DNA of 46,427 bases from a virus: IMG/VR virus record IMGVR_UViG_3300013307_000024, positions 1 to 46,427 of that record. One strand, given 5' to 3'. Positions 1-46,427 of the stretch are shown one piece after another (within the stretch, counting starts at the first letter, position 1; each line of letters begins with the position of its first letter). The translations under genes and the position numbers were made by a program. The notes beneath the pieces were generated by a model. The model ran no database searches. It worked only from the letters and a program-made list of their open reading frames with translations, and was not told where the DNA came from.

Positions 1-123
1 GAGCGTCGCGACCTTGTGAAGGACGCTTTAAAAAATGTCGGTGGGTTTTACATTGCGCCCACAAATGCCAATTGCAACGTGAAAATGACCGATAGCAACG
101 GCAAATCCTTTAACATCGCACAC
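1..123. repeat. Direct terminal repeat, left copy
   Basis: These 123 bases are identical to the last 123 of the window. A coding frame continues through the join, so the window is a closed circle or a terminally redundant molecule. The overlap may be an assembler k-mer overlap rather than a physical repeat; the sequence alone cannot tell. Confidence 0.95.
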
Positions 124-216
124 CCCTTTGTTATTGAGGAAATCTTAACCGTCGTAACGTTCAAACTGGAAGAAGAATTGGACAAGATCGAAACGCTGAT
201 TGATTTTAATTTTTAA
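1..216 (+). CDS. C-terminal part of a 138-aa unknown protein spanning the window join
   Basis: Frame 1 is open from the first base to the TAA at 214-216. The gene really starts at ATG 46104 near the end of the window; joining both parts through the 123-bp overlap gives about 138 aa. The start has an Ala/Pro/Thr-rich low-complexity leader, then a charged helical stretch (ELQREVRKALPTIEERIKKL) and a compact C-terminal domain. A GTG at position 16 is an internal codon, not a start. It is followed by a terminator and then the DUF932 gene. The function is unknown; placement beside DUF932 suggests DNA metabolism, which is an inference only. Confidence 0.85.
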   Translation, partial: ERRDLVKDALKNVGGFYIAPTNANCNVKMTDSNGKSFNIAHPFVIEEILTVVTFKLEEELDKIETLIDFNF

Positions 217-229
217 CCAACCACCACAG

Positions 230-258
230 GCGGCGCACCCTTGCGCCGCTTATTTTTT
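230..258 (+). terminator. Rho-independent terminator
   Basis: GCGGCGCA (230-237) pairs with TGCGCCGC (242-249) around a 4-nt loop and is followed by TTATTTTTT. It ends the unit that crosses the window join and separates it from the DUF932 gene. Confidence 0.85.
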
Positions 259-292
259 CATTCACTCAATTTTTAATTAAAAACTTTTTCTA

Positions 293-1291
293 ATGTCACA
301 CAATATCAATTATGCCAACGTCAAACACTCATTTTTTTCTGTAAAGCAAAAAGCATGGCATGGCCTCGGCCAAATTGTGCAGGAATACCCAACCAGCGCA
401 GAGGCGATCGAATTTGCCGGACTGAATTACCAAATAGAAAAACGCCCAATCTTCACGGCCACTGAAGAAATCAAAACCCACTTCGCCACCGTCCGCACCG
501 ATACCGCGCAGGTTTTGGGCGTAGTCGGTAAAAAGTATGAGATAGTACAAAACGCGGACGCCTTTACTTTTTTTGATTCCCTCGTATCTGGTACCACCGG
601 CATAAAGTACGAGACCGCCGGAGCCTTGGGAAATGGCGAAAGAATTTTTATAACTGCCCAGCTCCCGGACGTGCTCAGGATAGGCCGGAATGACGAGATA
701 GAACAATATATTTTTCTTACCACTTCCCACGATGGCAGCGGCTCAATTATGGCAGCCTTTACGCCTGTTCGCATCGTATGCAACAACACGCTAAATGCCG
801 CCCTTCGCGACCATTCCAACGCGCTATTTATTAAGCATACAGCCGGAGCAGCCGAAAAGCTTCGCGAGGCTGCACGCATCTTTGCAATTGCTCAAACCAA
901 TGGCGAAATTTTAGAGGATATGTTTAATAATTGGTCAAAAATCCGCATCACTGACCACGAAACAAAAAAGCTGATTCGCCTGGCGATGTCACCAAATAAA
1001 GAGGTTTTTAAAGCCATTGCGGAAGATAATGCCGCCTATCAATTTTCAACGGCTTTTGAGAATGTTTGCGAAAAAGTTTTCGAGTATGCTTTCGGCGCAG
1101 AAACACAGCAGATGCAAACCACAGCGGGCACGCTGTACGGCGCATATAACGCCGTAACCGGTTATTATCAAAACGTAAACGAGTACAAGAGCGAAAACAA
1201 CCGCTTAAAATCAATCATGTTTGGAACCGGTTTAGACCGCACAAAGGCAGCTTTTGAAATCTGCTCGAAAGCCAACGATTTTTTAAATTAG
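293..1291 (+). CDS. DUF932 (TIGR03299-type) phage/plasmid protein
   Basis: The 332-aa protein matches the DUF932 phage/plasmid-like family in length and layout. The N-terminus has the family pattern of a start followed by KAWHGLGQ and a Glu/Ala-rich helix (about residues 23-45). The middle carries the characteristic TSHDGSGSIMAAFTPVRIVCNNT core (pieces at about residues 142-165). The family is common in phages and plasmids next to DNA replication or single-strand-binding functions, but its biochemical role is not established. The ATG at 293 follows an A/T-rich leader without a Shine-Dalgarno site, normal for Bacteroidota. The gene lies between two terminators and appears to be its own unit. 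Confidence 0.9.
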   Translation: MSHNINYANVKHSFFSVKQKAWHGLGQIVQEYPTSAEAIEFAGLNYQIEKRPIFTATEEIKTHFATVRTDTAQVLGVVGKKYEIVQNADAFTFFDSLVSGTTGIKYETAGALGNGERIFITAQLPDVLRIGRNDEIEQYIFLTTSHDGSGSIMAAFTPVRIVCNNTLNAALRDHSNALFIKHTAGAAEKLREAARIFAIAQTNGEILEDMFNNWSKIRITDHETKKLIRLAMSPNKEVFKAIAEDNAAYQFSTAFENVCEKVFEYAFGAETQQMQTTAGTLYGAYNAVTGYYQNVNEYKSENNRLKSIMFGTGLDRTKAAFEICSKANDFLN

Positions 1292-1317
1292 CCGGTTTAG
1301 TTCAAACTAAACTCACA

Positions 1318-1351
1318 GGGTAAGCGTATACAAACGCTTACCCATTTTTTT
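1318..1351 (+). terminator. Rho-independent terminator after DUF932 gene
   Basis: GGGTAAGCG (1318-1326) pairs perfectly with CGCTTACCC (1335-1343) around an 8-nt loop. A run of T (1345-1351), then AAA and another T run, follows. Confidence 0.9.
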
Positions 1352-1382
1352 AAATTTTTTTCGCTGCGCGGCTATCAGCGGT

Positions 1383-1440
1383 AAAATTTTCTGCAGCGGC
1401 AATCAGGCTAACCAGGTGAAGTTGCCCGCTGCAAAATTTT
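1383..1440. repeat. Imperfect inverted repeat in non-coding gap
   Basis: The arm 1383-1402 (AAAATTTT, GCAGCGG, CAA) is matched by the reverse complement of 1422-1440 with two small indels, around a loop of about 19 nt. It lies in the 264-bp gap between the DUF932 terminator and the next gene. I see no convincing gene in this gap; a 63-codon minus-strand frame there looks like a chance shadow of the gene at 1556. Confidence 0.5.
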
Positions 1441-1540
1441 GAATTGTTTTTTCAGTGTCGGCCAATGGCCGTTGTAGTGTGCCATCCGGCTTTTCTTTAT
1501 GAGCAGCAAACAAAGAAATAAATGGATTTTCTATTTTGAA

Positions 1541-1548
1541 TATTTTTG
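1541..1548 (+). promoter_or_regulatory. Possible -7 promoter box (TATTTTTG)
   Basis: TATTTTTG matches the Bacteroidota TAnnTTTG box exactly and lies 7 nt before ATG 1556. There is no CTGTCCTTTT element 19 bp upstream and no clear -33 TTG, so it would be an ordinary host-type promoter at best. Confidence 0.35.
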
Positions 1549-1555
1549 AATCGAA

Positions 1556-1831
1556 ATGGAAAAAAATTTGACCTTCACCATCTCCATCACCCATAACCGC
1601 AAAAACTACAAATACACCGTAGAACGTATAAGCGTTACAACGCGCGAAGAAACCTACCGCTTAACCGCCAGCAACAAAACGCTCACCTTCATTAACAACC
1701 GGCCGCTTCTGCAAAAGAAAAAATTAAAACATTGGAAGCCAACATGGACAATGCACGGCGAGTTGTGGAACATATACTTTCGTGAGCTGATCATCAAGGC
1801 CATTGAAGAAAAATTAGGCCTGTCATCCTGA
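1556..1831 (+). CDS. Hypothetical 91-aa protein
   Basis: The protein starts with alternating polar/hydrophobic beta strands (TFTISITHNRKNYKYTVERI), has a basic middle (LLQKKKLKHWKPTWTMH) and ends in an amphipathic helix (ELIIKAIEEKLGL). I do not recognise the family. It is the first gene before the portal region and a REP-like sequence begins just before its stop. A TATTTTTG box lies just upstream. Basic charge would suit nucleic-acid binding, but this is only inference. Confidence 0.65.
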   Translation: MEKNLTFTISITHNRKNYKYTVERISVTTREETYRLTASNKTLTFINNRPLLQKKKLKHWKPTWTMHGELWNIYFRELIIKAIEEKLGLSS

Positions 1832-1844
1832 GCCTGTCGAAGGG
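1821..1844. repeat. REP-like repeat (TGTCATCCTGAGCCTGTCGAAGGG type)
   Basis: It carries the CCTGAGCnTGTCGAAGG core that recurs, with changes, at 8861, 9328, 9911, 17461 and 20356. This repeat type is widespread between genes of Bacteroidota chromosomes, so it was probably acquired from hosts. It covers the 3' end of the preceding gene. Confidence 0.7.
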
Positions 1845-1858
1845 CTGAGCTGTCGCCC

Positions 1859-1895
1859 CTGTCCTTTTCCCCTCCACCTATTCCTTCCATTTTAG
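1859..1895 (+). promoter_or_regulatory. Late promoter, CTGTCCTTTT class (site 1)
   Basis: CTGTCCTTTT (1859-1868) is followed by a C/T-rich 19-bp spacer and CATTTTAG (1888-1895), a -7 box with two departures from TAnnTTTG. ATG 1900 is 4 nt beyond it. The spacing is identical to the other six sites, although this box is the weakest. Confidence 0.65.
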
Positions 1896-1899
1896 TGGA

Positions 1900-2067
1900 A
1901 TGATTCCAATAATCTACCAAGGCAGAATTGTATTTTACTGGTATGACTTATCCCGAATACCGGCAGTGAACAGCTACATTGTTTGGTATAATAACGCCTA
2001 TCGCGTGTCCGAACGCATCGTGAACGGTTCATCCCTTAAGCTGGTTATAACGGCCTGTCAGCCTTAA
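1900..2067 (+). CDS. Small hypothetical protein, 55 aa, leaderless start
   Basis: ATG 1900 to TAA 2065-2067 encodes 55 residues rich in aromatic and beta-branched residues (YQGRIVFYWYDLSRIPAVNS, then YIVWYNNAYRVSERIV). The start lies 4 nt past promoter site 1, as at four other late units, which supports it strongly despite its short length. The next late promoter begins right after its stop. I do not recognise the family; a small virion or head-assembly protein is plausible from position beside the portal. Confidence 0.7.
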   Translation: MIPIIYQGRIVFYWYDLSRIPAVNSYIVWYNNAYRVSERIVNGSSLKLVITACQP

Positions 2068-2073
2068 AAATAC

Positions 2074-2110
2074 CTGTCCTTTTCTTCCCCCTCCCCCAAA
2101 TCTATGTTTG
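2074..2110 (+). promoter_or_regulatory. Late promoter, CTGTCCTTTT class (site 2)
   Basis: CTGTCCTTTT (2074-2083), a 19-bp C-rich spacer and a perfect TATGTTTG box (2103-2110). ATG 2115 begins 4 nt later, which predicts a leaderless mRNA for the portal operon. Confidence 0.85.
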
Positions 2111-2114
2111 CAAC

Positions 2115-2363
2115 ATGGATTTAAAATCAGCATTAGAAATTCTTGATTCACACCAGTGGTGCAGTCTCCGGCTCCTTACAGCCAATGTGGCTAAGGGCAC
2201 CGGTGGCGAAGTGCTTGAGCTTCCAAAATGCCGCCAGCGTGCAGGCGTATCTGAAGGCCAGCACGCGCAATTCACCCGCAACGTGCAGCTCGCAAACAGC
2301 CAGCGCGTCATTACCATTCACCCGATTCTCATCACCCACATAAACAACACCGCAATCGTATGA
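2115..2363 (+). CDS. Hypothetical 82-aa protein upstream of portal
   Basis: This is the first gene of the portal operon. ATG 2115 lies 4 nt past the -7 box and the stop overlaps the portal start in ATGA (2360-2363), so translation is probably coupled. The N-terminus (MDLKSALEILDS) is helical; the rest is mixed and slightly basic. Frames on both strands within this region are shadows. The function is unknown; position suggests a head-assembly accessory. Confidence 0.75.
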   Translation: MDLKSALEILDSHQWCSLRLLTANVAKGTGGEVLELPKCRQRAGVSEGQHAQFTRNVQLANSQRVITIHPILITHINNTAIV

Positions 2364-3805
2364 GTATCGTAATGGCCGGCCCCGTTGCTTATCTGCCAGA
2401 AAGTGAAGCTGCAGTATTTTTTTCCAAGCCTAGCGCAAGCGCCGGCACAGCTAATAATTACCAGGGTACGGTCGCGCCCATCAGGAAAATGGAAAACAAA
2501 TTGAATATCGCCTTTTGGGGCGAAGACAATCGCTTTCCGCAAAACATCGCAACGCAAATGGCCTGGTGTGGTATCGGAAAAGAGGCGCTCAACTGGAAAG
2601 CCGAAATGCTCTACGGAAATGGAATTGTTCCAGGGAAAATAACCGGCGTTGAAGATGATGGTACAGAAATTTTTGCTCCGCTCGACAGGGCAAAAAATAA
2701 AGCGATTTATTCTTTCATAGAAAAGAGCCTTCACAACCGGTTCTGGCTTGAATACTTCCAGGATTGGGTTTGGTTTGGAAACTGTTTTCCTGAATTAATC
2801 TTAAGTAAAGACGCCAAAAAGATTACCGGCTTCGTTCACCAGGAATCGTGCGATGCACGCTTCACACAGATGAATGCTACTGGCCGGATGGAATATGTTT
2901 ATCTGACAAAATTATGGGGCGCTGATAAAGATCAGTACGCACAGTTTGATCCAACAAAAGCTATCCGCGGTGTCATGAACACCAGCGGCAATCCTGACCT
3001 GATTGAAGATAAATTTCTAAATAAGGTTGATTGCATCGATATGTACAACCCGCTGAAAAGCCTCACTGAAATCGGAGACAAGCTTTTGCAAGCCCGTGGA
3101 AAAAATGCTTTTAAATCCGCCATTTTTCCTACTAATTATCCCTCCCCAAACAAGACATATTACCAAGTGCCGGCATGGGATGGCGCCCGCCTCGCAGGAT
3201 GGGCTGAAATTGCCGCTAAAATCCCGGCCCTTATGAAAGCGCTCTACGAAAAAGCGTTCAGAATCCGATATCATATCCAGGTGCCTGATACATTTTTCGT
3301 TGATAAATATGAAGACTGGGACAAAAAGGACGATAATCAAAAGTTGCAGGCCCGTAAAGATCTCCTGGACGAAATGTCAAAAAATCTTTCCGGGAGCGAA
3401 AACGCTTATAAATCATTTATCACTTTTTATAAGATCGGTGGCCAGGATCACAAAGAATACGGCAACCTGAAAATTACTGAAGTTCCGGACACCAGCAAAC
3501 TGGATAAGGAATTTATCACGCAGTCCGCCGCAGATATACAACTGGTTTCAGCAATGGGAATAGATCCTACACTTTTCAGTGCAGGCACCATCGGCACCGG
3601 CCAACAACGCTCCGGAGGGAGTGATAAGCGTGAGGCTTTCTTAATCTATTGCGCACGCCTCTTTCTTCAACGCCAGGTAGCGCTTGAACCAATGTACCTG
3701 GTACGTGATTACAATGAATGGGGCGATGATATTGTTTTTCGCTTTAGAGATATAGTACTTACAACTCTTGACACCGGTAAAGGAACAGAAAAGAAATTAT
3801 CATGA
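2360..3805 (+). CDS. Phage portal protein
   Basis: The 481-aa length fits a portal, the dodecameric ring at the capsid vertex through which DNA is packaged. Portal-like features are the WGEDNRFPQNIATQ start of the core (about residue 53), KAEMLYGNGI (about 80), the WLEYFQDWVWFGNCFPE segment (about 130) and the late GTGQQRSGGSDKREAFLIY stretch (pieces, about 412-430) that resembles the clip/stem region of Bacteroidota portals. It overlaps both neighbours by 4 bp (ATGA), so the three genes are coupled. The identification rests on family resemblance, length and context; the capsid protease and capsid genes lie far away at 37-39 kb. Confidence 0.85.
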   Translation: MSIVMAGPVAYLPESEAAVFFSKPSASAGTANNYQGTVAPIRKMENKLNIAFWGEDNRFPQNIATQMAWCGIGKEALNWKAEMLYGNGIVPGKITGVEDDGTEIFAPLDRAKNKAIYSFIEKSLHNRFWLEYFQDWVWFGNCFPELILSKDAKKITGFVHQESCDARFTQMNATGRMEYVYLTKLWGADKDQYAQFDPTKAIRGVMNTSGNPDLIEDKFLNKVDCIDMYNPLKSLTEIGDKLLQARGKNAFKSAIFPTNYPSPNKTYYQVPAWDGARLAGWAEIAAKIPALMKALYEKAFRIRYHIQVPDTFFVDKYEDWDKKDDNQKLQARKDLLDEMSKNLSGSENAYKSFITFYKIGGQDHKEYGNLKITEVPDTSKLDKEFITQSAADIQLVSAMGIDPTLFSAGTIGTGQQRSGGSDKREAFLIYCARLFLQRQVALEPMYLVRDYNEWGDDIVFRFRDIVLTTLDTGKGTEKKLS

Positions 3806-4764
3806 TTTTCAAAACCACGATATCGCTCAACCAATACGCGCCAATCGCTACTACTACCAATTTCATTAGCCTTCGCCAGCTGGTGGCCAATGTGGAAGAA
3901 GACAACCTTATCCCGGTTATCGGCGAAGCGCTGTATGATAAAATAAATGTGGACGATGAAACGTCGCTCACAGATTCTCTAAAAAAATTACTGGATAAAG
4001 CCCGCGCCCTGGTAGCCCCCATGGTCGCTTACCAATTTACATCGCTCACTGAAGTAAAACTATCTGATGCAGGCGCACAGCGCACTGCTACCAACAATTT
4101 CCAATCGGCGTACCAAAATCAGGTAGTAAACTTCAAGCAACAAAACCTTACCGACTCTATCAAGGCTACCGAGCGGCTTTATAAATTCCTGGAAAAAAAT
4201 ATTGAAGATTACCCGGATTGGACTGACTCAGACGAATTCAAAAATTACCGGAGCTTGTTCATCAAGACCGGTGGCGAATTCGATAATAATTTCCGTACAG
4301 CCAGCCCATACACGAATTTCTATGCACTGCGAAATTTCATGGCCGACGTGGAGCAGAGCGTAATAAAAAAACTACTCGGCGCTGATTTATTCAGTGCCTT
4401 AAAAGCAACTGAAGCTAACCCCGATTGGCAACATACTGATGCGGAAAAAGATTTGCTCATAAGCCTTAAAAAGGCCATTGCTTTTCTTTCAGTAGCTGCA
4501 GCAATTCCATTCCTCGATGTGCGCCTCGATGGCAATGGCTTTACGGTGATGAATTCAGCGGCCGGCCAGAACGATGCACTCACCAAGCGCAGCGCTGCCG
4601 AAGCTGATCGAATGAATAATTACATCAAGGCCTGCAAAACAAACGCGGCCACATACATAAACAATATTTCAGAATGGCTTGCCGAAAATACAAGCCCGCT
4701 TCCGGAAGCGCCGCCTCCTGATAACGGCAACACTGACCGCTCCGGCGCCTTCGGAATGTTTTAA
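3802..4764 (+). CDS. Internally duplicated structural (connector-like) protein
   Basis: The 320-aa protein directly follows the portal with an ATGA overlap, the usual place of head-tail connector proteins. Two halves align by eye: LRQLVANVEEDNLIPVIGEA (about residues 25-44) with LRNFMADVEQSVIKKLLGAD (about 178-197), each followed by a helix and a segment of the type FxSLTEVKLSDAG / FLDVRLDGNG. The C-terminus is a Pro/Asn-rich tail ending in SGAFGMF. The duplication suggests two copies of one helical connector fold; it resembles uncharacterised Bacteroidota phage proteins (possibly DUF6712). The connector role is an inference from position. Confidence 0.8.
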   Translation: MIFKTTISLNQYAPIATTTNFISLRQLVANVEEDNLIPVIGEALYDKINVDDETSLTDSLKKLLDKARALVAPMVAYQFTSLTEVKLSDAGAQRTATNNFQSAYQNQVVNFKQQNLTDSIKATERLYKFLEKNIEDYPDWTDSDEFKNYRSLFIKTGGEFDNNFRTASPYTNFYALRNFMADVEQSVIKKLLGADLFSALKATEANPDWQHTDAEKDLLISLKKAIAFLSVAAAIPFLDVRLDGNGFTVMNSAAGQNDALTKRSAAEADRMNNYIKACKTNAATYINNISEWLAENTSPLPEAPPPDNGNTDRSGAFGMF

Positions 4765-4785
4765 ACCGCTTAAACTCTAACCCTC

Positions 4786-6804
4786 TTGCCCGACACTTTC
4801 AACATATTCGGTACCAAAGCAAACGATCTCACCGCGCTCGCCGGCTCAATCCCGGATACGCAGCTCGTGATTGTTCCGGATCCGGTTACAGGCAAATTGC
4901 TGCGTAGCACCTTTGGACAAATAAAAGCTGATGTCATCCTTGCCTTTGGCAGCCTCTCCTACCTTGACCAAATTATTGAAGTGCCGCAGGTGGCCAATCT
5001 TCCCCAGCCAGGTGAAGTAAAAAAAATCTACGTCATCACCGGTGCAGGCCCTGACCAGAACAAGCAATTCCGTTGGGGTGGCTCTATCTATGTAGAATTC
5101 CCCCAAGGTAGCGGCGATGTGGCCAGCGAAGCAATTATAAGAGGCAATGCAGATGCAAACCTGCAGGCGCAAATTGATGCAGAAATCACGAACAGGCAAA
5201 ATGCTGATGCCGGGCTGCAAACAAACATTACAAATGAAGCAACCGCGCGCAGCAATGCAGATACTCTTTTATCGCAGCAAATTGCTTCAGAAGCAAACAC
5301 ACGCGCTAATAATGACAGTGTTCTTTCCGGGCTTATAAATTCAGAAGGCGTTACGCGTCTGAATGCTGATAATGTACTCAGCGCCCGGATTGATCAAAAG
5401 CTGAATATTTCCGATTACAACCCCAATTTTAAAGGCAAATACACAACCTTAGCCGCTTTGCAAACTGCGCTTCCTACCGCCATTGCAGGCAATTATGCGC
5501 AGGTAGATGCGGGCGAAGGCAGTAACGTAATTAACTATAACTGGGATGATGAAGAAGGTTGGGTAGTAGGCTCGGCCGTTGGCCCGTCAATCGCCTCTAC
5601 TGATGATCTTACCGAAGGAAGCACAAATTTATACTTCACAGCCGCGCGCGTGTTAGCTGCTATTAGCGGCATAGCCAATAGAATATCCATTTCGGCCGGT
5701 GTAATTGACATCGCCTCCACTTATGTAGGCCAGAACTCAATTACAACACTCGGTATTATCGGCACCGGTACATGGCAGGGCACCGCAATCGCTTCCGGGT
5801 ATGGCGGCACAGGCTTTTCTTCTTATGCAAAAGGAGATTTAATTTACGCCAGTGCAGCAAACATATTATCAAAATTAGCAGCCGGTACAGATGGTTATGT
5901 ATTAACTCTGGCATCTGGCGTGCCCACATGGGCGGCAGCGAGTGGTGGAACTTCTTTGCCATCTCAAACAGGTAATGCAGGAAAATTATTAACCACAGAT
6001 GGAACCAATCTAAGCTGGGGAACTGCTATTCCGGGAATTTGGAGTGTAAGCGGCACCAGCCTTTATTATGACGCAGGTGATGTTGGTATAATTAATAATA
6101 TAGCAGCAACGTCCGGCGTTCCCCAAAATTCTCCAAATTTATATCTAGGAGGTAGTTCTTGGGTATCATCTGGTAGCCCGGCCGCTAGTAAAATTATTAC
6201 GTGGAAAATATACGCAAAAGGTTATTCATCATCAGCGCAAAATTCTTCATTAGAATTCTCTCCAACGATCGACGGAGTTACTTATCCTACCCCGTTTAGT
6301 ATTGGGTATAGCGGCATTATTACTTTCAACACTTTGAGTGGCAATGCAGTCAATGCGTCGACATTTAACTCAACTTATGTGTTAATTAATAATAAGGTAG
6401 AACAAAAATGGAGTTATACAAACGGCTTTGGAGATTCATTTGCCTTCGCTTACACTGCTGCAATTAATAGAACAACAGGTACAGGTATATTTAGAGGATT
6501 CTATTTTAATCCGATTTTAACTTCATTAACAGGTGTAACATTGGTCGCATTTCAAAACACTGCGGGAGATTGCCTTTTCGGCACCACTTCCGGAAGCGTA
6601 GGAATTGGCGCCACCACTACAATTGATCCTAGCGCAATTTTCCAAGTAGCATCAACTACAAAAGGTTGTCTATTCTCGCGCATGAGCACCTCGGACGCAT
6701 CGTCAATCGCAAGCAAAGCTGAATCATTATTCATGTATGATACAACTTTGAAAAAATATAAATTCTGGAACGGCTCTGCTTTTGAAGTTATCAGCTCTTC
6801 CTAA
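4786..6804 (+). CDS. Tail fibre / receptor-binding protein
   Basis: The 672-aa protein is modular in the way of trimeric fibres. After an N-terminal domain (residues 1-115) comes a coiled-coil of about five imperfect repeats of the type NADxxLQxxI-x-E-xxxRxNAD (about 118-205). Next are fibre shaft motifs (TTLAALQTALPTAIAGNYAQ; LTEGSTNLYFTAARV; GTWQGTAIASGYGGTG), and a C-terminal domain ending in SEAFEV-like FWNGSAFEVISSS. The start is TTG 4786, because no in-frame ATG lies near. It should bind the host surface. The C-terminal half from about 6030 is visibly more AT-rich, which suggests exchange of the receptor-binding tip. Confidence 0.85.
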   Translation: MPDTFNIFGTKANDLTALAGSIPDTQLVIVPDPVTGKLLRSTFGQIKADVILAFGSLSYLDQIIEVPQVANLPQPGEVKKIYVITGAGPDQNKQFRWGGSIYVEFPQGSGDVASEAIIRGNADANLQAQIDAEITNRQNADAGLQTNITNEATARSNADTLLSQQIASEANTRANNDSVLSGLINSEGVTRLNADNVLSARIDQKLNISDYNPNFKGKYTTLAALQTALPTAIAGNYAQVDAGEGSNVINYNWDDEEGWVVGSAVGPSIASTDDLTEGSTNLYFTAARVLAAISGIANRISISAGVIDIASTYVGQNSITTLGIIGTGTWQGTAIASGYGGTGFSSYAKGDLIYASAANILSKLAAGTDGYVLTLASGVPTWAAASGGTSLPSQTGNAGKLLTTDGTNLSWGTAIPGIWSVSGTSLYYDAGDVGIINNIAATSGVPQNSPNLYLGGSSWVSSGSPAASKIITWKIYAKGYSSSAQNSSLEFSPTIDGVTYPTPFSIGYSGIITFNTLSGNAVNASTFNSTYVLINNKVEQKWSYTNGFGDSFAFAYTAAINRTTGTGIFRGFYFNPILTSLTGVTLVAFQNTAGDCLFGTTSGSVGIGATTTIDPSAIFQVASTTKGCLFSRMSTSDASSIASKAESLFMYDTTLKKYKFWNGSAFEVISSS

Positions 6805-6819
6805 AAAATTATCAATAAA

Positions 6820-7242
6820 ATGTCATTACAAATCATACCACCTGTAGAAATCATCATTGATATCCCTGACCTCGTTGTCGGTGAACTTTTTTTAAAAAGA
6901 AAGGCCGAGCTATTTACTATGACTTACAACCAGTCTAGTAAATATCTTACGCTAACATGGATCGTAAGCTATCCTGATTTGCAGGGCATCAAAGGCCTAA
7001 GCAGCTACGCAAAAGAAAGCATCGCTGATAACAGAACCATGGTAGATGTAGCCACCGGCGCCATCCTCAGCCCGCTAAAAGATGAAAACGGGGAAAATAT
7101 TTTGGATGAAAACGGCAACAATACCTACGAAGGCAACTACGTCGGCCAATACGATTGGTTCAATATGGTAGCCGAAACGCAATCCGTAAAAGTTCACGAT
7201 ATGATACGCCAATACGGCCTGCAAGCAGATTGGAGCATTTAG
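6820..7242 (+). CDS. Hypothetical 140-aa structural-region protein
   Basis: It is co-directional 15 bp after the fibre gene. The N-terminus is hydrophobic but lacks a charged start typical of signal peptides (SLQIIPPVEIIIDIPDLVV). A Gly/Asn/Asp-rich loop (DENGENILDENGNNTYEGN) resembles calcium-binding or linker loops of fibre accessories. I do not recognise the family. A fibre chaperone or baseplate accessory would fit the position. Confidence 0.75.
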   Translation: MSLQIIPPVEIIIDIPDLVVGELFLKRKAELFTMTYNQSSKYLTLTWIVSYPDLQGIKGLSSYAKESIADNRTMVDVATGAILSPLKDENGENILDENGNNTYEGNYVGQYDWFNMVAETQSVKVHDMIRQYGLQADWSI

Positions 7243-7278
7243 AAAACCAACAAATAACCATAAATCTAAATTCAAAAT

Positions 7279-7599
7279 ATGAAAACAATCACTTTAGAAA
7301 CATCTACCGAAAAGCACATGATCCAGGGCAGAGAAGTAGAGCTGCCATTTAATGATAAATCATTGATAAAAGAAGTAGTCAACACACCGATTGAAGGAAT
7401 AAATATTGCCCAAATGCGCCAGCGCATCAACCTGCTCGACAAACTTGAAAAAGCTGGAGATAAATTGGAACTGGAAGACGCTGACTTTGATGCAATAAAA
7501 GGATTAATTGAGAATTATAAATTCGGTATCGTAAGCCGCCACGTATTGGCGCTTTGCGAAAAGTTTTTAAACCCGGAAAAACAGGATGGGACTCTTTAA
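7279..7599 (+). CDS. Hypothetical 106-aa helical protein
   Basis: The protein is acidic and mostly helical after a short N-terminal beta region (MKTITLETSTEKHMIQGREV). The AQMRQRINLLDKLEKAGDKL and DADFDAIKGLIENYKFG segments look like packed helices. It is the last gene before the AT-rich cargo gene and its stop overlaps an inverted repeat arm (7590-7597). No function is recognised; small helical proteins at this place in phages are often assembly chaperones, but I see no slippery sequence that would indicate a tail-assembly frameshift. Confidence 0.75.
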   Translation: MKTITLETSTEKHMIQGREVELPFNDKSLIKEVVNTPIEGINIAQMRQRINLLDKLEKAGDKLELEDADFDAIKGLIENYKFGIVSRHVLALCEKFLNPEKQDGTL

Positions 7600-7834
7600 T
7601 TAGTACAAACATTATTTTTCTAAAGGAAAAGAGTCAACATTAGGTTCAAAATCAATTCCAAGTTTGGGGCTACAAAACCCCTTTCTAATTTTTAAAATCA
7701 AAGCTGAGTTTTGCATCGTATAAATTATTGTTGATATCCTCACATAAAATATCAAATTGCATTTTTATTAACAAGTTTGCTTGAAAAAAAAATATTACCT
7801 CCTAAAGACGTACTTTGTTCATAAATTATATGGT
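7590..7834. other. AT-rich gap before the protease cargo gene
   Basis: GACTCTTT (7590-7597) and AAAGAGTC (7628-7635) are an 8-bp inverted repeat. A GGGG/CCCC hairpin (7666-7669, 7678-7681) followed by a T-rich stretch may be a weak terminator. The rest is AT-rich non-coding sequence that probably holds the promoter of the protease gene; CAAGTTTG at 7773-7780 is one base from TAnnTTTG. Confidence 0.45.
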
Positions 7835-8743
7835 ATGAAACTTACTTTAATTGTTCTGTTAACGCTACCGTCATATATATTTTCCCAATCATTAAACACA
7901 GAAAGAATTAATAAAATAAAAAATGCCACAGTTAGAGTCATTGTTTATGATGGGTCTTCAGTTGGTACTGGATTTTTTATAAATTCAAAAGGAGATATTG
8001 CTACTTGCTGGCATGTAATTCAACCTGCTTTAACACCGTTGGGTGTTAAAACTATTTTCATTCAACTAAACAATGAAGATACCATGAGTGTAACGATAGA
8101 TACTGCGTTAATAAATAGTATCAAGCCATATCAAAAAGCCATTGGTTACGACTATTGCATTCTAAAGCCTACACGAGTTTTAAAAAACAAAATCACCTAT
8201 TTGAAATTGGGCAATTTTGATAACATTTTAGAAGGTCAAGAAGTGTACACATGCGGATACCCGTTTGGCTTTTCTAATCAATTCATATCAAAAGGAATTG
8301 TATCATCAAAATATATTGAAAAAGGGAATTGGGTTCAGGTAAATGGAGATACTGCTAAATTACCAAGACATCAAGCTTTACTGGATCTAACTCTCAATAA
8401 GGGCAATTCCGGTGGCCCAATAATAAAAATAGGAAAATCATCTGATAATGATGAAGTAATAGGAATTGCTGACTTTATAATAAACCCAGTGAGTTTAATA
8501 TCTGATTCAGTCAAAGATGAATTAAATAACTTACGATTATTAGAAGGAAACGTAAAAATGAATGTATTAACTGATGCTACAGGAAAAGAAATTACATCCA
8601 ATGATCCTAATAAAATTGATACACAGTTATTTGACATGATTCAAAACACATCAAATGGGATTAGCGGTTGTATTTCCATAAATCATCTTATCGAAGCTTT
8701 AAAGAAGAACGAAAAGGAGGATAACGTGAAGAATTTAAAATAA
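7835..8743 (+). CDS. Secreted trypsin-like serine protease (S1/HtrA fold), cargo gene
   Basis: ATG 7835 gives 302 aa beginning with a signal peptide (MKLTLIVLLTLPSYIFSQS); a TTG at 7781 would add 18 residues before it and is less likely. The trypsin-like triad is visible: His60 in ATCWHVIQP, Asp106 in GYDYCILK and Ser192 in LNKGNSGGPI. There is no PDZ domain; an insertion follows residue 205 and the C-terminus is Lys/Asn-rich. The gene is much more AT-rich than its neighbours and breaks up the structural/lysis region, so it looks like recently acquired lysogenic-conversion cargo acting in the periplasm or outside. Substrate unknown. Confidence 0.88.
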   Translation: MKLTLIVLLTLPSYIFSQSLNTERINKIKNATVRVIVYDGSSVGTGFFINSKGDIATCWHVIQPALTPLGVKTIFIQLNNEDTMSVTIDTALINSIKPYQKAIGYDYCILKPTRVLKNKITYLKLGNFDNILEGQEVYTCGYPFGFSNQFISKGIVSSKYIEKGNWVQVNGDTAKLPRHQALLDLTLNKGNSGGPIIKIGKSSDNDEVIGIADFIINPVSLISDSVKDELNNLRLLEGNVKMNVLTDATGKEITSNDPNKIDTQLFDMIQNTSNGISGCISINHLIEALKKNEKEDNVKNLK

Positions 8744-9103
8744 ACTCGGGTACATACCATTTTTCGCATTAGATATTTTCCAGAAATACATTCGTGCTAT
8801 TACACCCAGTAAACACAAACATCCGACACATTGATAAGTTTCGCTCAAGATGTCGAAGTGCTGTCATGCTGAGCCTGTCTAAGTGTCTTCATTAGCATCA
8901 GCTATTTTCACATTAAAAAAAGGGTTCGTTTCATCCCCCCTCTTCAAAAACTAACTTGCCCCCTATTGCAGCAAAAAATTGACAGAGGCCGGCGCAGATC
9001 CTCGCCTGAGAAAAAAACTTAAATAATTACTATAAATACAGTGATATACAATAATTTGTCACCTAAAAATCAGAACTTGCAATAAGTTGCGACACTAAGA
9101 CTT
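8744..9103. other. 360-bp non-coding stretch with degenerate REP
   Basis: No convincing gene is present. A damaged REP-like sequence lies at 8861-8885 (CTGTCATGCTGAGCCTGTC core), next to another partial GTCGAAGTG. C-rich tracts near 8935-8960 resemble the spacers of late promoters, but there is no CTGTCCTTTT. The stretch separates the AT-rich protease cargo from the lysis region. Confidence 0.5.
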
Positions 9104-9316
9104 ATGGCCAAACACAATAAAAAAGAACATGGTGATATGCTCATGATTTGCGGCGCTCTGCACGACATCGCGGAGATCGTCGGCAAAGAACGTCCCCCGG
9201 GCATTACTGTGAATTACGAAAACATCGCCGGCTATCTCAGAATTTGCGAGGCAAAACTCGAGAAGATCACCCTCGAGCAAATATCAACCTACGAGCGCCG
9301 CCGCAAATCCGCTTAA
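9104..9316 (+). CDS. Hypothetical 70-aa protein
   Basis: It is a small, mixed-charge, mostly helical protein with a His/Lys-rich start (MAKHNKKEHGD), a central helix (ICGALHDIAEIVGKERPP) and a basic C-terminus (ISTYERRRKSA). I do not recognise it. It ends directly before a REP/heptamer cluster and is separated by a late promoter from the lysis genes, so it may be independently expressed. Confidence 0.6.
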   Translation: MAKHNKKEHGDMLMICGALHDIAEIVGKERPPGITVNYENIAGYLRICEAKLEKITLEQISTYERRRKSA

Positions 9317-9327
9317 AAGCTAACAGC

Positions 9328-9370
9328 TGTCACACTGAGCCTTGTCGAAGTGCTGAGCTTGTCGAAGTCC
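9328..9370. repeat. Double REP-like repeat
   Basis: Two consecutive partial copies of the CTGAGCnTTGTCGAAG type lie here: CACTGAGCCTTGTCGAAG and GCTGAGCTTGTCGAAG. They are preceded by an AGCTAACAGC stretch that recurs before the muramidase gene. Confidence 0.7.
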
Positions 9371-9385
9371 TGCCAACTCATCACT

Positions 9386-9406
9386 CATAACTCATAACTC
9401 ATAACT
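9386..9406 (+). repeat. Heptamer array CATAACT x3
   Basis: Three perfect tandem CATAACT units, preceded by degenerate CATCACT-like units. They are part of a family of arrays placed between genes. Confidence 0.85.
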
Positions 9407-9414
9407 ATTTAAAC

Positions 9415-9451
9415 CTGTCCTTTTCGCCACCCTCCCCCCAATTTACTTTCG
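9415..9451 (+). promoter_or_regulatory. Late promoter, CTGTCCTTTT class (site 3), lysis operon
   Basis: CTGTCCTTTT (9415-9424), a 19-bp spacer with a C run and TACTTTCG (9444-9451), one base from TAnnTTTG. It precedes the lysis genes. Here the first start codon (9484) is 32 nt downstream, so this transcript would have a short leader. Confidence 0.8.
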
Positions 9452-9483
9452 TCTTCTCTTAACCTGTGAAAAACCAAAGATGA

Positions 9484-9810
9484 ATGTTCAAACAATTGTG
9501 GGCCAGCATCGCCGCGCTGAAAACGCCCGAACGCCGGCTCCTGTTTGGACTAATGCTATTAATAATTGTCGTGCTGTGGAATGCCACCCGAAACAACGAT
9601 AGCGCAAAAGATATCCGGATTGAAAACTTAGAAAAAATAATCCGGGAAAAGGAGCAGGAGAAGGAAACGCAGCGCATCCTGATGGAAGACAAAAACGATC
9701 AGCTCCAGGAAAAACTGGAGAAGTGCACTGAAGAAAAGTATAAAGATTTAAGAGACATGCTCGACCGTGCTGAAAAATTAAAAAAGACTATCCGCGAAAA
9801 GACCAAATAA
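9484..9810 (+). CDS. Inner-membrane coiled-coil protein, putative i-spanin
   Basis: The 108-aa protein has a cytoplasmic N-terminus, one membrane segment (about residues 20-33, LFGLMLLIIVVLW) and a long charged coiled coil to the end (KDIRIENLEKIIREKEQEKE, then KLEKCTEEKYKDLRDMLDR). This is the layout of Rz-type inner-membrane spanins, which join the two membranes at lysis. It lies in the lysis region 2 bp before a gene for an exported protein that could be the outer partner. The spanin role is inferred from topology and context. Confidence 0.75.
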   Translation: MFKQLWASIAALKTPERRLLFGLMLLIIVVLWNATRNNDSAKDIRIENLEKIIREKEQEKETQRILMEDKNDQLQEKLEKCTEEKYKDLRDMLDRAEKLKKTIREKTK

Positions 9811-9812
9811 CC

Positions 9813-10253
9813 ATGAAACCAATTTTCTTCCTTTTATGCATCGCTTTCTTTATGTGCCCGCCTTTACAGACAGGCAACGCACAAAGCCAGGAATTTAGCC
9901 CAGCCAAGGGTGTCACCCTGAGCTTGTCGAAGGGCGACAATCCTAAACTCTCAACGCATCAACCCTCAGCCGATTCCCTGACCTCTCAAATAAAGGCCAA
10001 CCTTGATACCGTTGCCAGGCTATTGAAGGCCCGGGATAAAAAGCAAATCGTAATCAGGAAAAAAGTTTACCACAAAACCATAAAAGACACTGTCTACATC
10101 GACACCTGCATCGATAAAGAGCCGGTCATTATTACCATTCCCGTCCCTGATACAAGCCACGCAATTCCCGAACCAGTGCAGAAAAAAAAGTGGCTTCAAA
10201 AACTATTTCATAAAAAGAAATCCACCAACAAAAAATCGCCTCATTTTTTCTAA
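9813..10253 (+). CDS. Exported protein, putative o-spanin-like partner
   Basis: The 146-aa protein has a signal peptide (MKPIFFLLCIAFFMCPPLQT, cleavage near GNAQS; the cysteines at residues 9 and 15 do not form a clear lipobox). A Pro-rich stretch and a very basic C-terminus (VQKKKWLQKLFHKKKSTNKK) follow. It starts 2 bp after the putative i-spanin gene, so the two form a likely pair. Residues about 33-42 (VTLSLSKGD) are encoded by an in-frame REP copy (9911-9937), which shows a repeat inserted into the gene without breaking the frame. Its stop codon joins a heptamer array. Confidence 0.7.
   Translation: MKPIFFLLCIAFFMCPPLQTGNAQSQEFSPAKGVTLSLSKGDNPKLSTHQPSADSLTSQIKANLDTVARLLKARDKKQIVIRKKVYHKTIKDTVYIDTCIDKEPVIITIPVPDTSHAIPEPVQKKKWLQKLFHKKKSTNKKSPHFF
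9911..9937. repeat. REP-like repeat inside a coding region
   Basis: GTCACCCTGAGCTTGTCGAAGGGCGAC-type sequence (core CCTGAGCTTGTCGAAGGG) lies in frame inside the exported lysis-region protein and encodes VTLSLSKGD. It is the cleanest copy of the REP core in the window. Confidence 0.85.
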
Positions 10254-10255
10254 CT

Positions 10256-10283
10256 CATAATTCATAATTCATAATTCATAACT
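10256..10283 (+). repeat. Heptamer array CATAAYT x4
   Basis: CATAATT three times and CATAACT once, starting 2 nt after the TAA stop of the upstream gene, which is followed by CTCATAATT and so itself looks like part of the array. Confidence 0.85.
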
Positions 10284-10297
10284 CCTAATTAAAAAAC

Positions 10298-10396
10298 ATG
10301 AAAACAAAATTACCCTTCTATTCAGTGCTCGCCATTCTCGCCTTCGAAGCCATCTTCCTGGCCACGCTGATGATCCAATGTCTTTTAAACCAATAA
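10298..10396 (+). CDS. 32-aa single-span membrane peptide in the lysis region
   Basis: ATG 10298 to TAA 10394-10396 encodes 32 residues: MKTKLPF, then one hydrophobic span (YSVLAILAFEAIFLATLMIQ) and a short tail. An AATTAAAAAAC leader precedes it, like that of other genes here. It sits between the spanin-like pair and the muramidase, where a holin or holin regulator is expected, but it is very short for a holin. It is too small for confident identification. Confidence 0.5.
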   Translation: MKTKLPFYSVLAILAFEAIFLATLMIQCLLNQ

Positions 10397-10413
10397 ATCC
10401 ATAAAAAAAATCC

Positions 10414-10860
10414 ATGAAAAAACTAATCAATGCAATTTGGGGCTTCGTATTAAGCCTTTTCGGAAAACTATCTCCCGCAGTTAAAAAAGCCATCGACGTA
10501 GCAGTAAAAGTTACAGACGCCATCAAGACTTTTGATACCAGTAAGCCAATTGTGGCCGATATCATTACCGGCCTCATCCCGGGTACCGCCGATGATAAAA
10601 TCAAAGATGTTCTAAGGGCCAACCTGCCTAAAATAGTGGTTGAATTAAAGCTCGTGCAGGCTACGCAAGGCCTCACAGATCCTGACGAAATTATGCTGGC
10701 AGCGATGAAAGCCATACAGCAACTTTCAGGCGATTACCGTAGCGCATTTCTGAATAGCCTGGCACAAGTAATTGCAGTTGTAGCCGCGGATGGCAAACTC
10801 GATTGGAACGATGCAGCCTACGTGATCAAATATTATTTCGATAACAAACAAGCCGCTTAA
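10414..10860 (+). CDS. Lysis-region hypothetical protein, 148 aa
   Basis: The N-terminus is an amphipathic or membrane-active helix (MKKLINAIWGFVLSLFGKL) followed by helical repeats rich in Val/Ala/Lys and a C-terminal segment with DGKLDWNDAAYVIKYYFDN. It lies directly before the muramidase gene. The N-terminal helix would allow a membrane role such as a holin-like function, but no clear second span is present. Proteins of this type occur in Bacteroidota phages beside endolysins; the function is unproven. Confidence 0.75.
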   Translation: MKKLINAIWGFVLSLFGKLSPAVKKAIDVAVKVTDAIKTFDTSKPIVADIITGLIPGTADDKIKDVLRANLPKIVVELKLVQATQGLTDPDEIMLAAMKAIQQLSGDYRSAFLNSLAQVIAVVAADGKLDWNDAAYVIKYYFDNKQAA

Positions 10861-10884
10861 CAGCTAACAGCTAAAAGCTAACCA

Positions 10885-11451
10885 ATGAAAACCCTAACCA
10901 CTGACCAGATCAAGGCCCTGGCCGCCGCAAACAGCTACGAATACGCAGCTCTTAATGCAGTAGTGCAGGTAGAGAGCTCTGGTCATGGTTTTTCTTCCGT
11001 TACCGGGAAAATTATCATTCAATTTGAACCAACCTGGTTCAAAAGAAAATATGCCGACTGGCAAAAATTCCAGGCTAATCACACCTGGCAAAATAACGGC
11101 GTAGATGATCAGACAGCCGAATGGCGGGCATTCAATGATGCCTTTTCCCTAAGCGCCTCTGCAGCCATGCAGGCCACCAGTATCGGATTGATGCAAGTCA
11201 TGGGATTTCATTACCAAATTCTCGGCTTTAAATCAGTCGGTGAAATGTGGGACCATGCAAAAGAAAGTGAAGCCAACCAGCTCGATATCGGTATTAGATT
11301 CATAAAATCAAATCCCAAACTCGACCAGGCGTTGAAAGAAAAAAACTGGCGCCTGTTCGCTTACTATTACAACGGCTCACAGTACGAAAAATTTAATTAT
11401 CACAATAGGCTTGCAAGCGCCTACAAACACTCTCAAATTAGCCCGTTTTAA
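10885..11451 (+). CDS. Endolysin, N-acetylmuramidase (DUF3380 family)
   Basis: The 188-aa protein matches the N-acetylmuramidase (DUF3380, PF11860) family in length and motifs: VVQVESSGHGF with the likely catalytic Glu (about residue 31), the IIIQFEPTWFKRKY segment, SIGLMQVMGFHY in the middle, and WRLFAYYYNGSQY near the end. It cuts the peptidoglycan glycan chain to release virions. There is no signal peptide, so export must depend on a holin. It is followed by a strong terminator that closes the lysis unit. Confidence 0.92.
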   Translation: MKTLTTDQIKALAAANSYEYAALNAVVQVESSGHGFSSVTGKIIIQFEPTWFKRKYADWQKFQANHTWQNNGVDDQTAEWRAFNDAFSLSASAAMQATSIGLMQVMGFHYQILGFKSVGEMWDHAKESEANQLDIGIRFIKSNPKLDQALKEKNWRLFAYYYNGSQYEKFNYHNRLASAYKHSQISPF

Positions 11452-11491
11452 TCCTTCCTATAAAAACCAGGCGGCCTTATCCACCGCCACG

Positions 11492-11517
11492 CCCCGCATC
11501 TCAATGCGGGGTTTTTT
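11492..11517 (+). terminator. Rho-independent terminator after endolysin
   Basis: CCCCGCAT (11492-11499) pairs with ATGCGGGG (11504-11511) around a 4-nt loop and is followed by TTTTTT. It closes the lysis operon. Confidence 0.95.
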
Positions 11518-11522
11518 GCATT

Positions 11523-11550
11523 CATAACTCATAACTCATAATTCATAACT
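11523..11550 (+). repeat. Heptamer array CATAAYT x4
   Basis: CATAACT, CATAACT, CATAATT, CATAACT between the lysis terminator and the tail-operon promoter. Confidence 0.85.
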
Positions 11551-11557
11551 AAAATCC

Positions 11558-11594
11558 CTGTCCTTTTCTCACCCCTCCCGCCGCTCTAATATTG
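11558..11594 (+). promoter_or_regulatory. Late promoter, CTGTCCTTTT class (site 4), tail operon
   Basis: CTGTCCTTTT (11558-11567), a 19-bp C-rich spacer and TAATATTG (11587-11594). GTG 11599 follows 4 nt later, predicting a leaderless mRNA that starts with a GTG codon. Confidence 0.85.
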
Positions 11595-11598
11595 CGCT

Positions 11599-12423
11599 GT
11601 GGTAACAATCAATCTATATCATCCCGGCTCTATTGACTCAATGATATCATTCCCAAATGAATGGAATGATCTTGCTGAAAATGAATTGCGATTCATTGCA
11701 AAAGTCATTTTGAATCAAACGAAAGAAAACGCCATCGAATCCCGCCCATTAATTATCAAATTTATTTTGAGTGAACGCACTAAAAAAATTAAGCTCCCGG
11801 TTAATTTTTTCAATCTGTTGGATCCCGAGGAAATTGTCATCAGCTTATTTCCGCTGCTCGACTTTATTGTCAATAAAAATGACCGCACCGTTTCCCCTTC
11901 TCCCCTCTCCATCAGGAAAGGTATTGGAGGTGACGCAATCTGCAAGCCATTCGACGAAATCACTTGCGGCGAATATGAAGACTGCGAAATCGCGGCCGCA
12001 CGATTTGCCGAAGAAAAGGATATGAAACACCTGGCAGAAATTGCCGCGATTCTGTTCCGCCCGAAAGGGAAAGAATACATCCGCTATAATGCGCGCGCAG
12101 ACGCTTATGTCACTTATCCAGCAGATAAAAAAGCGCCGCAATTTCTGAAACTTCCTCCGGAACAATTATACAGCATTTTCATTTGGTATGCCGGCTGTAG
12201 AAGCCAGCTCTCATTGTATTTCCCGGATGTGTACGAAAAAGGAAAGAAAAATGGTGTGGCTGATCCGATGGTTTTTACCAACACGATTCACGCCGGCGCC
12301 GGACCAAAAAACGGAAGCAGAAACCAGATCCGCAGGATGAAGCTTTACGAATTTCTCTACGACTGCAACCAGGAAGCCATTAAGGCCAAAGAGCTGGCCG
12401 CAGAATATGAAAAAATGAAATAA
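11599..12423 (+). CDS. Tail-operon hypothetical protein, 274 aa
   Basis: This is the first gene of the tail operon; the GTG start at 11599 is supported by its 4-nt distance from the -7 box. The protein has an N-terminal domain to about residue 95, a Ser/Pro linker (VSPSPLSIRKG) and a C-terminal domain (CKPFDEITCGEYEDCEIAAA, then FTNTIHAGAGPKNGSRNQ). The second domain resembles proteins placed at the head of tail operons in Bacteroidota phages. No function is established; a role in tail assembly is inferred from position. Confidence 0.8.
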   Translation: MVTINLYHPGSIDSMISFPNEWNDLAENELRFIAKVILNQTKENAIESRPLIIKFILSERTKKIKLPVNFFNLLDPEEIVISLFPLLDFIVNKNDRTVSPSPLSIRKGIGGDAICKPFDEITCGEYEDCEIAAARFAEEKDMKHLAEIAAILFRPKGKEYIRYNARADAYVTYPADKKAPQFLKLPPEQLYSIFIWYAGCRSQLSLYFPDVYEKGKKNGVADPMVFTNTIHAGAGPKNGSRNQIRRMKLYEFLYDCNQEAIKAKELAAEYEKMK

Positions 12424-12424
12424 A

Positions 12425-12958
12425 ATGGTAAACGATTATATAAATTATTTCCGCTCACTCGCTATCTCACACAAGGACCTGAAACATGATCCGCTGAGCG
12501 ACACCGGTGACAGTCCTTCCGGAGAGAAACATTTCACCCGGATAAGCATTGAAGAAGTGGTAAAAGGTATGCAGAGCGCTGTTTTCTTCCCATGCATGAC
12601 GCTTGAACTATACGAAAACCACACCAGCGCTGAGAGCGCTGTAAATGTAAAATCGCAGCCCTCAGGCGCATTCATGATCATAGATCATCCGGGTGATGAT
12701 TCTTTTGCTGCTCAGCAGGCATCTTATGCAAAATCTGAACAGATCATTTACGAATTGCTGCAGCGAATTTACCAGGACCACAAACCCGGTTCTAATGCAT
12801 GCAGTCGCCCTTTCAAATCCTTCAGTTTTGACAAGCTGGAGATAACACCGGTAGGCCCAGTTTTCCAGGGCGAATTCGGGTACCGTGTAGAATTCAATTT
12901 TGAATTGCAAAACCAAATCAACATCACTAATCCTCCGGCGGCCGGAACATTCACATAA
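12425..12958 (+). CDS. Putative tail protein, 177 aa
   Basis: It begins 1 nt after the previous stop (TAAAATG). It is a soluble alpha/beta protein with SAVFFPCMTLELYENHTSAE in the middle and a C-terminal beta-rich part (GEFGYRVEFNFELQNQINI) that recalls tail-terminator or tail-tube accessory proteins. The stop codon TAA lies in the first unit of a heptamer array. The exact role is unknown. Confidence 0.75.
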   Translation: MVNDYINYFRSLAISHKDLKHDPLSDTGDSPSGEKHFTRISIEEVVKGMQSAVFFPCMTLELYENHTSAESAVNVKSQPSGAFMIIDHPGDDSFAAQQASYAKSEQIIYELLQRIYQDHKPGSNACSRPFKSFSFDKLEITPVGPVFQGEFGYRVEFNFELQNQINITNPPAAGTFT

Positions 12959-12994
12959 TTCATAACTCATAATTCATAATTCATAATTCATAAC
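12954..12994 (+). repeat. Heptamer array CATAAYT x5.9
   Basis: CATAATT, CATAACT, then CATAATT three times and a partial CATAAC. The first unit contains the TAA stop of the gene ending at 12958 and the array ends 1 nt before the next start codon. Confidence 0.9.
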
Positions 12995-12995
12995 C

Positions 12996-13445
12996 TTGTC
13001 ACTAAAGCAAACCTTCATCCTGAAATGCCTCAACGAGTACAACTCATCCGTTGTGGAGATGATGCGTTCGCAAATGAATAAGCTGAAGGTGAATGACACC
13101 GGTGAAGGGCTTCAATCCCTGGCTTATAAAGTTTTTCAATCCGGAAACGAAGGCGCTTATTCAAATCTCACATTTAAAGAATATCTCCGCTTTGTCGATA
13201 TGGGTGTCGGCCGTGGCCATCCGCTTGGAAGCATTGATACCGTTGGCGTCGAATTGCAGGCCAGCAAACGCAGAGGATTGAAATATGTAAAAGACAAAAC
13301 TTTCAAACCTAAAAAAATCTATGCAAAAATCGCTTACGGCCGCTTGCCGCACTTAACAGGAAAATTGCTTTACGGCTTCACCGACGAAGCGATTGCAGAA
13401 CTGAAAGCAGAACTGGAAGGCAATCCCCCAATTCATAATTCATAA
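12996..13445 (+). CDS. Putative tail-completion / minor tail protein, 149 aa
   Basis: The start is TTG 12996 right after a heptamer array; no nearby in-frame ATG gives a better N-terminus. The protein is basic, with helices (FILKCLNEYNSSVVEMMRSQ) and a segment with VDMGVGRGHPLGS that resembles HK97-gp10-like proteins, which join head and tail. Its last residues (PPIHNS) and stop codon are encoded by the next heptamer array, so the array has replaced the original gene end. The function is an inference from resemblance and position. Confidence 0.7.
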   Translation: MSLKQTFILKCLNEYNSSVVEMMRSQMNKLKVNDTGEGLQSLAYKVFQSGNEGAYSNLTFKEYLRFVDMGVGRGHPLGSIDTVGVELQASKRRGLKYVKDKTFKPKKIYAKIAYGRLPHLTGKLLYGFTDEAIAELKAELEGNPPIHNS

Positions 13446-13461
13446 CTCATAATTCATAACT
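13434..13461 (+). repeat. Heptamer array CATAAYT x4, overlapping a gene end
   Basis: CATAATT, CATAACT, CATAATT, CATAACT. It encodes the last residues and the stop (13443-13445) of the upstream gene and ends 6 nt before GTG 13468. Confidence 0.9.
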
Positions 13462-13467
13462 CACAAA

Positions 13468-15624
13468 GTGCCTACACTAAATCTCCTCAAATCCCCATAC
13501 GAAATTTCCTTCACCGGCAACCCCATGCCATTCATTTGGCAGGTGGCGCCTTATGGCAACCGCGAGCAAAGCAGTGATATCACAGTCACCGTGCGCGTGC
13601 TGATAGAAAATATTTTCAGTTCCGGAAACTTTGAAGAGGTATATGTACAGAAATTATATCCTGCCGGCGATGGCACCGTGAAGCTTGATGTAGGCTCAAT
13701 AATAAGTCCATACCTGGAATACTATACCCCGCGCACTGACCTCATAAAACCAATAGAGGCGCCCAATCAGCGCAAAAGATACCAGGTACTTACCACCTTT
13801 GATGCACCCGGATTATTTCCTCCAGGGTATTACGATTTGCCACCGATGTATGAAGAGCCGGTTTATTATTTCGCAATCAAAGGAGGCCTGGCAAAAGAGG
13901 CATGGCATTACAAAGAATTTTTTACAAAAATTATCCAGGAAGAAAAACAACCGCTTCTCTTTTCTGCAGCAAAGGAGTTGGTAGATCCTGAGGCGTTGAA
14001 ATTTGTTTTTTGGATGTACCCGGATGATGACAATGCCGCGCAAACGGTTACCTATACCATCTATTGCAGCGATGGCACTACGGTTATCAGAACAAATACC
14101 AATTTGCTGACATCAGGAAAATGGTCGGTGAATTGTGCGCCGGCCGGTTTCAATCAATGCGGCCTTGATGCATGGGTGCCCGCCAATAAATCGGCCGTTA
14201 AATATTCTATCAAAATAAAAACTGCTGCAGGAGCTGTAGTGGATGAATATTTTTTCACCCTCGATAACAGAAATTTCTATGATAAATATTTTCTCCTTTA
14301 CCGTAACAGCATTGGCGGATTAGAAACCGTCAGGCTACTTGGTCAGGTGGACCTGGCAGCCGAGTATGACCGTCAGCAAGCCCGCAGAACGGCCCCGCCT
14401 AATTGGTTCAGCAGCGCAGAGATAACCGACGAAGCCACCGAAGAAACTTTTTCTTATACAGCTGACACCGGATTTATGAGTAAAGAACAATTGCTGAAGC
14501 TTCGCGATTTATTTCTTTCTAAAGAAGTGAATCAATTCACCACTTCCAACTCACTACTGACGCGAGTTGTTATCACTTCCAGCAAAGCAAAATTCTTCTC
14601 CAATAAAGACAACCTGGTATCAACCTCAATAGAATGGCAAAGCGCTGTTATCAATTCATTCTACACGCCTGCAGCATTGATGCCACAATCGCGCACATGC
14701 CCTGCAGTTGAGCAATTCATAGCAGAACAATTGAACAAAAACACCTTGCAATTTATGTGGAGCCTCGAAGATCCCTACCAGGATATTGAAGTGCAGGTAA
14801 TCATTAATGACGTCACCACCATTTATACTTTCAAAGGCAATGCCGGCATGACCCTGCAGAATTTTGATAACCCAATTACCGATAATTCGATTCTAAATAT
14901 CACGCTAAAGGTGCGTACGATTTGTAATCCGGATTCGGTGCCGGTAGAGTATGGACCATTCGCCACGTCTTTCCTTACCATTCAAGGCGATTCATTGCCG
15001 GTGGCCGTGGATGATACATTCCAGGTGCCGATAGGATTTTCCGGCTTGCTCCCGGGAAGCTTGCTGGATAACGACTACGATCCGGATGGCGATCCCATTG
15101 AGGCCGCAGCAAACTGGGGCTTGTTTGGCAATGGTTCCAGCCCGGCCACATTCCAGGTAGACGTTAACGGAAAAGTTATCATCTCCGGCGCGCCGATCGA
15201 TATGACCGGCCGGCAAACATTCGATTACCAGATTCACAACCCCGGCAGTGACCAATATGTCACAGGCCATGTCTTCGTCACATTTGGCAATGGCCCACAG
15301 GCAGTGTTCGCAAAATTCGTAATGCGAAATTTAAAAAACAGTTCCCTTACAACTACCGGTGAAGCGTGGATTGATTATTTCAGTGACCCCGCCTGCACAG
15401 TGCCGGTGAATGTGTCAGCTCTTGGCCTTACCATAAATGCAAAAAGAGAATGGAAAAATAATGGCTCTGTAGAGGAAACGCAAAACTTTACTATTGCGGC
15501 CCAGGGCACCAGGAACTTTGTGTGGAGCGGCACCCTTTCTCAATCAATGTTTGTCGGCACCCCTTGGCTGGTAAATGTGTTCACCGTATTAACAGGCGCC
15601 GGCTATATCCCCGTAAACTCATAA
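13468..15624 (+). CDS. Large tail/baseplate protein with cadherin-like domain
   Basis: The 718-aa protein starts at GTG 13468. Residues 1-480 are beta-rich without a family I recognise (NPMPFIWQVAPYGNREQSSD at the start). At about 510-610 lies a domain starting VAVDDTFQVPIGFSG and containing LLDNDYDPDGDPI, the pattern of cadherin-like/tandem-95 Ig folds with acidic calcium-binding residues. The C-terminal 100 residues are again beta-rich. It lies between tail genes and is probably an exposed tail-tip or baseplate component that touches host surface glycans. The stop TAA belongs to a heptamer array. Confidence 0.78.
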   Translation: MPTLNLLKSPYEISFTGNPMPFIWQVAPYGNREQSSDITVTVRVLIENIFSSGNFEEVYVQKLYPAGDGTVKLDVGSIISPYLEYYTPRTDLIKPIEAPNQRKRYQVLTTFDAPGLFPPGYYDLPPMYEEPVYYFAIKGGLAKEAWHYKEFFTKIIQEEKQPLLFSAAKELVDPEALKFVFWMYPDDDNAAQTVTYTIYCSDGTTVIRTNTNLLTSGKWSVNCAPAGFNQCGLDAWVPANKSAVKYSIKIKTAAGAVVDEYFFTLDNRNFYDKYFLLYRNSIGGLETVRLLGQVDLAAEYDRQQARRTAPPNWFSSAEITDEATEETFSYTADTGFMSKEQLLKLRDLFLSKEVNQFTTSNSLLTRVVITSSKAKFFSNKDNLVSTSIEWQSAVINSFYTPAALMPQSRTCPAVEQFIAEQLNKNTLQFMWSLEDPYQDIEVQVIINDVTTIYTFKGNAGMTLQNFDNPITDNSILNITLKVRTICNPDSVPVEYGPFATSFLTIQGDSLPVAVDDTFQVPIGFSGLLPGSLLDNDYDPDGDPIEAAANWGLFGNGSSPATFQVDVNGKVIISGAPIDMTGRQTFDYQIHNPGSDQYVTGHVFVTFGNGPQAVFAKFVMRNLKNSSLTTTGEAWIDYFSDPACTVPVNVSALGLTINAKREWKNNGSVEETQNFTIAAQGTRNFVWSGTLSQSMFVGTPWLVNVFTVLTGAGYIPVNS

Positions 15625-15640
15625 CTCATAATTCATAATT
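15620..15640 (+). repeat. Heptamer array CATAAYT x3, overlapping a gene end
   Basis: CATAACT, CATAATT, CATAATT. The TAA at 15622-15624 in the first unit is the stop codon of the 718-aa tail protein. Confidence 0.88.
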
Positions 15641-15647
15641 AAAAAAA

Positions 15648-17459
15648 GTGCTTCAACTATATATCTACGGCCCCCGCGAATCTGGATTCCTTGATTTGGA
15701 TCCTGCATCAGAATTGCAGATGGAATCAGATGCGGATATCTTTGATGAAGACCTTTCAACCGGCGAATTTTCTTTACCACTCGATGTTCCATGGACAGAG
15801 CCAAACAGAAGATTGCTTGGCTTTCCGGAACGCTTTAAAAACGGAATTCCGGAAGGGATTTTTTTTAAATGCGTGGCCTATGATAATGGATATCCTGAAC
15901 TCACTGCAGCAAAATTTACGATCATCGGAAAGAGCGGAAATTTCTCCGGGACAAAGGGGAAATTTTCCGCGACGGTTACAGGTACAAAAGGTTTATTCGG
16001 AAGTCTGATCAAAAAAAAATACCTGACAGATCTCACACTTGGCGGAAAGATATCATGGACAGATTTAGACAGCCGCCAATTTGCTGAAGGACTGATGAAA
16101 GGCGCCTTCCCGCAATACAATCACATCACTTTCGTGCCGGTGGCCATCGAAAATTTTTTCGATACATCGCGCCCGGATTACGATACCGAATTCCTGGCAA
16201 AAGATACCGTAAATACCGTAATCATTAACGGCGCCGGCGCTGATGGTTGGACCTTTGGCCGGCCACAGGAAACAGATCCTGCTGCAGCTGCTGTGCCAGG
16301 TACCGAAGAGTACGCTGATTATCGCACAGTACCATTTATCAGAACGCAATATTTACTGCGCAAAATTTTTGAAGAAAATGGCTATAAGGTTTCCGGCGAA
16401 TTCCTGGAAAGCAACGATTATGCGGATTTGGCAACATTCAATAATTATGCGATCGAAAATTATTCGCCTGGCCACATTGATTACAATCGCGCCATTTATC
16501 CAACGAATCACGTTCCTAAGATCTACATCATTGATTATTTGAAAGGCCTGCTTGGCTTCTTCAACATTTATCCTGTCTTCACCGGCGACGATGAAGTGCA
16601 ATTGATTCTTAGAAAGAATCTGAAAAAAGAAAAGAAAGTTTTTTCACTCAACGGCATAGCCGGTGAGCTATTCAACAGCACACGTGATGAACAGGATAAC
16701 GGTGATGGATACACGTTAAGTTATGCATGGGGCAATGATGATTATTCAGGCGATCGTGTGAAGGACCTGAAAGACAAAAACTTAATTGCAACGGTGGCCA
16801 GGGTTGAAGAGCTGGCGACGGTAAACATCGGACGGCAATTAACCACCGATGATATCGTTTTTGTAACGGCTGAAAATTTATATTACCAGGTAGCAGACGG
16901 CACCAGCGACCCGGTAAAATGGGATGCCTATGCTGAGGCGCTCGATGATTATAAATCGGGCAACGGTGACCGGCCGGTAGATATCTCTATTTCAACTTTA
17001 TGTACCTATGTCGAGTTGCAGCCGGACACTGAGCTTTATGTGAAGCGCGATTATGTTGGTTGCCGCATGGCCGGCTCCTATATCAACAATAAAGGCATTT
17101 TGGTAAAAAATGATTTTGACAACAAAATATTTTTTGCAAAAAGAAGATACAATAGCAGCAATGTGCTGGTACCATTTTCGTACAACCACAACCGTGATGC
17201 TGCCAATAATGTAATAAATGCATTCTCACTCGCATGGAGCGGTGACACCGGAATAGCGAAAACATTTCACGATGCCTGGCAGCAAATAAAACAAAACCAG
17301 GAAACGGTAAAAACTTTCCTCCGCATCAATCGCCGCGTTGCCGCCGCATTGCAAAAAAATAATTTCTTTGAAATTAAAGGAACATTGTATTTGCTAAGCA
17401 AAACAGAAAAGACGATCCCGATGAAAGACACTGTAGATGTGGAGCTGGTGGTTGCGTGA
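15648..17459 (+). CDS. Tail/baseplate hub-like protein, 603 aa
   Basis: The protein starts at GTG 15648 after an AATTAAAAAAA leader. It opens with a beta-rich domain (LYIYGPRESGFLDLDPASEL), contains a long central region with a chaperone- or hub-like YLKGLLGFFNIYPVFTGDDE segment (about residues 291-310) and ends with a beta domain (KGTLYLLSKTEKTIPMKDTV). It is the last gene of the tail operon and faces the lysogeny genes. Size and place suit a baseplate hub or tail-tip protein, as in other Bacteroidota phages; no enzymatic motif is visible. Confidence 0.75.
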   Translation: MLQLYIYGPRESGFLDLDPASELQMESDADIFDEDLSTGEFSLPLDVPWTEPNRRLLGFPERFKNGIPEGIFFKCVAYDNGYPELTAAKFTIIGKSGNFSGTKGKFSATVTGTKGLFGSLIKKKYLTDLTLGGKISWTDLDSRQFAEGLMKGAFPQYNHITFVPVAIENFFDTSRPDYDTEFLAKDTVNTVIINGAGADGWTFGRPQETDPAAAAVPGTEEYADYRTVPFIRTQYLLRKIFEENGYKVSGEFLESNDYADLATFNNYAIENYSPGHIDYNRAIYPTNHVPKIYIIDYLKGLLGFFNIYPVFTGDDEVQLILRKNLKKEKKVFSLNGIAGELFNSTRDEQDNGDGYTLSYAWGNDDYSGDRVKDLKDKNLIATVARVEELATVNIGRQLTTDDIVFVTAENLYYQVADGTSDPVKWDAYAEALDDYKSGNGDRPVDISISTLCTYVELQPDTELYVKRDYVGCRMAGSYINNKGILVKNDFDNKIFFAKRRYNSSNVLVPFSYNHNRDAANNVINAFSLAWSGDTGIAKTFHDAWQQIKQNQETVKTFLRINRRVAAALQKNNFFEIKGTLYLLSKTEKTIPMKDTVDVELVVA

Positions 17460-17460
17460 T

Positions 17461-17502
17461 GTCAGCCTGAGCTTGTCGAAGTGTAACGAACGTTGTCGAA
17501 GG
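17461..17502. repeat. REP-like repeat between convergent genes
   Basis: It contains GTCAGCCTGAGCTTGTCGAA and a second partial TTGTCGAAGG. It fills the gap where the plus-strand tail operon meets the minus-strand lysogeny genes and may help termination from both sides. Confidence 0.65.
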
Positions 17503-17524
17503 CGGTGTAGGGATGATCAGCTTA

Positions 17525-18577
17525 TCAACTTATTCCAATCAAATGCAAATACGGTTCTACCTCTTTTTTAAAAACCTCTTCATTCATTACTCTCAATGAA
17601 GATCCTTTCGCCAGCAGATCCGTTATTTTTTCCATCTTAGATGGACCAGCGCCTTTCCCTATCACCACGATATTAGTACGGCCACTTATCGATGTATTCA
17701 CGTCTGCACCCAACTTTTGTAAAAGGTAACATACAGTAGGACGATCCCATTCCTGCAGATCGCCAGTGAACACTACCTTTTTATCGTAGAACGGATTCTC
17801 CGGCGGAGCGCCATCTAGATTTTGGGTAAGAAAATCTGCGCTGATTTCTTTGTATTCGTATGCTTCCTTGTAGCTTTTGCCCTTTGGTTTAGAGGTAGCT
17901 TTTGGCAAATCAGGTGTACTAATTACTTTTTTCTGTTCCGAATCGTAATAGATAATAATATCAGCATCTACACGATCGAAATCAAAGATGTGTGCGATAA
18001 AAGCTCTGTAATCTCCCTGTATTATTTCTCCTACTTCTTCCGTTTGATCTGCCGGCACATGGCCAATCATTCCGGAGCCGGCCATTACCTTTATTGCATT
18101 TGAATCATATTTATTACCAGGATCTCTTTTTAAGGTCACTCTATCATAGATAGCGCATTCGCTCAACCTGTCCTGGTAGGATTTTACATGCAATCCTTTT
18201 ACATCAAAAGTATATTCATCGGGGTATTGCTGCAGGTTCTCTTTTTCCGCCTGGTAAGCAGAGATGTTAAGTTCATTATAAACCTTGCTATACAGAATAA
18301 AACCACCATTCATTTTTGATTGGAAAAGATTTTCTAATTGCTTTGGAATTATAATTCCTTTTTGCCGAAACTGAGTGTAGACCTGCTTTACAATGTCCTT
18401 ATCATGGTTTAAAATAAACCTGGCGACATCTTTAGGATTTGCGCTTTCCGGATTTGGCACCGCCATGTTTTGCTGAATTGTTTTTTGAGGAAGCGTATAA
18501 GATGCTTGGTTGCTTTTATTACCGCTTGCTAAAATCAAAATAATAATGATGGCTACAATTGCTACTGTCATTCCCAT
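17525..18577 (-). CDS. Membrane-anchored HIRAN + BRCT protein
   Basis: The 350-aa protein has an N-terminal membrane anchor (residues 4-18, TVAIVAIIIILILAS) and a linker with an unassigned helical domain (48-105). A HIRAN domain follows (about 126-205: RVTLKRDPGNKYDSNAIKV, then GMIGHVPADQ), then a BRCT domain (about 262-340: KKVVFTGDLQEWDRPTVCYL, then LGADVNTSISGRTNIVVIG). HIRAN domains bind single-stranded 3' DNA ends and BRCT domains bind DNA ends, nicks or protein partners; both usually occur in soluble repair enzymes. Here there is no enzyme domain and the protein is tethered to the membrane. It lies downstream of the repressor on the same strand, so it is probably expressed in lysogens. 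Superinfection exclusion or DNA-end sensing at the membrane is an inference. Confidence 0.88.
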   Translation of the reverse strand: MGMTVAIVAIIIILILASGNKSNQASYTLPQKTIQQNMAVPNPESANPKDVARFILNHDKDIVKQVYTQFRQKGIIIPKQLENLFQSKMNGGFILYSKVYNELNISAYQAEKENLQQYPDEYTFDVKGLHVKSYQDRLSECAIYDRVTLKRDPGNKYDSNAIKVMAGSGMIGHVPADQTEEVGEIIQGDYRAFIAHIFDFDRVDADIIIYYDSEQKKVISTPDLPKATSKPKGKSYKEAYEYKEISADFLTQNLDGAPPENPFYDKKVVFTGDLQEWDRPTVCYLLQKLGADVNTSISGRTNIVVIGKGAGPSKMEKITDLLAKGSSLRVMNEEVFKKEVEPYLHLIGIS

Positions 18578-18660
18578 CTCCTGTTAGTTTTCTTGTTTAA
18601 AAATTATTCTCAGTTTTGGTTTGTATTTTTGAGTAATCGCCCCTTTGTTTCTCCATACCA

Positions 18661-19023
18661 CTACGAGGCCCTTTTTCGTACCGGTTCTCCGCCCTGGGTT
18701 CCATTAACCAGCATCCGAATTGTTTCAGCCTGGTTCTCTATCGTTCGTTGTTGGCTTTCGATTATACCAAGACAGTGAGCAAGGTTACCATAAGGTGCCA
18801 AATCTTCAGCTACTTTATTTGGAACATCTTCCATGCTTTCCAGATATTCCAGACCTTCCAGGACAAATTTTTCGATTTTTTTATAATCGTCAGGATCGCT
18901 TGGTTTCGTTCCTTTTTCCCATTTGTAAATATTCTCTGGGTCAATCCCAAGGCGTGCTCCCAGCTGAGGTGCTGATAATTTCAACTCTATTCTTTTTGCC
19001 TTTATTTCTTGTCCGGAGACCAT
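18661..19023 (-). CDS. XRE-family repressor (cI-like, no cleavage domain)
   Basis: The 120-aa protein has an N-terminal Cro/C1-type helix-turn-helix (about residues 4-40: KAKRIELKLSAPQLGARLGI, then DPENIYKWEKG). A helical dimerisation region follows, ending in a coiled segment (IIESQQRTIENQAETIRMLV). It lacks the LexA/cI peptidase domain, so induction must use another route. It is divergent from the Cro-like gene at 19143 across a short switch region with GGAAA repeats. It is the best candidate for the lysogeny repressor. Confidence 0.88.
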   Translation of the reverse strand: MVSGQEIKAKRIELKLSAPQLGARLGIDPENIYKWEKGTKPSDPDDYKKIEKFVLEGLEYLESMEDVPNKVAEDLAPYGNLAHCLGIIESQQRTIENQAETIRMLVNGTQGGEPVRKRAS

Positions 19024-19048
19024 TATTAAAAAAAATTTTTTATAAAAC

Positions 19049-19092
19049 CTGGAAACAAACTTGGAAAGCTGGAAAACTTTCCATTATCTTTG
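19049..19092. promoter_or_regulatory. Lysogeny switch: divergent promoters with GGAAA operators
   Basis: On the plus strand TATCTTTG (19085-19092) matches TAnnTTTG, with TTG at 19061-19063 upstream. On the minus strand CAAGTTTG (complement of 19056-19063) is one base off and points to the repressor gene. GGAAA occurs at 19051, 19063 and 19071, and GGAAAG/CTTTCC (19063-19068, 19077-19082) form an inverted repeat between the boxes. This is the layout expected of a repressor-controlled switch. Confidence 0.75.
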
Positions 19093-19142
19093 TTTAAGGA
19101 TGTCCAAAATAATCCGATAAACATAAAATAAATAACTGAATT

Positions 19143-19385
19143 ATGCAAGCGAACGAAATAAAATTATCGACCAAAGAACGCTTGGGGCGGGAACTAAAAT
19201 CGATCAGTGAAGAAGTAACTGCGGAGGATAGGCAAATGTTTACAGACGAGTATGGATATAAGAGGTCAACAATAAGTGACTATATCCGCGGCCACGTGTA
19301 CAACATTGATGTAGCTATGAAGATGCTTCTCTTTTTCAGAAGCAGAATTGCCGAACGGCACAGAATCATTGAAACCGCTGAATAA
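19143..19385 (+). CDS. Cro-like small DNA-binding protein
   Basis: The 80-aa basic protein has a helix-turn-helix-like centre (YKRSTISDYIRGHVYNIDVA, about residues 37-56). It is the first gene transcribed away from the repressor, 50 bp after the TATCTTTG box. Position and size fit an antirepressor of the Cro type or an early regulator. The helix-turn-helix assignment is by eye. Confidence 0.75.
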   Translation: MQANEIKLSTKERLGRELKSISEEVTAEDRQMFTDEYGYKRSTISDYIRGHVYNIDVAMKMLLFFRSRIAERHRIIETAE

Positions 19386-19396
19386 CCCGCTCCCCA

Positions 19397-19786
19397 ATGC
19401 AAACCCTCACCATCAACCACAATTACAACGGCAAATTGTTCAACGACAATTTTTCGCACATCGAGCCATTTTCGATGGAGCTGGAGGAAGGTGTGCAGTT
19501 GGAGCTAAAACACCAGGGACAAATATTTGGCATAGTAGAGATTAAAACAATTAAAGAGGTGCCCTTCGCACGCATCACCGAAATGATGTCTTTTATTTTA
19601 TGCGGCGAGCCACTCCATTACCTATGTGCCAGGCTTAACGAGCAATACAACAAAGGCGTGCCGCACGCCGCTGACAAATTATTCATGCACATAGTGCTCG
19701 GATATACGCAAAGAAATTTTCACAACCAAAAAGGCTTCCTGGATAACTGGTGGGCCGCTAAACAAAGTGAATGTATAACACGCTAA
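19397..19786 (+). CDS. Early hypothetical protein, 129 aa (possibly ASCH-like)
   Basis: The protein is alpha/beta with GVQLELKHQGQIFGIVEIKT and FARITEMMSFILCGEPLHYL segments. The pattern of a beta barrel followed by ITE-x-M and a helix with LNEQY loosely recalls ASCH or PUA-like RNA-binding folds, but the match is weak. It starts 11 bp after the Cro-like gene in the early operon. The function is unknown. Confidence 0.7.
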   Translation: MQTLTINHNYNGKLFNDNFSHIEPFSMELEEGVQLELKHQGQIFGIVEIKTIKEVPFARITEMMSFILCGEPLHYLCARLNEQYNKGVPHAADKLFMHIVLGYTQRNFHNQKGFLDNWWAAKQSECITR

Positions 19787-19797
19787 AAATTACAATC

Positions 19798-20220
19798 ATG
19801 ATAAATCAAATCACAGACACTCCCGTTCTTAAAGACTTCGTCTCCCCACTATTGTGCGAAGACTTGATGTATGCAGGCTTCGCCCTTCATGCTACATTCT
19901 CATGGAAAATATACCATGACCAGGTAATGCTTCACACGCTCGCATTCGACATTGATGATTATTACAAAGATGGCTGTGCGGCGCTTGATAAGATAACGCC
20001 GCCAAAAAAGATTTTGCCAGCCTTCACCATCAAAGAGATTGAACCACATTTACCCGACTACTGCACTTGCCGCGTAAATAAGATGTATGAAATGTCGCTC
20101 GATAAAAACTACTACATCGAGCCGATAAAGGCTGAGCGCCTTCCTGATCTGTTCGCGTTCATGATGCTTATGTGCATCAGGAAAAAAGTGATTAACCCTT
20201 CTAAAATCTTCTCCCTATGA
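19798..20220 (+). CDS. Early hypothetical protein, 140 aa
   Basis: ATG 19798 is chosen because it follows the upstream stop (19786) at normal spacing and an ACAATC leader; an upstream ATG at 19771 would overlap the previous gene. The protein is soluble and contains two Cys in DYCTCRVNKMYEMSLDKNYY and a hydrophobic C-terminal segment (DLFAFMMLMCIRKK). I do not recognise the family. Its stop overlaps the next start in ATGA. Confidence 0.7.
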   Translation: MINQITDTPVLKDFVSPLLCEDLMYAGFALHATFSWKIYHDQVMLHTLAFDIDDYYKDGCAALDKITPPKKILPAFTIKEIEPHLPDYCTCRVNKMYEMSLDKNYYIEPIKAERLPDLFAFMMLMCIRKKVINPSKIFSL

Positions 20221-20633
20221 AAATAACTTTTGAAAAAATCGTGTACGTCTTCATTTATCTGCCTATCTCGTTGCTGGCAGTTTTACTCACCGACGCGATA
20301 CTCTTTGTGATCCGTAAAATGAAGGCAATTAAGAAAATATTCTTATGCCTGGTAGCCTTTGTAAGCCTGAGCACGTCGAGGGCTTTTGCACAAAAGCGTA
20401 TAACGCCTGATACCATCTTCACAAAAAAAGTGAAGCCTGCCACCGTAGAGATGAACCGCAAAACCGGTAAGGTGCAGCGCATCTGGTTTAAAACCGTGAA
20501 GGTAAAATCAGGATTCATCCCGCGCATTAACGATAGCCTGTGGCTGGTAAATGGCCGTGCGCTGAAGATGCATAAGGACGGCGACAAAACAAATACAGAA
20601 ATAGTTTTTGGACCATTACCAGTAAACCAATAA
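20217..20633 (+). CDS. Membrane or exported protein, 138 aa
   Basis: It starts in the ATGA overlap (20217-20220). Residues 8-32 form one membrane span (VYVFIYLPISLLAVLLTDAI), and residues 35-60 look like a complete signal peptide with their own Met (MKAIKKIFLCLVAFVSLSTS, cleavage near AFAQKR). An alternative start at ATG 20319 would give an exported 104-aa protein. A degenerate REP (CCTGAGCACGTCGAGGG, 20356-20372) lies in frame in the signal region. The mature part is basic and beta-rich; role unknown. Confidence 0.65.
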   Translation: MKITFEKIVYVFIYLPISLLAVLLTDAILFVIRKMKAIKKIFLCLVAFVSLSTSRAFAQKRITPDTIFTKKVKPATVEMNRKTGKVQRIWFKTVKVKSGFIPRINDSLWLVNGRALKMHKDGDKTNTEIVFGPLPVNQ

Positions 20634-20653
20634 ATCACTCAAATTTTTATTTT

Positions 20654-20875
20654 ATGAACCACCATGATAAAAAATTCTTAGAATCCATTCCAAATGACAA
20701 TATCGAATGGGTTGCTCAGCAAATCATCACCAGGTTTACCGATAAGCAATTTAAACAGCTTCAGGCCTCTTTCGAATTGCTAAACGAGGTTATATACAAA
20801 AGCTGGGCGCGCGACATGTCGTTCAGAGAAATAAAAGAAGCTATTGACCTTGTTGCCGAACCCGCAATTAAATAA
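20654..20875 (+). CDS. Early hypothetical protein, 73 aa
   Basis: A small helical acidic-to-neutral protein (WVAQQIITRFTDKQFKQLQA, then FREIKEAIDLVAEPAIK) with a leader of AAATTTTTATTTT before ATG 20654. The same leader type precedes the next gene. I do not recognise the family. Confidence 0.65.
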   Translation: MNHHDKKFLESIPNDNIEWVAQQIITRFTDKQFKQLQASFELLNEVIYKSWARDMSFREIKEAIDLVAEPAIK

Positions 20876-20891
20876 TTCAAATTTTTATTCC

Positions 20892-21056
20892 ATGAAACTA
20901 TCCGCAGAAGAAATCGAAAAAATCCGCGCAGCAAATAAGCAGGAAATGAAAGAACAAATAAAAGAATCAAAATCGTGGCATCACTTCATCAGCAAGATGA
21001 AAGCAAAGGGCGCGCTGGTAAATAACAGTAATGGCTACACGAAAATTAAAATATAA
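20892..21056 (+). CDS. Early hypothetical protein, 54 aa
   Basis: ATG 20892 follows AATTTTTATTCC, the same leader type as the previous gene; earlier in-frame codons overlap that gene and are unlikely. The short protein is charged, helical at first (EEIEKIRAANKQEMKEQIKE) and ends SNGYTKIKI. It may be a small DNA-binding or regulatory protein, with no recognised family. Confidence 0.6.
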   Translation: MKLSAEEIEKIRAANKQEMKEQIKESKSWHHFISKMKAKGALVNNSNGYTKIKI

Positions 21057-21060
21057 AATT

Positions 21061-21342
21061 ATGGCACAGGAAAAAACACTTCAGGAACTCTGTGATGAAT
21101 TGCAAAAGAAGGCAGAAGAAAGAGGATGCAACCTAATATGCATCTGCGATTTTGAAGATAAAGACGGCCTGTATGTTGGCGGCACTTATGAGCCAACTAT
21201 GATGTCGGATATCATAGCCAACGCCACAGAAACAAACGAGCAGTTTCGGGACCTGTTCGAACGGGCTACGCTGGAAGTAAGCGTACGAAAGCTGAATGAA
21301 TTGTTGAAACAAAGAAACCCGTTGGCATCAATAAAAATCTAA
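21061..21342 (+). CDS. Early hypothetical protein, 93 aa
   Basis: ATG 21061 is 4 nt after the preceding stop and gives a protein opening MAQEKTLQELCDELQKKAEE. It has a beta hairpin in the centre (CNLICICDFEDKDGLYVGG) and two C-terminal helices. The family is not recognised. It ends just before a long heptamer array. Confidence 0.68.
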   Translation: MAQEKTLQELCDELQKKAEERGCNLICICDFEDKDGLYVGGTYEPTMMSDIIANATETNEQFRDLFERATLEVSVRKLNELLKQRNPLASIKI

Positions 21343-21378
21343 TTTTTCATCATCTATAAAAAATCAAATATGTACACT

Positions 21379-21427
21379 CATAATTCACCACTCATAACTC
21401 ATCACTCATAACTCATCACTCATAACT
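21379..21427 (+). repeat. Heptamer array x7 with CATCACT variants
   Basis: CATAATT, CACCACT, CATAACT, CATCACT, CATAACT, CATCACT, CATAACT. The following CATG contains the start codon ATG 21429 of the next gene, so the array runs into that start. Confidence 0.88.
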
Positions 21428-21428
21428 C

Positions 21429-21689
21429 ATGCAAGACACCACCTACACCCAGGCCGTCAATCTAAAGACAACGCTCAATTACCTCAACGCCCTGAAGGCA
21501 GAGCTGAGCGATGCAGCTACGCAAAAAGTAATTGTGCTAAAGAGCAGGCCGCAACCCGCAGCGCCACCCGCAGCGCTCACCACATCCCTGGCCGCGATGG
21601 AAAGCTTTTTGTTGGCCCAGGCGGTAACAGAAGTGCAGGATCAGATTGATACACTGCAGGCGCAATTTGATGCCTTGCAGGATACCTAA
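21429..21689 (+). CDS. Small coiled-coil protein, 86 aa
   Basis: The protein is helical with a Pro/Ala-rich linker (RPQPAAPPAALTTS) between two coiled segments; the second is VTEVQDQIDTLQAQFDALQD. It starts directly after the heptamer array. Function not recognised. Confidence 0.6.
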   Translation: MQDTTYTQAVNLKTTLNYLNALKAELSDAATQKVIVLKSRPQPAAPPAALTTSLAAMESFLLAQAVTEVQDQIDTLQAQFDALQDT

Positions 21690-21720
21690 AAAATATGTCA
21701 AACCTAAAATTCAAAATAAG

Positions 21721-21993
21721 ATGGACCTAACAGATTTCAACTCAGCAAAAACCTTGCAAGACACTATTAACGGCATCGCCGCCGTACAGGCAAAAAACGC
21801 TACCACCGGCGCAAAAGTGGCTATCAGTGTTGCCGATGAAAAAGGTAATTCATTGGTAACGCCTGCACAGCTTAAAGAAGTGCTCGGCGCGGCGTACGAT
21901 ACGCTTTGCGGTACCACACTTACAAGCCTGAACACGGCGCTTACCACGGCAAAAACCACCGCCCAAACCAGCTTTGATGCGTTGGGCGTATAA
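21721..21993 (+). CDS. Ala/Thr-rich hypothetical protein, 90 aa
   Basis: ATG 21721 follows an AAAATAAG leader; a longer frame from 21646 overlaps the previous gene and is rejected. The protein is rich in Ala and Thr (LTTAKTTAQTSFDALGV at the end). It is helical and has no recognised domain. Together with its 86-aa neighbour it may form a helical pair. Confidence 0.62.
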   Translation: MDLTDFNSAKTLQDTINGIAAVQAKNATTGAKVAISVADEKGNSLVTPAQLKEVLGAAYDTLCGTTLTSLNTALTTAKTTAQTSFDALGV

Positions 21994-22024
21994 ACGGGGT
22001 TGTTTTTTAATCATAGTGTAAGTG

Positions 22025-22063
22025 CTGCTTCCATCCCTCTCTCCGGAGAGGGAGAAGAAGCAG
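22025..22063. repeat. Nested hairpin
   Basis: Outer arms CTGCTTC (22025-22031) and GAAGCAG (22057-22063) enclose CCCTCTC (22035-22041) and GAGAGGG (22046-22052) with a TCCG loop. It lies between two early genes; the CTCTCCGGAGAG core is a common Bacteroidota intergenic element and no T run follows. Confidence 0.65.
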
Positions 22064-22081
22064 AAAAAGAATATCAGCGAA

Positions 22082-22300
22082 ATGGATGAGAACCAAACTG
22101 AAATAATTACCAGGTACACAAGCGCACTTTCTAAAAAAGAACCTGCAGAGCTTGGAAAATTATTGCAGCAATTATACCTGGACAAATTTGAGTATGAACA
22201 GGCAAAAGTAATTGTAGAGCATTACGAGCTGTTTGGCGTGGATCACAACAACGCAATGATAGCAGCTTGCGAAAACATTTTAAACGAAAAAAAATCATAA
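22082..22300 (+). CDS. Early hypothetical protein, 72 aa
   Basis: ATG 22082 is preferred to an upstream start at 22022 because the latter would read through the nested hairpin. The protein is acidic and helical (ELGKLLQQLYLDKFEYEQAK, then VDHNNAMIAACENILNEKKS). It lies 6 bp before a membrane protein gene. I do not recognise the family. Confidence 0.65.
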   Translation: MDENQTEIITRYTSALSKKEPAELGKLLQQLYLDKFEYEQAKVIVEHYELFGVDHNNAMIAACENILNEKKS

Positions 22301-22306
22301 ACAGCA

Positions 22307-22705
22307 ATGAGAAATTTAGCAATTGTAGGTGTGTTATTTTTTATCGGCCTTATCGTCCTGCTCATGTGGGGATGGCCGCAATACAACGTGTATTCGCAAC
22401 GAAAAAAAGGCGAAGCAATGTTAGCTCACGCACAATCCTCCCGGGAGGTGGCCGTTGCTGAAGCAAAAGCGAAAATGGAATCTGCATCGCTGCTCGCGCA
22501 GGCCGATACTATCCGGGCTCATGGAATAGCCCGGTCAAATCAAATCATCGGGCAATCGCTCACAGATGCTTACCTGCATTGGTTTTGGATAGACAACATT
22601 GATAAAAGCAACAATGTAATTTATGTGCCAACAGAAGCCAATCTTCCTATCATGGAAGCTGGCCGGCAATGGAATAAAAAAGCTTTGATTGATTCAATAA
22701 AATAA
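22307..22705 (+). CDS. Membrane protein resembling the C-terminal part of Band-7/SPFH proteins
   Basis: The 132-aa protein has an N-terminal membrane span (residues 4-21, LAIVGVLFFIGLIVLLMW), then an Ala/Glu-rich helix (AHAQSSREVAVAEAKAKMES) and a C-terminal NNVIYVPTEANLPIMEAGR motif. The helix plus this motif are typical of the C-terminal half of prohibitin/SPFH proteins, while the SPFH domain itself is missing. Short versions of this kind occur in Bacteroidota phages. It should form membrane-anchored oligomers; its role in infection is unknown. Confidence 0.78.
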   Translation: MRNLAIVGVLFFIGLIVLLMWGWPQYNVYSQRKKGEAMLAHAQSSREVAVAEAKAKMESASLLAQADTIRAHGIARSNQIIGQSLTDAYLHWFWIDNIDKSNNVIYVPTEANLPIMEAGRQWNKKALIDSIK

Positions 22706-22712
22706 TTTTTCT

Positions 22713-23072
22713 ATGAGAAACTATATAAATGCGGATGGCGAAGAAGTAGCACTTGACGGTGAATATGAATTTGATTTAGCCTGGTGCTATTCCCGTATCA
22801 AGGCTTGGAAAGGCTGGTATTTTAGAAAGAATAGCGCAAAAAAAGCTGCAATACAAATTAGGCAAAAATATGAGATTGGAGAATTAGAGCAATATACGAA
22901 ACAATGGCTTGAGCTGTGGCTGAATCATAAAATGATTGAACAAATCAGAATTCGTGATGAGGCCTATGATACGCTTACCAGGGGCATGAAACAGGATGAA
23001 ATCGGAGGTGGCAATAATCTCATTTTTACAACATTAGAAATCTTCATTCCTCAAAAGAAAAAAATTGCATGA
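22713..23072 (+). CDS. Early hypothetical protein, 119 aa
   Basis: A basic, Trp/Tyr-rich protein (EFDLAWCYSRIKAWKGWYFR, then YTKQWLELWLNHKMIEQIRI) with no recognised domain. It ends 4 bp into the next gene (ATGA overlap at 23069-23072), so it is coupled to the small gene before the integrase. Confidence 0.68.
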   Translation: MRNYINADGEEVALDGEYEFDLAWCYSRIKAWKGWYFRKNSAKKAAIQIRQKYEIGELEQYTKQWLELWLNHKMIEQIRIRDEAYDTLTRGMKQDEIGGGNNLIFTTLEIFIPQKKKIA

Positions 23073-23305
23073 GTAACCCGGCATTGATAAGAACCATACA
23101 ACCAACAGTAAGGCCGCTGCTAACCCCCGCGGAAAAAAGTATAGTAGATTTGATTTCACAGGCAATCATCACTAAAACTTTCGAACATGAAAAAAGGAAT
23201 TCGTTATCTGCGATTCAGCAAAGACAAACAAAGCGTATTGAGCATAGAGCGTCAGGATCTCGTAACCGCGCAATGGATGGACCACACCGAAATACAAATT
23301 TTTGA
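23069..23305 (+). CDS. Small protein overlapping the integrase start, 78 aa
   Basis: It starts in an ATGA overlap and runs 119 bp into the integrase in another frame. The first 45 residues (PTVRPLLTPAEKSIVDLISQ, then AIITKTFEHEKRNS) look like real protein; the basic tail (SGSRNRAMDGPHRNTNF) is encoded inside the integrase. Short overlapping genes of this kind precede Bacteroidota serine recombinases, which supports it. It may regulate integrase translation. This is less sure than its neighbours. Confidence 0.5.
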   Translation: MSNPALIRTIQPTVRPLLTPAEKSIVDLISQAIITKTFEHEKRNSLSAIQQRQTKRIEHRASGSRNRAMDGPHRNTNF

Positions 23306-24773
23306 TACGTTCATCGATGATGGTTATTCGGCAAAAACATTCGACCGGCCAGACATGAAAAAACTAATGGAATTTGTGAAGAAAAATTACCGCGATATTG
23401 ATTACCTGGTAGTGGCTGAGCTCACACGCTTCAGCCGGGATCTTGGCGATGCGGTTAACCTGGTGAAGAAAATACAAAAGGCTTATGATATCCGCATCGT
23501 AAGCGCCAGCCGTGGCGCCATCTACGATTGCAGCGACAGTAATTCTTTCTTCATGATGTCGCTCGAATTCCTGTTAGGCAATTCTGAAAATCTGAAGCGC
23601 GAAAGCGATATCAATGGCGGCATATACACTGCCAAGGCGAAGGAAGGTAGATACATTCATGGCCAGCCGCCGTACGGCTATTACAAAGAAGGAAAAGGTG
23701 CAGAATCACGGTTATGCATACACGAAGATCAGGCGAAGGTAATCCGCTACATGTACGCTGCTTATTTAAAAAATATTCCGCTCATCGCCATTTATGAGCG
23801 GGCGAAAGAAATGGGATTTCCTCATAAAGGCCACGGCGCCATTCAAAAAATATTGGCCAACCCGATCTATTCAGGACAGCAACAGGTAAAGTCCTGGAGA
23901 GAGCACCCGGGAGGCTTATTCCCGGCACTTCATCAACCCATCATAGATTTGATCACCTGGCGCGATGCGCAGGTAAAATTGAAAGGGAAAACGCGCCCGG
24001 GGATTAATGTATCAGATGCAATGCCGCTGCGGGGCGTCTTGCGCTGTTATTGCTCTCAACCGGTTACCGGCGCACCGAGCCGCAACCGGTGGGGCAATTA
24101 TTATTACTACTACAAGTGCAAGCATTCGCACCATGTAAATATTTCAGTGATTAAAGCACATGAGAAGTTAGATGCGGCCCTGGGCTACATGAGCCTAACG
24201 GCCAGGATGGCCCAGGCAATCCGCATCGCCAGCGAGCAGCAGTTCGACGTGCAGGTAAAGGAAAATAGGAAGATCCTCACCCGGAAGAAAAGCGAGCTTT
24301 CGCAGATTCATGATCAGATTGCGAGCCTGGAAGAAAAGTACATCGCCAACAGGATTGAGTTTGAAACCTATAACAAATGGTTTAGCGAGCTGCGGCAGCG
24401 CCGCACAATAACGAAGGCAGAAATTGACAAGCTGCAGCGCGATGACAACAGCCTTTATTTGCTTTTGCAAAACAATATTGAGCAGCTCACCGACCTGCCC
24501 TATATGTACAGGCGCCTTGATACAACAGCAAAGCAGGAATTTATAAGATCAGTGTTCGACAACAAGCTCTATTGGAGAGACAACATCTATCGAACCCCTT
24601 ATATAATTCCTGCTTTTACACATAATTCACTGATTTTAAAACAAAAACAGCTACTTATTGTGGAAGAAGAAAAGGGACTTTCAACGAAAGTCCCTCAAGG
24701 TGGAGCCCAGGGGAGCCAAATCGAACCCCTGATAAATCTCTTATCCTTCCTGTCTTCCACTAAGGTAGCATAA
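23187..24773 (+). CDS. Large serine recombinase / phage integrase
   Basis: The 528-aa protein has a resolvase catalytic domain (residues 1-145; nucleophile Ser11 in RYLRFSKDKQS, Arg-rich AELTRFSRDLGD near 79). A recombinase domain follows (about 165-270, with HGQPPYGYYKEG), then a zinc-ribbon-like segment (CYCSQPVTGAPSR, then YYYYKCKH) and a coiled coil (about 355-425). It integrates and, with a directionality factor, excises the phage. Its C-terminal tail (TKVPQGGAQGSQIEPLINL) is encoded by a tmRNA-like attachment sequence on the other strand, as is common for integrases that abut their att site. Confidence 0.93.
   Translation: MKKGIRYLRFSKDKQSVLSIERQDLVTAQWMDHTEIQIFDTFIDDGYSAKTFDRPDMKKLMEFVKKNYRDIDYLVVAELTRFSRDLGDAVNLVKKIQKAYDIRIVSASRGAIYDCSDSNSFFMMSLEFLLGNSENLKRESDINGGIYTAKAKEGRYIHGQPPYGYYKEGKGAESRLCIHEDQAKVIRYMYAAYLKNIPLIAIYERAKEMGFPHKGHGAIQKILANPIYSGQQQVKSWREHPGGLFPALHQPIIDLITWRDAQVKLKGKTRPGINVSDAMPLRGVLRCYCSQPVTGAPSRNRWGNYYYYYKCKHSHHVNISVIKAHEKLDAALGYMSLTARMAQAIRIASEQQFDVQVKENRKILTRKKSELSQIHDQIASLEEKYIANRIEFETYNKWFSELRQRRTITKAEIDKLQRDDNSLYLLLQNNIEQLTDLPYMYRRLDTTAKQEFIRSVFDNKLYWRDNIYRTPYIIPAFTHNSLILKQKQLLIVEEEKGLSTKVPQGGAQGSQIEPLINLLSFLSSTKVA
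24674..24731 (-). other. Candidate attP: tmRNA/tRNA 3'-end fragment with terminator
   Basis: Read on the minus strand, CAGGGGTTCGA (24731-24721) and CCCCTGGGCTCCACC (24713-24699) look like a T-arm plus the acceptor strand GGCTCCACC typical of tmRNA 3' ends. A perfect 9-bp hairpin GGGACTTTC/GAAAGTCCC (24674-24694), then TTTTCTTCTT, follows like a host terminator. The T-loop is 12 nt instead of 7, so it is not a working tRNA. It lies inside the 3' end of the integrase gene, the normal place for attP. Confidence 0.6.
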
Positions 24774-24789
24774 ATCTTTATGCAAGCCG

Positions 24790-25047
24790 ATGCGAAAAGC
24801 CATTAGAATCACCGGGACAGAAGAACTGATAAACAATATCATCAGCCAGGTACAAATCATTACCCGGGAAGAACAAAATCATATAAATTTTTTGGGACGG
24901 AACGAATTCTCCATGATCGGCATGGAGTACCGTACGCATGCTCAGCGGGGCGGTGATGTAGAGCTTGTGCTTGAGGCTGAGAACCCAATGCTATTTTATA
25001 AACTGGGCCTGTACACGGCCCCATTAATCAAAAATATATTGAAGTAA
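24790..25047 (+). CDS. Hypothetical 85-aa protein after the integrase
   Basis: It starts 16 bp after the integrase stop. The protein is alpha/beta (MRKAIRITGTEELINNIISQ, then GGDVELVLEAENPMLFYKLG). A small size and position next to the integrase fit a directionality factor, but there is no helix-turn-helix and it could equally be an unrelated early protein. Confidence 0.65.
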   Translation: MRKAIRITGTEELINNIISQVQIITREEQNHINFLGRNEFSMIGMEYRTHAQRGGDVELVLEAENPMLFYKLGLYTAPLIKNILK

Positions 25048-25115
25048 AAACTATTGGCCCGCACGCCCTGGCCAGGCACTGACATACATTTTATTTAGGC
25101 ATAAATAAAAACGGA

Positions 25116-25136
25116 AACCGCCCGTTTAGGGCGGTT
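25116..25136. repeat. Hairpin in the gap before the replication genes
   Basis: AACCGCCC (25116-25123) pairs with GGGCGGTT (25129-25136) around GTTTA. No T run follows on the plus strand. It may terminate or stabilise integrase-region transcripts. Confidence 0.7.
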
Positions 25137-25269
25137 ACAGGCAGATTCTACACTTTTTTTCGCAATAGAAAGAAGGTCTAAAAGCTGCCAAAGCTAAGGT
25201 TTTGCGCTGAATTAACGCAAATCTTTCCTCCAATATTATGCTCCTGATTAGAATTGTGTGCCGATCACA

Positions 25270-25329
25270 AAAATGATGGCAGGGCAACACGCCTTAAGTG
25301 TGCCCCTGCCAGACCATACGCATCATTTT
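25270..25329 (+). ncRNA. Structured 5' leader upstream of the replication genes
   Basis: AAAATGATG (25270-25278) pairs with CATCATTTT (25321-25329). Inside, TGGCAGGG (25277-25284) pairs with CCCTGCCA (25304-25311), with a further CA/ACAC against GTGTG part and two single-base bulges. It ends 19 nt before ATG 25349. The 301-bp gap 25048-25348 holds no gene. This could be a leader that controls translation of the replication operon or part of an origin. No known riboswitch class is recognised. Confidence 0.5.
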
Positions 25330-25348
25330 AACTCTTAATAAAAATATC

Positions 25349-25612
25349 ATGGAAAGAAACCAAAAAGCAATGATATATCAATTGCGAGCCGGCGACCGGT
25401 TTTACAAGTTTACAGACAAGAACAAAACGGTTCTTGAGAAAGTGGACCACAAAACAAAGCAGACGAATTATCGCACGTACAAGCATTGGGCTATAGATGC
25501 AAAATATTGTGGCCGCATGCTCACTGCAGATCAGATCGAATTGTTTGCAAAGCCACTCAACAGCGATACTGAAGTGATTTTTTTAAGGCATAAAGAACTA
25601 GCTGCTCAATGA
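25349..25612 (+). CDS. Hypothetical 87-aa protein before the initiator-like gene
   Basis: ATG 25349 (MERNQKAMIYQLRAGDRFYK) is chosen over an upstream ATG at 25298 that would read through the hairpin. The protein is basic with an RAGDRFYKFTDKNKTVLEK-type beta strand region. Its stop overlaps the next start in ATGA (25609-25612), so it is coupled to the larger protein. The function is unknown; a replication accessory is possible. Confidence 0.68.
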   Translation: MERNQKAMIYQLRAGDRFYKFTDKNKTVLEKVDHKTKQTNYRTYKHWAIDAKYCGRMLTADQIELFAKPLNSDTEVIFLRHKELAAQ

Positions 25613-26577
25613 TCGGAGAAGTAAAAAAAGAAGCCAGGTGCGTGGATGTATACATTCCGGAAGAGCTCGTGAATTATGTGCTCACTGAAACAGAAGTGTG
25701 CGGCCGTTATGTCACGACGCGTAAGAAAGGAAATAAAACGCATCCAATGATGAAAATAATGGGGCTTTATTTATTATTAAAGGCCGAAGCGCCAGGCTCT
25801 TCATTGATTCAAAATTATGTAAAACAAATTCCAACGCTGTGCGCCAGCTTCTCTCTTTCGAGACGGACTTTCTACTACCATATCGGCACGCTTGAAAGGC
25901 TAAAATTAGTCACGAAAGACACTGATGGCAATCTCCGGATTGCAAGCTGGCAGCAGCTTGGAAAAATACTTGACATCAATACAAAAAGAAAAACCAAAAT
26001 AAAATTCAACTATGATTCTAAACAACAAATACACTGGTGGTTTGCCGCCTTAGACGTCAGGGAAAACCAATCGCTTCAAAGCTATATGATACAGAAGAAA
26101 CTGAGCAAAAATTCGGAAGCAAAGAATAGTCTTATAACGGCAATGGTTAAACGTGGGTTTGACCTGGAAAGAATTGACGATGCAGACTATTTCGCATCGC
26201 GTCTATTCAGCCTTTATCTGGAAGATTTCCGCACCGGCACAGAAGTTCACGACATTCTGGTTCTTATTCGCAGCGATGTAAACAGATCGGTTAAGAAGTT
26301 GGCGTATGACTGGTGCATCAGTGCACAGCTTACAAGCTATTGGAAAAAGCAAATGAAAGGCCAGGGGATCGTTGATGTCACGAAAATGCACGTCGTGAGC
26401 CAGTGGAGCAAGGAAACAAATGATTGTCATAAAAACAGGTTTTGCCATGTGATCTGGAACAATCACATAAAGCAAAGGGTTTGGTTTTTATGCGACCAAC
26501 TTTCAGTAATAATGCCCTGGAAGTGGCAGGAGTTTTTAGAAAAAAACAAGGCCGAAACGGCCGCCAATAGCGCCTAA
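25609..26577 (+). CDS. Putative replication initiator / DNA-binding protein, 322 aa
   Basis: The N-terminal third contains a winged-helix-like segment (CASFSLSRRTFYYHIGTLER, about residues 78-97, followed by LKLVTKDTDGNLRI). The C-terminal part is basic and helical with Trp and His (QWSKETNDCHKNRFCHVIWN). An array of 9-bp iterons lies 50 bp after the stop, a common arrangement for initiator genes with their origins. I see no helicase, primase or polymerase gene elsewhere, so replication probably relies on this protein plus host enzymes. The initiator role is inferred. Confidence 0.6.
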   Translation: MIGEVKKEARCVDVYIPEELVNYVLTETEVCGRYVTTRKKGNKTHPMMKIMGLYLLLKAEAPGSSLIQNYVKQIPTLCASFSLSRRTFYYHIGTLERLKLVTKDTDGNLRIASWQQLGKILDINTKRKTKIKFNYDSKQQIHWWFAALDVRENQSLQSYMIQKKLSKNSEAKNSLITAMVKRGFDLERIDDADYFASRLFSLYLEDFRTGTEVHDILVLIRSDVNRSVKKLAYDWCISAQLTSYWKKQMKGQGIVDVTKMHVVSQWSKETNDCHKNRFCHVIWNNHIKQRVWFLCDQLSVIMPWKWQEFLEKNKAETAANSA

Positions 26578-26626
26578 TGCAAAAATTTTTAATAACAAGA
26601 TATTGATAAATTATAGTTTGAGAAAC

Positions 26627-26713
26627 TTGTACGTCATGTACATCTTATTCAAATACTTGTACAAGTTGTACTACATGTACATGAATGGCCGAAAAAAGTT
26701 TTTCACATGTGAA
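26627..26713. promoter_or_regulatory. Iteron cluster, candidate replication origin or operator
   Basis: Five WTGTAC units start at 26627, 26636, 26657, 26666 and 26675, that is 9 bp apart except for one 21-bp step. ACTTGTACAAGT (26655-26666) and CATGTACATG (26674-26683) are perfect palindromes. A separate 12-bp palindrome TTCACATGTGAA lies at 26702-26713, just before ATG 26740. The cluster follows the initiator-like gene and is AT-rich. Confidence 0.65.
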
Positions 26714-26739
26714 TTAATCACCCTTAAAAAAATAGCCAA

Positions 26740-27123
26740 ATGTTAGTAAAAGAGCCCAAAAATGGAAAAATGGCAAAAGAAAAATGCAGGTTTATGATGT
26801 TCTGCCGTGTTAAGGAGAATTCATCTTTCAGATTCAGGCATTTTGAAGATCCACTAGTAGGATGGATTCGCGGAGACAAGTACGACAAACAAAATGTAGC
26901 AAAAATGCTTCAGTACCTAATCAATTACATCAAAAATCACAACCGTCAGTATGTACACATGACCATTTGCGATACGGCTAAAAGTCCACACGAAGAAGAT
27001 TACATCATTTTAAAAATACTTAATGGCGTGCCAAAGATTAACAGGCTGCCGGGATATGGGATACTCCTTGAAAATTATAATCTTCCGGAGCAATTGAGTT
27101 ATGAAATCAAACCAGAATTTTAA
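26740..27123 (+). CDS. Hypothetical 127-aa protein, paralogue A
   Basis: The protein is basic and shares a pattern with the next gene: VGWIRGDKYDKQNVAKMLQY, then NYIKNH and LKILNGVPKINRLPGY. It appears to be one copy of a tandem duplication. There is no recognised domain; it lies directly after the iterons and the TTCACATGTGAA palindrome, which may control it. Confidence 0.7.
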   Translation: MLVKEPKNGKMAKEKCRFMMFCRVKENSSFRFRHFEDPLVGWIRGDKYDKQNVAKMLQYLINYIKNHNRQYVHMTICDTAKSPHEEDYIILKILNGVPKINRLPGYGILLENYNLPEQLSYEIKPEF

Positions 27124-27144
27124 ATTTTATAAAACGAAAAGCTT

Positions 27145-27561
27145 ATGCCATCTAATCTAAGAAAACCGGAACCAGCTCCGGATGAAAATTTCAAATCAAT
27201 TCTTGTTCCTTTAAAATACAGGAATGAATATTATGCACAGGAAAAAAAGCTATGCCGGTTTGACCTTTACTTACATAAGAAAAAAAATCTATCTGCATTC
27301 TTTGATGGAACCTGGGAAAAGTGGTGGCGTGGAGATAAACAAGGGGAAGAAGACGAAGCAAAAATGCTGTGCTATCTACTAATGATAATCAAGAATCATT
27401 ATGCCAATTACTCGCTAATGATCCTATATGATAATTCTCTGTTTGGTTCCAGGGCTGACCGACAAATATTTAAATTTTTAAATGATCGGGTGGAGCTAAA
27501 TAAGCTTATCGATTATGAAGCCATAATCACAAAAAAATTACCTGACTGGATGAAGTTGTAA
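27145..27561 (+). CDS. Hypothetical 138-aa protein, paralogue B
   Basis: It matches the preceding gene through W-W/I-RGDK, AKML-YL, IIKNH, Y-x-x-M and DR-I-K-LN motifs (for example KWWRGDKQGEEDEAKMLCYL), with an extra N-terminal extension. The pair probably arose by duplication and divergence. The function is unknown. Confidence 0.7.
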   Translation: MPSNLRKPEPAPDENFKSILVPLKYRNEYYAQEKKLCRFDLYLHKKKNLSAFFDGTWEKWWRGDKQGEEDEAKMLCYLLMIIKNHYANYSLMILYDNSLFGSRADRQIFKFLNDRVELNKLIDYEAIITKKLPDWMKL

Positions 27562-27575
27562 CCAATAAATCATCG

Positions 27576-27911
27576 ATGAAAACTTTAAAAATAAATCGCC
27601 AGCATCTTGAGGATCTCTGCGGATATTTTTTGCCTGTGATGATGCAAATGCTCGATGCCAGGGCGTTGATTGAAAGAGGTACTGAATACGAATATCTTTT
27701 ACGTATAGGCGTATCCGTTATGAAGGATGTAGAAAAGAAACTGATGAAAAAATATCTAACGGAAAGCTTCAAGTTTAAAATAAAATTTTCTGAAGCTGAG
27801 GCAATTATACTGATGAAATTATTACTGCAGTTTCCTCTGTCAAGTGTTGATTTCTGGCGGCTGAATTTAAGAAACAATATTGTTGAACAATTACACAAAC
27901 AATTGATATGA
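27576..27911 (+). CDS. Hypothetical 111-aa helical protein
   Basis: The protein is mostly helical and basic (LEDLCGYFLPVMMQMLDARA, then VEKKLMKKYLTESFKFKIKF, and EAEAIILMKLLLQFPL). It overlaps the next start in ATGA (27908-27911). I do not recognise the family. Confidence 0.68.
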   Translation: MKTLKINRQHLEDLCGYFLPVMMQMLDARALIERGTEYEYLLRIGVSVMKDVEKKLMKKYLTESFKFKIKFSEAEAIILMKLLLQFPLSSVDFWRLNLRNNIVEQLHKQLI

Positions 27912-28198
27912 TACCCACATTTTTAGGAGCCCCGTATTATCCGGGCGGATTTCCGGTACCCTTTGAAAATTTATTAATGAATGGCGAATCATTGAAGGAC
28001 CAGGCAGTTCGCTATTATGAAGGTGAAGCTTCCGAAACCGACGTGGAAAATCTGAAAGAATATGTGATTTATTACATCGGCGCGCCCTGCTTTATTTTCA
28101 AATTCGATAATGAAAAGCAGGAGCAATATTTTAAAACAAAACTTTCCCTGGACGACATGCTGGACCTTCTACTCGATGCCGGCCTGGATCCACTTTAA
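27908..28198 (+). CDS. Hypothetical 96-aa acidic protein
   Basis: The start is in an ATGA overlap. The N-terminus is Pro/Gly-rich (MIPTFLGAPYYPGGFPVPFE), and the rest is acidic and helical, ending LDDMLDLLLDAGLDPL. The acidity would suit a decoy or inhibitor protein, but nothing more can be said. Confidence 0.65.
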   Translation: MIPTFLGAPYYPGGFPVPFENLLMNGESLKDQAVRYYEGEASETDVENLKEYVIYYIGAPCFIFKFDNEKQEQYFKTKLSLDDMLDLLLDAGLDPL

Positions 28199-28213
28199 AC
28201 CAAAATAATTTTT

Positions 28214-28486
28214 ATGACACACTTACAAAAAGCAATTGTATTAAGCCTTTTAGACGGCTGCAATATCGCAAACAGTTGCCGCAATGGATTTCGTTTGCGC
28301 ACGCCGCAAAGCGCGGTTATTGCTAAGTTTTATTCACCCACGTTTGATTCATTAAAGCCTCTTTTACGAAAAGAAAAAAACGGATTGTATGTTCTGGATA
28401 AAAGGCATGTGCGCTCGCTGCATGGCCAGGCCTGGGTAAAGAAGGAGTATAAGAAGAAATTAAAATCAAATCAAAATAATCATTAA
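28214..28486 (+). CDS. Hypothetical 90-aa basic protein
   Basis: The protein begins MTHLQKAIVLSLLDGCNIAN and ends with a strongly basic tail (VKKEYKKKLKSNQNN). A helix-turn-helix-like turn may lie in DGCNIANSCRNGFRLRTPQS. It starts after a TTTTT leader. Its family is not recognised; DNA binding would fit its charge. Confidence 0.65.
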   Translation: MTHLQKAIVLSLLDGCNIANSCRNGFRLRTPQSAVIAKFYSPTFDSLKPLLRKEKNGLYVLDKRHVRSLHGQAWVKKEYKKKLKSNQNNH

Positions 28487-28489
28487 AAA

Positions 28490-29050
28490 ATGTACTACAA
28501 AATCACCAACAAACATTGTAAAATCTATAAGGAGCTGCACAAGCTGCGCTCTAAAGAACATGAATTTGATAAAGAAAATCTATCGTCGATAGAATCAAAA
28601 ACCGGTTTGACGTTTCAACAATTTTTGGGGCATTCCTCTCAACAAAACTTCAACAGAGTAAAAGAATATACCGGATTTAAATTTACTGAACCCGAAAAAG
28701 TTGATCCTAAAATCTGGAAGCGTCATAAAGAATTGCAAGATATCTATGTACCAAACAGGGCAACGAAACTGGGCAGGGAAATGGCTGATTTTCTCTTTCG
28801 CGGATTGAAGGGTAGCCGCTATTCTAAAGTGTTTGAAATTTTAAATCTAGAACACCCACGTCGCTTCACTTTTCCTTTTGTAGAAATTGCCGGTGATGTA
28901 ATACTGCTTTACCTGGGCGATGACCAGGAGCCGAAAAGCAAAGATGTAATTGAGATCACAAAAAGAGAGTTTACAGAGATTAACGAAAAATCTCGTGATA
29001 ATAATTCAAAAAATTCAATAAAAAATGGCAAAATTAAAAGCACGATTTAA
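28490..29050 (+). CDS. Hypothetical 186-aa protein
   Basis: The protein starts 3 bp after the previous stop. It is basic with a repeated IYKELHKLRSKEHEFDKENL / WKRHKELQDIYVPNRATK pattern and a compact C-terminal beta part (FVEIAGDVILLYLGDDQEP). The last 26 bp overlap the next gene in another frame. I do not recognise it. Confidence 0.68.
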   Translation: MYYKITNKHCKIYKELHKLRSKEHEFDKENLSSIESKTGLTFQQFLGHSSQQNFNRVKEYTGFKFTEPEKVDPKIWKRHKELQDIYVPNRATKLGREMADFLFRGLKGSRYSKVFEILNLEHPRRFTFPFVEIAGDVILLYLGDDQEPKSKDVIEITKREFTEINEKSRDNNSKNSIKNGKIKSTI

Positions 29051-29351
29051 GAAAGCATTGTTTGCATTCTTCAAGGATGAAATTCTTAATGCAGTGGGAT
29101 ATAATGGCACTATACAAAAACTCCAAATCGTAACAAAAGAATTGGAATTTTCAGAGATAAAAGCTGAAATTCTTTTAGAAGAAAGGTATGGTGAACCGAT
29201 TGTAATTGTTTACGAAAGGGCATTGGAAAGTGCCAAGCGTAGATTATTCGAAGAAAGTATGAAGTTCATTCATATAGATGAAAGTTCAATCATGGATAGC
29301 CATGTTTACCCACATCGGGCGATTCGTGTGAGCTTGTATGTCGGTTCGTAG
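29025..29351 (+). CDS. Hypothetical 108-aa protein
   Basis: The protein has a basic N-terminal helix (MAKLKARFKKALFAFFKDEI) and a beta-rich centre (SEIKAEILLEERYGEPIVIV). It overlaps the previous gene by 26 bp. Its function is unknown; it directly precedes the Acb2-like gene and may share its transcript. Confidence 0.65.
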   Translation: MAKLKARFKKALFAFFKDEILNAVGYNGTIQKLQIVTKELEFSEIKAEILLEERYGEPIVIVYERALESAKRRLFEESMKFIHIDESSIMDSHVYPHRAIRVSLYVGS

Positions 29352-29389
29352 ATAACAGAGTATTTCCTAACAATTTAAAATAAAAAAAA

Positions 29390-29617
29390 ATGTCAGAATT
29401 AACCTTTGGACAGAAAGCAGTTGGCTTAACGTTTAACCCTTCCGGGGATGATGCAGTCGGAAAAGCAAAGCAAACTTTTGCTGATGCTATTGACCAATTA
29501 AATGACTTGCGTAATTCAACAACAAGTGGCGAAGTAAAACGCATGTGCTCTGTTGGAATTACAGAAGCTCAATCAGCTCAAATGTGGGCTGTCAAAGCAA
29601 TCACGTGGAAGGATTAA
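29390..29617 (+). CDS. acb2: Acb2-type anti-CBASS protein (Acb2/Tad1 hairpin family)
   Basis: The 75-aa protein carries the family pattern: a short lead (FGQKAVGLTFNPSGDDAVGK), a helix (KQTFADAIDQLNDLRNS) and a second helix ending in the hallmark MWAVKA (in EAQSAQMWAVKAITWKD, residues 59-75). Acb2 proteins (including T4 Vs.4) form hexamers that soak up cyclic di- and trinucleotides and so block CBASS, and related Tad proteins act on Thoeris. By family it should do the same in the host cytoplasm. It lies among small early genes, as expected for an anti-defence locus. Confidence 0.85.
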   Translation: MSELTFGQKAVGLTFNPSGDDAVGKAKQTFADAIDQLNDLRNSTTSGEVKRMCSVGITEAQSAQMWAVKAITWKD

Positions 29618-29635
29618 GAACTTTTTATCACCAAA

Positions 29636-29668
29636 AAACCAAGAAGATTTCCAAAATCTTCTTGGTTT
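29636..29668. terminator. Perfect 15-bp hairpin, strong terminator on the minus strand
   Basis: AAACCAAGAAGATTT (29636-29650) and AAATCTTCTTGGTTT (29654-29668) pair perfectly around CCA. On the minus strand TTTTTTGG continues the T run, a strong intrinsic terminator; on the plus strand only TTT is available before A bases. It could stop minus-strand readthrough from the tape-measure unit or act on both strands. Confidence 0.8.
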
Positions 29669-29681
29669 AAAAAATACTATA

Positions 29682-29981
29682 ATGCAAACAGCCACTTTAA
29701 ACGATTACATCGATGTGATCAAAACTAAATTCCCGGAATGCGTGGATATCGAGAGCAGCGATATTTTTAAAGAGAGTTCTCTTTACAAAAATGATCGGAA
29801 TCAGTATTGCTACGTAACTCAATCTGAAAACAAGCTATTGAGTAATTTATTTTATGTTGAAATTTTTCGTTCAGACGACCTAAGAATTGAGCGAAAGGAA
29901 AGCGACTATTTAAACTGGTCTATCATCTTTGAATTTGAAAATATTAAAGATTGCAAGGTTTGGACTGAAGCAATAACTTAA
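29682..29981 (+). CDS. Hypothetical 99-aa acidic protein
   Basis: ATG 29682 lies 13 nt after the hairpin; a longer frame from 29553 would cross the hairpin and overlap the Acb2-like gene. The protein is alpha/beta, with LSNLFYVEIFRSDDLRIERK in the middle and SIIFEFENIKDCKVW at the end. It is a candidate early or anti-host protein by context only. Confidence 0.65.
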   Translation: MQTATLNDYIDVIKTKFPECVDIESSDIFKESSLYKNDRNQYCYVTQSENKLLSNLFYVEIFRSDDLRIERKESDYLNWSIIFEFENIKDCKVWTEAIT

Positions 29982-30018
29982 AACACAAAACTTTTTTTAA
30001 TCAATTAAATAAAAAACA

Positions 30019-30204
30019 ATGTCAGAATTAAAACAATTGAACTTAACAGAACATGATTTCGACCTGCTGGTCGAAGGCCTCGACGCGCTTCCGGAAAGAG
30101 GGCTGGCCGGCGAAATGATGGGCGATCTTTTTGGCGCAATAGCAGGTTGTTGCTCTCCAATGGTGGGTAACGTTGAAGCATTGGCGTCTGTTGCCGCTTC
30201 CTGA
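30019..30204 (+). CDS. Hypothetical 61-aa protein
   Basis: Its start MSELKQLNL and leader resemble those of the Acb2-like gene. It is acidic with DFDLLVEGLDALPERGLAGE and a Gly-rich GEMMGDLFGAIAGC segment. I do not recognise it; it ends before the inverted-repeat cassette. Confidence 0.6.
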   Translation: MSELKQLNLTEHDFDLLVEGLDALPERGLAGEMMGDLFGAIAGCCSPMVGNVEALASVAAS

Positions 30205-30317
30205 TGCTGATTGAAATAGAAAAGTTGATTATTTATTCGCCTGCTGATAGTAGCACGTCACGGCAATAGCACCAATGCAATGTTACAGGCAGGCGGGCAA
30301 TATTAATTAGTTCTTTG

Positions 30318-30338
30318 AAATTGAGGGAAACTATTTTT
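30318..30338 (+). repeat. Left inverted repeat of a three-gene cassette
   Basis: AAATTGAGGGAAA-CTATTTT is the reverse complement, apart from one extra A, of 31193-31213. The two copies enclose 896 bp with an own promoter and three genes. No target duplication is obvious. Confidence 0.75.
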
Positions 30339-30354
30339 AAAAAAAGTATAAAAA

Positions 30355-30407
30355 AAGTTACTAAATATTTGGTTAGTAACTTTATTGTTACTATATTTGT
30401 GTAACAA
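30355..30407 (+). promoter_or_regulatory. Early/host-type promoter with two GTTAC operators
   Basis: TTG (30369-30371), a 20-bp spacer and a perfect TATATTTG box (30392-30399). AAGTTACTAA (30355-30364) and TTAGTAACTT (30373-30382) form a perfect inverted repeat covering the -33 region. TTGTTAC (30385-30391) and GTAACAA (30401-30407) form another around the -7 box. A repressor binding here would shut the promoter. Confidence 0.8.
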
Positions 30408-30419
30408 AAGCAAAAAACA

Positions 30420-30737
30420 ATGACAACAATTAAATTTTCAAAAGTATTCGGTGAAGTTGAAGTTTTAAGCCAGGATGAAAACTTTACAACTATTGTGATT
30501 TTAAAAACCGGTGAGCAAAAAAAATTATCTACTAAATATGCTAATCTTTCTGATGAACCATTTTCAAAAGTTAAAAAAGTAAAAGCAATTAAGAGAGAAT
30601 TGACAAAAGAAGAAAAAGAAAGAGTTACAATCAGTGTAGAAAGACAAATGAGAGAAGAATTTTACGTAGCTGGTTTAAGTAGAGAACAAAGGTTAGAGTA
30701 TAAAGCCTCAAAATCAAAAAGAATACATTTATCATAA
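30420..30737 (+). CDS. Cassette gene 1, basic hypothetical protein, 105 aa
   Basis: It is the first gene after the GTTAC-controlled promoter. The N-terminus is beta-rich (TIKFSKVFGEVEVLSQDENF, then TTIVILKTGEQKKLS) and the C-terminus is a very basic helix (KVKAIKRELTKEEKERVTIS). The codon use is AT-rich, unlike late genes. Its unknown product may bind the GTTAC operators and regulate itself; this is an inference from charge and position. Confidence 0.65.
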   Translation: MTTIKFSKVFGEVEVLSQDENFTTIVILKTGEQKKLSTKYANLSDEPFSKVKKVKAIKRELTKEEKERVTISVERQMREEFYVAGLSREQRLEYKASKSKRIHLS

Positions 30738-30753
30738 TTAAATTTTATCAAAA

Positions 30754-31011
30754 ATGAAAACAATCACACTTTTCAAAACACCTTTTGATGGCATAAAAGA
30801 AAAAATGCCGCCAACATTTGACTTAGAACAAATGACCGAAGATGACTATAAAAACATTGATTTGCCGGGCGTTTACACTATAACTCAATTTGATGCCCAG
30901 GTAAGTGATGAATTTGATTTTGCAAATTCAACAAAAGACGAACTTATGGAACTGTGGTCAAATGCAGATGAAAAAACATTAATTGATTTTGACTTTAAAA
31001 AATCAAAATGA
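30754..31011 (+). CDS. Cassette gene 2, acidic protein, 85 aa
   Basis: The protein is strongly acidic (DLEQMTEDDYKNIDLPGVYT, then DEFDFANSTKDELMELWSNA) and may mimic nucleic acid or bind basic partners. Its stop overlaps the start of gene 3 in ATGA. The family is not recognised. Confidence 0.65.
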   Translation: MKTITLFKTPFDGIKEKMPPTFDLEQMTEDDYKNIDLPGVYTITQFDAQVSDEFDFANSTKDELMELWSNADEKTLIDFDFKKSK

Positions 31012-31199
31012 AAGAGATTTTGCAAGGCATCAATGCAACTTATTTTTTTAGTAGATACACTACTATAAAAAATTATAAACATAAGTTGCGTGGAATTGAT
31101 GGAAATAAAAAGCCTATTGATTTTTCCACCCAGGAAAAGAAAGAAATTGTTTCCGGTTTAAAGACAATGATTAAGGATATTGTCGCTTCTCTAAAATAG
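31008..31199 (+). CDS. Cassette gene 3, basic protein, 63 aa
   Basis: It starts in the ATGA overlap with the acidic gene 2. The protein is basic (YTTIKNYKHKLRGIDGNKKP) with a C-terminal helix (EIVSGLKTMIKDIVASLK). An acidic protein followed directly by a basic one would suit a small pair that binds each other. Its stop codon lies in the right inverted repeat. Confidence 0.6.
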   Translation: MKEILQGINATYFFSRYTTIKNYKHKLRGIDGNKKPIDFSTQEKKEIVSGLKTMIKDIVASLK

Positions 31200-31213
31200 T
31201 TTTCCCTCAATTT
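31193..31213 (-). repeat. Right inverted repeat of the three-gene cassette
   Basis: AAAATAGTTTTCCCTCAATTT-type sequence, matching the reverse of 30318-30338 with a single-base gap. It contains the stop of the last cassette gene. Downstream a small hairpin, GCTATC/GATAGC near 31238-31258, follows. Confidence 0.75.
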
Positions 31214-31327
31214 AATTTATAAATAATTACAGTGCTTGCTATCGCTGATGGTGATAGCTTGCCTGTAACTCGCGCATTGACGCTATAAGCAAACGTTTAC
31301 AAACGATTACATCTCTAAAATAAAATC

Positions 31328-31531
31328 ATGCAAAAGAAAGATTACATTTTATTCATCATTTTCGTTGCGGCCATTATCGCAGGATGCTACTTTGGCGGCT
31401 TCTTTGGCGGCCTTATTGCCGGGGCATTTTTTGTGCTGCTGATTACGATATCAGTAGGCAAAATACTTTTTCTAAAATCTCAAAAGAGAATTGATGCCGC
31501 GCTGAGAATAAAGAAGATGATGCAGGATTAG
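31328..31531 (+). CDS. Small membrane protein, 67 aa
   Basis: Two membrane spans (residues 7-24 and 26-44; YILFIIFVAAIIAGCYFGGF, then LIAGAFFVLLITISVGKILF) with a short basic tail ending in KKMMQD. It faces the tape-measure gene tail to tail with one base between. The role is unknown; a superinfection-exclusion or membrane accessory role is possible. Confidence 0.68.
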   Translation: MQKKDYILFIIFVAAIIAGCYFGGFFGGLIAGAFFVLLITISVGKILFLKSQKRIDAALRIKKMMQD

Positions 31532-31532
31532 G

Positions 31533-34500
31533 TCACTGGCTCATGCCGGCAGCTTTCCTGGAATTATCATATTCCTTTTCTTTGTTGCGATACTCTTTAA
31601 TGCTGACAACTGCATGCAACCTGTCTTTTTGATTTTTTACTTCATCAATTAATTCATCCTGCTTTGCTATCAACTGGCGAAGCAAATCATCATTGCTGTT
31701 ATCTTTTACCGGTGATGAATTCATTTGCCTAACGATGCCGCCCTGCTCCATTATCCTGGGCAGGTTAGGATTTAATTGCGCCGGTGGCCGCATGAATGCC
31801 GGCTGAATTACGGCGCCGCCTGCCCAGCTTACGCCCCCATGGATCGAATTTAATTTGCTGGTGATTTGCGCCGGCGTACCGGTAACGGTGTACTGATTGC
31901 CGTCCGTCATGGTATCAGCTTTCATCACAGCTTCGTCTTTTTCAATCTCTACATGAATGCCGCCGTCTCTGTGTTTTTTCCCTTTGCGGAACCAGTTACC
32001 GCGGGCTGCTTTATCGGGCGGCGCTTGCGTGGCGATTGCTGCAACCTGTGCAGCTGTGGTTGCCACTACTATCGCAACCTGTATAGCACGGGAAATTCCA
32101 AACGTATCAAGGTCGCTCATGCCCGGGCGCGCCGCCAATGTGGAAGTAACGGCCAGCGCTCCATTAATAAGCGCGGTAGTAATAGCCAGCGCCTGCTGAC
32201 GTTTGAACGCTTTTAAATCGGCGGCCTCTTTCTTTTTTTGCAATTCTGCATCCGCCTCAGCTACCTTTTTATCATATTGCTTTTGAGAAAGTAATTTTGA
32301 ATCGAGTTGCTTTTTGTAATTATTTTTCTTAGCATCATTGATGGCCTTATCTTTTTGCAATTGACGCTGATCAAGATTGTTCAGCGCGGTAAAAAGATCG
32401 CCGGTCATTTTTAAAGCCGTCTGCGTAAAGAAATCGAGCGCCTGTATTTTTGCATCGATTAATTCCTGGTCTGCGTCTTTAATTGCCAGGTTAAATCTGG
32501 CCCAGATAGCCTTGCCTTCATCCGTTGCATTTACAGAAGCATCATCAAAAGCCTCACCTGCTTTTTTAAGTCTCTCCTTAACCTGAGCAAGCGCCGCATC
32601 TTTATCATCCGTTGCGTTTTGCTTTTTTAAATCAGCGCGCTTCTTAGGCGATGTGGATGGATCCTGAATTTGAGTATCACGGATGCCTCGCCTGGCCTGA
32701 GCTTCTTCCTGCCAGAAAGCTTTGCGCGCCTCCATTTGCTTTCTTTCCGCTTCAGTGATAGCCTCTTCCTGGGCAATGGTGAAAGTTTTTACATCTTCGG
32801 CAGCTTTCTTAACAGTGGACGAATAATCAGCAGCGATTTGTATTCTGTTCTTAATAGCCAGCGCCTGTATTTGCGTGAGTGAATCTTCATACTCATCCTG
32901 GCTTATTTTTCCCTGCGCATAGTCGCGTTCTGTTTGTCGTTTTTTTTCTGCAAAATAATCGTCGGATGCCTTTAATGAATCGGCATATTCATCGCTGCTC
33001 AGTTTACCCTGTTGCTTTTTCTGCAACTCGGCTAATTCGTTATTAAAAGCCTCTACAAGCAGCTTTTCTTCTTCGGTGTAGGTTTTCCTGTCTGTAACGT
33101 TTTTCTTGAAATATTCAAGCGCTTTGGCATGGAGCTCCTGGTATTTTTGCTCCAGTGCAATCAGTTCTTTTTCATCCTGCGATTTGCTTGCGTTGGCTGC
33201 ATCTTCTTTTAATTTTTGAAGTTGTTTATAAAATTCAGCAGCTTCTTTTTTCAGGCGGTCGTATTCTGAATTTTTGGAACCGGATTTTTCTTTTTTGTTA
33301 TCCAACGCATCCAGTTCTTTCTGGTATTTTTCCCGAAGCGCAAGGTTTGCCTGCTGGCCAGCTTTATCTGTTGCGTTTAATTTTTCATAAGCAACTTTGG
33401 AATCTTCTATCAATTTTTCCAAAACTTTACGCCGCGCAGCTACTGATGCAGCATCTATTTGGTCTCCTGGAGCCGGTGGTTTTGAAAGATCGTCAATGGA
33501 CTTCTTAAGCGTAGTGCCGTTTAGTTCATCAATTATGCCTTTAGTGCCTTTTATTTTTGTCTGCAAATCGGCTATCTTTCCATTAAGGCCTGTCAACATT
33601 TTGTCGTAAGCATCCAGCGTTTTTTTAGATGATTCCGGAATCACTGCACCGGCTTTTTTTCTTTCATTTAAGATGTCAAAAAAATCCCCGGCGGCTTTTT
33701 GGAGTCCCGGAAGCTGTTTCTGATAATTTTCTAATTCTTTTTGAAGATCTTTCAAACTGCCTGTCGCTTCATCAATAGCTTTAGCGTTTTTTACTTTCAG
33801 CATTGCCTGCTGCAGGCTGATAAATTCCCGCGCTTTTTCGGTACTTATGCCAATAGCTTTCCCATATTTATCAAATTCGGTTATGGCGACCGGAATTGTT
33901 TGCCCGATCGTTTCAATGGCTTTGTTTAATTCGATTTGTTCTTCTTTATTTAAGGTGGTTTTTTTCGTTAATTCATCTACGCGATCAATGAGGGGAACCA
34001 TGCTTTTTTCCAGGTCAGAAACCTTGCTTGCGGCTTCGCGAAATTTATCTACCGCAGTTGCGCTTTTGCTAAAGATGTCTATTACCTTACTAAAGCCTTC
34101 CACCAGCGTTTTTAAAAATGTTGTAATGCCTGAGCTATACACCAACGCATAAAACTTTTTGCCCAACTTATCAAGCGTGGCGCCGAGTGTCTCATTTTTT
34201 AAAGCGAAGGCCTCGGTTACCGCAGAGGTTCTTTCGATGGATGTACGGCCTAAATCTATGCGGCCTCTTAAGTAATCCGCGTTCTGGCCCATCTTGGAGA
34301 TGGTTTCAATTGTTCGTGTGCCTTCTTCGCCTGCATCTTTCAGCGACGCGGTTACAGCCGCAAATGAATCTTTATTTTTTACCAACCCCTCTGAATATTT
34401 CAGAAGCGCTTCGGTACCGTCAGTTTTAAGAAGGTTAGTAAAATCTTCCACACTCACACCAGCAATTCTTGCAGCCTTGGGAACGTCTGAATTTATGCTG

Positions 34501-35492
34501 ACAATTAATTTTTGAATAGCTGTGGAAGAGCTTTCTACACGGCCGCCCATTTCCTCCAGGCCCGCACCCAATCCGGAGAGAGCGCCAAGAGTGATGCCTG
34601 CGCTCTTTGCCATGCCTGATAAGCGCTGATCAAAATCTGCAATGAATGCGCCGGTAGAAGCGCCGGTGTTCGCTAACTCTACGAATGTGTTACCAAGTTT
34701 TGTGATATTGTCGCCGTTGATTTTACCATCAAAAACATTTAAAATTTTGCCTAGCTGTGTTGTAATCTGATCTGCATCACCCAATTCATCACCCAGTGAC
34801 ACCACTAACTGATCTACTGCCTTTGTAAATCCGAAGATATCTTCCTTAGCTACGCCCAATTTACCTGCTATAAGCGCTATTTCTCTAAGCCCAGATGTAC
34901 TTGTTCTTGTATCAATTTTCCCGAGTGAACTATTTAAATTATCTGCCTCAGTCGCCGTTAACCCAGTGACACGTTGCAAGTCCGCGAGCTGGTCACTAAG
35001 TTTGCCAGCGCCCTGAATTATATTTTTGAACTGAGAGGTAATGAATTGGAAACCCAGATAAGAAGCAGCGAGCAAACCAAACTGCTTCACGCTATCGCCA
35101 ACTTTTGAAAAGACAGAAGCCAAGCCTGTAACGCCATTCTTCACATCATACAGCCGCGATTCAACTGCCTTGATTTGCCTATCCATGTCCTTGAACTCCT
35201 GAGTAAAAGGCGTCATGGATCCTTTCAAAGCTTTCAGCTTATTTAGCTCCGCTACAAGTTCTTTTTGAGACAAAGAAGTGATACCAATCTGCTGCTTAAT
35301 TGCAGCCATATCGGTTTTAACATCTTTCAATTCTGCGGCTGCAGCAATGTATTCTTCGGTTCCCTTTTTCAGGTTGTTCTTCATCTCGAAAGTGAGATCA
35401 GCGGCGCGCTTGCGCAATTCATTCAATTGATTTTGCGCGGCATTGCCATTCACATTGATGATGAGATTGACGGTATCGGTACGTACGGACAT
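31533..35492 (-). CDS. Tail tape-measure protein
   Basis: The start is ATG 35490-35492 (MSVRTDTVNLIINV), because late promoter site 5 lies 5 nt upstream; an earlier start at 35564 would read through that promoter. The 1319-aa protein begins with a coiled region, then a TP901-type tape-measure core (about residues 135-400, with IQGAGKLSDQLADLQRVTGL). Long Lys/Glu coiled coils follow, and hydrophobic segments lie near residues 1145-1200 (LINGALAVTSTLAARPGM, then IQVAIVVATTAAQVAAIATQ). By the usual rule of about 0.15 nm per residue the tail would be near 200 nm. It lies alone on the minus strand, away from the other tail genes, which is unusual. Confidence 0.92.
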   Translation of the reverse strand: MSVRTDTVNLIINVNGNAAQNQLNELRKRAADLTFEMKNNLKKGTEEYIAAAAELKDVKTDMAAIKQQIGITSLSQKELVAELNKLKALKGSMTPFTQEFKDMDRQIKAVESRLYDVKNGVTGLASVFSKVGDSVKQFGLLAASYLGFQFITSQFKNIIQGAGKLSDQLADLQRVTGLTATEADNLNSSLGKIDTRTSTSGLREIALIAGKLGVAKEDIFGFTKAVDQLVVSLGDELGDADQITTQLGKILNVFDGKINGDNITKLGNTFVELANTGASTGAFIADFDQRLSGMAKSAGITLGALSGLGAGLEEMGGRVESSSTAIQKLIVSINSDVPKAARIAGVSVEDFTNLLKTDGTEALLKYSEGLVKNKDSFAAVTASLKDAGEEGTRTIETISKMGQNADYLRGRIDLGRTSIERTSAVTEAFALKNETLGATLDKLGKKFYALVYSSGITTFLKTLVEGFSKVIDIFSKSATAVDKFREAASKVSDLEKSMVPLIDRVDELTKKTTLNKEEQIELNKAIETIGQTIPVAITEFDKYGKAIGISTEKAREFISLQQAMLKVKNAKAIDEATGSLKDLQKELENYQKQLPGLQKAAGDFFDILNERKKAGAVIPESSKKTLDAYDKMLTGLNGKIADLQTKIKGTKGIIDELNGTTLKKSIDDLSKPPAPGDQIDAASVAARRKVLEKLIEDSKVAYEKLNATDKAGQQANLALREKYQKELDALDNKKEKSGSKNSEYDRLKKEAAEFYKQLQKLKEDAANASKSQDEKELIALEQKYQELHAKALEYFKKNVTDRKTYTEEEKLLVEAFNNELAELQKKQQGKLSSDEYADSLKASDDYFAEKKRQTERDYAQGKISQDEYEDSLTQIQALAIKNRIQIAADYSSTVKKAAEDVKTFTIAQEEAITEAERKQMEARKAFWQEEAQARRGIRDTQIQDPSTSPKKRADLKKQNATDDKDAALAQVKERLKKAGEAFDDASVNATDEGKAIWARFNLAIKDADQELIDAKIQALDFFTQTALKMTGDLFTALNNLDQRQLQKDKAINDAKKNNYKKQLDSKLLSQKQYDKKVAEADAELQKKKEAADLKAFKRQQALAITTALINGALAVTSTLAARPGMSDLDTFGISRAIQVAIVVATTAAQVAAIATQAPPDKAARGNWFRKGKKHRDGGIHVEIEKDEAVMKADTMTDGNQYTVTGTPAQITSKLNSIHGGVSWAGGAVIQPAFMRPPAQLNPNLPRIMEQGGIVRQMNSSPVKDNSNDDLLRQLIAKQDELIDEVKNQKDRLHAVVSIKEYRNKEKEYDNSRKAAGMSQ

Positions 35493-35497
35493 AACGC

Positions 35498-35534
35498 CAA
35501 AACTGGCGTGAAACCGCGGCCCGTTAAAGGACAG
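35498..35534 (-). promoter_or_regulatory. Late promoter, CTGTCCTTTT class (site 5), tape measure
   Basis: On the minus strand CTGTCCTTTA (35534-35525), a 19-bp spacer and CAGTTTTG (35505-35498). The ATG at 35492 follows 5 nt later. The same spacing as on the plus strand shows that the motif is directional and functional. Confidence 0.85.
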
Positions 35535-35648
35535 GCAGCCCGCGCCCGGGCATGGCAACACCACAATCAGGGCTACACGAAAACTTTCATAATATTTTAA
35601 AAGCTTTTGACGTTGTTACCCTATCTAATATCCCACACTGAGAAACCT

Positions 35649-36155
35649 ATGCTAAAAGGCTACATTGGAATTGAAATCCCCACCAAACGCTACATTGCCG
35701 CTTTCGTAAAAAGCCAGCTTGGCGACCAACCCATCATGAACACGCAACACCTGATAGGGCACAAATTTTTTGACCTGCTTCAGCATCAGACTAATGAAGA
35801 CATGACTGAATTTGCCGGCCAGTACTATGATGTGAAAATGAAGCTTTACGTTAATTATGGAATTTTTTCGAAACGCGGCCAGTACCTGAACCACACGAAC
35901 ATTAAGAACTTCAATATTTACCTGGAGAAAAAAATAAAAGAGAAATTTTATTTTCTCATGGATTTCATGATTGAGATAGTTCCAAATTTTAAATACAACC
36001 TGCCGGCAGTGCGCAAGAAGCTTGGCATCACGGACGATGATTGGGATTATGATTCAATGAAAAAAGATTACTACCGCTATCGCGTACGCAATGGCAAGCC
36101 GCTGTTGAAAGTAAGAAGTGATTATTTTGGCATTAACCAGGACGCCGGCTTTTAG
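35649..36155 (+). CDS. Hypothetical 168-aa protein, possible regulator
   Basis: ATG 35649 (MLKGYIGIEIPTKRYIAAFV) is chosen; an upstream start at 35607 lacks support. The protein is basic with a central helix-rich part and a C-terminal segment (LPAVRKKLGITDDDWDYDSM, then KKDYYRYRVRNGK) that could form a helix-turn-helix. It lies by itself between two late promoters. A late-gene activator would fit its position, but no family match supports this. Confidence 0.65.
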   Translation: MLKGYIGIEIPTKRYIAAFVKSQLGDQPIMNTQHLIGHKFFDLLQHQTNEDMTEFAGQYYDVKMKLYVNYGIFSKRGQYLNHTNIKNFNIYLEKKIKEKFYFLMDFMIEIVPNFKYNLPAVRKKLGITDDDWDYDSMKKDYYRYRVRNGKPLLKVRSDYFGINQDAGF

Positions 36156-36158
36156 CCC

Positions 36159-36429
36159 AGTTATGAGTTAGGAGTGATGAGCGATGAGTTGGCGAAACAT
36201 AATTCATAATTCATAATTCATAACTAATTAAAAAAATAAATATTTCTTCCCGATGTGTCCCCTCCATTTTTTTTTAAGGCAAAAGGTGAAAGGCAGGCAA
36301 AAGGCAAGAGGCAAGAGGCACGAACGAGAGACAAATTCATAACTCATAATCCATAACTCATAATTCATAACTCATAATTCATAACTTATTACTAAAATAA
36401 ATATTTCTTCCCGATGTGTCCCCTCCATT
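36159..36429. repeat. Repeat-rich gap: heptamer arrays and a 36-bp direct repeat
   Basis: An inverted AGTTATGAGTT-type copy (about 36159-36190) faces CATAAYT arrays at 36198-36225 (x4) and 36338-36386 (x7). A 36-bp direct repeat (start AAAATAAATATTTCTTCCCG, end CCCCTCCATT) lies at 36233-36268 and 36394-36429. AAGGCAAGAGGC-type microrepeats lie between (36281-36330). The 307-bp gap 36156-36462 holds no gene apart from these repeats and the promoter box at its end. Confidence 0.85.
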
Positions 36430-36450
36430 AAAAAACCCTCTTTTCGCACA

Positions 36451-36458
36451 TAGTTTTG
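36451..36458 (+). promoter_or_regulatory. Variant late promoter box (TAGTTTTG)
   Basis: A perfect TAnnTTTG box with ATG 36463 four nt later, as at other leaderless late units. The upstream element is GTGTCCCC at 36416-36423, six bases further away than usual, so it is only related to the CTGTCCTTTT class. Confidence 0.6.
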
Positions 36459-36462
36459 AAAA

Positions 36463-37017
36463 ATGAAAACCGTTTATGCCGATATCGCGCCCGCCACAGG
36501 CCTTCATAATGGAGGCATCTGTTCCGTGTATGTCATCCCCAGGGAGTGGCTTGATGCTGACCCCGTGATAGATTTTGAAACTGGCAGGGTATTGACTGCG
36601 TTACCGCTGAAGCCCGGCCGGTTCTGGATTCGCCTTGACCTGGTTGAAGAAACTTACAAATTCAATGAGACGCCGGAAAGCAGCAAAAGCGGCCCCTACA
36701 CTAAAACAGCGCTCGCCGGCAATCTTAATTATTATAACTACATGCTGCGCCAGCAGCTGGAAACTTTACGCCGTAGCCAACCGGTTGTAATGCTTACTGA
36801 CTTAAACCAGCGCCGCCGCCTGGCAGGCGATACCGAAACCGGGATGATTTTTTCCTACGCGTATGATTTGAATAATAATCCCGGAGAAGAAAAGGTTTCT
36901 GTCAATATGATGATGGAAACCGAAGATCCCGCGCCCTATTACAACCCGGACAATGCCCCGGAAATAATTTACAACTTCCTCGAAAACCTTGATGGGAACT
37001 TCCTTTTAGTGGAGTAG
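36463..37017 (+). CDS. Hypothetical 184-aa structural-region protein
   Basis: The protein opens a late block just before the capsid protease. It is beta-rich, with HNGGICSVYVIPREWLDADP at the start and Tyr-rich LNYYNYMLRQQLETLRRSQP in the middle. The predicted leaderless start (4 nt past TAGTTTTG) supports ATG 36463. I do not recognise the family; a minor head or head-tail protein is a reasonable guess by place. Confidence 0.72.
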   Translation: MKTVYADIAPATGLHNGGICSVYVIPREWLDADPVIDFETGRVLTALPLKPGRFWIRLDLVEETYKFNETPESSKSGPYTKTALAGNLNYYNYMLRQQLETLRRSQPVVMLTDLNQRRRLAGDTETGMIFSYAYDLNNNPGEEKVSVNMMMETEDPAPYYNPDNAPEIIYNFLENLDGNFLLVE

Positions 37018-37028
37018 ACCCGCGGTTT

Positions 37029-37065
37029 CTGTCCTTTATAAGCCCCTCATTCCCGAGCATTTTTG
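37029..37065 (+). promoter_or_regulatory. Late promoter, CTGTCCTTTT class (site 6), capsid operon
   Basis: CTGTCCTTTA (37029-37038), a 19-bp spacer and CATTTTTG (37058-37065). ATG 37096 is 30 nt further on, so this transcript has a short leader. Confidence 0.8.
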
Positions 37066-37095
37066 TAGCGTATTAATCCAATACCTACGAAAAGC

Positions 37096-38445
37096 ATGGC
37101 GTTTAACCACACTATTTCAGCAATCCTGCGCGGTCAATGGCTCATTGAAAAACAATGGGCCGATTCGCAGCTTCCGATGGTGCTTTCCTTTATGAAAGGT
37201 GAGGCCGTAGATTTTGGCGCCAAAGAATCGAAGGCTGATATAAACCCCCAATTATTTTCTAAAAAAGTAGCTCACGCAAGTGTTTACTCTGTGCGTCCAT
37301 CTTCTGATGTTCGCGGTTTGCCAGGCGGATCTATTGCGATGATCACACTTGCAGGCCCAATGCTGAAACGCGGCGATATGTGCAGCTATGGAATGGCTGA
37401 CCAGGCACAGCTTGTAAACCGCCTCGCCAATGCTGATAATATTGACGGCATTCTCTTAAATATAGATTCTCCCGGTGGCCAGGCTGATGGCACCGCCATG
37501 CTAAGCGACGCGATTAAAAATGCTTCCAAATCAAAACCCGTTGTTGCCATTATTGATGATGGCATGGCAGCAAGTGCCGCCATGTGGATCGCCTCTGCAG
37601 CAAATGAAATTTTTGTAACGCAGGCTACCGACCAAGTAGGCAGCATCGGTGTATATACACAGGTTGCTGATTGGAATTCTTATTACAAGGAAGCACTGAA
37701 ATTAAATGTTCAGGATATCTACGCACCACAATCAACAGACAAAAACAAAGATTATAAAGACGCTGTAAACGGCGACATATCAGGCATTGAAGCCGACCTC
37801 GCTGTTCTTGCTGATCAGTTCATCAATACAGTAGCTACCAACCGCGCCGGAAAAATCAAAGGCGATTCCTGGAAGACAGGAAAAATGTTTTATGCAAAAG
37901 ATGCAATTCGCATCGGCCTCATTGACGGCATAAAAAGCTTTGACCAGGTAGTAAGCCGTATGACCAAACTGATCAATTACCCCACTCCTTCACAACATAA
38001 AAAATCTAATATGGCTTTTACAAAAACTATTGCCGCTGCCAAGGCCGAAAGCTTTGCAGTGGTTGAAGGCGGTTTTCTTTTAGAAGAAACTCAGCTTAAT
38101 AATATCGAAGCTGCTCTTGAAGCTTCAGACGGCTTAAGCGCTTCGCTTGCTACCGCTAATGAGGCGCTTGCTACAGCAAACACGTCGCTGGAATCAGTTA
38201 CCGCCGAATTGGCGACTGCAAAAGAAGCTTCACAAACTTCTGAAACTACCATCAGCACACAGGCTGCGCGTATCCAAGAACTGGAAGCAGAAGTGGCAGA
38301 GCTGGGCAAGCAAGAAAGCGGCACCGGAACCACTGTAATCACCAACAAAGACGAAAACGCTGAAGAAAAGAAAGTGCCTGCATACCTGAGCGACAACGAC
38401 CCGGCCAATGCCTGGGCTGATAAGCATTTGCGCAAAAAGAAATAA
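37096..38445 (+). CDS. S49-type capsid maturation protease fused to scaffold
   Basis: The 449-aa protein begins with an S49/ClpP-like protease (about residues 70-290). ILLNIDSPGGQADG lies near 117-130, the nucleophile is Ser160 in DDGMAASAAMW, and the partner Lys probably lies in QSTDKNKDYK (about 215-224). From about residue 306 a coiled-coil scaffold-like domain follows (SASLATANEALATANTSLES, then ISTQAARIQELEAEVAELGK). The protease should process the capsid proteins and the scaffold guide head assembly, as in lambda C/Nu3. A second start at codon 306 probably yields the scaffold alone. Confidence 0.88.
   Translation: MAFNHTISAILRGQWLIEKQWADSQLPMVLSFMKGEAVDFGAKESKADINPQLFSKKVAHASVYSVRPSSDVRGLPGGSIAMITLAGPMLKRGDMCSYGMADQAQLVNRLANADNIDGILLNIDSPGGQADGTAMLSDAIKNASKSKPVVAIIDDGMAASAAMWIASAANEIFVTQATDQVGSIGVYTQVADWNSYYKEALKLNVQDIYAPQSTDKNKDYKDAVNGDISGIEADLAVLADQFINTVATNRAGKIKGDSWKTGKMFYAKDAIRIGLIDGIKSFDQVVSRMTKLINYPTPSQHKKSNMAFTKTIAAAKAESFAVVEGGFLLEETQLNNIEAALEASDGLSASLATANEALATANTSLESVTAELATAKEASQTSETTISTQAARIQELEAEVAELGKQESGTGTTVITNKDENAEEKKVPAYLSDNDPANAWADKHLRKKK
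38011..38445 (+). CDS. Nested scaffold protein (internal start in the protease gene)
   Basis: ATG 38011 is in the protease frame (codon 306) and is preceded by AAAAAATCTAAT, almost the leader of the tail-tube gene at 39953 (AAAAATCTAATCTA). Initiation there gives a 144-aa coiled-coil protein starting MAFTKTIAAAKAESF, very similar to the start of the full gene (MAFNHTI). This is the lambda Nu3 arrangement. It is inferred from the leader and domain boundary. Confidence 0.6.
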   Translation: MAFTKTIAAAKAESFAVVEGGFLLEETQLNNIEAALEASDGLSASLATANEALATANTSLESVTAELATAKEASQTSETTISTQAARIQELEAEVAELGKQESGTGTTVITNKDENAEEKKVPAYLSDNDPANAWADKHLRKKK

Positions 38446-38451
38446 AAATCC

Positions 38452-38468
38452 CCCCGAACAAATCGGGG
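38452..38468. repeat. Short GC hairpin between scaffold and capsid genes
   Basis: CCCCGA (38452-38457) and TCGGGG (38463-38468) with a 5-nt loop. No T run follows on the plus strand, so it is more likely an mRNA stability or processing element that raises capsid output than a terminator. Confidence 0.6.
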
Positions 38469-38528
38469 TAAAAATCCGAAAAATCCAATCCTCTAATCCA
38501 AATCCTTTAAAAAACTTAACCCAATCCT

Positions 38529-39497
38529 ATGGCAACAGTTATTACCCCGGATGCAGTGGTATCAGCCTTTGGCAGCTACTACATTGACAACGGGCAAAAT
38601 GAAAATAATATTCACGACACCCTTCGTGAAACTTTTGAAGATACCGACGATTTCACCGTCGTTGACTCTGAAGATACCATCCTCCGCGAAACCAATGTGC
38701 AATATGCTGAAGTGTTGCAGGCTTTCCAAACAGCTTTCACCCCTAAAGGCGGCGTGACTTTCACTCCGAAAGAAATTAAGCTGTTCAACGTAAAAGTTGA
38801 CCAGGCTTTTTATCCTGATGCGTTGAAAAACCAGTGGCTGGCATTTCTTACCAGCGCTAACCTTGACCGCACCACGTGGCCATTTGTAAAATGGTTCATT
38901 GAAAAATATGTGATGGGGCAAATCAAGGCTGACCTGGCTAAGAACCTCTACGGCGCTGTATATGCAGCACCAACCGGAGGCACTGCAGGCGCTGCTTCTG
39001 CTTCATTCGATGGCTTGAAAAAAATCATCAATGATGCCATCACTGCAGGCACTATTGTTCCTATCACCACAGGGGCGCCAAACAGCGATGCTGTAATCTT
39101 CGCCGGCCAGATCGAAACGTTTGCAAAATCAGTTCCGGAACTCTACTGGAACACTTCAATGGGAATCAAGATGAGCCGCGCTTTGGCATTGCGCTATAAG
39201 CAGGGCCGCCGGTTGAAATATAACAGCAATTATGCCCAGGTATCTGAGCAAATGGCCGTTCAGGATTTCGAGCAAAACCAGGTTGTCGGCCGCGGCTCTC
39301 TGACCGGCGTCAACAAAATCTGGGCTACTCCAAAAAGCAATGCCATCATGGCTTTCAAAGGTGGAAGCAATAAAACCATTGTGGAAGTAGAAAAAGTAGA
39401 TCGGCAGGTAAAAGTCTACACAGACTTCTATATCGGCCTTGGCTTCATCCAGGATTCACTTGTTTATACAAACGACCAGGATATCCCAACTCCTTAA
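38529..39497 (+). CDS. Major capsid protein (HK97-like)
   Basis: The 322-aa protein follows the protease-scaffold gene, as in HK97-type operons. It has an N-terminal arm (residues 1-55), an E-loop-like region with VTFTPKEIKLFNVKVDQAFY, and a long helix near WPFVKWFIEKYVMGQIKADL. A hallmark C-terminal part holds NKIWATPKSNAIMAFKGG and the final VYTDFYIGLGFIQDSLVYTN. It forms the icosahedral shell. There is no cleavage-site motif I can point to; identity rests on order, length and pattern. Confidence 0.85.
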   Translation: MATVITPDAVVSAFGSYYIDNGQNENNIHDTLRETFEDTDDFTVVDSEDTILRETNVQYAEVLQAFQTAFTPKGGVTFTPKEIKLFNVKVDQAFYPDALKNQWLAFLTSANLDRTTWPFVKWFIEKYVMGQIKADLAKNLYGAVYAAPTGGTAGAASASFDGLKKIINDAITAGTIVPITTGAPNSDAVIFAGQIETFAKSVPELYWNTSMGIKMSRALALRYKQGRRLKYNSNYAQVSEQMAVQDFEQNQVVGRGSLTGVNKIWATPKSNAIMAFKGGSNKTIVEVEKVDRQVKVYTDFYIGLGFIQDSLVYTNDQDIPTP

Positions 39498-39514
39498 AAT
39501 TTAATTCATCAACC

Positions 39515-39538
39515 GTTCCGGCGCTATAACGCCGGAAC
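39515..39538 (+). terminator. Hairpin after the capsid gene (partial terminator)
   Basis: GTTCCGGCG (39515-39523) and CGCCGGAAC (39530-39538) form a perfect 9-bp stem with a 6-nt loop, followed by ACATTTTT. The short T run suggests partial termination, which would give more capsid than downstream mRNA. Confidence 0.75.
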
Positions 39539-39555
39539 ACATTTTTAAAAAATAA

Positions 39556-39888
39556 ATGGAAAACAATACACAAACACCCACTCCTGATATCCAGGAACAG
39601 TTAGCAGCACTTACTGCAGCTCTCGAAGAGCAAAAAGCTATTTCTGCAAAACAGCAGGAAACTATCGAAGCCTTATCAAAGGCGCCCGTAGAGGAAAAGA
39701 AAGCATTGCCTAAAATCCCTGCCGCGCTGGTAAAAAGCGGAAATAAAAATTACAAATGGGCTGTGCCTCATTTCAAATTTTCTGGCAGCGACGAAGTAAT
39801 CACCGCTGAAGATGCCGCAACAGACAAAGCTTTGATCGAAAAAATAATCGCGATCCCTGGCCAGGGAATTCTTGTGCAGGTGTTCTAA
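39556..39888 (+). CDS. Hypothetical 110-aa protein after the capsid gene
   Basis: It has an N-terminal coiled coil (QEQLAALTAALEEQKAISAK, then QQETIEALSK) and a small C-terminal domain (NYKWAVPHFKFSGSDEVITA). It starts after an A-rich leader. Position between capsid and tail tube suits a head-completion or decoration protein, without a family match. Confidence 0.75.
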   Translation: MENNTQTPTPDIQEQLAALTAALEEQKAISAKQQETIEALSKAPVEEKKALPKIPAALVKSGNKNYKWAVPHFKFSGSDEVITAEDAATDKALIEKIIAIPGQGILVQVF

Positions 39889-39952
39889 ATCGACTCAAAA
39901 AAAACCGAATCCAAATCCAAATCCTATTTAAAAAAATTAAAAATCTAATCTA

Positions 39953-40504
39953 ATGTCTGATTATGCATACAAGAATATTCGCACCTGGGAGAACTCTGAA
40001 CCCGGGCTTGCTGAATACGCATTGATTGCGCCTAAAAGCCACTTCGCACCTGGCGGATTGAAATATCCTGTCGGCCCTTTCGGTGTAACCCCCGGTGATT
40101 CAATCACCATTAAAGAGCCGCACGTTTTCCAGGCAGGCAAAGCGTTCATTTCTTTTGTGCTTGCGCCCGAAAAAAATGAGATGAATACCACCACTGACGG
40201 TGACCTCGCCTTCAATAAAATAAAAAGTGAAGTAAAGCTGGTGATGCCTGGCAGCACTCCTGCCCAGCATGAGCAATTACGCCAATTACTGAACACGCCA
40301 CTTGTTGGCCTGTTCCCTGATGCCAATTGCGGTTCAGGAATCTATTATCAATTGGGCAGTGATTGCGTGTCAGGCTATCTGACTTCTGATTTCAAGACCG
40401 GGACTACCGCATCAGGAATCAAAGGTTTTGAATGCACGTTTAAATGCTCAGCTCCTCCATTATTCTACGACGTGGAAGGCGGACCTGAAGTAATCGCTGA
40501 TTAA
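39953..40504 (+). CDS. Major tail protein (tail tube), putative
   Basis: The 183-aa beta-rich protein is the last of the capsid block. It has FGVTPGDSITIKEPHVFQAG, EVKLVMPGSTPAQHEQLRQL and a final ECTFKCSAPPLFYDVEG segment, features of a tube-like Ig/beta fold. Length fits a tail-tube monomer. The ATG at 39953 follows AAAAATCTAATCTA. A terminator follows. The role is inferred from position and composition. Confidence 0.72.
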   Translation: MSDYAYKNIRTWENSEPGLAEYALIAPKSHFAPGGLKYPVGPFGVTPGDSITIKEPHVFQAGKAFISFVLAPEKNEMNTTTDGDLAFNKIKSEVKLVMPGSTPAQHEQLRQLLNTPLVGLFPDANCGSGIYYQLGSDCVSGYLTSDFKTGTTASGIKGFECTFKCSAPPLFYDVEGGPEVIAD

Positions 40505-40545
40505 TAAAGCAGTTTGTTTTTCTCATAATGGCTCGTTTTTGAATT

Positions 40546-40580
40546 AAAAAATCCTTTCCGGAAACGGGAGGGATTTTTTT
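40546..40580 (+). terminator. Strong rho-independent terminator after tail-tube gene
   Basis: AAAAAATCC-TTT-CCG (40546-40560) folds back on CGG-GAG-GGATTTTTT (40565-40579) through a GAAA tetraloop; the TTT/GAG part uses two G-T wobbles. A run of seven T follows on the sense strand. It closes the capsid operon. Confidence 0.92.
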
Positions 40581-40598
40581 GTTGCTTATCTTCGTCGC

Positions 40599-40711
40599 GC
40601 GACACTCTCTAAACAAAATGCATGAGCAACCACCTTGTTGGTGGTTGGCATACCGGTGAAAGCCCGGGCTCATGCATTTGAGGGTGTCGCAACCAGACCA
40701 ACCACCTTTTT
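40599..40711 (+). ncRNA. Structured RNA with mutually exclusive pairings (switch candidate)
   Basis: GCGACACTCTC (40599-40609) pairs with GAGGGTGTCGC (40680-40690) over 11 bp with one G-T wobble; after a 6-nt bulge, AAATGCATGAGC pairs with GCTCATGCATTT over 12 bp (40616-40627, 40668-40679). Inside sit a hairpin AACCACC/GGTGGTT (40628-40634, 40640-40646) and a small CCGG stem. GGTGGTTGG (40640-40648) can instead pair with CCAACCACC (40698-40706), followed by TTTTT and ATG 40712. A TATCTTCG box (40587-40594) just upstream could start the RNA at the stem base. Confidence 0.7.
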
Positions 40712-40999
40712 ATGGATAACGAGCAACGCGACGACTCTGAAGACAATGAAGCGGATTTCTCCGGAATCCTGAATAAATTAAAGCTTTACCTGCTCGAATA
40801 CTACGAGCCGGTGCAGGATCCTAAGCAGGCGGATTTTCATTACAGTACCGATGAGATTTGGAAACAACTGCTAAAGCTTTTCCCGAATGAATTGATACTA
40901 CGTCCGGAACTGATAGCGCAGTGGTTGCACTTAGGAGGCTTTACTTTTTATGACTTTGGAGAGTTGAGATTTGAATGGTTGATGAAAAGGAGAAATTAA
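40712..40999 (+). CDS. Hypothetical 95-aa protein under the structured RNA
   Basis: The acidic protein starts immediately after CCAACCACCTTTTT, so the RNA fold upstream probably controls it. The centre (TDEIWKQLLKLFPNELILRP, then LIAQWLHLGGFTFYD) looks helical, perhaps a winged-helix remnant. It overlaps the next gene by 25 bp. Function unknown. Confidence 0.7.
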   Translation: MDNEQRDDSEDNEADFSGILNKLKLYLLEYYEPVQDPKQADFHYSTDEIWKQLLKLFPNELILRPELIAQWLHLGGFTFYDFGELRFEWLMKRRN

Positions 41000-41277
41000 C
41001 TTATAGGTTAACTTTTAAAACAGGAGCTTTATCCTGGCTAAATATTTACATGAAACAATTTCCACGATTTTTTTATAGCAGTCCCAGGAACCAGGATTCA
41101 TCCGGGCCACTCATTTTTCACCTGAATTTTCCCAGGTGTATTTTTTCGTGCGAGCCGTCTATAAAGATTCATACCACCATTGACAAGACTGATCCCGAGC
41201 GCATGCAACGGCTTACTAAAGAAGCGCAGCAATGGTTTGATGAATTTAGGAATCCAAAACCGCAAACGAACAAGTAA
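40975..41277 (+). CDS. Hypothetical 100-aa protein
   Basis: It overlaps the preceding gene by 25 bp. The protein is basic with hydrophobic and Phe/Ser-rich segments (YMKQFPRFFYSSPRNQDSSG) and a C-terminal helix (PERMQRLTKEAQQWFDEFRN). There is no recognised family. Confidence 0.62.
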   Translation: MVDEKEKLTYRLTFKTGALSWLNIYMKQFPRFFYSSPRNQDSSGPLIFHLNFPRCIFSCEPSIKIHTTIDKTDPERMQRLTKEAQQWFDEFRNPKPQTNK

Positions 41278-41289
41278 TTAAGATTTGCT

Positions 41290-41559
41290 ATGGCACACTT
41301 TTTCAATTATGATTTTTGTAAAAATAAACACCAGATTTATGGGCTGGAAGTTAAAAATGAAAAAGGCGAGATTGTTGGCTACAGGCCTTTAGTTCAAAGG
41401 TTTCCAAAACACGGCGGCGTTGTGGAGGTTGTTAGTGAAAGTTTTCCTCAAGTAAAATGGAAGATCTTTTCCTCAGAAAAACTAGCCCGTGATTTTGCAA
41501 TTAAGTTTTTTAATTCTTTAGACACCGTAACTCTTAATACACCTCACGAGTTTAGTTAA
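41290..41559 (+). CDS. Hypothetical 89-aa protein
   Basis: The protein is beta-rich and basic (YGLEVKNEKGEIVGYRPLVQ, then KWKIFSSEKLARDFAIKFFN). It ends 5 bp before late promoter site 7. I do not recognise it. Confidence 0.65.
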   Translation: MAHFFNYDFCKNKHQIYGLEVKNEKGEIVGYRPLVQRFPKHGGVVEVVSESFPQVKWKIFSSEKLARDFAIKFFNSLDTVTLNTPHEFS

Positions 41560-41564
41560 AACGC

Positions 41565-41601
41565 CTGTCCTTTTACAGGCGCACGCCCGGCGGTAACATT
41601 G
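41565..41601 (+). promoter_or_regulatory. Late promoter, CTGTCCTTTT class (site 7), packaging operon
   Basis: CTGTCCTTTT (41565-41574), a 19-bp spacer and TAACATTG (41594-41601). ATG 41606 lies 4 nt later, giving a leaderless mRNA for the terminase operon. CCTGT/ACAGG next to the motif can form a small hairpin. Confidence 0.85.
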
Positions 41602-41605
41602 CAAC

Positions 41606-42334
41606 ATGCTTGCATCCGTACGCGCCTGGCTCAACAGTTCCAGGAATTATCATAGTGGTGTCGCCATCCTTGCACAAATAGGATGCGATAAAGCATTGTT
41701 GGAGGTTCTGCAGAAAGGACCAAACGAATTTCGTGTGCGCCGCCTCGAGGCGCAACTAATGGCCACCTATGAAAAACTTACATTTGAAAAAGATGAGCAA
41801 AAATTACTACCCACTGCCGATCTGGGCAAATGCGAAACTAACAGCCTGGATAAAAATAGCTCAGGAAGCTCACCAGCTGGAAATGCAAATGCAAATACTG
41901 AAGAACTCTATTCAGCCTGCAAAAAAGAAGCAGATCTTCTCTACAAAAAAGTAATGAACGACAGGGCGGTATTATTTGCCCTGGCCAATGAAGATGATTT
42001 TCTAAATCCTAATCTCCCGGATAAGGTTGCCAGGCGCGAAAAACTGGCCATTGAAGTGGTTACCGGTTGGCAAAAAGTTTCCCAGATGTACGACCGCGCG
42101 GCTTATGTAAAAGAAAATGGCCGGCTGCCAAATACTGAAGAAAACATTACTGAAGAATATAATTCCATTCCGGATGTGCTGGTAAAAAAGCAACTCGACC
42201 TGGCCCGGAAAGCCTTTAACAAACTAAAGAATAAAGAAGCCACTCCGCAGCGTGTTGTGCTGATGCAGAAGCATAAATCCAATATCGAAAAACTTGAAGC
42301 AAAATGGCATTCGTTACAAGCAGTAAACAAATAA
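41606..42334 (+). CDS. Packaging-operon hypothetical protein, 242 aa
   Basis: This is the first gene of the terminase operon; ATG 41606 is fixed by the late promoter. The protein has an N-terminal helical domain (VRAWLNSSRNYHSGVAILAQ), a Ser/Asn-rich linker (LDKNSSGSSPAGNANANTEE) and a helical C-terminal domain (ARKAFNKLKNKEATPQRVVL). It resembles uncharacterised proteins before terminase genes in Bacteroidota phages. Its role may be in packaging, by position only. Confidence 0.78.
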   Translation: MLASVRAWLNSSRNYHSGVAILAQIGCDKALLEVLQKGPNEFRVRRLEAQLMATYEKLTFEKDEQKLLPTADLGKCETNSLDKNSSGSSPAGNANANTEELYSACKKEADLLYKKVMNDRAVLFALANEDDFLNPNLPDKVARREKLAIEVVTGWQKVSQMYDRAAYVKENGRLPNTEENITEEYNSIPDVLVKKQLDLARKAFNKLKNKEATPQRVVLMQKHKSNIEKLEAKWHSLQAVNK

Positions 42335-42876
42335 ATAACGAAGATTCTTCTTTCTATTCTTCCGGAGGACCGGAAGATTTTGTCGTTTGCAAAAGTCCGG
42401 ACAAACTGCAATCGCTCCTGAAGGCATTAAATACAGATCGTGATACGCATTACATCAGCGATGGTGACTGGAGCCTGCATGATCTGATCAGTGAATTGCT
42501 GAAGGAATATAAACCCGCAGAATTATACCTCACCACTTACGCCATCAGGGAGTTTTCAATTCGTCAATTGGTGATGGCCATGGAGCGGAAGGACCTTCTT
42601 TCTGTGAATCTTCTTTTGGATTATCGCGCGAAGGTTAGAACGCCTGATGTGTACCAGTTGGCTAGCATGAACGTGAACAAAATCTGTCTGATGGCCATTC
42701 ATGCAAAAATAACGGTAATACGCAGCGCTAAAGGCTGTGTAAGCATTGTAGGCAGTACGAATCTTACTTCAAATCCGCGCGTCGAGGCCGGTGTGATATC
42801 ACTCAGCGAAAGCGTTGCTGAATTCTATATTTCTAACATTCAAAAATTAATGGACAATGCCGAAATATTTGAATAG
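42304..42876 (+). CDS. PLD-superfamily (HKD-like) protein in packaging operon
   Basis: The 190-aa protein contains one PLD-type half-site: His133-Ala-Lys135 (in LMAIHAKITVIRSAKG), followed by GSTNLTSNP (150-158) and EAG. The usual Asp of HxK(x)4D is not clear, so activity is uncertain. PLD-fold proteins include non-specific nucleases (Nuc) and phosphodiesterases that act as dimers. It overlaps both neighbours by about 30 and 20 bp, so it is tightly coupled to terminase genes. A DNA-processing role in packaging is an inference. Confidence 0.75.
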   Translation: MAFVTSSKQINNEDSSFYSSGGPEDFVVCKSPDKLQSLLKALNTDRDTHYISDGDWSLHDLISELLKEYKPAELYLTTYAIREFSIRQLVMAMERKDLLSVNLLLDYRAKVRTPDVYQLASMNVNKICLMAIHAKITVIRSAKGCVSIVGSTNLTSNPRVEAGVISLSESVAEFYISNIQKLMDNAEIFE

Positions 42877-43195
42877 TGTGCCTAAAATGGAGAATCCACC
42901 TTCTCCTCCGCTTCGAATTTCCGAAAAAGATTTTGAGTTAATAGAAGAGCTAGCCTCGTATTTCTTCACGCCCCGTGAAATTGCGGTGATTGTGGAAGTA
43001 AATCCGGACCAGTTTATTGCTGCCATGGATAATGAAGATTCCCGGATATACCAGGTATTTCAAAAAGGCCGTCTCCAGAGTGAAATGGAATTGAGAAAAT
43101 CCATTATCAAATTAGCGCGTGCCGGCAGCTCGCCGGCGCAAACCATGTCGCTCGATTTGTTGAATAAATCCAAAATGAAAATGCTTGACAAATGA
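42857..43195 (+). CDS. Small-terminase-like DNA-binding protein, 112 aa
   Basis: The protein has a helix-turn-helix-like part (YFFTPREIAVIVEVNPDQF, about residues 35-53) and a small-terminase-like end (FQKGRLQSEMELRKSIIKLA, then GSSPAQTMSLDLLNKS). It overlaps its neighbours by 20 and 4 bp (ATGA). It probably recognises phage DNA for packaging together with the next protein. Confidence 0.75.
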   Translation: MPKYLNSVPKMENPPSPPLRISEKDFELIEELASYFFTPREIAVIVEVNPDQFIAAMDNEDSRIYQVFQKGRLQSEMELRKSIIKLARAGSSPAQTMSLDLLNKSKMKMLDK

Positions 43196-43851
43196 GTGAA
43201 AGTTTGCCCCAAATATTACAACGTAAAGCAGAGCAGGTAAGCCGCGCTTCAGAACTGATCCTGGCCAGGACAAACGACTGGCAATTGATTCGTGAATACA
43301 TGAATGGCCGAATGGAAGAATGGGAGCTCACACCGGATCAGATAGAAAAGAAAAACAGATATCAATACATCTACAATCAAAAAGTTTCCGGAAAATATAC
43401 GAATGCGGAAGTAGTAAACCAGGTACAGCGTCTTTACAAAATTGAATCATCTCAGGCCTACGAAGACATGAAGTGCGCTGATGAATTGTTCACTTCATTA
43501 ATCAACGTTGACAAGCAATTAGAATTGAAGCTGAAGCTTGAAATCAATAAAAGTTATCAGCGCAAATGCCTCGAGCTGGGCGATATGAAATCCCTGGCAA
43601 AGTTTGAAAAGAACGGAATTGAAATAGCTAAGCTGCTGGAAGATATGGAAGATGATCGCGGCGAATTGTTCGAAGGCCACGTGTTCGAAATGACTTTCGA
43701 TCCATCACTCCTGGGCGCTGCGCCTATCAGCAAAAAAGATATGATGGACCTGATGAATAGAATTAATGAGAAACGGGGCAAGAAGATCCGTACAGATATG
43801 TTTGAGGAACTTGAATTTACTGACGTAAAGGAGGTGAGCGATGGTAGCTAA
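43192..43851 (+). CDS. Second terminase small-subunit-like protein, 219 aa
   Basis: The start is in the ATGA overlap. It has a segment typical of Bacteroidota terminase small subunits (QKVSGKYTNAEVVNQVQRLY, about residues 63-82, then IESSQAYEDMKCAD) and an acidic helical C-terminus. Together with the 112-aa protein it may form the recognition subunit. The last 11 bp overlap the large subunit. Confidence 0.75.
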   Translation: MSESLPQILQRKAEQVSRASELILARTNDWQLIREYMNGRMEEWELTPDQIEKKNRYQYIYNQKVSGKYTNAEVVNQVQRLYKIESSQAYEDMKCADELFTSLINVDKQLELKLKLEINKSYQRKCLELGDMKSLAKFEKNGIEIAKLLEDMEDDRGELFEGHVFEMTFDPSLLGAAPISKKDMMDLMNRINEKRGKKIRTDMFEELEFTDVKEVSDGS

Positions 43852-45499
43852 TAGAGCGCCTATAGTGAAAAAGAAGCATCTGAATAAACCGCAGCTGCGA
43901 AGCATGGCCATAGGTGCACCGACAGAAATTGTTGTTGCCGGCCGCGCTACTGGTAAAACTGTAGGAATCCTGGCGCCCAAAAGCGCCGGTTGTTATTTTG
44001 GAACGATGCCGCGCGGCTCCGGAGTAATCCTCACAAGAACTTACACGCAATGTTTTGGTAATACCCTTCCGGAATTAATCAGGGGCTGGCAGATGTTCGA
44101 TTATGAATATGATCATCATTTTTTGGTTGGTAAAAAACCAACTGAAAAGTGGAAGAAAATGTGGGGATGGAAAGAGCCATATGCACCGCCCATGGATTAC
44201 AAATATGTGGTTACCTGGTTTAATGGCGCCGTTGCGCAAATCATCAGCCAGGAGCGCCCGGGAAGTAGCAATGGTAAATCAATTGACTGGATCATTGGTG
44301 ATGAATTAAAACTGATTAATGAAGAAAAATTAAGAACTGAACTCATGCCGGCAAACCGTGGTATTGTGCCGGCATTCGCTGATAATCCTTATCACCATGG
44401 CATGACGTTCACAACGGATATGCCGGTGGGTACTGCAGGCCGGTGGATCTTCGAATATGCTGATAAGATGGACCAGGATAAGATTAATCAAATCTTCCAG
44501 CTGCAGCTGCTGCGCTTTCAGTTAAATCACCAGGCTAAAAAAGAAACCCGGAAAGTTTTCCAGGATGAATTGAAAAAGCAGATTGCAGTACTCGATGATG
44601 AGATGAAAGATCTCCGGAAGAATTTGCTTTACTATCATGAAGCTTCAACCCTCGATAACATTCACGCCCTGGGCATTGATTACATCAAGCAACAGTTGCG
44701 AGATACCACACAATTCCAATTCGACACACAAATTCTAAACCTTCGACCGCTTCGCCTTGAGGACGGCTTCTATCCTGATTTTGATGAAGAGTACCACGGT
44801 TACTTTGCTGAGAAGCCAGGTTATTTTGATAAGCTTTCTTATAGCCATCTCTCAGATATAACAATGACGTGCGAGAAAGATGGTGATTTGATACCAGACG
44901 CGCCATTGCACATGGCCATGGACCCAAACCGTAGAATACACGCGATATCAGTTGGCCAGGTTACCAACACTGAAATAAAAAGCATTAAGGCAATTGATTC
45001 ACTGTACCCGGACAAATTGAAAAAAGCAGTACAGAATTTCTGTGATTATTATAAGCCACATAAAAGAAAACTGGTGTACTACTGGTATGATCAAACAAGT
45101 GTGGGCGACATGTATGAGACAAAGATCTGTGATGATGTAATGAGCGTATTGAGACAGAACGGATGGACTGTAAAGGATATGTATCTGGGCCAGATTCCCG
45201 GGCACGAAGAACGATATAGAATGTGGGGTAATTTGCTAACCAATAACGGTACGTATAGCCGTAAATACACCATCAACAGAGAGAATTGTAAATATCTTAT
45301 ATTATCTAAGCAACAGGCAGGCGCTAAGCAAGCAAAGAATGGATTTGAAAAGGATAAGACATCTGAGCATGACACTAATTTCCCCGCACGAGAATCAACG
45401 CATTATAGTGATGCTGAAGATAACTGGGTGTTTGGTGTATTAGAATCAAAAATGCCATTTGGTAACGACAATCTGGGTGCAGGAGGAATCATTTCTTAA
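43841..45499 (+). CDS. terL: Terminase large subunit
   Basis: The 552-aa motor that cuts and pumps DNA into the capsid. The Walker A motif AGRATGKT lies at residues 33-40, Walker B IDWIIGDE at 148-155, and a likely nuclease Asp near 361 in LHMAMDPNRR with further acidic residues in YYWYDQTSVGD. The arrangement ATPase-nuclease and the length are normal. It is the last gene of the packaging operon, starting 11 bp inside the small subunit gene. Confidence 0.92.
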   Translation: MVANRAPIVKKKHLNKPQLRSMAIGAPTEIVVAGRATGKTVGILAPKSAGCYFGTMPRGSGVILTRTYTQCFGNTLPELIRGWQMFDYEYDHHFLVGKKPTEKWKKMWGWKEPYAPPMDYKYVVTWFNGAVAQIISQERPGSSNGKSIDWIIGDELKLINEEKLRTELMPANRGIVPAFADNPYHHGMTFTTDMPVGTAGRWIFEYADKMDQDKINQIFQLQLLRFQLNHQAKKETRKVFQDELKKQIAVLDDEMKDLRKNLLYYHEASTLDNIHALGIDYIKQQLRDTTQFQFDTQILNLRPLRLEDGFYPDFDEEYHGYFAEKPGYFDKLSYSHLSDITMTCEKDGDLIPDAPLHMAMDPNRRIHAISVGQVTNTEIKSIKAIDSLYPDKLKKAVQNFCDYYKPHKRKLVYYWYDQTSVGDMYETKICDDVMSVLRQNGWTVKDMYLGQIPGHEERYRMWGNLLTNNGTYSRKYTINRENCKYLILSKQQAGAKQAKNGFEKDKTSEHDTNFPARESTHYSDAEDNWVFGVLESKMPFGNDNLGAGGIIS

Positions 45500-45501
45500 T
45501 A

Positions 45502-45579
45502 GCGTTCCTTCGGCCGGGCTATTCGTTCCAATCTTTTGCCAAACAACCGCAAAAGGATTTCCTCTTCTATCCCTAACGC
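45502..45579. repeat. 78-bp hairpin repeat with GCGTT/AACGC ends
   Basis: The ends GCGTT (45502) and AACGC (to 45579) are inverted, and ATCTTTTGC with GCAAAAGGAT form an inner hairpin (about 45531-45557). I recall similar GTTAGGGAT-containing sequences from many Bacteroidota intergenic regions, so it is probably a host-derived repeat. Confidence 0.65.
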
Positions 45580-46103
45580 GGCGGCAACAGTTCATCGTAC
45601 CTCGAACACTTGCCGCCAAAAAGCACGATGCCAGTTGTGCTCAATATCATTCCGGTTACCACGCTTCCACTTCGCTCCAGACGGGGCAATCCTCATTCAC
45701 TGAACACAACTCACATCAAGAGCCGCTGCGCTCCCATAAGGTAAGCTGCGCTTGCTCTTATAGGGCGGCGTTGCGCGCCTGTTCAATGGTCAAGCTACGC
45801 TTGGTCAGATAGGGAGCCGCGCCGCCTCATATATGCCTCGAAAGGTCGACAGGCGCGCGCCTGCCACCAACAGAGCGGGCGTGCTTTCGGTGCGACAATT
45901 TTAAAAAAATTGAGAAATAAAAAATTAAAAATCTGATTGTCAGGGAGTTGATGATTTTTGAACCGGAAACGGAAAAAACAGCGAAAAAACCATAAAAAAC
46001 AGGGCAAAAAACTTGTTTATATGGCTGATTTACAGTAAATTAGAGTATTATTTTAAACTAAAAGAGGAAGCGCGAACCTCGCTAAAAAACCAGCAACGCC
46101 AAC
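45580..46103. other. Non-coding structured region before the window-join gene
   Basis: No convincing gene. Several hairpins follow in series: GGCGGCAA/TTGCCGCC (45580-45587, 45610-45617), AGCAC/GTGCT (about 45622-45641), and two related GC-rich units with AAGCTGCGCTT and AAGCTACGCTT cores (about 45740-45830), each followed by a TATAGGG or GATAGGG. After about 45900 the sequence becomes AT-rich and probably holds the promoter of the gene at 46104. Confidence 0.6.
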
Positions 46104-46427
46104 ATGGCACCACTTACAAAAAACGCTGCACCCACTCCGGCAGCCAAGCCAGCCCAACCAGCAGCAACAACCGAAACCAAAGTTCCAAACCCAAAACCGC
46201 CGATGATTGTTCCGGAAAAAAAGGAACTGCAGCGGGAAGTTAGAAAAGCCCTTCCAACCATTGAAGAGCGCATTAAAAAATTAGACCAGCTAAAATTGCT
46301 GGCTGAGCGTCGCGACCTTGTGAAGGACGCTTTAAAAAATGTCGGTGGGTTTTACATTGCGCCCACAAATGCCAATTGCAACGTGAAAATGACCGATAGC
46401 AACGGCAAATCCTTTAACATCGCACAC
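46104..46427 (+). CDS. N-terminal part of the 138-aa unknown protein spanning the join
   Basis: ATG 46104 starts the frame that continues at position 1 and ends at 216. The first 35 residues are Pro/Ala/Thr/Lys-rich and probably disordered (TKNAAPTPAAKPAQPAATTE), followed by a charged helix. The window's 123-bp end repeat carries the same residues as the first 41 codons. See the entry at 1-216 for the C-terminal part. Confidence 0.8.
   Translation, partial: MAPLTKNAAPTPAAKPAQPAATTETKVPNPKPPMIVPEKKELQREVRKALPTIEERIKKLDQLKLLAERRDLVKDALKNVGGFYIAPTNANCNVKMTDSNGKSFNIAH
46305..46427. repeat. Direct terminal repeat, right copy
   Basis: Identical to positions 1-123, which closes the molecule to about 46,304 bp. 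Confidence 0.95.

Follow-up and report, generated by a model that had tools for sequence, protein, structure and literature searches.

The window analysed here (a 46,427-nucleotide stretch, IMG/VR record IMGVR_UViG_3300013307_000024) holds a complete phage of ~46.3 kb, whose sequence strongly supports a single phage-specific promoter class serving the dispersed late genes. In the model that we consider probable, a phage activator, most likely the protein designated P0003, would act with host sigma-A to drive seven late promoters, with leaderless mRNAs from about half of the promoters of this class as a whole, although there are no transcription start site, RNA-seq, footprint or binding data for this. 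The 'late' timing of the genes is itself inferred from gene content, without RNA data.

The seven sites had been listed by a first-pass annotation of this DNA, and all of their positions were borne out, together with the 19-nt gap that follows a 10-mer element:

Late promoter 1, 1859..1895, plus strand: TGTCCTTT at 1860-1867, -7 box CATTTTAG at 1888-1895; 4-nt gap to the ATG at 1900 of a 55-aa ORF.
Late promoter 2, 2074..2110, plus strand: -7 box TATGTTTG at 2103-2110 (perfect); ATG 2115 of an 82-aa pre-portal gene (family c15), with portal next at 2360.
Late promoter 3, 9415..9451, plus strand: -7 box TACTTTCG at 9444-9451; leader of ~28 nt to ATG 9484; lysis region, with N-acetylmuramidase at 10885-11451.
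Late promoter 4, 11558..11594, plus strand: -7 box TAATATTG at 11587-11594; 4-nt gap to GTG 11599 of a tail-region gene (family c6).
Late promoter 5, 35498..35534, minus strand: -7 box CAGTTTTG at 35505-35498; 5-nt gap to ATG 35492 of the tape-measure gene (35492-31533).
Late promoter 6, 37029..37065, plus strand: -7 box CATTTTTG at 37058-37065; leader of ~26 nt to ATG 37096 of the head maturation protease, followed by capsid genes.
Late promoter 7, 41565..41601, plus strand: -7 box TAACATTG at 41594-41601; 4-nt gap to ATG 41606 of a conserved packaging-region gene (c2); terminase large subunit at 43841.

The element is spelled CTGTCCTTTT at five sites and CTGTCCTTTA at the other two (35534 on the minus strand and 37029). 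The annotated 10-mer is present at all seven, but the core that is kept across relatives is the eight-base TGTCCTTT, the leading C being found in only 32 of 95 sites and the fourth T in only 20 of 95. The box at 2103 is perfect, as the annotation held, but that at 1888 is one base off the (T/C) form rather than two.

The window contains seven copies of CTGTCCTTT, against 0.3-0.5 expected under Markov models of order 2-4, and all seven copies of TGTCCTTT have a [TC]AnnTTTG box, matching at least five of the six specified bases, exactly at +28 (20 nt after the element ends). With a genome-wide background rate of 1.4% for the box, the binomial P for 7/7 is 1e-13, or 2e-12 allowing for 17 offsets. 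The gapped search that the annotation recommended gives seven matches to the full pattern in the window with at most one mismatch and none for the reversed control, and a chance origin of the module was rejected on the Markov, reversed-control, offset/permuted-core and binomial tests. In the proposed comparison with shuffled sequence, shuffles still average 1.8 when up to three mismatches are allowed, so that significance depends on the strict core and the fixed spacing.

The module is common to relatives down to ~30% terminase identity, being present in 29 of 31 IMG/VR records, where about 115 sites are found versus three for the reversed pattern. At 77 loci the box lies at +28 from TGTCCTTT, and at essentially no other offset, and permuted cores are without such a box. 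A box accompanies 95 of 113 non-redundant sites, and the consensus over these 95 gives a -7 box of the TAnnTTTG type. Orthologous late genes lie downstream of the sites in relatives, and where the tape-measure gene is inverted, in the window and in G001, the site is inverted too. Relatives without TGTCCTTT retain the geometry whilst their elements have drifted; in laban6-1, 6H and G012 these altered elements stand ahead of the same genes, with a spacing that is identical or almost so. The idea of one late promoter class for dispersed late genes has strong support from 31 related records, from named phages and from the controls. Other phages have TGTCACAA as their element. Megablast gave no match between the late region and any named phage.

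Bacteroidota sigma-A (sigma-ABfr) promoters combine a TTTG -33 element with a TAnnTTTG -7 box. The phage sites have the same box at the same position, all seven in the window meeting the -7 criterion at five or more of six bases, but have TGTCCTTT in place of TTTG. The TTT of the element does coincide with the host -33 TTTG, as had been noted, yet G comes next in just 5 of 105 sites, and the sites fail the -33 criterion. Spacing is rigid in the phage sites, whereas host spacing is variable (PMC7366714), and many phage start codons would lie at +1. Across 119 Bacteroidia genomes the pattern is not enriched (23 matches versus 42 in the control), for which reason a host promoter class was rejected as the source of the module. 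The scarcity of G after TTT, the drift by lineage at fixed spacing and the lack of host enrichment all favour the earlier suggestion that the element is an added activator site or a phage-specific -33.

The distance from -7 box to start codon is 3-5 nt at five of the seven window sites and at 43 of 95 sites overall, with a peak at 4 nt. As the Bacteroidota sigma-A box has been placed at -12 to -5 (PMC9723704), a box followed by N4-ATG puts the ATG at +1, and from this geometry the mRNAs of these sites are inferred to be leaderless; their 5' ends have not been mapped. This abutment of start codons at most window sites and the proposed regulator are additions to the first-pass annotation. The state of the leader is kept gene by gene, with the pre-portal gene c15 (11/11), the packaging gene c2 (10/10) and the tail gene c6 (6/6) leaderless by geometry, and in IMG/VR as a whole the N4-ATG pattern is found in at least 119 stretches, against 7 for a permuted core and 35 for N8-ATG. 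Leaderless mRNAs are rare in the hosts (5.5% and 3.7%). Bacteroidota mRNAs are without Shine-Dalgarno sequences, and leaderless phage mRNAs may suit such hosts.

In the mechanism that we propose, host RNA polymerase, carrying its primary sigma factor, would read the -7 box [TC]AnnTTTG (-12 to -5), whilst TGTCCTTT (-40 to -33) would replace or overlap the host -33 element. A phage-encoded activator, most likely P0003, would bind TGTCCTTT and aid the polymerase in starting, with +1 being the start codon at about half of the promoters. The module, its constant geometry, the genes beside it, its conservation with drift and the start-codon distance are read from the sequence itself; use of sigma-A, late timing, the part of P0003 and leaderless initiation are inferences. 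Made early or in the middle period, P0003 would then turn on the scattered units for portal, lysis, tail, tape measure, capsid and packaging; this timing is proposed because its gene lies outside the TGTC-driven units in the window and in most relatives. The gene and its conserved neighbour are as follows:

P0003, 35649..36155, plus strand: 168 aa, candidate late activator; no TGTC element ahead of the gene.
P0001, 36463..37017, plus strand: 184 aa, conserved neighbour of P0003; tail-tube/neck-like fold.

The P0003 gene lies directly ahead of the late region and its family is present in 31 of 32 records. All 23 viral loci found by a P0003 search have the motif, and 28 of 43 motif-picked records have P0003 versus none of six controls; of the 15 motif-bearing records first scored negative, ten were fetched and an extended HMM found a divergent P0003 in all ten. 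Among near-universal families P0003 alone lies outside the late virion and packaging units, P0001 excepted, and P0001, rejected as a regulator for its predicted tail-tube/neck-like fold, is probably a virion protein. P0003 is most likely the late activator, or at any rate the best candidate, an inference made without RNA or binding data. The phages share ancestry, and co-occurrence alone cannot tell P0003 from other inherited genes. Moreover, G012 has a drifted module yet no detectable P0003, and G028 a divergent P0003 yet no recognisable module.

Searches of Pfam, PHROGs and PDB sequences gave no significant match for P0003. Its AF2 model (pLDDT 86) has the predicted order beta-alpha-alpha-beta-alpha-alpha, with an extra, conserved and helical C-terminal part (KK-x-YYR-x-R). 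Tandem ribbon-helix-helix proteins, such as F-plasmid TraY and regulators of Sulfolobales viruses, share this order but not the extra C-terminal part. The best ribbon-helix-helix match in Foldseek is weak (E 0.06), none is significant in the PDB, and the other matches to the model are weak too, apart from one Leef_1 hypothetical protein. P0003 is accordingly no more than predicted to be ribbon-helix-helix-like, and DNA binding is not established.

Our best model, an activator plus sigma-A, would by analogy work much as MotA of T4 or C of Mu do, with no homology to either. At T4 middle promoters, where MotA and AsiA appropriate sigma at a MotA box (PMC2988021), the host -10 is likewise kept, and a phage element at a constant distance takes the place of the -35, with a phage activator (here only proposed). 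The MotA box, however, lies 12 +/- 1 bp from the -10, centred at -30 (PMC2988021), a spacing not seen here, where 20 nt separate the element from the box, and MotA promoters serve middle genes rather than virion genes. No MotA or AsiA homologues were found among the scanned proteins (not every small ORF was scanned), nor did P0003 match the MotA family in Pfam or PHROG. In Mu, the late promoters Plys, PI, PP and Pmom are activated by C, the product of a middle gene (PMC4461284). Both systems have a small number of dispersed late promoters, serving lysis, head and tail units under one element, with one phage activator (again only proposed here), but the element differs, as does the predicted fold of P0003, and no Mor/C family match was found in 21 P0003-family members.

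Other readers of the element have to be considered. The promoter class may be real and TGTCCTTT be read by a host protein, an alternative sigma factor or activator, with P0003 doing other work; the host-type -7 box, the many ECF sigma factors and regulators that Bacteroidota encode and the unproven DNA binding of P0003 leave room for this, but the lack of enrichment in host-class genomes, and an element that drifts by lineage at constant geometry, which better fits a phage-encoded reader, make it unlikely, if not to be dismissed. Nor do we think it likely that the activator is another early phage protein (LuxR/GerE, another HTH protein or a very divergent missed family). G012, with its module and no detectable P0003, is in keeping with such a protein, as are the LuxR-type genes of many relatives, but the window has no GerE protein and only 13 of 28 records have one, on which ground LuxR/GerE was rejected as the common factor, and P0003 is the sole near-universal family outside the late virion and packaging units besides the tail-tube-like P0001.

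That the phage's own sigma factor or polymerase serves these promoters is very unlikely, for all that the element is strongly unlike the host -33 consensus: the -7 box is that of host sigma-A, no phage polymerase was seen among the scanned proteins, and Sigma70 region 2 is absent from 15 records, which led to rejection of a phage sigma factor, region 4 appearing only below the cut-off and not in the window. We give least credence to a non-promoter role for TGTCCTTT-N20-box, as a conserved element of RNA or DNA acting in translation, packaging or termination. A terminator-like hairpin (stem of at least 8 pairs) does occur in the spacer of some relatives, in 13 of 104 versus 1.7% of shuffled sequences, but none was seen at the window sites, the box, spaced as in a promoter, equals the sigma-A -7 consensus, the sites stand ahead of late-unit start codons, and the start-codon offset agrees with the known transcription start offset.

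P0003 could represent a new activator family, single-chain ribbon-helix-helix proteins that have a helical C-terminal domain and direct the sigma-A polymerase of Bacteroidota to TGTC-type elements. Protein and element would have co-evolved throughout a large group of phages, and the late mRNAs so driven would be leaderless in a manner set for each gene, with the promoter in some relatives nested in the terminator of the preceding unit; towards this fuller picture we lean only slightly. A literature search turned up no description of a class of late promoters or of a late activator in Bacteroidota tailed phages, and the same holds for ribbon-helix-helix late activators and flavophage promoters, many subscription papers being outside the search.

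The module offers a predictive rule (element, spacing, +1 and first late genes) for phages and prophages whose Bacteroidota hosts live in the gut, the mouth, soil or the sea, cultured phages included, and P0003 is one named, testable candidate regulator. The activator-promoter pair could become an inducible tool in Bacteroidota hosts, and the promoters would supply natural leaderless mRNAs for a phylum whose mRNAs have no Shine-Dalgarno. The module also aids host assignment of uncultured phages and the setting of start codons: the position of the minus-strand site makes ATG 35492, and not the upstream GTG, the probable start of the tape-measure protein.

The window is an IMG/VR virus record; its final ~117 bases repeat its start, which marks it as a complete phage genome about 46.3 kb long. 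A window scan finds all seven of the gapped sites claimed by the first-pass annotation, each where it had been placed. The window holds seven copies of CTGTCCTTT, against 0.3–0.5 expected, and a box resembling [TC]AnnTTTG lies exactly at +28 for 7/7 window TGTCCTTT (P = 1e-13). Of the gapped-motif search proposed with that claim, the strict core with rigid spacing holds the signal, while a scan allowing three mismatches is not very specific by itself. Two of these putative late promoters stand in tandem ahead of the portal unit (1859-2115), separated by a small ORF, an arrangement also seen before the portal unit of the related record G014 (about 21875-22328), although the two phages are distant.

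Relatives were gathered with the terminase large subunit (43841-45499) as query, giving 76 IMG/VR loci; gene calls throughout are simple ORF calls. The same module is seen in every group of relatives. The box is present at 95 of 113 non-redundant TGTCCTTT, with at least five of six bases matched at 87; permuted cores, and most offsets other than this one, show the box only at background frequency. Across 31 whole records the sites number about 115, and nearly all of those in any one genome have the same orientation; the reversed pattern gives 3. Chromosomal relatives were found in Sphingobacterium, Pedobacter, Chitinophagaceae, Bacteroides and other Bacteroidota.

Named phages carrying the module
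Polaribacter phage Leef_1
Cellulophaga phage Ingeline_1 (L213)
Bacteroides phage BT-TP2
Porphyromonas phage019a
'Microcystis' phage Mea-Yong924-1 (L211, MZ447863)

The last of these combines the Bacteroidota late-promoter module with a homologue of P0003 (the candidate activator) and a terminase 37% identical to that of the window phage; its assignment to a cyanobacterial host looks doubtful.

The units downstream of the sites are orthologous: pre-portal gene/portal, tail genes c6/c7, tape measure, head protease/capsid and packaging. Where the tape-measure gene is inverted (the window and the related record G001), its promoter is inverted too. At 46 of 105 sites no more than 20 nt separate the TGTC from the stop codon of the gene before it, and the target of any activator is thus likely, judging from this layout, to be the element itself rather than a site far upstream. 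Ingeline_1 has a correctly spaced site at 22912, with an ATG 4 nt past the box, ahead of a gene (22952-23407) other than its P0003 homologue (32734-33315), taken as an additional late gene with no assigned role.

A scan of 119 Bacteroidia genomes gave 23 occurrences of the exact pattern, against 42 for the reversed control; with no excess over control, it follows that the hosts do not use the pattern as a class. Relatives without TGTCCTTT carry drifted versions ahead of the same late genes.

Drifted elements
laban6-1: CATGTCACAA-N20-box, five times (holin, protease, homologue of the packaging-region gene c2, portal operon, tape measure)
6H: CATGTCTTAA-N19-box, four times
G012 (related phage record): CCGTCCTAC-N20, four times
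Dyadobacter prophage: TGTCCCA
Spirosoma prophage: TGTCATT

Measured against 12 shuffles each, laban6-1 and Dyadobacter have best scores clearly above the shuffles, and 6H and G012 exceed theirs by a narrow margin only. Because the geometry stays constant while the recognition sequence changes, the comparison suggests co-evolution with a phage reader.

The candidate reader is P0003.

35649-36155, + strand: P0003, 168 aa, candidate activator

P0003 has no significant match in Pfam, PHROG or PDB sequences. In essentially all genomes a member of its family stands immediately ahead of the first late unit (the copy in record G016, detected in the family search, is absent from the gene calls used for this survey), and the family was detected in 31 of 32 records, the exception being G012, which has the drifted module only. 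With P0003 as query, viral contigs yielded 23 loci, every one from a motif-bearing phage. Conversely, P0003 was found in 28 of 43 records picked by the DNA motif alone and in 0 of 6 picked by a permuted motif; an extended HMM revealed divergent copies in all ten negatives fetched, and homologues in Ingeline_1 and Mea-Yong924-1. The weight of this co-occurrence is limited by the shared ancestry of the phages. The BT-TP2 homologue (5501-5989) is annotated 'transcriptional regulator' in GenBank. No sigma factor was found in the phage records searched, LuxR genes are patchy among relatives, and the neighbouring P0001 has a tail-tube/neck-like fold.

The AlphaFold2 model of P0003 (pLDDT 86) has a beta-alpha-alpha-beta-alpha-alpha arrangement followed by two C-terminal helices, a predicted element order shared with single-chain ribbon-helix-helix proteins. 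In Foldseek only a hypothetical protein of Leef_1 matches significantly; ribbon-helix-helix proteins of archaeal viruses come next, below significance. A C-terminal KK-x-YYR-x-R helix (window about 36048-36090; family alignment A2) is shared by the family even where the remainder is <20% identical, and is possibly a polymerase or DNA contact.

Beyond what is observed of module, spacing, context, conservation, drift and start-codon geometry, a mechanism can only be inferred, late timing included, there being no transcript or binding data. Host sigma-A would read the -7 box, and P0003 would bind the TGTC-type elements at about -40 to -33, standing in for the contact usually made at -33. The proposal shares with T4 MotA middle promoters a retained host -10 and a replaced -35, and with Mu C the dispersal of late promoters, but fails the membership tests for T4 MotA and Mu C.

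Among 95 sites, 43 have a gap of 3–5 nt from box to start codon, and 35 of these form a sharp peak at 4 nt; in a second group the start codon lies about 15–35 nt past the box. The sigma-A box of F. psychrophilum occupies -12 to -5 (PMC9723704), and a 4-nt gap would therefore set +1 on the A of the ATG. Leaderless initiation at late genes is an inference, made without transcript data. In F. psychrophilum 5.5% of mRNAs are leaderless (PMC9723704), and in B. thetaiotaomicron leaders of <10 nt make up 3.7% (PMC7366714). A search of IMG/VR for the module followed by N4-ATG matched at least 119 stretches; N8-ATG in its place matched 35, and a permuted core 7. The leaderless state is predicted for 11/11 copies of the 82-aa pre-portal gene c15, 10/10 of c2, 6/6 of c6, 5/11 of the tape measure and 1/8 of the protease; leader state, so predicted, is kept per gene.

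Predicted leaders at window start codons
1900, 2115, 11599, 41606: 0 nt
35492: 1 nt
37096: 26 nt
9484: 28 nt

In several relatives, mostly of a more distant group (G013, G016, G019, G020, G021, G022, G023 and G027; for example G020:44777-44812), the 20-nt spacer forms an almost perfect hairpin of terminator-like form, and the T tract of that hairpin doubles as the -7 box (TGTCCTTTAAAAGCTCCCTTCGGGGAGCTTTTTTTG). Stems of at least 8 pairs occur at 13 of 104 sites, against 1.7% in shuffles. The promoter in these relatives appears, from sequence, to be nested inside the terminator that closes the unit before it. No such spacer hairpin is present at the window sites.

The window also carries arrays of 7-bp repeats (AACTCAT / TAATTCA), mostly intergenic (36 17-mer matches against 0.1 expected), two of them a short way upstream of the putative late promoters at 9415 and 11558.

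7-bp repeat arrays
9375-9406, 10251-10290, 11522-11550, 12954-12993, 13430-13463
15616-15638, 21375-21430, 36198-36223, 36334-36386

A further dispersed repeat, CCTGAGC(C/T)TGTCGAAGG, of which no copy is expected by chance, is found at 1827-1843 (immediately ahead of promoter 1859), 9335-9372, 9917-9933 and 17466-17482; it resembles a dispersed repeat of Bacteroidota chromosomes. On the minus strand, 17525-18577 encodes a 350-aa phage protein with HIRAN and BRCT domains.
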